25,155 bases of DNA from a virus. A model generated the notes under the pieces. The model saw only the letters and a program-made list of their open reading frames with translations. It did no database searches and was not told the DNA's origin. Of the stretch, positions 1 through 25,155 are shown in pieces; the first letter of the stretch is position 1; the number at the start of each line of letters is the position of its first letter. The stretch lies in IMG/VR virus record IMGVR_UViG_3300030380_005511, positions 1 to 25,155 of that record; one strand, written 5' to 3'. The position numbers and the translations under genes are program-made.

Positions 1-167
1 GTGCTACCTTTTTCATCTCTTACATGCAAAATTTGTGTTGTAGATATATCAGATGTTAAAGCTACTGTGCCTGTACTCGCAGGAATTGTAAGGGTGTTAG
101 TTCCTGCTGCCGCAGGTACATCTACTGTTACTTGTCCACTACTACTTCCTTTAATTACTAATGCCAT
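1..167 (-). CDS. Tail fibre/structural protein, N-terminal part (partial)
   Basis: The first 55 residues of a protein that leaves the window at its left edge. It begins MALVIKGSSSGQVTVDVPAA and continues with a Thr/Ala/Ser-rich stretch (ASTGTVALTSDIST). This low-complexity beta-type opening is common at the N terminus of phage fibre and fibre-like structural proteins. Its ATG overlaps the stop of the upstream gene by one base (TAATG), the same coupling used through the rest of the fibre cluster. The C-terminal part, which would show a receptor-binding or enzymatic domain, is outside the window, so the role beyond 'fibre-like' is open. Confidence 0.7.
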   Translation of the reverse strand, partial: MALVIKGSSSGQVTVDVPAAAGTNTLTIPASTGTVALTSDISTTQILHVRDEKGS

Positions 168-343
168 TAGTCTGCTTCCTCTATTGTGTTACCTGCTTTT
201 ACCCATTCTTGTATAGCTTGGTAATGTGAGTTATTTGGGTCTAACGGCACATAAAGTGTTTGCCCATTAGAAACTAATTTAATTCCTGAATTTACTCCTG
301 GATTCAAATAATCGACTGTGTATTTTGCTGATGTTATATTCAT
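167..343 (-). CDS. Small protein in the tail fibre operon (58 aa)
   Basis: A 58-residue frame filling the gap between two fibre genes. It starts at the ATG that overlaps the preceding stop (TAATG) and ends in TAA overlapping the next ATG in the same way, so both ends are fixed by coupling. The C-terminal half reads HYQAIQEWVKAGNTIEEAD. A similar short pattern (HYQ..QEW...GNT.E.AD) recurs in small proteins and protein ends near phage tail genes. The family role is not known to me. It could be a small virion or fibre-attachment protein. No membrane segment or signal is visible. Confidence 0.8.
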   Translation of the reverse strand: MNITSAKYTVDYLNPGVNSGIKLVSNGQTLYVPLDPNNSHYQAIQEWVKAGNTIEEAD

Positions 344-1470
344 TATATTTCTGCCTCTGCTGATATAAATGACGCAGTATTGTTATGAGACCTTAAAATA
401 GTACCTCCACCTGTCGGTGTTAAACCACCACCACTAACAGTACAATCAGCTCGACAATTATTCAATGACCTAGAGTTTCCGTCAAAACCCAAACTTGTAA
501 CAGATTTAGATGAGCCAATAATTAACTGAAAATCTCCACCACTTGTCATTGTTGGTAATGCTCTCATAGTTGTTGGAAAATTAATTACTGTATGTCCTAT
601 TGTTGAACCACCTTGAAACCCTGCTCCGAATACTGAAAAAGTAGTATTGGCTACATCTTTATAAAAATATCTGTAACACCTCATAAGACTTGCACCTGCA
701 TCTTCAAACTGAAATGGTGGTATGGTGTCTGCTGTAAATGTTCCTACTTCCCATTGAACACCAGTTATATATAATTCATTATCTGTACTTTCGGGTAAAC
801 CTAATGTTGTTCCTACAAATCTGTTTGCGTCTACACGACTAGCCCATGCACTAGGTAATGTTCCTGATGTAAAGTTACTACCTGCACCGAAAGACCATGA
901 AATCATTATTGACCTTGCATTGTCTGATGCTATAGCACCTGATGTATCAGCAGGAAAATTTACAATTTTCTTTTCCCATGTATCTGCTGATGATATAGAT
1001 ACTACCTGACCGACATGTCTGTCATTAGTTCTATCCCAAAGTTCGCACACAATGTTTCCTGTTTTGTTACATTTAATCCAAAAAGCTACAGTAGATGTTT
1101 TTGCATTAGATGTTCCTTTTTGTAATCCTTGTAAGTTTCTACCCTCAGTTTGAACAGATAAATAATTATTATCACTAGCACCTACACCACCATCTGCTGA
1201 TGTGCAATCCCATTTTAAAGAGTGTGCAAAACCAAAGCCTGGATTCTCTGTAGATTGTGATAGTGTCCATGTTCCCATGTTTATTGAATTAAAATAAAAT
1301 CTATCTGTGGCAGTATAACAACCATCTGTTTTTCCTGTTTGAGTTCCTCTTTGAGCTACTGCCATATCACCATTAATAATTATTGGTTGTACTTTAGGTC
1401 TATATATATCAGAGTCAGGTGTTAATACATCTGTATTACTTGCTCTTGTACCATGAAGTGTAATCGCCAT
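343..1470 (-). CDS. Tail fibre/receptor-binding-type protein (375 aa)
   Basis: A 375-residue virion protein. Near residues 30-60 it has the phrase INGDMAVAQRG followed by a TDRFYF segment. Around residues 235-265 it has YITGVQWEVG and a PFQFEDAGASLMRCYRYFYK segment. This pairing (NGDM..AQRG at the start, ITGVQ.EVG...PFE......L..C.RYY near the end) is familiar from fibre or appendage proteins of many marine and cyanobacterial phages; the middle resembles a carbohydrate-binding beta-sandwich. It is coupled to its neighbours by TAATG junctions. The last ~100 residues are Gly/Thr/Ser-rich and may be the distal tip. Binding of a surface glycan is inferred from the family pattern, not shown by catalytic residues. 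Confidence 0.8.
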   Translation of the reverse strand: MAITLHGTRASNTDVLTPDSDIYRPKVQPIIINGDMAVAQRGTQTGKTDGCYTATDRFYFNSINMGTWTLSQSTENPGFGFAHSLKWDCTSADGGVGASDNNYLSVQTEGRNLQGLQKGTSNAKTSTVAFWIKCNKTGNIVCELWDRTNDRHVGQVVSISSADTWEKKIVNFPADTSGAIASDNARSIMISWSFGAGSNFTSGTLPSAWASRVDANRFVGTTLGLPESTDNELYITGVQWEVGTFTADTIPPFQFEDAGASLMRCYRYFYKDVANTTFSVFGAGFQGGSTIGHTVINFPTTMRALPTMTSGGDFQLIIGSSKSVTSLGFDGNSRSLNNCRADCTVSGGGLTPTGGGTILRSHNNTASFISAEAEI

Positions 1471-2429
1471 TATTCACTCTCCAATGTTGTAATTCTAGCT
1501 TCTAATTCTTGTATTGTTTTGACTAGTAAAGGTACTAGTTTACTTTGGTCGATTGACTGATGTTTATCTCTTGTTTGTTCTTTGCCATCTTCATCTGTGT
1601 ATTTTTCTGTTGCATCTTTTTCTCCAATAACTGCTTCAGGTACTATTGATGAAACTTCGTGTGCAAGAAAGCCGTCTAATGTTGTATCTGCATCTGTTTT
1701 AAAATTGAATCTTGCAGGTTTTAGTTGTTTTAATCTTGATGTTGCATCGAATGTGTAAGTAACATTTTCTTTTAATCTATAATCAGATGATGTTGCATAA
1801 GATGTATTACTACCATTTGTAACAATTTCTCCAACAAAACCATTAGCATTTTTAAAACCAATTTGTACTGTACCACTTGAGTTTACAGTTCTCATAACAC
1901 AAACAACACCACCACCTGTGTGAGCAACATGCAGTCTTTCGCCCAAGTCCTGAGATGTAGAGCCTAATAAAAGTTGTCCATTACTATCTAATCTCATTTT
2001 TTCAGAATTGCTTGATGTTGTAGCACTACTTCCTTTTGTAAAAAATATTGTATTGTTTGAATTAATATAAGTATGTTCAAATGTGCTTGTATCGTTAGTA
2101 ACTCTCGGTAAATCTCTTATCCATAACCCTGCTAATGTACCTGCAGAGCCTGAGCCATGCAATTTTACATTAACTGTACTAGGTGCTGTTATGTCAGTAG
2201 TAATAGCCATTCTATCTGTACCACCTGTTTTAAAATCTATTTGGTCATCTGTACTTGCATGAATACTTGTATCTGCATCTGCATCTAATACTAATTCGTT
2301 TCCTTGACAATCTATTGTAGTGCCAACAGTAAATTTAGTTGTGCCATTAGACTGTATGTCTACTGTGCCACTTGTATCTGATACAAACTTTAATCCGTCT
2401 GATGTATCTGCATTAATCTTAACTGTCAT
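1470..2429 (-). CDS. Fibre/spike protein with C-terminal S74-type intramolecular chaperone (319 aa)
   Basis: A 319-residue structural protein. Residues 1-200 are repetitive beta-type sequence (LVLDADADTSIHASTDDQI, SEKMRLDSNGQLLLGSTS) typical of fibre shafts. Residues 213-319 match the Peptidase_S74 intramolecular chaperone: SDYRLKEN at 215-222, then GFLAHEVSSIVPEAV near 253-267 and a final helix QSIDQSKLVPLLVKTIQELE. In this family the chaperone drives trimer folding and then cuts itself off. S215 and K220 sit in the S-x4-K spacing of the known catalytic dyad, so self-cleavage just before residue 215 is likely. The start overlaps the end of the next fibre gene by an ATGA junction. Confidence 0.88.
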   Translation of the reverse strand: MTVKINADTSDGLKFVSDTSGTVDIQSNGTTKFTVGTTIDCQGNELVLDADADTSIHASTDDQIDFKTGGTDRMAITTDITAPSTVNVKLHGSGSAGTLAGLWIRDLPRVTNDTSTFEHTYINSNNTIFFTKGSSATTSSNSEKMRLDSNGQLLLGSTSQDLGERLHVAHTGGGVVCVMRTVNSSGTVQIGFKNANGFVGEIVTNGSNTSYATSSDYRLKENVTYTFDATSRLKQLKPARFNFKTDADTTLDGFLAHEVSSIVPEAVIGEKDATEKYTDEDGKEQTRDKHQSIDQSKLVPLLVKTIQELEARITTLESE

Positions 2430-4348
2430 AAGATAACTAACCTCTCTCCTGATGGGATTGTTACTGTAACCCCTGAATTAATTGTTAATGGTCCAACGCA
2501 CATAGCTGATTTATTGGTAGATAAAGTATAGTTGGTTGTAACAACTCTTTCGTTTTCTTGGAATACTTCATCTCCACCTGCTCCAGTAGCACCACCACCT
2601 GCTCCACCAATCGCACCCCAAGCACTACCATTGTAGCCCTCAAATCCTGTTGTTGTTGTGTTAAATCTAAACATACCAGTTGCAGGTGAGCCATCTCGTT
2701 GAGCTGTTGTACCTACAGGTATTTCGGCACTTCCTGTACTAGCAGTTTCTATAACTACTCCTGTAAGTGATGAGCCTGAACCTGAAAATACTGTCGCACC
2801 TAATGTGCCTGAACTAGAATTAAATGTTAGATTACTGCCTGACTTGGGTGCAAGGTCTCCAGTTGCAGCAGTCGTAAATAAAGGAAAACAAGTAGTATCG
2901 CTACTTTCGTCAGCTACTGTTACATTCGTTGAGGTCGTAGCAGTCGCAGCATTACCAGTTGTAGACCCTGAACTTCCTGAGACATTTCCAGTAACATTAC
3001 CAGTAAGGTTTCCCTCAAACGTGGCAACCAATGTGCCTGTAGCATAACCTGTACCGCTTGTGTTTACAGTAGTATCGGGCTCTGCTTGTAAATCTTTAAA
3101 TAATTTGTATTTGCCTGAATCACTAGCATCTCTAAATAATCCTGAATATAAATCTTGTGAACCTGATGTATCGTATAAACCATAAAAACCTATATCAACA
3201 CTATCGGCAGCACTATTGTTTTTTGCTAGTTTTATTAATGGGTCTTCAACTTCTAGGTTTGTTGTATCGACACTTGTTGTTGTGCCGTTTACAGTCAAGT
3301 TTCCTGCAATCGTTACATTGTCAGGCAATCCAACAGTTACAGTCGCAGTCTCGCTTCCTGAACCTGATACCTCAATCTCATTAGTTGTGCCACTTATGGT
3401 CGATACATAGTTGCCTGTTGTGTCTGTGCCGAGTGCAATGCTGTTAGCCCCTATGGTTGTCGAAAGACTAATGTTGCCAGTTCCGTCAAACGATACGCCT
3501 GAAGCTGTAACATCGCCCGTAAGAGCAATCGTTCTGCCTGTTGCTAAAGCTGTAGCAGTTGCTGCATTTCCAGTACAAGAGCCTGACGAACCGCTCGTAT
3601 TACCTGTAACATTACCAGTTATATTTCCTGAGAATGTGCCTGACAATACATCTGTGTTTGAGTTAAATGTAAGTCCACTTGCAGTCTTTGGTCCTAAATC
3701 GCCTGTTGCTGCTGTAACAAACAATGGAAAACAAGTCGTATCTGTCGATTCATCTGCTACGGTAATAGTTGTAGGCACAAAACTTGTAGATGCTTTTCCA
3801 TCTAGTTGTGTTTGTATACCTGATGTTACACCATCTAAATATCCAATCTCTGTAGAGGTTACTGCTGATACTGACACATCGCCACTACCATCTGAAACCA
3901 ATGCTCTTGATGCAGTCAAATCTGCCATCTTAGAAAAAGCTATAGCTGCACTTGCATTGACATCATCATTTACAATAACACCGCTTCCTATTGATGCTGT
4001 GCCTGTAACATTTCCTGTGCCATCGAAAGACCCTGATGTATAAGTAACATCTCCTGTTAGAGCAATAGTACGACCTGTTGCTAAAGCCGTAGCACTTGCA
4101 GCAAGAGTTGCAGCAGATGCTGTGCCAGTCAAATCTCCAGTAACATTGCCTGTAAGGTTTCCTACAAAACCACTACTAGCAGTTATAGTGCTTGATGATG
4201 TTAGCTTTGTTGCTGTTACATCAGGCATGTTTGCTGCGATATTTGTTAATGTTACTGCAAAGTTATCGCTTGATTGTACGATAGGAAATAATGCCCCACT
4301 TTCAGGGGTAGTCGTTGTACTTAGTTCTGATATTTTTTTAGTTGCCAT
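2426..4348 (-). CDS. Large repetitive tail fibre protein (640 aa)
   Basis: A 640-residue Thr/Ser/Gly/Ala-rich fibre protein. The N terminus (MATKKISELSTTTTPESGAL) is the usual opening of marine phage fibres. Two internal repeat families are visible: TALATGRTIALTGDVT at about residues 87-102 and 266-281, and VADES[T/S]DTTCFPLF at 197-210 and 478-491. Each is followed by GNVTG-type linkers. Residues ~358-375 carry the TTNLEVEDPLIKLAK phrase. Residues ~546-580 carry the GTTAQRDG...G.FRFN..T.GFEGYNGSAWG module seen in T4-like fibres. A glycine-rich hinge (580-592) precedes a C-terminal cap ending in TVTIPSGERLVIL. It probably adopts a trimeric beta-structure. It gains no chaperone domain itself; the next gene downstream supplies one. 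Confidence 0.88.
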   Translation of the reverse strand: MATKKISELSTTTTPESGALFPIVQSSDNFAVTLTNIAANMPDVTATKLTSSSTITASSGFVGNLTGNVTGDLTGTASAATLAASATALATGRTIALTGDVTYTSGSFDGTGNVTGTASIGSGVIVNDDVNASAAIAFSKMADLTASRALVSDGSGDVSVSAVTSTEIGYLDGVTSGIQTQLDGKASTSFVPTTITVADESTDTTCFPLFVTAATGDLGPKTASGLTFNSNTDVLSGTFSGNITGNVTGNTSGSSGSCTGNAATATALATGRTIALTGDVTASGVSFDGTGNISLSTTIGANSIALGTDTTGNYVSTISGTTNEIEVSGSGSETATVTVGLPDNVTIAGNLTVNGTTTSVDTTNLEVEDPLIKLAKNNSAADSVDIGFYGLYDTSGSQDLYSGLFRDASDSGKYKLFKDLQAEPDTTVNTSGTGYATGTLVATFEGNLTGNVTGNVSGSSGSTTGNAATATTSTNVTVADESSDTTCFPLFTTAATGDLAPKSGSNLTFNSSSGTLGATVFSGSGSSLTGVVIETASTGSAEIPVGTTAQRDGSPATGMFRFNTTTTGFEGYNGSAWGAIGGAGGGATGAGGDEVFQENERVVTTNYTLSTNKSAMCVGPLTINSGVTVTIPSGERLVIL

Positions 4349-4528
4349 CTATTGTATTGTCCATGTGGTGGTTGTTATAGGTGCAATTGACTGCCAGTCA
4401 TCTCCATCTATCCCGCTTGCATCTTCTAGTTTAATTAAAGCTCCTCCCTCTGTTGCTAAAATAAAAAGGTCGCTTTCTGTTTCTATATATCCTGCTGCTG
4501 TTTCTTCTACTACTGTCCAAGTTGTCAT
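4349..4528 (-). CDS. Small virion-region protein (59 aa)
   Basis: A 59-residue frame between the adaptor and the large fibre gene. Its ATG overlaps the adaptor stop by one base (TAATG). Its TAG lies directly before the next ATG with no gap, so the frame exactly fills the space. The sequence is acidic and beta-prone (ESDFLILATEGGALIKLED, then SGIDGDDWQSIAP) and ends in a Thr/Trp-rich tail. I do not recognise a family. Position suggests a small tail component or a fibre-joining protein, but nothing in the sequence proves this. Confidence 0.75.
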   Translation of the reverse strand: MTTWTVVEETAAGYIETESDLFILATEGGALIKLEDASGIDGDDWQSIAPITTTTWTIQ

Positions 4529-5154
4529 TAATATAGTCCGTAGTCAATTCTCGTTGTTGGTGAGACTCCTGAATGTCTATCTCTTTCATTAGAGGTAATA
4601 ATATCATTTTTTGCTCTATCATAATATGAAGACCAAACTTGTATTCTTTTATCATTTTGCAGATAAGGTTCTGCCTCTACTAATGCTCCATATAAATAAG
4701 CGTCAGGATGATGTGTAAGCATATCATTTGTTGTATTTGAATCTGATAATGCAGCAAAATGTTTAAAGTAAAGTATTTCTATTTGATATACTCCATCAGG
4801 TATAGGTCTAATTTGTATATTATTTCCTATAATACTAAAAGCTTTTGGTTTACCTTTAGAACTTCCTGCATGGATTCTGTCCATTTGTTCAGGAGTTAAA
4901 TATTCTAAAGATGTTTTTGGGTCTGTGTTAAGTTGTATATTACGCATAGCAACATAATTATCAGGTAAAGAATAATATTCAGAATCAGCAATAGTGCTTG
5001 CTGTAACTCTCGTTTCCATCCTTCTTATTTTAAAATCTCTTTTATGCCTAGTTTCTGCTAACGATATAAAGTTAGGTATTTTTTCATCTAAATCAGTTCT
5101 GTCTAGCCAATCAGCAATAGCTGATTTAAGTTCTGAATAATTTGATATTGCCAT
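4528..5154 (-). CDS. Head-tail adaptor protein (SU10/T7 gp11-like, 208 aa)
   Basis: A 208-residue protein that begins MAISNYSELKSAIADWLDRTDLDEKIPNFISLAE. That N-terminal helix followed by a KRDFKIRRMETR segment and the conserved Y.LPDNYVAMRNIQL stretch around residues 60-75 is typical of phage adaptor proteins of the SU10/T7 gp11 type. They form the dodecameric ring below the portal and hold the tail. The C-terminal half has DAYLYGALVEAEPYLQNDKR at about 148-167, also usual for the family. Size and place (after the capsid group, before the fibres) agree. It is coupled to both neighbours by TAATG junctions. Confidence 0.82.
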   Translation of the reverse strand: MAISNYSELKSAIADWLDRTDLDEKIPNFISLAETRHKRDFKIRRMETRVTASTIADSEYYSLPDNYVAMRNIQLNTDPKTSLEYLTPEQMDRIHAGSSKGKPKAFSIIGNNIQIRPIPDGVYQIEILYFKHFAALSDSNTTNDMLTHHPDAYLYGALVEAEPYLQNDKRIQVWSSYYDRAKNDIITSNERDRHSGVSPTTRIDYGLY

Positions 5155-5453
5155 TATATTATCCTAGATGTTGTCTTGAGATATCTATACTCAGGACTAT
5201 TAATTAATTTTCTTACACCATCTTTGTGGTTAGGGTTAAACATATCAACCCCAAATTTATTCTTCCATTCATAATAAACAGTCATCGGTATTCTTGCAGA
5301 TAACCTAAACTCATCTGATATATGATGGTCTTCTTGTTGTAACTTTTTGTTAGAATCAATAAGGGGTTGTAAGTTTTCGACATGTTCGATAGCCATTTCT
5401 TTTGTAGGCTCATGCCAATGAAAAATTTGCCCGTCAGCAAGTTTTCTCTTCAT
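5154..5453 (-). CDS. Conserved virion-block protein, unknown role (99 aa)
   Basis: A 99-residue charged protein. The central segment DEFRLSARIPMTVYYEWKNK and the tail NSPEYRYLKTTS recall small proteins found between capsid and adaptor genes in marine podovirus-like genomes. I do not know a function for them. The start overlaps the stop of the upstream gene through ATGA, and the stop overlaps the adaptor start through TAATG. The protein is therefore likely made in step with the adaptor. A role in head completion is a position-based guess. Confidence 0.72.
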   Translation of the reverse strand: MKRKLADGQIFHWHEPTKEMAIEHVENLQPLIDSNKKLQQEDHHISDEFRLSARIPMTVYYEWKNKFGVDMFNPNHKDGVRKLINSPEYRYLKTTSRII

Positions 5454-5737
5454 TCACTTAACTCGTCAATATAAAGATTAGCTGTTGAGCTTCCTATTAT
5501 AGCAGCGACTTTCATTCCGCCATCAATTTTAAAAATTTCAGGGTCGTAAGCACCTAATATGGTTGAGCTTGTAGTTGCTGTTGGATTAGCTCCAAAAGCA
5601 ATGTGAACACCATTAGTGTCAGATACTACTCTAACATATTCTGTACTAGCGTCTGTTGCTGCCGTTTGTTGAGAGCCAGTATTGACAGTTCTTTTTATTG
5701 TATTTGTAACTCTCAATCCATAATTTACTGCTGCCAT
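5450..5737 (-). CDS. Small beta-rich virion protein, possible head decoration (95 aa)
   Basis: A 95-residue protein rich in Thr, Ala, Ser and Val, with an apparent beta-sandwich pattern (NGVHIAFGANPTATTSS at about 47-63, then FKIDGGMKVAAIIGSSTANL near the end). The alternation ending in a hydrophobic strand resembles decoration or head-fibre proteins that bind the outside of phage capsids. It lies two bases after the next upstream gene, which has similar composition. Both follow the major capsid gene and its terminator. No catalytic motif is visible. Identification as decoration is an inference from fold type and position. Confidence 0.7.
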   Translation of the reverse strand: MAAVNYGLRVTNTIKRTVNTGSQQTAATDASTEYVRVVSDTNGVHIAFGANPTATTSSTILGAYDPEIFKIDGGMKVAAIIGSSTANLYIDELSE

Positions 5738-5739
5738 TT

Positions 5740-6087
5740 TTATCTCCTAATTACAAATGTAACTAATAATTTTTTAGCACCTGTAGAACCGCCATCGGTA
5801 ATCATTTCAATAGTGCCGTCTTCTTCAACTCTATTTGCTGCTGTTGGTACTGATGTATCAACTGTGCCTGCTGCTGAACCTGAATGTGCAACTGTAATGC
5901 CACCACCTGTTACGGCAGTACCACCAATCTCGAAACTAATTGCAGCGTTACCACCACTTATAGCTCCTTGCAGAGAAGTAATAATTTTTATTATATTACC
6001 TCCATCAGGTACAGCTACAAATGTGCTAGATGCAGTAGAAATATCTTCTATCTCTGCTGTTAAAAAATAATCATTTAATGTTCTCAT
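5740..6087 (-). CDS. Beta-rich virion protein, possible head decoration or fibre (115 aa)
   Basis: A 115-residue protein of mostly small and beta-branched residues. It has the segments NIIKIITSLQGAISGGNAAI (about 31-50) and EIGGTAVTGGGITVAHSGSA (about 52-71) and ends KKLLVTFVIRR. It has a strong Shine-Dalgarno (AAGGAGAC) eight bases before the ATG. It is the first gene after the capsid terminator, so it may have its own promoter or depend on read-through. The pattern fits a jelly-roll type capsid decoration protein. I cannot assign a named family. Confidence 0.7.
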   Translation of the reverse strand: MRTLNDYFLTAEIEDISTASSTFVAVPDGGNIIKIITSLQGAISGGNAAISFEIGGTAVTGGGITVAHSGSAAGTVDTSVPTAANRVEEDGTIEMITDGGSTGAKKLLVTFVIRR

Positions 6088-6156
6088 TAAAGTCTCCTTG
6101 TATTAATAACCCTCGTTCCGAAGCGATACCTTCTTCAAGGTCATTATTAAATGTAT

Positions 6157-6199
6157 CAAAAAAGGGGGAGGGCGGACTATGTGGAGCATACCGCCCTCC
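6157..6199 (-). terminator. Intrinsic terminator after the major capsid gene
   Basis: Read on the minus strand, a perfect 9-bp GC-rich stem (GGAGGGCGG at 6199-6191, CCGCCCTCC at 6175-6167) with a 15-nt loop is followed by CCC and six T residues. It sits 25 bases after the capsid stop codon. It would end or attenuate transcripts from the terL-portal-capsid genes and separate abundant capsid mRNA from the adaptor and fibre genes. Confidence 0.9.
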
Positions 6200-6224
6200 T
6201 ATATATTTTTATGAGAAATATATA

Positions 6225-7166
6225 TTATGAAGTAGTCAAGTCAGCAATAGTTGCTGATGAACCTTCATTCTTAGCTATCAAGGTCCATTCTGTCAAGAGT
6301 AGTCTCTTATCAGCATCACCTGTTTTTGCTAAATCTATTGTTTGGAAAGGTCTTAAATAACCAGTCGCAAACATTTCTGTTTCAACTAATAGAGCACTTC
6401 TTCCTGAAGAACGTAGAACTCTATCTGCAACTACCCTAACTTCTCCAAAGTCTGAAACATAAACATCAATAGTTGCTACTAGGCTTCTATCTTCTGCCAT
6501 GTCCATACGAGTATTGTTGCCAGTAAAACCTGATACTTTTTGTTTGTTGAATGAACCAACAAGCAATAGGTCAGGATTACCACCATTATCAAAACAGCTT
6601 TTTAGTTCTGTTTTTAGTATTGATTCAGTCAAAGCTCTTTGTGTTCCGTCTGTAACGTCTCCACTTGAGTTCGAACCACCTGAACCATAAGAGTTATTTG
6701 TTGTAGTCCAACTTTCAAATCCTCTAGATTTTCTAGCTGCACCACCATTTCCTGAACCTGCTGTAGCATTTGTTTTGCCAGTAAGGTCAAGCTCCATATC
6801 TCTTTTAAGTTCTTTTCCTGCTTTAGCTACTTGATAAGCTAATTCAGAGTTTACGCCTGCATGAACGACTGTTTCTTGTGTTCCAGAAACCATCACAGGT
6901 TTGTATGAAATCTGCGTGAAGTTTGAAACACGAGTTGTAGCCGACATTGCTGCTGAAGGTGAATCATCACCCTCTATTTGTGCATTTGAAGCAGGCGATG
7001 CTAAAGAATCAGTTTGCCATTCATGTTTTGTGAATGTTGCATCTCCTGTTCCGATACTTGACATAAAAGGAGTATCTGTAGGAGTAATGTTATAAATAAC
7101 ATTTTGCAAGTCTTCTCTGTTTCCAACTGCATCGTATGTTTCAAACGTATTTGTTAATTGTGCCAT
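6225..7166 (-). CDS. Major capsid protein (SU10/DUF5309-like, 313 aa)
   Basis: A 313-residue HK97-fold capsid protein candidate. The start MAQLTNTFETYDAVGNREDL is followed by YNITPTDTPFMSSIG (about 26-40) and the EWQTDSLASPASNAQIEGDD segment, both typical of the SU10/DUF5309 major capsid family. KAGKELKRDMELDLTG near 134-149 corresponds to the long spine helix. The gene lies directly after a scaffold gene and before an intrinsic terminator, as expected for the most expressed virion gene. The Shine-Dalgarno AGAGGTG lies about nine bases before the ATG. Length is normal for the family. A protease for a prohead delta domain is not seen in the window, and no delta domain is needed because scaffold is a separate gene. 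Confidence 0.88.
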   Translation of the reverse strand: MAQLTNTFETYDAVGNREDLQNVIYNITPTDTPFMSSIGTGDATFTKHEWQTDSLASPASNAQIEGDDSPSAAMSATTRVSNFTQISYKPVMVSGTQETVVHAGVNSELAYQVAKAGKELKRDMELDLTGKTNATAGSGNGGAARKSRGFESWTTTNNSYGSGGSNSSGDVTDGTQRALTESILKTELKSCFDNGGNPDLLLVGSFNKQKVSGFTGNNTRMDMAEDRSLVATIDVYVSDFGEVRVVADRVLRSSGRSALLVETEMFATGYLRPFQTIDLAKTGDADKRLLLTEWTLIAKNEGSSATIADLTTS

Positions 7167-7198
7167 TTGAATTACACCTCTGTGTTAAAAAGTTAGTA

Positions 7199-8245
7199 TT
7201 AAGACATCAAAGACTCAAGCAATTTGGCAGCATCATCTACCTTGCCTGTTCTTTTTAGTCTGCTCTTTTGTTGCTTTACTCTTTCACTACTTACATCAGC
7301 TTTATTAGTTCCTGTGCCAGGTTTTGTAACTTTAGGAACAACTTTTGTTTTTTTATGTTCAATTTTAGATTTTAAAAGATTTTCATATTTCATTGCTTTG
7401 TGTAATACATCAATACTTCTAGAATCTATTAATGTACCAAGTTCTTCTGCTGTGAAGCCTTTTGACACCGCATATTCTTTGATTTGTAATTTTAGTTTTG
7501 GTCCTTTTTCAGCATCTGCCCATTCAGGAATCCTTTGAACTAAGTCATCAAAGTTTTGTCTTTTATTCTGTTCGAACTGTTTAAGTTGTTCTTGCTGTTG
7601 TTTATTATAGAGTTCCGTTTGTTTCATTTGGATTTCTCTTTGACTTTCTTGTAATTCACGATAAGCGTCTCGCTGTGTCATGTATTCCATTGGGTCTTCT
7701 TGCTTCAGTTTACTCCAGTCAGTATCTTGATATTTTTGTAATTCTGACTGACCCTGTGTCTGTAATTGTTGAAGTTGTGATAAGTATTGCTGTCTTTCTT
7801 GTTGAGTCGCAGCTAGTTCTTCGTCTATTCTTTTGCGTTGCTCTGCCAATACTTGACTTTTTCGTGTGTAATCAGCTTGTCTACTATAACCATTCTTTAG
7901 CTCATCGAGCGTAACCTCTACATCCTTACCATCAACTCTGATAGTATATGTACTAGGTGTCTCATTTACTTCTTCTTGATTATCCTCAACTAAATCATCA
8001 ACAGTAAGCTCATCAGAGTTTTCTGTTTCTGTTTCAACTGATTGGGCTTCTTCCGTAGCCTGCTCAGAAACAATATCTTGTGTTTCTGCTTCTTCTTCAA
8101 CTTCAGGAGTTGATTCATTCGAATTTTCCATCTGTCTAAGAAGTTCTCTTTGTGCTGATGCAACATCAGTAACTGGAATTCCTTTATGTGTGCTTTCTTG
8201 CACAGGTATATTATCTTGAGGAACAGGTTTGTTAATTTTAGCCAT
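7199..8245 (-). CDS. Capsid scaffolding protein (348 aa)
   Basis: A 348-residue highly charged protein that lies immediately upstream of the capsid gene. Residues ~35-95 are very acidic (runs such as STPEVEEEAETQ). A small folded segment follows, YTIRVDGKDVEVTLDELKNG at about 98-117, then SRQADYTRKSQ. Residues ~125-230 are a long Gln/Glu/Lys coiled coil. The C terminus is basic (SRLKRTGKVDDAAKLLESL). An acidic N terminus, central coiled coil and basic capsid-binding C terminus are the usual layout of scaffolding proteins, which assemble the procapsid and then leave it. The start has a strong GGAGG five bases upstream. It overlaps the end of the preceding small gene by eight bases. Confidence 0.85.
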   Translation of the reverse strand: MAKINKPVPQDNIPVQESTHKGIPVTDVASAQRELLRQMENSNESTPEVEEEAETQDIVSEQATEEAQSVETETENSDELTVDDLVEDNQEEVNETPSTYTIRVDGKDVEVTLDELKNGYSRQADYTRKSQVLAEQRKRIDEELAATQQERQQYLSQLQQLQTQGQSELQKYQDTDWSKLKQEDPMEYMTQRDAYRELQESQREIQMKQTELYNKQQQEQLKQFEQNKRQNFDDLVQRIPEWADAEKGPKLKLQIKEYAVSKGFTAEELGTLIDSRSIDVLHKAMKYENLLKSKIEHKKTKVVPKVTKPGTGTNKADVSSERVKQQKSRLKRTGKVDDAAKLLESLMS

Positions 8246-8495
8246 TGTTTCCTCCTTTTCTTTCTTCTTCTAGAATTTTTCCGTTTTCCATCGTATTTAC
8301 TAACACTTGTTTAAATTTTAAACAAGCTATTTGTGAGTGATAAAGAGTTTCTCTTTCATCTTTATCTTCAGGTTTTGTTGATATCCATTTTTGATATCCT
8401 TCGTTCAAGATTACATTAAAAGCATTTGTTATGATTGGATTTTCCAATAACATAGACGCTTCTTGTCCTTCTTGTATTTGTTTTTCTTTAGACAT
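8238..8495 (-). CDS. Small conserved protein upstream of scaffold (85 aa)
   Basis: An 85-residue helical, charged protein. The central segment is NEGYQKWISTKPEDKDERET (about 31-50), followed by a helix SQIACLKFKQVLVNTMENGK. Genes of this size and pattern often sit just ahead of scaffold or capsid in podovirus-like genomes, but I know no function. The Shine-Dalgarno TAGGAGA lies six bases before the ATG. The stop overlaps the scaffold start by eight bases, so translation is probably coupled. Inside the gene (8306-8326) there is a perfect 21-base inverted repeat with arms CTTGTTTAAA. It is probably a chance effect of AT-rich codons. Confidence 0.75.
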   Translation of the reverse strand: MSKEKQIQEGQEASMLLENPIITNAFNVILNEGYQKWISTKPEDKDERETLYHSQIACLKFKQVLVNTMENGKILEEERKGGNNG

Positions 8496-8543
8496 TTTAT
8501 CTCCTAGATTCTATCTGCTTTGCAGGTATAGTTAATCTTTGTG

Positions 8544-8708
8544 TTATATTTTATTTAATAAAGATTCCTCAGTCCAATACTCAGGTATCTTCTTTTTGCC
8601 TTTAAGATATCCACGAATGTCATTGGGCTTATGCCCAGTTCTCCTGAATAAATCTTCGACAGAAAGTCGGTTTTTTAACATAAATGTTTGTAAATCGTTT
8701 GGTTTCAA
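8544..8708 (-). CDS. Small Cro-like helix-turn-helix protein (54 aa with TTG start)
   Basis: A short frame that reads LQTFMLKNRLSVEDLFRRTG and then DIRGYLKGKKKIPEYW. This pattern (L...LS.EDLF..TG....IR.YL.G...IP) matches the HTH of small Xre/Cro-type DNA-binding proteins. The second helix is around HKPNDIRGYL. Two starts are possible. A TTG at 8708 overlaps the previous stop as TTGA and gives 54 residues; an ATG at 8681 gives 45. Neither has a strong Shine-Dalgarno. I prefer TTG because the 4-base overlap mirrors the ATGA junctions nearby and keeps the first helix whole. A DNA-binding protein among virion genes could be a late-phase regulator. Its target is unknown. Confidence 0.62.
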   Translation of the reverse strand: MKPNDLQTFMLKNRLSVEDLFRRTGHKPNDIRGYLKGKKKIPEYWTEESLLNKI

Positions 8709-8884
8709 ATCGGTTTAGGGGTTTCTAAAGTTGGATTTTTTTGTTTAAATTCTTTTGCTAAGTCTCTATGAGCTAATATTATTGACTCTAAGTTAGTATG
8801 CCCTTTTGAATCGTAGTAATCTAATCTTTTAGAAAAGAACTCTGACCTATGCTTTCCTTCTTCTTTTTTTGAATGTTGAGACAT
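8705..8884 (-). CDS. Small charged protein (59 aa)
   Basis: A 59-residue protein rich in Lys, Glu, His and Ser, beginning MSQHSKKEEGKHRSEFFSKR and ending in a Pro/Thr-rich tail (NPTLETPKPI). The start is well supported by AGGAGGT about ten bases before the ATG. It overlaps the upstream basic gene by 38 bases in another frame, and its stop overlaps the TTG start of the small HTH gene. The middle (YDSKGHTNLESIILAHRDLA) is likely one amphipathic helix. No family is recognised. Confidence 0.7.
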   Translation of the reverse strand: MSQHSKKEEGKHRSEFFSKRLDYYDSKGHTNLESIILAHRDLAKEFKQKNPTLETPKPI

Positions 8885-9110
8885 TAGTTGGTTTACCTCC
8901 TACGCCTTGCGGCTTTGCTCTTTTACGAGAGACAGCAGATGCTTTTTGTGCTGCTGTCATTCTTTTAGCTTTTGCTAAAGGAACACATTTTGGATAAGCA
9001 CGTTTAGAACCTTTTGCTCTTCCGCATGGTTGATATTTTCCGTCTTTTTTAGGAGCTCCTATATCTACCCATTTTTCTTTTACCCATTCTCTAAGACCTT
9101 TTTTTGCCAC
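8847..9110 (-). CDS. Basic Cys-containing small protein, DUF5872-like (87 aa)
   Basis: An 87-residue strongly basic protein starting at GTG with GGAGGAAA about nine bases upstream. It reads AKKGLREWVKEKWVDIGAPK, then YQPCGRAKGSKRAYPKCVPL, then AKAKRMTAAQKASAVSRKRA. The pattern G.REW....WVDIG.PK....Y.PCGR......YPKC.P..KA..M is that of a small phage protein family (DUF5872-like in my recollection) of unknown function. Two conserved Cys could bind metal or form a bridge. Its high charge and place between portal and scaffold suggest a packaged or DNA-contacting protein, which is an inference. Confidence 0.75.
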   Translation of the reverse strand: MAKKGLREWVKEKWVDIGAPKKDGKYQPCGRAKGSKRAYPKCVPLAKAKRMTAAQKASAVSRKRAKPQGVGGKPTNVSTFKKRRRKA

Positions 9111-9240
9111 GTTTCTTTTTTCCTCCAGGTTTTATTCTGCCTGAACAAACTCCTGATGCGTACATATTAGCGTAAGCACTAGGGTAAACTTTAAATTTTC
9201 TTTTAGCAGCTGCTTTTCCTTTTGCACATAACTTAGGCAT
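9091..9240 (-). CDS. Small basic protein with conserved KVYPSAYANMYAS core (49 aa)
   Basis: A 49-residue basic protein: MPKLCAKGKAAAKRKFKVYP, then SAYANMYASGVCSGRIKPGG, then a Lys/Arg tail. The core (LC..GKAAAKRKFKVYPSAYANMYAS.VC.G) is one I associate with small phage proteins encoded beside portal genes. No role is known. The ATG overlaps the preceding TAA as TAATG. The last 20 bases overlap the next basic gene in another frame, and its Lys/Arg tail codes the Shine-Dalgarno of that gene. Confidence 0.75.
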   Translation of the reverse strand: MPKLCAKGKAAAKRKFKVYPSAYANMYASGVCSGRIKPGGKKKRGKKRS

Positions 9241-9353
9241 TATTTTTTCCTTTTTTTAGTTTTTTTAATAACTTTTCTTCCAATTAATATATCAGCTTTA
9301 GTAATTTTTCCATCTTTGTTTAGGTCAGGAAACTTTTTTTTCTTTTTTTTCAT
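9240..9353 (-). CDS. 37-aa basic protein with an EF-hand-like loop
   Basis: A 37-residue protein, MKKKKKKFP then DLNKDGKITKADILIGR and a Lys/Arg tail. DLNKDGKITKAD fits the 12-residue EF-hand calcium loop (D-x-N-x-D-G-x-I-x-x-x-D), also found in dockerin-type repeats. The loop is flanked by poly-Lys on both sides. The start overlaps the previous stop (ATGA) and the end overlaps the next start (TAATG). A single loop would need a partner to bind calcium well. Small 'PDLN.DGK.T.ADIL' proteins recur in marine phages. Confidence 0.72.
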   Translation of the reverse strand: MKKKKKKFPDLNKDGKITKADILIGRKVIKKTKKRKK

Positions 9354-9523
9354 GATTTTTTAGCTACCTTTTTTGCTCTTTCTGACAAGTCTTTAAAATG
9401 CACAACCTGCTTCGAAGTCTTGCCATGTGTTTTTCCTGTATGTATTTGACCATTAGGCATTTTATGCACATTGCCTTTATATTCTTTACCAGTCTTAAAA
9501 TAATGTTTAGTTCCTTTAGCCAT
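9350..9523 (-). CDS. Small basic His-rich protein (57 aa)
   Basis: A 57-residue basic protein, MAKGTKHYFKTGKEYKGNVH, with the central phrase KMPNGQIHTGKTHGKTSKQV and a Lys-rich helical end. It contains six histidines. The repeated GK.H/G..H spacing (NVHKMPNGQIHTGKTHGK) is like other small phage proteins near head genes. The start overlaps the stop of the 23-residue gene by one base (TAATG), and its TGA overlaps the next ATG. No known domain is recognised. Confidence 0.72.
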   Translation of the reverse strand: MAKGTKHYFKTGKEYKGNVHKMPNGQIHTGKTHGKTSKQVVHFKDLSERAKKVAKKS

Positions 9524-9594
9524 TAGCATTTGCCCATCTTTTTTTTCTTTTTAGATTTTTTCTTTTTTTTCTTAGTCTTCATTGGTCCGTACAT
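9523..9594 (-). CDS. 23-aa lysine-rich microprotein
   Basis: A 23-residue frame that starts MYGPMKT, is then almost only Lys (13 of 15 residues), and ends MGKC. AGGAGA lies six bases before the ATG, and the TAA overlaps the next ATG. Both ends are therefore consistent with a translated gene in a coupled series. Short poly-Lys proteins of this kind could neutralise DNA charge in the head, but that is a guess. A poly-A tract alone would also give this composition. Confidence 0.5.
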   Translation of the reverse strand: MYGPMKTKKKKKKSKKKKKMGKC

Positions 9595-9603
9595 AGTTAT
9601 CTC

Positions 9604-9810
9604 CTACATTAAGTTTAATAATTTCTGAACATTATCGCTTAAAAAAGCAAATACAATTAAAGCTCCATAAACAATATATTTAAATCTGAATACTTCTATT
9701 TTAACTTCTGTCATATCTCTTTCAATATGTCGTAAATGATTGTTCTTAATATCGTGTATATCTTTTTTGATTAACTCTATCTCGATATTTAATTCGTTAT
9801 TGTCTTTCAT
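9604..9810 (-). CDS. Small membrane protein, XhlA/holin-like (68 aa)
   Basis: A 68-residue protein with an N-terminal amphipathic coiled coil (IEIELIKKDIHDIKNNHLRH, about 10-29) followed by one hydrophobic segment, YIVYGALIVFAFL at about 46-58, and a short tail. This order (charged heptad helix then one C-terminal TM) matches XhlA-like haemolysin/holin accessory proteins and other small phage membrane proteins. Phages often place such a gene away from the lysis enzyme. It overlaps the upstream gene by four bases (ATGA). Lysis function is possible but not proven, as no endolysin is in view. Confidence 0.65.
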   Translation of the reverse strand: MKDNNELNIEIELIKKDIHDIKNNHLRHIERDMTEVKIEVFRFKYIVYGALIVFAFLSDNVQKLLNLM

Positions 9811-9929
9811 GTTTTTTTCTTAGGAAACATAGAAAGAGCAATAGCGACAGCTTCTTTTTGAGTTTTTCCTTCTCTGCGTAACATTTTTATCTTATTAGAT
9901 ATTTTTCTTCTACGCTCAAAGATTCCCAT
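9807..9929 (-). CDS. 40-aa basic protein (DUF6496-like)
   Basis: A 40-residue protein, MGIFERRRKISNKIKMLRRE, then GKTQKEAVAIALSMFPKKKT. The pattern KIK.LR.EGK.QK.AVAIALSM is one I associate with short phage proteins (DUF6496-like) next to portal or packaging genes, of unknown function. Its ATG overlaps the portal stop by one base (TAATG) and its TGA overlaps the next start. It is helical and basic. Confidence 0.75.
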   Translation of the reverse strand: MGIFERRRKISNKIKMLRREGKTQKEAVAIALSMFPKKKT

Positions 9930-11962
9930 TATGTAGGTCCTATACCAACAGGTCTGTTTTGTACTGCCTCTAAAGTAAGTTCTGCTTTGTTAATCTCTAG
10001 TTGTTGTTTTTTGATTTCTAATTCTTGTTGTTTAATAGCTAATTCTATTGCAGCCATCTCTTGTTTTAGTTGCAACTCTGCTGTTGCAAGCTGTGCATCA
10101 GCTTGTAGTTTTTGTAACTGTACTTGAGATTTTTGTGTTTGTATTTTTTCATCTATTGATGGTTGTGGCGGTTGCGGAGGTGGCATCATATCAGGATTAG
10201 ATATAAATTCTGATGGATTTTTATAACCCGCTAAATTAATAAACTCAGACGTAGCATTAAATATATTTTTTTCTGTTACTATTCTGTTCAACCCGCCATT
10301 TTGTATTAAAGTTCCCATAATTTGCATAATCGAAGTCATTGTTTGCATTTTAGACATTTGATTTCCGCTGCCAACTCCAACTTTAACTATACAATTTAAT
10401 TTTTCTCTCCATCTTGAAACATCTATAGGTGTAAACTTACCATTTAAATAAAACATTTTTTGTCTATCTTCATACTTTTGCACAAGACTATAGATATTCC
10501 TAAACAAGTCTTTAATGCCTGTTTCGGCAAACATTCTTGCTATTAACTCAACTCTTTGCATTGCAGACTCTGTAGCTGCTGATATTGCACCTGATGTTAC
10601 ATGAGATGTTAATACATCTGGGTTCAATCCTTGACTCATTTTAGATACGCCGCTTCTTTCTTCTCTAATCCCATCTAAATACTGAACCATTTGAAATGCG
10701 TAAGGTTGTATTTGAGGTGTCGGAAGTGGAGTTACAGCTCCAGGTGCTCTTGTTCTTACAATTCCGCCTGGTCTCGATGTGAGCAAATCATCTAACTCTA
10801 CCTGTCCTGCTAAAACTGCATATCTCGCATTGTTAGTTAGATACATGTTATCTAACAGATTACGCATAATAGTAGATTTAATTAGCTGTATATCTTTTAC
10901 AGTATCAGCAATACTCATGCCATAAAATTTATGCGGAATAGGTAAAGGACAAATAGTAGAAAAAGGTATCATGTCAATTTCTACATTATCGAGTATATAG
11001 TTTCCGCCTTTTGTAATTTTTCTAAGTTCAGCTATACCATCTCCATCTAAATCAATATTGATATAACATTCGTCTATCCAAACTTGTTTTGTAGCTCCTT
11101 CACCATCGTTAGGAGGAACAGAGTCATCATCAAAGCTAAATCTTGCTAACCTTTCTTCATTATATTCTGCTTGTGATTGAGCATAAGATGGTAATTCTTC
11201 TATAATTTTAGGGTCATATCCCTCTAAAATTAAATCACTTAGTGATTTTTTTACTCTATGACATACAAAAGAGGCATCTTCTAATGAAGTTGCTCTTCTT
11301 GAAACTAAAAATTCTTCAGGAGGAACACTTGTAATTTTTACTTGTCCTTCTTTTTTTGTATATTGCACTTTAACATCATGAGATACCATTTTAGGTGATA
11401 TTTCAGCACCTGTATCATCAAGCACCGCTTCTTGCGTTACAGTTTCTGTATGTTCTATAACTTCAAGCTCATCATTAGCTAAAATAGACTGATATTCTGT
11501 TTCTGTTAAGTTTGTATAGGTTTCTTTTTTGGTTTCTTCCTTTTCTTCCCAATAATGCTTAATAATTCCTGTTTTGCTTATTAAAGCATCTTTAAAAACG
11601 TCATAAAGGACCTTAAACCCGTTATTTTGACGATTAAATACATAATTGACATAATTAGTAGCCTCTTCTGCCATTTGCACGTCTTCAGGTCCTTGTGGCT
11701 CAAATTCAGCTATATTGTCGTGCGTTGTAAAAATACGCATAAGACTAGGCATAATATATTCGATTGTATCTCTAACATCAGTTGTTACAATTTCGGAACG
11801 TCCATCAATTTCGTTTCCAAACTTTTCTCCAAGATAATATTTCATAGAATCTTCTCTTTGGTTAGAGAGTTCGCTGTTCATATATCCTGTTGCTTGTTGT
11901 ATTTCTGCTTCTAGATGAGCAACTATCTCATCTGAACTCATTTTTTTGCCTAAATCTGCCAT
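9929..11962 (-). CDS. Portal protein (P22/SU10-like, 677 aa)
   Basis: A 677-residue portal, the dodecameric ring through which DNA enters the head and to which terminase docks. It begins with a helical N terminus, then MKYYLGEKFGNEIDGRSEIV and TDVRDTIEYIMPSLMRIFTT (about 41-80). That phrase is highly typical of P22-type portals of marine podovirus-like phages. The clip/stem region includes SAISAATESAMQRVELIARM-like sequence around 475-495. The last ~75 residues are a Gln/Lys coiled coil (QKSQVQLQKLQADAQLATAE), which could form a short barrel. It lies seven bases downstream of terL, with AGGAG ahead of its ATG. Size fits the P22/SU10 group. Confidence 0.9.
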   Translation of the reverse strand: MADLGKKMSSDEIVAHLEAEIQQATGYMNSELSNQREDSMKYYLGEKFGNEIDGRSEIVTTDVRDTIEYIMPSLMRIFTTHDNIAEFEPQGPEDVQMAEEATNYVNYVFNRQNNGFKVLYDVFKDALISKTGIIKHYWEEKEETKKETYTNLTETEYQSILANDELEVIEHTETVTQEAVLDDTGAEISPKMVSHDVKVQYTKKEGQVKITSVPPEEFLVSRRATSLEDASFVCHRVKKSLSDLILEGYDPKIIEELPSYAQSQAEYNEERLARFSFDDDSVPPNDGEGATKQVWIDECYINIDLDGDGIAELRKITKGGNYILDNVEIDMIPFSTICPLPIPHKFYGMSIADTVKDIQLIKSTIMRNLLDNMYLTNNARYAVLAGQVELDDLLTSRPGGIVRTRAPGAVTPLPTPQIQPYAFQMVQYLDGIREERSGVSKMSQGLNPDVLTSHVTSGAISAATESAMQRVELIARMFAETGIKDLFRNIYSLVQKYEDRQKMFYLNGKFTPIDVSRWREKLNCIVKVGVGSGNQMSKMQTMTSIMQIMGTLIQNGGLNRIVTEKNIFNATSEFINLAGYKNPSEFISNPDMMPPPQPPQPSIDEKIQTQKSQVQLQKLQADAQLATAELQLKQEMAAIELAIKQQELEIKKQQLEINKAELTLEAVQNRPVGIGPT

Positions 11963-11969
11963 TTTTCTC

Positions 11970-13394
11970 CTAAACTATTGCAACATCAGGACCTAGTCTG
12001 CCTTTTTTGTTCCATTTTGATGTTTCTGTTGTTGAATATCTTAAACTCATGACAGCATATCGAGTCGCAGACATAATATCGTCTTTTATTTTTACAATTT
12101 TTCCGTCTTTTCTATGATAAAGCCTAAATTCTTCAAACCAATCATAGCATGTATTAAAAACCTTAAATTTTCCTTGCTCCATTTTTGATAACATTTCCAT
12201 TATTCCTGCTTCAACTGAATTACCACCTTTCTTTTCGCCTAATGCGGGTGGATTTTCAAAATGAAACGGCAACATATTGACATGAGCTGACCTATAATGC
12301 TCTGCTAATGTAATTCCTGACCCTTTGTCGTGTTGATATCCGTCGTGTGGAAAAGCAACGGGTATATAATGGCTACCTTCTCTTTGATTAATGTGCGTAG
12401 CATGATAATCAGGCGTTTGTTTTGACATTTTGTAGGTGTCATAAACATAAACTATGTCTTCATCTCTATCCCAAGCAACCCATACAACTGCTGTAGGATG
12501 GTCATAACCAAAATCAAGACCTGCTATCCTTGAGAAATGTTCGGGTATCGAGAAAGGCTCACAGGTCAAGCTGTCCTCTGAGACAGGAAACACTAAACCG
12601 CTTCCAATCATAGGGATTCCTTTTGACCTCATGTCTCTCTCATGAGGTGGTAAGGCAGCTAAAATCTGCTCTTTCATGTCGTCAGTTAGATGTTCTGCAT
12701 CTTCCCAACCCGCCGTAATCAATGCCTGTGCAGGCTTTAACTCGTTGGTAAAATTCTGTACTACTTCCGTCATTCCGTTTTCGGGAGTAAATGTAAGGTA
12801 AACTTGTCCTCTTCTGTCTAATGTACGAGTGATACATTGTGAATATATGTCTTGTGGTGGTTCTTCATCTAACCATACAAGGTCGATACTTTCCCCCATA
12901 AATTTTTCAGCACCCATTTCGTAAGCTTTAAAGGCAACCCTCGACCACCCGCCTGAACTATGTTTTACTAACACGGAGGAATGTGCGTTAGGCACACCAG
13001 GCTTTCTCGTTGTTTCACCTATGAGGTCCTTTGGAATACTTCCTTTGCCTCTATCTCTAGGATTATCAGGTTGCCCAAATAGTTCTTTTTGGCAGATATC
13101 TCTTGTTGTTTCATTAGATGCTCCGCAAACCCATGCTTTTATAGGTTTTTTAAATCTTTTCCCCCGCCACCATGATGGATAATTTCCCGTCAAATGTATA
13201 GCCATTTCCATAGCACCTACAAATGATTTTCCGACCCTATTAGCCGCCATCAATAATCTTTGGTTGGCATCTATTCCAGACTCATGAAAGGTTTTTTGAA
13301 ACCTGTATGGTTGATAATAACCTAGCTTATTTTCTTCTGACCTGGTTGTTAGCCTTTTTGATATAACATCAACTCTTTGTCTTTCACCAGGCAT
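11970..13394 (-). CDS. terL: Terminase large subunit (474 aa)
   Basis: The packaging motor: an ATPase that pumps DNA and a nuclease that cuts it. Residues 50-57 AANRVGKS form a Walker A with Arg in the usual adenine-side place. Residues 172-178 LVWLDEE form Walker B with the catalytic Glu. TFTPENG at 201-207 is the coupling motif. The RNase H-like nuclease begins with GLDFGYDHPTA at 292-302 and continues with an AFPHDG segment near 364 and KDDIMSATRYAVM near 437, which would supply the metal-binding acids. The start has GGTGG about six bases upstream. It is the first gene of the late block. Its small subunit is not adjacent; a candidate lies 10 kb away at 23752-24246. Confidence 0.93.
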   Translation of the reverse strand: MPGERQRVDVISKRLTTRSEENKLGYYQPYRFQKTFHESGIDANQRLLMAANRVGKSFVGAMEMAIHLTGNYPSWWRGKRFKKPIKAWVCGASNETTRDICQKELFGQPDNPRDRGKGSIPKDLIGETTRKPGVPNAHSSVLVKHSSGGWSRVAFKAYEMGAEKFMGESIDLVWLDEEPPQDIYSQCITRTLDRRGQVYLTFTPENGMTEVVQNFTNELKPAQALITAGWEDAEHLTDDMKEQILAALPPHERDMRSKGIPMIGSGLVFPVSEDSLTCEPFSIPEHFSRIAGLDFGYDHPTAVVWVAWDRDEDIVYVYDTYKMSKQTPDYHATHINQREGSHYIPVAFPHDGYQHDKGSGITLAEHYRSAHVNMLPFHFENPPALGEKKGGNSVEAGIMEMLSKMEQGKFKVFNTCYDWFEEFRLYHRKDGKIVKIKDDIMSATRYAVMSLRYSTTETSKWNKKGRLGPDVAIV

Positions 13395-13812
13395 AGCTTT
13401 CCACCCTTAATTATAGTTATTTTTTTTATTTTAGCAAGTGTTTGAAAAAAAACTAGCCTTTATTTTTCCCCCACGATGTGTGAACCATACTACAACGGCA
13501 TAGTCATTTGCAAAAGGGGGGCGTCGGCTTGCCAGTTTAAACTAATTAGCTAGCAAGTTTAAACCATGCCTTAAAAAGCAAGGGAGCATTATCAACAAAG
13601 GGAACATTGTAGAGTTTAAACCATTATATTATTTTGTTTCTAGCCCGTGCGTGCGTGCTCATGGTATCGTCTTTAAAGGCATATCACGGAGTTTAAACCG
13701 CCATTTAAATGTAATTAAAAAGTATTTATCTATATAGGTATATCTGTATAGAAGTGTTGTAAATAGAGGCTCTCGGCGATTTATATGTTTGATGTTCTTT
13801 ATTACAGAGATG
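13395..13812. promoter_or_regulatory. Non-coding region with four GTTTAAAC palindromes upstream of the late block
   Basis: About 420 bases with no convincing frame on either strand. It holds GTTTAAAC at 13535, 13557, 13614 and 13691, a density far above the rest of the genome. The first two are 22 bases apart and are bracketed by CTTGC/GCAAG. A GTGCGTGCGTGC run lies near 13650, and a CCCCC/GGGGG pair lies 13468-13520. This is the only possible leader for terL and so for late transcription. It could be a late promoter, a packaging site or a replication origin. I see no clear -35/-10 pair for the minus strand, which would fit control by a phage-encoded factor. Confidence 0.6.
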
Positions 13813-13844
13813 TAATAAAAAAGAGCGACCATTGAGACCGCTCT
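13813..13844 (-). terminator. Intrinsic terminator after the small gene at 13864
   Basis: On the minus strand, AGAGCG (13844-13839) pairs with CGCTCT (13827-13822). One GC and two GU pairs can extend it inward to nine pairs around a 5-base loop. The stem runs straight into six T residues. It would stop the SprT-gene transcript before it reaches the GTTTAAAC cluster and terL, leaving the late block under separate control. Confidence 0.75.
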
Positions 13845-13863
13845 CCTTTATGTTTAAGACTTA

Positions 13864-14103
13864 TTAAGATGTAAACGTGAGCTTGTTTATTTCTTTTATA
13901 AAGTCTGTTTCATTGTCGTATCTACTAGAGTAAACGATTTCTCCTGACTCGTCGTCATAGTTACAATCTAAATATATTACTAGTTTAAACTTAGATTCTT
14001 TTTTGTCCTCATATGTATAAATACGAGTTATTTTATCCTTGTTTATATATATATCTTTTGCTCCATCATCAAGACTTACTTTTATTTTATAAAATTTACT
14101 CAT
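13864..14103 (-). CDS. Small beta-rich protein (79 aa)
   Basis: A 79-residue protein, MSKFYKIKVSLDDGAKDIYI, then KDKITRIYTYEDKKESKFKL and VIYLDC. Five or so alternating strands suggest a small beta-barrel or SH3-like fold. I place the start at the ATG at 14103, with GGAG nine bases ahead. A longer 84-residue reading would start within that Shine-Dalgarno. A GTTTAAAC palindrome at 13983 codes Phe-Lys in the FKL segment. The gene overlaps nothing but follows the SprT gene closely. Function unknown. Confidence 0.68.
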   Translation of the reverse strand: MSKFYKIKVSLDDGAKDIYINKDKITRIYTYEDKKESKFKLVIYLDCNYDDESGEIVYSSRYDNETDFIKEINKLTFTS

Positions 14104-14107
14104 GTTT

Positions 14108-14890
14108 TTATTCTCCATTTGTTCCAGTTTTTTTGTTTAGGTTTCTTGTGTCGTCTTCGTAGCAATAAATAAGCTCGCCTAATTCCTCGCTACATGCACC
14201 ACATGAAACATTCCCGCTCCACCTATGCGAAGCCATAACATTGAAATTGCAATGCGGACATACTACCCGCACTTGCTTTTTTTTCGTTTTTCTTTTGCCG
14301 TCTTCGTTGATTTCTCCGTGCGGATAGTCTCCGAGTTCTTTAAAAATATGCCCATACATTTCATTAAAGCGACCAGTAGTAACAACAGAGCCGTCCGCAT
14401 TTACATAACTATTGTCAGGTACTGTTGCCGTGTAAGATGTTGCACTTCTACCATTAAAGCCACCTTTCAAGCCTAACAAATCGCAAGCCTTGCGAAACTG
14501 TGAGCCGTGTCCTACATCATGACCAAGACAAGAATGAATCAGCTCATGAATGAAGACTCCCATTACAGTTTCATTGTCATACTTTCCATAGTCTATTTCG
14601 ATTGTACATACTCCGTCTTCTTTTAATCTGTTGTATGAACATCGTCCAATAGTCTTCGATACTCCGTTACGACGTGGAAACATTGTAATCGAAATATCAA
14701 CCGCTCCAATAGAGTATCCTTTCTTTAAAAAGATATCTCGCAAATAAGAGTCTAAGGCATTTTTAAGCCATTGCTCTTTTGTAATGACTGGTCTCCCCGC
14801 TCTATCAAGTAAGTCCTTGTTTATTCTGAAGTCAGATAATGTAGAGTTTAAACCTACAATCTTTCTTCTTTCTTTTTTTGTTCTTAACAT
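14108..14890 (-). CDS. SprT-like zinc metalloprotease with zinc ribbon (260 aa)
   Basis: A 260-residue SprT-family protein. Residues 110-132 contain HELIH (115-119), the zinc-binding and catalytic HExxH, followed by GHDVGHGSQF, where H128 is the likely third ligand. The N-terminal part (WLKNALDSYLRDIFLKKGYS) and the CTIEIDY strand before the active site fit the SprT/Spartan fold. A C-terminal zinc ribbon follows, CPHC at 211-214 and CGAC at 230-233. Cellular relatives cut proteins crosslinked to DNA. A phage copy might clear host or replication-blocking proteins from DNA. GGAG lies nine bases before the ATG. A GTTTAAAC site (14846) codes Leu-Asn at residues 14-15. Confidence 0.85.
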   Translation of the reverse strand: MLRTKKERRKIVGLNSTLSDFRINKDLLDRAGRPVITKEQWLKNALDSYLRDIFLKKGYSIGAVDISITMFPRRNGVSKTIGRCSYNRLKEDGVCTIEIDYGKYDNETVMGVFIHELIHSCLGHDVGHGSQFRKACDLLGLKGGFNGRSATSYTATVPDNSYVNADGSVVTTGRFNEMYGHIFKELGDYPHGEINEDGKRKTKKKQVRVVCPHCNFNVMASHRWSGNVSCGACSEELGELIYCYEDDTRNLNKKTGTNGE

Positions 14891-14904
14891 TTTTATTGCT
14901 CCTT

Positions 14905-15111
14905 TTATTTAGTAATTTTATTAAAGTATCTTCTAGCCTTAGAAGAGTCTTTTTTCCATTTAATTGTTTCAGAAAGTAGAAAACTAAATAAATCATCCTT
15001 GTTAGGATATTTTTTATAATAGTCTTCAAGTTTTTTTATTGAAAAACTCATTAACATGTCTATAGTTTTTTGAGCTTTTTCGTTTTGTTCTTTTGTTCCG
15101 CCTATTACCAT
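14905..15111 (-). CDS. Small helical protein (68 aa), first gene of the SprT operon
   Basis: A 68-residue Lys-rich helical protein, MVIGGTKEQNEKAQKTIDML, then SFSIKKLEDYYKKYPNKDDL and a basic end. I choose the ATG at 15111 because GGAGCAA stands just ahead of it, the same ribosome-binding phrase used at 14890, 16364, 20207 and 20573. A longer reading from 15216 (103 residues) would put a GTTTAAAC site and the likely promoter inside the gene and has no Shine-Dalgarno. Function unknown; position as leading gene of an early operon may mean a host-takeover role. Confidence 0.65.
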   Translation of the reverse strand: MVIGGTKEQNEKAQKTIDMLMSFSIKKLEDYYKKYPNKDDLFSFLLSETIKWKKDSSKARRYFNKITK

Positions 15112-15221
15112 TTTTTGCTCCATTTGTTTAAGTTCTATAATTACTATTATATAGAGTCCTTGTAGAATATCAAGCTTTGATAAGTTTAAACTTACAAATA
15201 TATTTATTAGTATCATACATT

Positions 15222-15251
15222 AGTATATTCTAATATATTGATGTTCCACAA
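15222..15251 (-). promoter_or_regulatory. Probable promoter for the SprT operon
   Basis: On the minus strand TTGTGG (15251-15246) and TATACT (15227-15222) are separated by 18 bases, four and five matches to the sigma70 consensus. Transcription would start near 15214. A GTTTAAAC palindrome at 15184-15191 then lies about 25 bases inside the transcript, a position suited to an operator. A second -10-like TATGAT is found at 15217-15212. Confidence 0.5.
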
Positions 15252-15295
15252 TAATACGCCTAGAACGTCCATTATGGAGTTTTTGCGTTCTGTGG
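15246..15295. other. Nested inverted repeats in the divergent region
   Basis: Three nested pairings lie in 50 bases: CCAC/GTGG (15246-15249 with 15292-15295), AGAACG/CGTTCT (15262-15267 with 15286-15291), and TCCA/TGGA (15268-15271 region with 15275-15278) around a 3-base loop. They could form a hairpin in RNA of either strand or mark a protein site. The outer arm overlaps the -35 hexamer of the minus promoter, so a bound protein would affect it. The remaining DNA from 15300 to 15590 is AT-rich, and I see nothing in it beyond weak promoter-like TTGATA at 15446. Confidence 0.4.
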
Positions 15296-15620
15296 AGTAA
15301 CACATCAAGAAAGCTTGTAAAACGTCAAATATTACAAAATAGAGCCTGTTTTTTTTTGCCGATATTGTTTAAAAGTTAAACATTTTTAATTCAGATTAAT
15401 TGTAGAATGTCAATAAAAATATCTTTTATTTTTACCTTTTCAATGTTGATATTATTCAATAATAATGCTCTTATAGATTTAGTAAGAAGTTATCTTTTTA
15501 TTCGTCTGTAAGGATACACCGATAAAAAGAAACGAGGTTAAAAATTACTCGTAAGCAAGAACAGTCTTAGGACATGCGAGAAAATGACCATTTACGAGTT
15601 TAAACCAACAATTAATTAAT

Positions 15621-15640
15621 TATGTTTCACGTGAAACATA
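15621..15640. promoter_or_regulatory. Canonical bacterial parS (ParB-binding) site
   Basis: TATGTTTCACGTGAAACATA is a perfect 20-base palindrome whose inner 16 bases are TGTTTCACGTGAAACA, the exact consensus of chromosomal parS in most bacteria. ParB binds it and spreads to form the partition complex. By base composition a chance match in a window this size is very unlikely. It lies in the leader of the gene at 15650, directly touching the AGGAG ribosome-binding site and 15 bases after a GTTTAAAC palindrome (15598). No ParA or ParB gene is visible in the window, so it would use a host ParB or one encoded elsewhere in the phage. Confidence 0.85.
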
Positions 15641-15649
15641 GGAGTAATT

Positions 15650-15964
15650 ATGAACAAAGTATCAAACATTAAAAAACCTAAGACAGTAAAATATCTACGC
15701 TATGGAGGTTTAAAGCTTCTCTCTGAGAAAGCAATCAGGAAAGGATATAATAGACAGATTGAATTTAGCAACGTCAATAAAGACCTTGTTAAACATTCGG
15801 CAACGTCTGGACTATCTTTGAATGAGTATAAATTTCCTATCATCATGGAATTTGACCATAACGACGGAGAAGAACTAAGACTACAAATTGTAATTTTAGA
15901 ATCTGTCGTTTATTTGGACATTTCATATGAAGACGCAGACATGATTCACACTATGGAGGTTTAA
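15650..15964 (+). CDS. Unknown early protein behind the parS site (104 aa)
   Basis: A 104-residue protein, MNKVSNIKKPKTVKYLRYGG at the start and an acidic C terminus (VYLDISYEDADMIHTMEV). The middle has NEYKFPIIMEFDHNDGEELR, a beta-type segment. I do not recognise a family. Its AGGAG lies five bases from the ATG and abuts parS, so ParB bound to the DNA would lie within its leader. It is the first gene of a five-gene plus-strand block and is separated from the next gene by two bases. Confidence 0.75.
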   Translation: MNKVSNIKKPKTVKYLRYGGLKLLSEKAIRKGYNRQIEFSNVNKDLVKHSATSGLSLNEYKFPIIMEFDHNDGEELRLQIVILESVVYLDISYEDADMIHTMEV

Positions 15965-15966
15965 TA

Positions 15967-16317
15967 ATGAGCGAGTCTGTAAGAGACTTCTTGCTACGAG
16001 GTGAGAGAGAAGAGAGTTTCTCTCTCGCTGATGTCGTTCAACATGGTTGTATTGGAGGAACGATAAGCGAGCTTATTTATTACAGCGATACAGTCAAATT
16101 TTACGACGAGCAAGAAGACACAATATGGCAACGATTAAACGACGAAGCCGAGCAACATGGATATAATGTAATACAATACATAGCCCAATTTCACAACATA
16201 AAATCTGTATGTTCTGATATTGGGTTTAAAAACCACCTTGCTTGGTGGATTTGTGAGATGGTCGCAAATGATATAATCGAAGAAAGAGAAAACGAAAAAG
16301 ACGAGGCGAAAGCCTAG
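15967..16317 (+). CDS. DUF7222-like early protein (116 aa)
   Basis: A 116-residue acidic helical protein. VVQHGCIGGTISELIYYSDT (about 23-42) with FYDEQEDTIWQRL, then the phrase KNHLAWWICEMVANDI (about 88-103), fits a family I recall as DUF7222, found in many phages (pattern GC.GGTISELIYY.DT..FYD...DEI... then LAW...E..A..I). Function is not known to me. It ends in TAG whose last base begins a GTTTAAAC palindrome (16317-16324). It is probably translated with the preceding gene. Confidence 0.72.
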   Translation: MSESVRDFLLRGEREESFSLADVVQHGCIGGTISELIYYSDTVKFYDEQEDTIWQRLNDEAEQHGYNVIQYIAQFHNIKSVCSDIGFKNHLAWWICEMVANDIIEERENEKDEAKA

Positions 16318-16330
16318 TTTAAACTTATGA

Positions 16331-16350
16331 GCGGGCATGAAAATGCCCGC
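16331..16350 (+). promoter_or_regulatory. GAAA-tetraloop hairpin abutting a ribosome-binding site
   Basis: GCGGGCAT, loop GAAA, ATGCCCGC: a perfect 8-bp GC-rich stem with a GNRA tetraloop. The base after it begins AGGAGCAA, the Shine-Dalgarno of the gene starting at 16364. There is no T run on either strand, so it is not a terminator. It may protect the downstream mRNA end after processing, or set translation of the HTH gene. It directly follows the GTTTAAAC at 16317. Confidence 0.7.
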
Positions 16351-16363
16351 AGGAGCAAAAAAA

Positions 16364-16615
16364 ATGAAAAATAATACTTTGTATGGTTGGAATATAAAAA
16401 AACCAAAGAGTAAAATTGAAAAAGTTTTGGCTCATTTGGTAGAACATGGAAATATCGACACTTGGAAAGCTATAACAAATTATGGTGCGACAAGGCTATC
16501 TAGCATTATTTTTAACCTTAGAGTTCATTTTAAAATAATAAACAAGGTTATAAGAGATAAGCAGGACGGCAGAAAACACTATGTTTCTTATATATTAAAA
16601 GGAAAAAAGAGGTAA
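16364..16615 (+). CDS. Helix-turn-helix protein, HTH_39-like (83 aa)
   Basis: An 83-residue basic protein with a winged-helix-type domain at about 17-78: IEKVLAHLVEHGNIDTWKAI, then TNYGATRLSSIIFNLRVHFK, and a beta-wing KVIRDKQDGRKHYVSYIL. This pattern matches small phage HTH proteins of the HTH_39 kind. The start at 16364 is set by AGGAGCAA; an upstream ATG at 16337 lies inside the tetraloop hairpin and is unlikely. A DNA-binding role is likely, and it is one of two candidates in this window (with 8544-8708) for a factor that reads the GTTTAAAC sites. Confidence 0.75.
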   Translation: MKNNTLYGWNIKKPKSKIEKVLAHLVEHGNIDTWKAITNYGATRLSSIIFNLRVHFKIINKVIRDKQDGRKHYVSYILKGKKR

Positions 16616-16618
16616 AAA

Positions 16619-16786
16619 ATGGCTTTAGAAATATACGCTTTTACTTTTATCTTTGTTCTTGGTCTTTTTCTGTATGGAATGGGTATATATTTTAAAACTA
16701 TCAACGAATACGAGTTAGAGTTTTGTAGATATTTGTTATATTTACCTTTGATTTGCATAATGATAGTTGTAATAGCGAGATATTAA
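16619..16786 (+). CDS. Small two-TM membrane protein (55 aa)
   Basis: A 55-residue protein with two hydrophobic helices: IYAFTFIFVLGLFLYGMGIY at 5-24 and YLLYLPLICIMIVVIARY at 38-55, joined by a charged loop (FKTINEYELEFCR). The Shine-Dalgarno AGAGG overlaps the stop of the HTH gene, and its TAA ends one base before the next ATG. A small inner-membrane protein in an early block may alter the host envelope or exclude other phages. A holin is possible but holins are usually late. Confidence 0.75.
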   Translation: MALEIYAFTFIFVLGLFLYGMGIYFKTINEYELEFCRYLLYLPLICIMIVVIARY

Positions 16787-16787
16787 A

Positions 16788-17003
16788 ATGACTTGCGAAA
16801 ACAAAGTAATTCAAATTATAGAAAAAGGTTATGATGTAAAAGAGGTTAAAGTACCTTGTGGTAGCACAAGTATTCACGGAGACCGCTTGTTATGTGATAA
16901 ATGCTTATATGATAGAGATTTGCAAGACCGATTACGCCAACAAGACCGAAACCAAAAAGCAGATGATGATTGGTTGAGTTCTAGTGGTTGGAGTGAAATG
17001 TAA
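16788..17003 (+). CDS. Small Cys-containing protein, possible zinc-binding (71 aa)
   Basis: A 71-residue protein with Cys at positions 3, 24, 36 and 39. VPCGSTSIHGDRLLCDKCLY puts a CDKC knuckle after a single Cys, so one half of a zinc ribbon is clear and the other depends on C3, C24 or H30. The tail is Asp/Arg/Gln-rich and ends DDDWLSSSGWSEM. No named family is recognised. It follows the membrane protein gene by one base and is the last gene before the strong promoter of the putative RNA. Confidence 0.7.
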   Translation: MTCENKVIQIIEKGYDVKEVKVPCGSTSIHGDRLLCDKCLYDRDLQDRLRQQDRNQKADDDWLSSSGWSEM

Positions 17004-17081
17004 ATAAAGTAATATAGCAAGATATTAATTTGTTTGGTTTAAACTCGTAATAAAAAAATCTTATTTAGTTGAATATTATAT

Positions 17082-17110
17082 TTGACATTATGCAATAAAT
17101 TTATTATTAT
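17082..17110 (+). promoter_or_regulatory. Strong sigma70-type promoter for the putative RNA
   Basis: TTGACA at 17082-17087 and TATTAT at 17105-17110 are exactly 17 bases apart, eleven of twelve consensus bases. The start would be near 17117. A GTTTAAAC palindrome (17037-17044) lies 37 bases upstream of the -35. No protein-coding gene with a Shine-Dalgarno follows, only the GC-richer stretch. Confidence 0.8.
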
Positions 17111-17116
17111 ATATAC

Positions 17117-17412
17117 ATGCTCGAAGCTCGGTATGAGTACGCAAAACTCAAACCTCAGAAGCCAAAGAGAGTACGCTTATCGAAGGCAAAACGACAGTTC
17201 GAAATGTGGTGGCGAGGACGATGAGGTCAGGCTCTTAGAGGTGAAAGGATGATACAAAAGAGTGTAGAGACTAGACAAGGCTACTGTGCGAAATTCTTAC
17301 TGCTCTCCACAAGTAGATGTCGGCTAAGAGTGTCTTAGACAGGTTATAGGTGGATAGAGTTTAAACTCAGTTTCTACAAGTCAAAAGTCTAAGGCACTTT
17401 TTGCTTTTTAAG
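17117..17412 (+). ncRNA. Candidate non-coding RNA
   Basis: A ~300-base stretch follows the best promoter in the window and is nearly half G+C, against about a third around it, as structural RNAs are in AT-rich genomes. Local pairings include TGAGT/ACTCA (17134-17150), TCGAA/TTCGA near 17180-17206, and CTAAGA-GTG-TCTTAG (17324-17338). GAGTACGC occurs twice (17135, 17169), and a GTTTAAAC lies near the 3' end (17359). The end may be at the AAAAGT/ACTTTT hairpin and T runs at 17383-17410. Two short frames (39 and 29 codons) exist inside but lack a good ribosome-binding site and use codons unlike the neighbours. I could not match tmRNA, RNase P, 6S or a group I intron. Confidence 0.5.
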
Positions 17413-17526
17413 TTATAAAATAAAAAGCCAAAAAATAACTATTGCTGATACATAAAGAAAACTCTCTATAAATGGTGCAACAAACTTGGCTAAATCAAAA
17501 ACTTTGTCTAATATTTGGCTCATCAT
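17413..17526 (-). CDS. 37-aa single-TM membrane protein
   Basis: A 37-residue protein, MMSQILDKVFDLAKFVAPFI, followed by ESFLYVSAIVIFWLFIL. The C-terminal 20 residues form one membrane helix and the N-terminal half is amphipathic. The first ATG overlaps the stop of the upstream gene as ATGA, which supports translation. It is the last gene of the recombination block, facing the putative RNA end-on. Function unknown. Small tail-anchored proteins like this can act on the host membrane. Confidence 0.65.
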   Translation of the reverse strand: MMSQILDKVFDLAKFVAPFIESFLYVSAIVIFWLFIL

Positions 17527-17813
17527 AATAACTTTCTTTTTTCCTCTCTTTGTATTTCTGCAATCTTTTCAGGGCAACCTGTGCCATATTTTTCTTTTAT
17601 GTTGGCAATTTCTTTTTTTATGCACATTAGCCAAAGGCAATCATTCAAAGTGCAAACATTAACGTCTTCTACAATACTCAAATAATGTGAATGTAGATGC
17701 CTTAATGCTTTAATGCCAATTTGTTTACACTTCTTTTGAACCGCCTCTGCTTGCTCTTCTGAGTTCAATAACTGGGCTTGAATGTTAGAAAGCTCTCCTC
17801 TAAATTCGTTCAT
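17523..17813 (-). CDS. Small helical protein, paralogue of the gene at 22478 (96 aa)
   Basis: A 96-residue protein, mostly helical, with NDCLWLMCIKKEIANIKEKY at about 57-76. The same core, a helix ending in DC[L/V]WLM followed by a charged helix, is found in the plus-strand protein at 22478-22744, where it reads KDCVWLMVLNTEIKERQ. The segment before it also aligns (LRHLHSHYLSIVEDV against LRKHYKDINNN). So this phage has two diverged copies in separate early operons. Function unknown. Its start overlaps the upstream stop by one base and its stop overlaps the next start (ATGA). Confidence 0.75.
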   Translation of the reverse strand: MNEFRGELSNIQAQLLNSEEQAEAVQKKCKQIGIKALRHLHSHYLSIVEDVNVCTLNDCLWLMCIKKEIANIKEKYGTGCPEKIAEIQREEKRKLL

Positions 17814-18025
17814 CAGTTTATTCCTAAATAACCTAATTCGAATTCTATATGAGTAGTACCCTCTCTTTTTAGTTTATATAAACTTTCTAATTCTTTTTTA
17901 TAATATCTTGCATAACTATCTCGTTTAGTCTGACTTTTCATCATTGTTCCATAAAAAGGTATTTCTGCCATTGATATTAAATCTTCTATTTTCATTGTTT
18001 TGTTTTTCATTACGTCTATTTTCAT
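17813..18025 (-). CDS. Small charged protein (70 aa)
   Basis: A 70-residue protein, MKIDVMKNKTMKIEDLISMA, then MKSQTKRDSYARYYKKELES and a beta end THIEFELGYLGIN. I take the first ATG because it overlaps the upstream stop as ATGA; a second in-frame ATG ten codons on lacks support. No family recognised. It is part of a chain of four overlapping small genes (17523-18407). Confidence 0.65.
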   Translation of the reverse strand: MKIDVMKNKTMKIEDLISMAEIPFYGTMMKSQTKRDSYARYYKKELESLYKLKREGTTHIEFELGYLGIN

Positions 18026-18204
18026 CCTTTCATCTCCTTTATTACCTCTTCATAATGTTGTTCTTCTAAATACGTTGCTACATTTAAAGCTATTTTTACC
18101 TTGTTTTTGACAGTATTTGGCTCATATTTGTCTAACCATTGACTTATGATGTATAGAGTAGAGGCGTCTAATGTTGAATATTCTTTGATATCGCTTTTTT
18201 TCAA
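18022..18204 (-). CDS. Small acidic helical protein (60 aa)
   Basis: A 60-residue protein, MKKSDIKEYSTLDASTLYII, then SQWLDKYEPNTVKNKVKIAL and NVATYLEEQHYEEVIKEMKG. The pattern suggests three helices. It is joined to both neighbours by 4-base ATGA overlaps. No family recognised. Confidence 0.65.
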   Translation of the reverse strand: MKKSDIKEYSTLDASTLYIISQWLDKYEPNTVKNKVKIALNVATYLEEQHYEEVIKEMKG

Positions 18205-18407
18205 TTTAAAGTTCTCTCTTCATTCTCTAAAAAGCTAGCGTCAATGCCCATGTTTTCAAAGACAGTCTCTACTGCTTGCTTAGAATGGCAAAAAACATAT
18301 CTTCTTTTTGGCAAGCCTTTTATTTGGCTATGTGTAAGCCACACACAAAAGTTTGCCGAGCTATACTCATAGACTTCTTGTTTCTTAACATCAATTACAT
18401 ATATCAT
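18201..18407 (-). CDS. Small unknown protein (68 aa)
   Basis: A 68-residue protein, MIYVIDVKKQEVYEYSSANF, then CVWLTHSQIKGLPKRRYVFC and an acidic tail (NMGIDASFLENEERTLN). An initial beta hairpin followed by a helix is likely. It lies 15 bases after the coiled-coil gene at 18423. Its stop overlaps the next start (ATGA). No family recognised. Confidence 0.65.
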   Translation of the reverse strand: MIYVIDVKKQEVYEYSSANFCVWLTHSQIKGLPKRRYVFCHSKQAVETVFENMGIDASFLENEERTLN

Positions 18408-18422
18408 TTAAATAATATAACA

Positions 18423-18710
18423 TCAAAGTTCACGTTCTGCAACCTTTTTTTCAAGGTCTTTGATGTATTCTTGCTTTTTCTTATTGTAAGCTTTTTGGTA
18501 AGCTAGCCTAGTTTCTCTGTTTATTTCATATCTTTGTCTTGATTTTTCTAGCCTTTCTTTTCTTTCTTTATCTGTTTCGCTATTTCTTTTATCTCTCTGC
18601 TTTGCGAGTTTAAACTCTTTATCTTTTAAACTCATGTTGGCGTAATTATCTCTCTGTCTTTTTTTTATTTTTTCCGCATTTTTTTTATAATATTCTTCCC
18701 AATAAGTCAT
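18423..18710 (-). CDS. Highly charged coiled-coil protein (95 aa)
   Basis: A 95-residue protein made almost wholly of Lys, Arg, Glu, Asn and Tyr, for example YWEEYYKKNAEKIKKRQRDN and RETRLAYQKAYNKKKQEYIK. One long helix or coiled coil is expected. Similar Lys/Arg/Tyr helices (Y....AY...) occur beside HNH nucleases in phages, but no catalytic residues are present here. A GTTTAAAC palindrome (18608) codes Phe-Lys in KEFKLAK. A Shine-Dalgarno AGGAGAGATAT precedes the ATG. Confidence 0.68.
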   Translation of the reverse strand: MTYWEEYYKKNAEKIKKRQRDNYANMSLKDKEFKLAKQRDKRNSETDKERKERLEKSRQRYEINRETRLAYQKAYNKKKQEYIKDLEKKVAEREL

Positions 18711-18719
18711 ATATCTCTC

Positions 18720-19019
18720 CTAGAATGGTGTATCTTCATATACTTGTTTTTTTCTTGGTTTAAACTCGTTGTTTTCCTCCTTCTTTTGTATTTTGAATGT
18801 TATATATTTTTTGTTGTCTTTGTCGTTAAGCCAAAGAGATATCATCATTGGCTCTCCCGCTTTGATAGTTATATCTTCTTTGCTGATAAAGTTATTATTT
18901 TGCATAAAAGGATAAGCTTTTCCCTCTCCAAAATGTAAGCTTTGCCTTTCTTTGTAAGCAACATCTCTTGTTTTTTCAAACTTATCGTTGAAAAACAAAT
19001 TCATAAATTGAGTTTTCAT
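18720..19019 (-). CDS. Probable single-stranded DNA-binding protein (99 aa)
   Basis: A 99-residue protein: MKTQFMNLFFNDKFEKTRDV, beta-type middle (KEDITIKAGEPMMISLWLND, KKYITFKIQKKEE), a charged linker, and the end VYEDTPF. An OB-like beta core plus a disordered tail ending in acidic residues and Pro-Phe is the mark of SSB proteins, whose tip (consensus DDDIPF) binds partner enzymes. The core is shorter than in E. coli SSB. I start at 19019, where AGGAGA precedes the ATG, rather than at an ATG 15 codons upstream. A GTTTAAAC site (18758) codes Phe-Lys in EFKPRK. The gene follows an exonuclease and an annealing-protein candidate, which fits. Confidence 0.68.
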   Translation of the reverse strand: MKTQFMNLFFNDKFEKTRDVAYKERQSLHFGEGKAYPFMQNNNFISKEDITIKAGEPMMISLWLNDKDNKKYITFKIQKKEENNEFKPRKKQVYEDTPF

Positions 19020-19051
19020 CTTAATCTCCTGTTTTTTTAAATGTTCTTGTT

Positions 19052-19729
19052 TTAGCCTTCCCATATTAAATTTATACTGCCCTCTACACTTCCTTTAAAC
19101 TTTGGTTTTTCATTTAATGGCTTGTCGGACAAGTCTAATAACCTTGAAGAATATTCTTCTAAAAGCTCAGTTAAGTAATTTATAAACTCTTGGTTATAGC
19201 TAACTTCCCATATTTTTGTATAAGCTTTTGGCTTAGATATGTTAATTAAATGTGTTTTTTTAATTTCTCTGTCTATGTTTTCTTGTTTATACCACATGTT
19301 CATAACCATTTGTTGCCCATATATCTGAGGTAAATAGTGTTTTGGAAAGTCATCGAAACAAGCTTTTCCATGCTTGGTAGTTTTAACTTCCAATATACAG
19401 TCTTTATATATTCCGTCAGGTGTTGATGAAAGACTTATATTTCTTCCGTCGTCTTCTCTGCTAAACCAGTTATCTATTTGCCTAGATACTTGGTCTCCAA
19501 GTATAAAATTTGGCACTTTATTGTTTATCTTTACCCATTTGGCTATGCCGTGTTTCTCTAGCTTTTGCCCTATTTTCATAGCTTGTACTTGATACCAATT
19601 AGTAATCTCTTCTTTTTCTCCATTATAGTCGAGTTTAAACTGCTCTTCACGAGTGGGGTAATAAGTTGCAAGAGATTTGCCAAAGCAATACTTAGCAAAA
19701 TTGCTACTCCTTAAATTAAAACTATTCAT
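19052..19729 (-). CDS. YqaJ/lambda-exo-like PD-(D/E)xK exonuclease (225 aa)
   Basis: A 225-residue nuclease. STPDGIYKDCILEVKTTKHG at 102-121 contains the PD-(D/E)xK core: D105, then E114 and K116. LPQIYGQQMVM at 133-143 gives the conserved Gln after the core. An N-terminal basic segment and EKHGIAKWVKINN precede it, as in YqaJ-type viral recombinases. These enzymes chew one DNA strand 5' to 3' to make single-stranded ends for an annealing partner. The partner is likely the gene just upstream, which it overlaps by eight bases. A GTTTAAAC site (19633) codes Phe-Lys near residue 31. Confidence 0.82.
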   Translation of the reverse strand: MNSFNLRSSNFAKYCFGKSLATYYPTREEQFKLDYNGEKEEITNWYQVQAMKIGQKLEKHGIAKWVKINNKVPNFILGDQVSRQIDNWFSREDDGRNISLSSTPDGIYKDCILEVKTTKHGKACFDDFPKHYLPQIYGQQMVMNMWYKQENIDREIKKTHLINISKPKAYTKIWEVSYNQEFINYLTELLEEYSSRLLDLSDKPLNEKPKFKGSVEGSINLIWEG

Positions 19730-20207
19730 CGTCTTGTTCCATTTTATCTAATTCTGCTTTGGCTTTTGCTAACTCTTCTTTTGTTGTCATTTCAAAAGTA
19801 TCTACTTCATCTGCAAACTGCCATTTTCCCTCTTTGTCTTTTATAACATCTGATTCTGAATAAACTAATCCGCCCATATCTACTAGCTTTAAAATTACTC
19901 TGTCTTTGGCTCTTTTTTCTGCCATAGCTACAAAATAAGCTGAATTGGTATTTTTTGGGCTTGCTTCTCCATAACTAACCTCTACTCTCTCTCCGAGCTT
20001 TCCTGTGCATTTTATAACTGCTAATCTCGCCTCAGAATCTATTTCTACTACATCCATTTTTAAGTTGTTAATTGATTCCATAACCGCTATACGTTCACAC
20101 GTTGAATGGTATAAAACTGGGTTTCCATGACATGCCCAATAATGACTATCATCGAGTTTATACTTGTCGTTAAATTCTTGTTGCTCTTTTGTAAATTTAA
20201 ATTTCAT
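19722..20207 (-). CDS. Putative single-strand annealing recombinase (Rad52/ERF-type, 161 aa)
   Basis: A 161-residue protein. Residues ~45-75 have a VVEIDSEARLAVIKCTGKLG strand pair, then GEASPKNTNSAYFVAMAEKR and AKDRVILKLVDMGGLVYSES at about 81-120. A helix of the type A...AEKRA.DR.ILKL followed by G.VYSE, after a G.A loop, resembles the core of Rad52/Sak and ERF-type phage annealing proteins. The acidic C-terminal tail (AELDKMEQDDE) could bind SSB. It overlaps the YqaJ-like exonuclease, giving the usual exonuclease plus annealing pair. It carries the GGAGCAA ribosome-binding phrase and a ~200-base structured leader. Family naming is tentative. Confidence 0.62.
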   Translation of the reverse strand: MKFKFTKEQQEFNDKYKLDDSHYWACHGNPVLYHSTCERIAVMESINNLKMDVVEIDSEARLAVIKCTGKLGERVEVSYGEASPKNTNSAYFVAMAEKRAKDRVILKLVDMGGLVYSESDVIKDKEGKWQFADEVDTFEMTTKEELAKAKAELDKMEQDDE

Positions 20208-20233
20208 TGTTGCTCCATTTTTAATTAATTATT

Positions 20234-20383
20234 GGTAGATAGGGGAAAAGTGGTTCATCATAGGCGACTGCTTGGCTAACTTCGTTTCGCAATACTTGAA
20301 AGTATCTCGGATATATCCTAACCACTACTACCTAATCGCTTTTACATTCCCTCTCGGCATTTCTGCCACCAACACTATCTACC
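20234..20383 (-). ncRNA. Structured RNA or cis-regulatory leader upstream of the recombinase
   Basis: On the minus strand, GGTAGATAG (20383-20375) and CTATCTACC (20242-20234) form a perfect 9-bp closing stem around 132 bases. Inside are GGCA-GAAA-TGCC (20367-20356), a stem with a GNRA tetraloop, then GGGAA/TTCCC (20351-20347 with 20247-20243), AGTGGTT/AACCACT (20326-20320 with 20255-20249) and ATACT/AGTAT near 20292-20305, all nested. GCGA (~20336-20339) and TCGC could add a crossing pair. The tetraloop reads GAAA only on the minus strand, which favours that sense. It is GC-richer than its surroundings and ends 27 bases before the ATG at 20207, with no terminator between. It is either a riboswitch-like leader or a processed RNA. 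I recognise no known class. Confidence 0.55.
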
Positions 20384-20426
20384 TTGTAACAGGAAAACTA
20401 GCCATTAATAAACCTGTTATATTATT

Positions 20427-20455
20427 ATTAAAACATAAATTTTGAAAAAAATCAA
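20427..20455 (-). promoter_or_regulatory. Probable promoter of the recombination block
   Basis: On the minus strand TTGATT (20455-20450) and TTTAAT (20432-20427) are 17 bases apart, with four and five consensus matches. Transcription would begin near 20420. The first RNA feature is TAACAGG/CCTGTTA (20419-20413 with 20393-20387), then the closing stem of the structured RNA. Confidence 0.5.
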
Positions 20456-20474
20456 AATAATTCTTGATTTATGC

Positions 20475-20539
20475 TTGACAAGAACATATCCTAATTATCA
20501 ATAACTATCTCTCTTTATGTTTTATAAATAAAAGAGATA
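20475..20539 (+). promoter_or_regulatory. Promoter-like element and hairpin for the plus-strand block
   Basis: A perfect -35 TTGACA (20475-20480) has only a poor -10 (TCAATA at 17 bases), as in promoters that need an activator. Downstream, TATCTCT (20506-20512) pairs with AGAGATA (20533-20539), and TTTAT/ATAAA lies inside, giving a hairpin in the leader 33 bases before the ATG at 20573. It might be an operator or an mRNA 5' stem. No GTTTAAAC lies in this divergent region. Confidence 0.4.
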
Positions 20540-20572
20540 ATTATTTATAATTAATTTAAACGTGGAGCAAAT

Positions 20573-20782
20573 ATGATATACAAAATAGTAAGAAAAAGTA
20601 AATTTGATAATTATTTTTTAGAGGATTTTGCGTTCTCAACAGAAGATGAGTGCATTACTTTTATGAAAGCACTTGCACAGAACATCGTTACGGAGGGTGC
20701 TTGTTTTTATTGCGTTGCGATAGACTCCGAAAAATGTATTTCTATACAGAGAGAGAAACTAGAGCGTCCTATAGATGAGTAA
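20573..20782 (+). CDS. Small unknown early protein (69 aa)
   Basis: A 69-residue protein, MIYKIVRKSKFDNYFLEDFA, then FSTEDECITFMKALAQNIVT and a Cys-containing end (ACFYCVAIDSEKCISIQREK). A beta-helix-beta fold is likely. GGAGCAA stands six bases before the ATG. First gene of the plus-strand replication block; its end overlaps the next gene by eight bases. No family recognised. Confidence 0.7.
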   Translation: MIYKIVRKSKFDNYFLEDFAFSTEDECITFMKALAQNIVTEGACFYCVAIDSEKCISIQREKLERPIDE

Positions 20783-21095
20783 AGGTTGGACAAGGCAATG
20801 TGCGGGGCATTATTCTTATGTAATTCATAAGAGTTTTAGTAACGATATGATAATTCATATCAAAAAAACTCAACAAACTGAGCTTAATAAAAGCCGTTGG
20901 CAAGTTATGGTCAATGATACTGCGGAAGCTGACCATACAAAAATGATAGGAAGCTCAGACACTTCAAGGGGAGCTAAACTTCTAGCTCGTGAATATTTAA
21001 CCGACTTTCTGTTAGATTATGTTCAGAAACAGGTTGAATACATGGTTAGAGATATCCCAATAATAAGTGAAAAAGATGTTAGTAACTGTGGATAA
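20775..21095 (+). CDS. Unknown protein (106 aa)
   Basis: A 106-residue protein: MSKGWTRQCAGHYSYVIHKS, then a beta hairpin with NKSRWQVMVNDTAEADHTKM and a long helix GAKLLAREYLTDFLLDYVQK. A beta sheet followed by a helix, with an AD-type loop, resembles small phage proteins of unknown role. It overlaps both neighbours (8 and 20-29 bases depending on the next start). No catalytic motif is visible. Confidence 0.68.
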   Translation: MSKGWTRQCAGHYSYVIHKSFSNDMIIHIKKTQQTELNKSRWQVMVNDTAEADHTKMIGSSDTSRGAKLLAREYLTDFLLDYVQKQVEYMVRDIPIISEKDVSNCG

Positions 21096-21540
21096 AAAAG
21101 AGTTCCAAGCTTTTACTAAAATGATTGATGAAGCCTATCCGAGTCAGGCTTCATTAAACCAAGTTCAAAAAGGATTTTTTTGGCTTGCACTTAAAAATTA
21201 TAATTTAGATGAGTGTGTTTTATCGCTTTCTAATTATACAAAATACAATGAATGGAAGCCCAAAGTGTGCGACATAGTTGCAGGTTTAAACTCAACAAAC
21301 TCCCATTTAGCCAAGTTGTTTGATAGCTTTTTTACAAACAAAAAGGTCGAAGACAAAATTGCCATAAAAGTTTACAAAAACATGGGAGGTCAAAGTTTAA
21401 ACCGAACATTGCTTGAAAAAGACTACGAAGAAAAAACAAAACAATTTATAGAATTATATAATAACGAAGTATCTAGAGAAAATTATAATAAATTGCCAAA
21501 AAAGCTAAAAAGCAAATTAATTGGATTAGAGGATAATTAA
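21067..21540 (+). CDS. Putative helicase loader/replisome organiser (G39P-like, 157 aa)
   Basis: A 157-residue helical protein. FQAFTKMIDEAYP, then KGFFWLALKNYNLDECVLSL and SNYTKYNEWKPKVCDIVAGL (to about residue 75) follows the pattern of the N-terminal domain of phage helicase loaders (SPP1 G39P type): W/F..L..Y....V..AL..Y.....W.P...DI. The C terminus is Lys-rich and likely flexible. The start is either GTG at 21067 or ATG at 21076; both overlap the upstream gene and neither has a clear Shine-Dalgarno. Two GTTTAAAC sites lie inside (21284 and 21395), coding Leu-Asn in GLNS and SLNR. A helicase is not in the window. Confidence 0.55.
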   Translation: MKKMLVTVDKKEFQAFTKMIDEAYPSQASLNQVQKGFFWLALKNYNLDECVLSLSNYTKYNEWKPKVCDIVAGLNSTNSHLAKLFDSFFTNKKVEDKIAIKVYKNMGGQSLNRTLLEKDYEEKTKQFIELYNNEVSRENYNKLPKKLKSKLIGLEDN

Positions 21541-21690
21541 ATGAGCGTAATAATAGTTAAATTAGATAATGTTCATAGAGATGAACAGGAAACTCTCAAG
21601 GAATATCTTGAAAGTAAATGTTGGGATTGGAAAGAAATAGATTCAGAGAGGATAATTGAAAATGATAGACAGAACATTGAGATAAAGTAA
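21541..21690 (+). CDS. Small acidic protein (49 aa)
   Basis: A 49-residue protein, MSVIIVKLDNVHRDEQETLK, then EYLESKCWDWKEIDSERIIE. The ATG directly follows the stop of the upstream gene, with AGAGGATAA as Shine-Dalgarno, and its TAA is followed at once by the next ATG. A beta strand, helix and strand are expected. No family recognised. Confidence 0.7.
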   Translation: MSVIIVKLDNVHRDEQETLKEYLESKCWDWKEIDSERIIENDRQNIEIK

Positions 21691-21921
21691 ATGTCAAAAG
21701 GCTCGAAATCTCGCATAACTAACCAAAAAACATTTAACGAGGGGTGGGATAGAATATTTAATAAGAGTGAGGATAAAATGACTGAAGAAAATATATTAGT
21801 GAGAGTTTATAAAGATGTTGAAGTAAAGAACAATGATGATTACATAGAAAATGCCAAAGCAATAGCTACCGATTTTTGTGGCGATTTTGATGTAGAGATA
21901 TTGGAGAAAGATAATGAGTAG
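21691..21921 (+). CDS. Two-part small protein with a probable internal start (76 aa)
   Basis: A 76-residue frame whose first 29 residues, MSKGSKSRITNQKTFNEGWD plus RIFNKSEDK, look like a complete small phage protein (MSKGSK.R.....F...WD.IF.K). Residue 30 is a Met (21778) with GAGG and AAA just ahead of it, a good ribosome-binding site. From it a 47-residue protein MTEENILVRVYKDVEVKNND would be read in the same frame. So this is either a fusion of two neighbouring genes that lost the stop between them, or a gene with a nested product. The end overlaps the next gene by eight bases. Function unknown. Confidence 0.68.
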   Translation: MSKGSKSRITNQKTFNEGWDRIFNKSEDKMTEENILVRVYKDVEVKNNDDYIENAKAIATDFCGDFDVEILEKDNE

Positions 21922-22135
21922 TATGACAGGCGAGTGGTGTTGCACAGAATGTGGCTCATACAATGCCTATCAAGAGACATTTAGTGATGATGAAGTAGGG
22001 CATATTATGGGTTGTGAGGATTGTGGCTACTATGATGTATACAGGGAAGATAGCGAAACAGGGCAAGTAATAGAAGAATATCAAGGGCATGAACACAGTT
22101 ATGCTAAAGAAAATAAGAGGAAAAAAAATGCTTAG
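21914..22135 (+). CDS. Zinc-ribbon protein (73 aa)
   Basis: A 73-residue acidic protein with CTEC at about 10-13 and CEDC at about 34-37, spaced as a four-Cys zinc ribbon: GEWCCTECGSYNAYQETFSD, then HIMGCEDCGYYDVYREDSET. The C terminus is charged, with His-Glu-His and a basic tail. Such ribbons may bind nucleic acid or protein. The preceding gene overlaps it by eight bases, and it overlaps the next by eight. No specific family. Confidence 0.72.
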   Translation: MSSMTGEWCCTECGSYNAYQETFSDDEVGHIMGCEDCGYYDVYREDSETGQVIEEYQGHEHSYAKENKRKKNA

Positions 22136-22481
22136 TTTAGGCGATGAATTATTAGAACGGGCGGTAGAAAAAGTATCAAAATATGGTGAAGAGTTGGCTC
22201 ATTGGGAGAGTTTATACGAGCAGTTAAAAACAGAAATGAAATCTCGCATAGATTTAAAATATCTTGAGCTTATGCAAGAAAAAATGACACAAAGAGAGAG
22301 GGAAGCAAGAGCAAATTCCAACAAAGAAGTTCTTGATTTCATCCCTAAAATAGCAGAAGCTAAAAAAAAGTATATTACTTTAAGACATAAGATAAAAAGT
22401 GCAGAATTGTATTGCGATTTATTCAGAACATGCTCGTCAAACAAAAGAGCAGAGCAACAAATGTATAGAGATTTGACATGA
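22128..22481 (+). CDS. Coiled-coil protein (117 aa)
   Basis: A 117-residue protein, almost all helix: LGDELLERAVEKVSKYGEEL, then LYEQLKTEMKSRIDLKYLEL and QREREARANSNKEVLDFIPK, ending KSAELYCDLFRTCSSNKRAE. The last part (AEAKKKY..LRHKIKSAELYCDLFRT.SSN.RAE) is a pattern common in small phage replication-region proteins of unknown role. AGAGG lies nine bases before the ATG at 22128; an earlier ATG at 22089 has no support. It overlaps the next gene by ATGATG. Confidence 0.7.
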   Translation: MLSLGDELLERAVEKVSKYGEELAHWESLYEQLKTEMKSRIDLKYLELMQEKMTQREREARANSNKEVLDFIPKIAEAKKKYITLRHKIKSAELYCDLFRTCSSNKRAEQQMYRDLT

Positions 22482-22744
22482 TGTATGGAGATAAACCAAA
22501 TAATTACGAAATCAAAGATAACCCTCAGTTCGTGTCTAAAGTTAAGAATTATTGCAAAGATGTGCCTAAGTCAAGACTTAAAACTTTGAGGAAGCATTAT
22601 AAAGACATTAATAACAATTTTCTTGCTACATTTAAAGATTGTGTTTGGCTAATGGTTTTGAATACAGAAATAAAAGAAAGGCAAAATGCAGATGAATGGA
22701 GGGAAAACAAATATGAAAACAATAAAATTACAAGACGACCATAG
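22478..22744 (+). CDS. Small protein, paralogue of the gene at 17523 (88 aa)
   Basis: An 88-residue protein with LRKHYKDINNNFLATFKDCV and WLMVLNTEIKERQNADEW at about 36-73. The DCVWLM core and the helices around it match the minus-strand protein at 17523-17813. The C terminus is basic (ENNKITRRP). The start overlaps the upstream stop; its end overlaps the next gene by 32 bases in another frame. Function unknown. Confidence 0.72.
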   Translation: MMYGDKPNNYEIKDNPQFVSKVKNYCKDVPKSRLKTLRKHYKDINNNFLATFKDCVWLMVLNTEIKERQNADEWRENKYENNKITRRP

Positions 22745-22895
22745 ATATAAAACATATTATTCTCTTGGGAGAGATAAAGGTTTAAACTCCCAAGATTCTC
22801 ATAAATATGCAAAACAATGTGTTTTTTATGATAAACAGGAAGACATATTTATGGCTAAATTTTCTAAAAAATTAGATGGCAAAACCGCCGACTAA
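22713..22895 (+). CDS. Small basic protein (60 aa)
   Basis: A 60-residue protein, MKTIKLQDDHRYKTYYSLGR, then DKGLNSQDSHKYAKQCVFYD and FMAKFSKKLDGKTAD. I choose the ATG at 22713 because GGAGGG stands nine bases ahead. A GTTTAAAC palindrome (22780) codes Leu-Asn in the GLNS segment, the same four residues coded at the sites 14846 and 21284 in unrelated proteins. It overlaps the upstream gene by 32 bases and the Ref-like gene by 20. No family recognised. Confidence 0.65.
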   Translation: MKTIKLQDDHRYKTYYSLGRDKGLNSQDSHKYAKQCVFYDKQEDIFMAKFSKKLDGKTAD

Positions 22896-23151
22896 AGAAA
22901 CAAAGCTGATGTATGAAAAAGCGGTTAATTATGGGTGCATTGTTTGTAAAATTAAATATGCAGTTTATACTGAACCATGTATACATCATCTAACAGGAGC
23001 GGGTATGGGTAAAAAAAGCGAAGATATTATACCTTTATGTCATTATCACCATCAAGGAAAAGAAGGTATACATCATATTGGTACAAAGACATGGGAAAAA
23101 AAATTTGGCTCACAAAAGGATTTGCATAAACATTTTTTATCTTCGATATGA
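22876..23151 (+). CDS. Ref-like RecA-dependent HNH nuclease (91 aa)
   Basis: A 91-residue protein with a metal-bound HNH fold: CIVC at 21-24, EPCIHHLTGAGMGKKSEDII with HH at 37-38, PLCHYHH with C55 and HH at 58-59, then GIHHIGTKTWEKKFGSQ. The order CxxC, HHxxGxGMxxKS.D, IPLCxxHHxGxxGIH, WE..FGSQ is that of the phage P1 Ref family, which cuts DNA at a RecA-made displacement loop. P1 Ref is longer (about 186 residues) with a basic N-terminal arm, which is absent here. Its stop overlaps the next start (ATGA). It probably acts with the recombination genes on the other strand. Confidence 0.8.
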   Translation: MAKPPTKETKLMYEKAVNYGCIVCKIKYAVYTEPCIHHLTGAGMGKKSEDIIPLCHYHHQGKEGIHHIGTKTWEKKFGSQKDLHKHFLSSI

Positions 23152-23687
23152 AAGCAGAACTCTTAAGTTTACTAACAGCAAAAACATCTAATTTTGAACT
23201 ATCGTCAAAAAATCATGATGCAATTACATCAGAAGATATTGCTCATTACTTAGGCACTAAAAAACTTAATTCAGAAGAATATGATATTTTAATGGCAAAA
23301 TATTGCGACAATGAATATGCGAGAGAAGTCTTACGAGACAATATATTCATTAAAGCATTTGATATATTTGTTAAAAATAAAAATATACAAAAAAATGTAA
23401 AAAAAATATTAATAAAAAATTTTACAAATCTTGCAATAAAAGAAGTTATTGATACTACTTGTATATTTTGCAATGGCAAAGGAAAGATAACAGATAAAAA
23501 TTATATAAAGATGTGTGTGCATTGTGAAGGCACAGGACAATTTATATATGATGATAATAATAGACCGCAAATATCAGGCATAAAAAGCAACGTCTACAAT
23601 AAATATAAAAAACTTTATTACGAACTATTAAACTATGTAAAAGAGGTAGAAATATCAGCTTTATCCAAAATTGGTGATGAAAGTTAA
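23148..23687 (+). CDS. Zinc-finger protein, possible Q-type antiterminator (179 aa)
   Basis: A 179-residue protein. Residues 100-132 contain two DnaJ-type zinc knuckles, CIFCNGKGKI (C105, C108) and CVHCEGTGQF (C123, C126), inside a mainly helical Lys-rich protein. Phage antiterminators of the lambda-type Q group often have such a CxxCxGxG pair near the middle. The N-terminal half (EDIAHYLGTKKLNSEEYDIL) is of the kind seen in those proteins. It is the last gene of the plus block, as Q is in lambdoid phages, and would act on a late promoter. A simple DNA- or RNA-binding role is also possible. Confidence 0.55.
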   Translation: MKAELLSLLTAKTSNFELSSKNHDAITSEDIAHYLGTKKLNSEEYDILMAKYCDNEYAREVLRDNIFIKAFDIFVKNKNIQKNVKKILIKNFTNLAIKEVIDTTCIFCNGKGKITDKNYIKMCVHCEGTGQFIYDDNNRPQISGIKSNVYNKYKKLYYELLNYVKEVEISALSKIGDES

Positions 23688-23751
23688 AAAAAAACGTCCT
23701 TAAATGCCTCAAAAAAGGGTTGAAACGATTTGGCTCATAGTCAAGTATGCC

Positions 23752-24246
23752 TTAATTTATTAAACGCTTCTCGTCCTTTGTATCGTCTTTATTATGGTTT
23801 TTTATTTCTTCATCATCAGAATCAGACTGAATTAACGCTAATTTTTCTTTAAACCCTGGTATTTTGTCTGAAAGCTCAATAAGTTCGTTTATTAACTCTT
23901 CATCGCTTCTTTCTGCAACATCATCATAACTAATATTTATATTTTGATTGTTGAAGCCACCCATTTCTAAAATAGTTTTTGCACAGTTTAAACTAACAGC
24001 AGAACTATCATCATAAAGAAGTTGTTTCAGTCTAGCTATTGTTGGACCTGCAAAATTTGTTAATGTTTCTTGTGCTCTTTTTGTTATATCTGCTTGTAAT
24101 TTTTGTTTTAGATATCTTCCCATCTCATTGTGGTTATTTTTCCATCCTGCTTTTTTTGCAGATGCTCCTGCATTACCCGCAGTTTCACCCTCTGTAAAAT
24201 ATTCTATAAAAAGTTCTTCACTTTCTCTATCTATTTTTTTTGGCAT
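23752..24246 (-). CDS. terS: Probable terminase small subunit (164 aa)
   Basis: A 164-residue protein. The N terminus, ESEELFIEYFTEGETAGNAG then ASAKKAGWKNNHNEMGRYLK, is the HTH expected of small terminases, which recognise the viral packaging site. A helix (ADITKRAQETLTNFAGPTIA) and RLKQLLYDDSSAVSLNCAKT oligomerisation segment follow. The acidic C terminus (QSDSDDEEIKNHNKDDTKDE) would bind the large subunit. A GTTTAAAC palindrome (23986) codes Leu-Asn in SLNC. It is 10 kb from terL and not in the same transcript. GGGAGA lies six bases before the ATG. Confidence 0.7.
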   Translation of the reverse strand: MPKKIDRESEELFIEYFTEGETAGNAGASAKKAGWKNNHNEMGRYLKQKLQADITKRAQETLTNFAGPTIARLKQLLYDDSSAVSLNCAKTILEMGGFNNQNINISYDDVAERSDEELINELIELSDKIPGFKEKLALIQSDSDDEEIKNHNKDDTKDEKRLIN

Positions 24247-24248
24247 AA

Positions 24249-24476
24249 TTATCTCCCTAATGGATTATCAGAACGTGCTTTTATCTCATCGACTTTAGCT
24301 TTGAGAACAGCTATCTCAGCTTTGTTTATTGCTATGTCTTGTTCTAATGGTTTTATGTTTGGTGCTGATTGTGCCTCAAGCACATCTACTCTCGTAATTA
24401 ATTGTCCTTGAAACACAAAAAGCGAGGCTATTGTAATTACAAGCCCAATTCCTGTTGCTATTGTTTTAATATCCAC
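24249..24476 (-). CDS. Small membrane-anchored coiled-coil protein (75 aa)
   Basis: A 75-residue protein with an N-terminal membrane helix (IATGIGLVITIASLFVF at about 6-22) followed by a coiled coil (VDVLEAQSAPNIKPLEQDIA, NKAEIAVLKAKVDEIKARSD). It starts at GTG with GGAGGA six bases ahead. The layout (TM then heptad helix) is like Rz-type spanins and small phage membrane proteins, but no lipoprotein partner is visible. It overlaps the upstream gene by 11 bases and ends two bases before terS. Confidence 0.68.
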   Translation of the reverse strand: MDIKTIATGIGLVITIASLFVFQGQLITRVDVLEAQSAPNIKPLEQDIAINKAEIAVLKAKVDEIKARSDNPLGR

Positions 24477-25155
24477 GAATCCTCCTCAGATGTTCTTCTG
24501 CTCTTATCCTATTGTCAGTAGCTTCTTCAACTTTTTCTTCGTGATGCTGAAGAATGTCTTTAGTGCCGTAAGAAACTTCTGCATATATATTTCTAGCATC
24601 AATATAGTTTCTTGTTTCATAATAGTTTCCTCCATCCATTTGTGGTTGTGAGTTAAATATTTCTGAATTTTTTGTAACATACTTATCGACTGATGTATTG
24701 TTTTGCATAGCTTTTGCAACGATTATAGATGTTGCTATCAGTCTTTGGTCTACTCTTTTTACTGTTTCGTTTACTTTCTTTGCTATGTCTTCTACTGAAA
24801 TAACTTGATTACTTCTTGGAGAAACTCTTTCATTCCTGCTTTCTTCCACCTCTTGATTTCTGCTTTCGAGACTTTCCTCTGCTCCAGTAGCAGTTTCAGT
24901 TCCATCATCTCCATCTCGACCTGCTCTTGTTTCTCCTTCTCCGTTAATCTCATTTTCCTCAACAACCCCTCCAGATTCATTTACTTCCTGTGCAGAAGCG
25001 ACAGTAGTTTCTGTTTCAGAAGGTTCAGGACTTGTTTCGTTTTCTTCAATAGCCTGTTCAGTAGGCTCTTGTTCAACTCCTCCTCCTGTTGTTTGAGGTG
25101 TTCCTTCCTCATTTCCTGTGCCTTGAGATTCATGGTGTCCGACCAATTCTTCTCC
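24466..25155 (-). CDS. Acidic low-complexity protein, probably partial (at least 226 aa)
   Basis: The frame stays open to the right edge of the window, so the start is not certain. A TTG at 25146 with GGAG nine bases from it could be a start, but the protein may simply continue. Residues ~1-105 are Glu/Thr/Gly/Ser-rich and disordered (TEQAIEENETSPEPSETETT). Residues ~110-226 fold into helices: VISVEDIAKKVNETVKRVDQ, then IVAKAMQNNTSVDKYVTKNS and a charged end EEATDNRIRAEEHLRRIRGY. A long acidic region ahead of a helical domain occurs in scaffold or internal head proteins. No family recognised. Confidence 0.6.
   Translation of the reverse strand, partial: GEELVGHHESQGTGNEEGTPQTTGGGVEQEPTEQAIEENETSPEPSETETTVASAQEVNESGGVVEENEINGEGETRAGRDGDDGTETATGAEESLESRNQEVEESRNERVSPRSNQVISVEDIAKKVNETVKRVDQRLIATSIIVAKAMQNNTSVDKYVTKNSEIFNSQPQMDGGNYYETRNYIDARNIYAEVSYGTKDILQHHEEKVEEATDNRIRAEEHLRRIRGY

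Follow-up and report, generated by a model that had tools for sequence, protein, structure and literature searches.

Dispersed Palindromic Sites in a Viral Genome Fragment and an SprT-Like Protein as Their Probable Reader

Palindromic Sites in the Early Half of the Window

The window analysed here comprises 25,155 nucleotides and corresponds to an entire IMG/VR record (IMGVR_UViG_3300030380_005511), probably a fragment. The palindrome GTTTAAAC occurs in it 18 times, whereas 100 dinucleotide shuffles gave a mean of 1.01 copies and a maximum of 5. No other 8-bp palindrome of the window is nearly as frequent; AATTAATT, the runner-up, has nine copies. All 18 copies fit RGTTTAAACY, with A..T flanks in eight, A..C in six, G..T in four and G..C in none. 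They are located within 13535–23993, and with the first of them beginning at 13535 and the minus-strand terL at 13394, the virion half (1–13394) is free of the word; as the window is probably a fragment, this confinement to the non-virion half holds for the 25-kb piece only. A preliminary description of this DNA had reported the number and positions of the copies, their purine and pyrimidine flanks, their absence from virion genes and the mix of intergenic and coding locations, and our counts reproduce these observations exactly, against about one copy expected.

Non-coding DNA makes up only ~18% of the early half, yet eight of the 18 sites are intergenic; one more straddles a stop codon and nine lie within genes. 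Four intergenic sites are found upstream of the terL start, AGTTTAAACT at 13534–13543 and AGTTTAAACC at 13556–13565, 13613–13622 and 13690–13699. The remaining ones are located directly ahead of a promoter of near-consensus sequence that leads into the SprT operon (AGTTTAAACT, 15183–15192; the promoter, read by eye on the minus strand, is TTGATA-16-TATAAT), upstream of ORF 15650–15964 (AGTTTAAACC, 15597–15606), and at 17036–17045 (GGTTTAAACT) and 17358–17367 (AGTTTAAACT). The site at 16316–16325 (AGTTTAAACT) covers the stop of ORF 15967–16317 and precedes ORF 16337–16615. The genic sites reside in ORF 13864–14118 (AGTTTAAACT, 13982–13991), the SprT-like gene, ~37 bp past its start codon (AGTTTAAACC, 14845–14854), ORF 18423–18710 (AGTTTAAACT, 18607–18616), ORF 18720–19064 (GGTTTAAACT, 18757–18766), the RecE/YqaJ-type exonuclease ORF 19052–19729 (AGTTTAAACT, 19632–19641), the helicase-loader-like ORF 21067–21540, which holds two (GGTTTAAACT, 21283–21292; AGTTTAAACC, 21394–21403), ORF 22686–22895 (GGTTTAAACT, 22779–22788), and ORF 23752–24246, TerS-like by position only (AGTTTAAACT, 23985–23994). 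Distances between sites vary from 14 bp to 1.6 kb, and the regular spacing and constant-length spacers of a CRISPR array are not seen, as the preliminary description had also concluded.

The SprT-Like Protein

The protein that we propose as the reader of these sites, 260 aa long, is encoded at 14108–14890 on the minus strand and combines a HELIH zincin motif, a KKKQVR linker and a C-terminal zinc ribbon. It matches Pfam PF10263 with 26.9 bits (curated cut-off 25.6; E 4.6e-6) and phrog_6361 (1.8e-22). Residues H115, E116 and H119 of the HExxH motif are invariant across 20 diverse aligned sequences, and the motif is preserved among viral (80/80) and bacterial (80/80) relatives as well as in every isolate read; the locus with one odd regular-expression match, L327, also has HELIH. 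The ribbon follows a C-x2-C ... C-x2-C pattern (CPHC ... CGAC in the window) and is kept in most relatives, with the SprT proteins of phages CN1 and Psa21-HRN lacking it. Among annotated phage records at least 163 carry a gene of this kind, as do several hundred viral contigs.

A sequence search of the PDB gave no match. The model of the window protein, built from 12 sequences, was poor (pLDDT 67) and Foldseek found nothing significant for it in the PDB, while the model of a relative was confident (pLDDT 88.8) but had its best PDB matches at E>0.3, mostly other zincins. No DNA-binding mode can therefore be transferred from a solved structure.

The SprT Gene and the DNA Word among Relatives of the Window

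TerL relatives, which have similar virion genes, carry multi-copy palindromes when they encode an SprT-like protein, either GTTTAAAC or TGTTAACA with symmetric arms. The 48 SprT-negative relatives contain no multi-copy palindrome, and GTTTAAAC occurs three times in their 281 kb, against 8.5 expected. The preliminary description had held that related phages with no enrichment would speak against its reading; taken literally, the SprT-negative relatives are such phages, whereas the SprT-positive ones are enriched, and this difference is the key to the SprT finding. Searches for close relatives with the early genes of the window as probes found none.

About half of the alignable sites are kept in all eight positions (8/8) in DNA that is ~69–91% identical, while the remainder turn over. 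Positions thus persist as their flanks drift, a check that had been proposed earlier, and we conclude that the sites are under purifying selection. The earlier interpretation stands in so far as selection acts on the DNA word, which most likely serves as a binding site for a protein; the helix-turn-helix (HTH) readers that it named are not supported. The winged-helix HTH_39 protein encoded by ORF 16337–16615, named there by its position 16364, is also present in relatives in which no such palindrome was detected (L036, L039, L041, L048, L050 and L054), and the other candidate, at 8544, is a 54-aa ORF with a marginal regulator match only. In a separate observation, TAGCTA is enriched in L077 and L081, and no SprT gene was detected in those pieces.

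A 95-aa basic coiled-coil protein of bZIP appearance (18423–18710, minus strand) is found only in palindrome-carrying relatives and is a possible partner or lineage-specific reader. Dimers of bZIP type bind palindromes, and TGTTAACA or GTTTAAAC is present in multiple copies in 12 of the 13 loci encoding the protein, with three copies of TGTTAACA in the remaining one, L208. That this protein, and not SprT, binds the palindrome in the lineage of the window seems quite improbable to us. It may be a passive lineage gene, and phages such as Venkman, R26L and Microdon possess the sites together with SprT; as a universal reader it was rejected, having no match in annotated phages.

The Word and SprT in Unrelated Phages

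A scan by the DNA word alone surfaced the loci L139, L167/L171 and L204, all of which proved to encode an SprT-like protein; apart from these, a general scan for paired words returned mostly chance pairs. Site-bearing isolates infect Proteobacteria, Actinobacteria and a Pseudanabaena culture, and GTTTAAAC or GTTTACAC is often their top over-represented 8-mer. Streptomyces phage Microdon contains 43 copies of GTTTACAC against 0.05 expected, and excesses were also found in R26L (20 against 0.02), Pan1 (16 against 0.02), R5C (17 against 0.04), Venkman (34 against 1.67), Sue2 (25 against 0.11) and UtzChips (23 against 0.04). Two cases count against the link with SprT: phage PPpW-3 has two copies against 0.09 expected, and no SprT was found in it, and the locus L190 has ten copies with no SprT gene found in the L190 piece. 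GC-rich palindromes such as CGAGCTCG in UtzChips and Quenya were put down to codon composition and dropped once GTTTACAC appeared.

In a blind test, 80 viral loci were picked by the SprT protein alone. Enrichment at P<1e-3 was observed in 77, and GTTTAAAC totalled 489 copies against 16.2 expected over the 80; many loci are mutually related, so the P values over loci are not independent. In the bacterial set, mostly Sphingomonads, the SprT gene of most loci contains a GTTTAAAC that probably codes for a conserved Phe-Lys; as its place is fixed and the contigs are homologous, this set is not independent support. The bacterial locus L403, with 26 copies, is an exception.

The SprT-like protein is the only family that site-bearing genomes have in common (20–22 of 25 others); the next real shared family reaches seven genomes and occurs in site-less relatives too. 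That unrelated SprT-carrying viruses share a near-identical word suggests that the SprT-like protein recognises the DNA of its own virus. The SprT gene often lies near a site, which would also fit a third or host-encoded protein reading the sites, with SprT, whose binding we infer, merely one of the regulated genes. This arrangement appears unlikely. The hosts range widely (Streptomyces, Arthrobacter, E. coli, Burkholderia, Methylophilales, Dinoroseobacter), no second family is common to the site-bearing genomes, the sites differ between relatives of the window with and without SprT, and the word covaries with the SprT C-terminus.

A restriction-modification or self/host mark, with the sites maintained for use by a phage methylase or nuclease, was already disfavoured and is the least probable reading by far. 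It draws on GTTTAAAC being the PmeI recognition sequence and on the DNA methyltransferase encoded by Venkman. No methylase or nuclease is common to the site-bearing genomes, however, and no methylase, suggested earlier as a reader, is seen in the window; the word becomes GTTTACAC or TGTTAACA in other SprT phages, and a mark has no need of placement at promoters and start codons.

The most likely reader being an SprT-like protein, the shift of the word between relatives and the extension of the system to unrelated phages are all absent from the preliminary description. In the open literature we found no account that connects SprT to an operator or to GTTTAAAC or GTTTACAC, and the pairing is apparently widespread among unrelated phages and so far undescribed.

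Covariation of the Linker and the Word

The C-terminal part of SprT, a KKQ[ST]TR linker with the zinc ribbon, covaries with the DNA word. The SprT proteins of CN1, Psa21-HRN and Quenya have no KKQxTR, and the word is absent from their genomes. Phages with KKQ[ST]TR favour Y..R flanks (420/460, 31/34 and 51/53); in the window the linker is the variant KKKQVR and the flanks are reversed (R..Y in 18/18). In the TGTTAACA relatives the SprT linker is lost. Among the blind loci, S/T versus G in the linker is an incomplete predictor of GTTTAAAC versus GTTTACAC.

Placement of the Sites and Proposed Mechanism

Methylophilales phage Venkman, whose genome is complete and portal related, shows the same bias as the window, with 32 of the 34 copies before position 19,000. 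Several other phages have sites throughout the entire genome. In six Jilinvirus-type phages a site is located 16–21 bp ahead of the SprT start, right after a -10-like box; a -10/GTTTACAC arrangement recurs at six promoters of Sue2, and in Venkman the site is placed exactly between the Shine-Dalgarno sequence and ATG in six genes. One word thus occurs in many dispersed copies far above chance, and at the Jilinvirus-type SprT promoters and those of Sue2 it overlies the promoter, as is expected of an operator at early or repressor promoters. Autoregulation of SprT as a universal feature was unsupported in the blind set, where 14 of 78 loci have a site in the 150 bp preceding the SprT start, against 7.3 expected. 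In Microdon, GTTTACAC is oriented 21 times one way and 22 times the other, with no orientation with transcription.

We consider it probable that the 18 palindromes are dispersed sites read by the SprT-like protein (14108–14890) as a regulatory network of operators and roadblocks. The basic linker (KKQ[ST]TR in most phages, KKKQVR here) and the zinc ribbon would grip the site and, because the site is palindromic, the protein would probably bind as a dimer. Bound at many places, it would most likely regulate phage transcription, acting as an operator-bound factor at sites that overlap promoters or start codons, its own promoter included in some phages, and as a roadblock at sites inside genes. 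The zincin domain is intact, so the cycle probably includes proteolysis, directed at the protein itself or at something on the DNA. Silencing in lysogeny cannot be what the sites generally serve, since phage R5C is reported to be lytic (PMC5454422).

In Microdon (CV 0.54), R26L (0.37) and Pan1 (0.49) the sites are more evenly spaced than random placement would give, and such even spacing through coding DNA exceeds the needs of promoter control and counts against the regulator reading. A close second to it is the possibility, to which we give a minor share of our confidence, that the sites are address labels, on which a DNA-activated SprT metalloprotease docks at even intervals and strips host proteins (restriction, silencing, repair or crosslinked) from phage DNA, promoter and start-codon spots being the cheapest locations. 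The invariably intact HExxH, the even spacing, the occurrence in a lytic phage and the precedent of SPRTN, a DNA-dependent protease for DNA-protein crosslinks (PMC5127644, PMC5128726), are consistent with it. The virion half is, however, almost bare of sites in the window and Venkman, the recurrent exact -10/site and Shine-Dalgarno/site/ATG layouts look regulatory, and the proteolysis is a prediction. Tentatively, a zincin with a ribbon that reads a dispersed 8–10-bp palindrome may in many unrelated phages confine proteolysis to proteins on the genome of its own phage; phage DNA would then be barcoded with docking sites, and the targets would be silencers, restriction or repair enzymes and roadblocks.

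Relation to Known Systems and Significance

Operators and stoperators of Cluster A mycobacteriophages (L5, TipsytheTRex) and Streptomyces phage R4 are similar in that a short word has many genomic copies, at promoters and elsewhere, and its specificity shifts between relatives (PMC9283540, PMC10276819). In those systems the phages are temperate, the sites lie in promoters and in short gaps between genes, and a repressor whose DNA-binding domains are of the HTH type recognises, as a monomer, an asymmetric 13-mer (PMC9283540, PMC10276819); here, in contrast, the site is palindromic or nearly so, half of the copies are inside genes, the candidate reader is a zincin with a zinc ribbon and not an HTH protein, and at least one phage is lytic. 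The SAS/ESAS sequences of Cluster K mycobacteriophages resemble our sites in being limited to the non-structural half, at start codons, but the SAS is a 13-bp asymmetric word (GGGATAGGAGCCC) that takes in the Shine-Dalgarno sequence and has no known reader (PMC3203893). SprT genes have been reported in Cluster K phages (PMC3203893, PMC11373665), and none of these phages is among the SprT matches listed. The protein shares with SprT/SPRTN metallopeptidases the HExxH zincin followed by a Cys-rich zinc ribbon, and SPRTN is DNA-linked (PMC5127644).

Should the protein indeed read the word, sequence-specific phage DNA-binding proteins would gain a new class, and the sites would probably form a dispersed system of control or DNA protection that is likewise of a new kind. 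To our knowledge, sequence-specific binding to a fixed 8-bp word has been described for no SprT protein. Antirestriction proteins of ArdC type, found on mobile DNA, also join an SprT-like metalloprotease domain to a DNA-binding part, which in their case is an N-terminal ssDNA-binding domain, and they are not known to have dispersed double-stranded sites. "SprT-like protease" is a common phage annotation without a known role, and it gains here a specific DNA-word partner in phages of hosts as different as Streptomyces and marine methylotrophs. Linker and word, varying together, provide a ready-made recognition code, and the pairing is testable in the laboratory E. coli phages ep3 and HeidiAbel_Bas97.

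Palindromic sites in the window and its relatives

The window contains 18 copies of the palindrome GTTTAAAC, all between 13535 and 23993, against about one expected; no other 8-bp palindrome in it has as many. All 18 copies read RGTTTAAACY, and positions 1-13394, which hold minus-strand virion genes, terL and portal among them, contain none. Around half of the sites are intergenic, compared with an 18% non-coding share of the early half; the remainder lie within genes of both strands. The preliminary description is thereby confirmed in its copy number, its constant purine and pyrimidine flanks, the absence from virion genes and the mixture of intergenic and coding copies. The record, though whole in IMG/VR, is probably a genome fragment. 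Elsewhere in it, the product of 18720-19064, encoded between an exonuclease gene and a gene for a 95-aa bZIP-like protein, ends in EDTPF, resembling the acidic tail of single-strand DNA-binding (SSB) proteins; SprT and SSB genes are adjacent in several Jilinvirus-type phages. The protein of 23148-23687 combines a Q-like antitermination match (phrog_127, E 7e-7) with a CxxC zinc motif.

GTTTAAAC is absent from most of the 80 loci compared as TerL relatives, which were then scanned for any over-represented palindrome. Four of them (L052, L053, L058 and L071) carry 10-15 copies of TGTTAACA in the same region as the window sites, indicating that what relatives have in common is the system and not a particular word. 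Symmetric arms flank the TGTTAACA sites: AGTCA-N10-TGTTAACA-N10-TGACT in L052 and TTTAAA-N8-TGTTAACA-N8-TTTAAA in L053 and L058. As the arms vary among L052/L071 and L053/L058 (AGTCA..TGACT at 10 bp or TTTAAA at 8 bp), the outer recognition appears to shift around a constant core. TAGCTA, which may be a further word of this type, is enriched upstream of terL in two other relatives, L077 and L081 (17 and 22 copies, respectively; P ~2e-9), whose examined fragments yielded no SprT-like gene. Two pattern-scan loci carry the palindromes GCGATCGC (L183, 6 copies) and TCAATTGA (L123, 10 copies within a longer repeat), with no SprT tie as far as tested.

A SprT-like protein accompanies the sites

Inside the window lineage two genes track the palindromes. 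One encodes the basic, coiled-coil 95-aa protein (18423-18710, minus strand), and 12 of 13 further loci encoding it have many copies of TGTTAACA or GTTTAAAC. The other (14108-14890, minus strand) encodes a SprT-like member of a zinc-metallopeptidase family with HELIH and a C-terminal zinc ribbon, and is the only one of the two present in the unrelated site-rich phages L139, L167/L171 and L204, which were retrieved by the DNA word alone. When proteins of 26 site-bearing and other genomes were compared, SprT-like was the sole family common to site-bearing genomes (20-22 of 25); the runner-up among real families is in 7 of them and also in site-less relatives.

In a blind test of 80 viral loci picked by their SprT protein only, GTTTAAAC or GTTTACAC was enriched at P<1e-3 in 77, a locus count that overstates independence because many loci are interrelated. 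In total they hold 489 copies of GTTTAAAC versus 16.2 expected; the 48 SprT-negative relatives of the window that served as a control (281 kb) hold 3 versus 8.5 expected. Among contigs outside this set, a 17.6-kb one from a beta-proteobacterial MAG (L403) has 26 copies beside a SprT-like gene, spaced roughly 300 bp apart on one side. Sphingomonadales contigs (among L372-L449) often carry a SprT-like gene, and in most of them GTTTAAAC lies inside that gene, at +308.

SprT-like proteins were found by tblastn in at least 163 annotated phage records. GTTTAAAC abounds in Methylophilales phage Venkman (34 copies, 1.67 expected), Dinoroseobacter phage R26L (20, 0.02), R5C (17, 0.04), Pseudanabaena phage Pan1 (16, 0.02), Acinetobacter phage Alexa (8, 0.96) and Burkholderia phage Mica (7, 0.10), and is weak in ep3 (4, 0.9); every genomic TTTAAA of R26L and Pan1 falls within such a site. 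The actinophage word is GTTTACAC, found in Streptomyces phage Microdon (43 copies, 0.05 expected), Sue2 (25), UtzChips (23) and Floof (16); Bacteriophage 4A has 13 copies, and in every one of these genomes GTTTACAC tops the enriched 8-mers. The site-bearing isolates by themselves cover Streptomyces, Arthrobacter/Microbacterium, Jilinvirus-type, Nanhaivirus and Methylophilales phages, and no other gene family is common to all. Both R26L and R5C carry queuosine/7-deazaguanine synthesis genes (QueC/D/E, GTP cyclohydrolase), which suggests DNA modification in phages where GTTTAAAC is dispersed.

Linker and word

Most aligned SprT-like proteins have KKQ[ST]TR or KKQGTR between the zincin domain and the zinc ribbon, immediately before the latter. 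Quenya, CN1 and Psa21-HRN encode SprT, yet their genome word counts show neither GTTTAAAC nor GTTTACAC, and these three are exactly the isolates whose SprT lacks the linker. It is also lost in the TGTTAACA relatives. In phages with KKQ[ST]TR the word is preferentially preceded by a pyrimidine and followed by a purine (three groups, with 420/460, 31/34 and 51/53 sites of this type); in the window, where the linker is KKKQVR, this order is reversed at 18/18 sites. In the blind set, the choice between GTTTAAAC and GTTTACAC is not settled by the residue between Q and T alone. A model of the SprT-like protein of locus L302 (pLDDT 88.8) has a zincin-like core joined to a separate small ribbon by a flexible linker (residues 144-149); sequence and structure searches with SprT-like proteins gave no significant PDB match. 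Judging from sequence, what reads the sites is very likely the SprT-like protein, whose binding mode and dimerisation are predicted.

CN1 and Psa21-HRN are enriched in AAGAAGTA/TACTTCTT (15 and 14 copies, ~0.6 expected), one copy lying just upstream of the ribbon-less SprT gene; this may be a word of their own or part of a promoter.

Placement, conservation and possible function

Six Jilinvirus-type phages each have a copy 16-21 bp ahead of the SprT start, with a -10-like box a few bases upstream of the site. Universal SprT autoregulation is unsupported, as 14 of 78 blind loci (7.3 expected) have a site no more than 150 bp from the SprT start. Six Sue2 promoters have a TATACT- or TAGACT-like box followed immediately by GTTTACAC, 27-31 nt before the start codon, and two Sue2 sites directly adjoin ATG. 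Six Venkman genes show GGAG-N-GTTTAAAC-ATG or similar, the site taking up the space from the Shine-Dalgarno to the start codon. In Sue2 and UtzChips, however, roughly half of the sites are intragenic. Between related genomes of ~69-91% identity, roughly half of alignable sites are kept at 8/8 bases and others are gained or lost, which indicates selection on the sites, with turnover; positions kept while flanks drift, as the preliminary description envisaged, are thus found for about half.

Placement at promoters and start codons, together with the intergenic preference and the concentration in the early half seen for the window and Venkman, favours a dispersed regulator: the SprT-like protein would read its sites and act there, perhaps affecting transcription. 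We consider this reading, drawn from sequence, moderately probable. The spacing of sites in Microdon, R26L and Pan1, which is more regular than chance predicts (P<0.003), the presence of sites in the lytic phage R5C (PMC5454422) and the catalytic motif, HExxH being intact in every SprT protein read, speak instead for a protease addressed to phage DNA, which might influence defence; we regard this as rather unlikely and rank it behind the regulator.

In behaviour, the sites and their proposed reader come closest to the operator/stoperator systems known from Cluster A mycobacteriophages and from phage R4 (PMC9283540, PMC10276819), but differ in reader fold and site symmetry and therefore do not belong to them. 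No paper linking SprT to a DNA word was found in the open-access library searched. Start-associated sequences occur in the non-structural half of Cluster K mycobacteriophages, which likewise have SprT genes (PMC3203893, PMC11373665).
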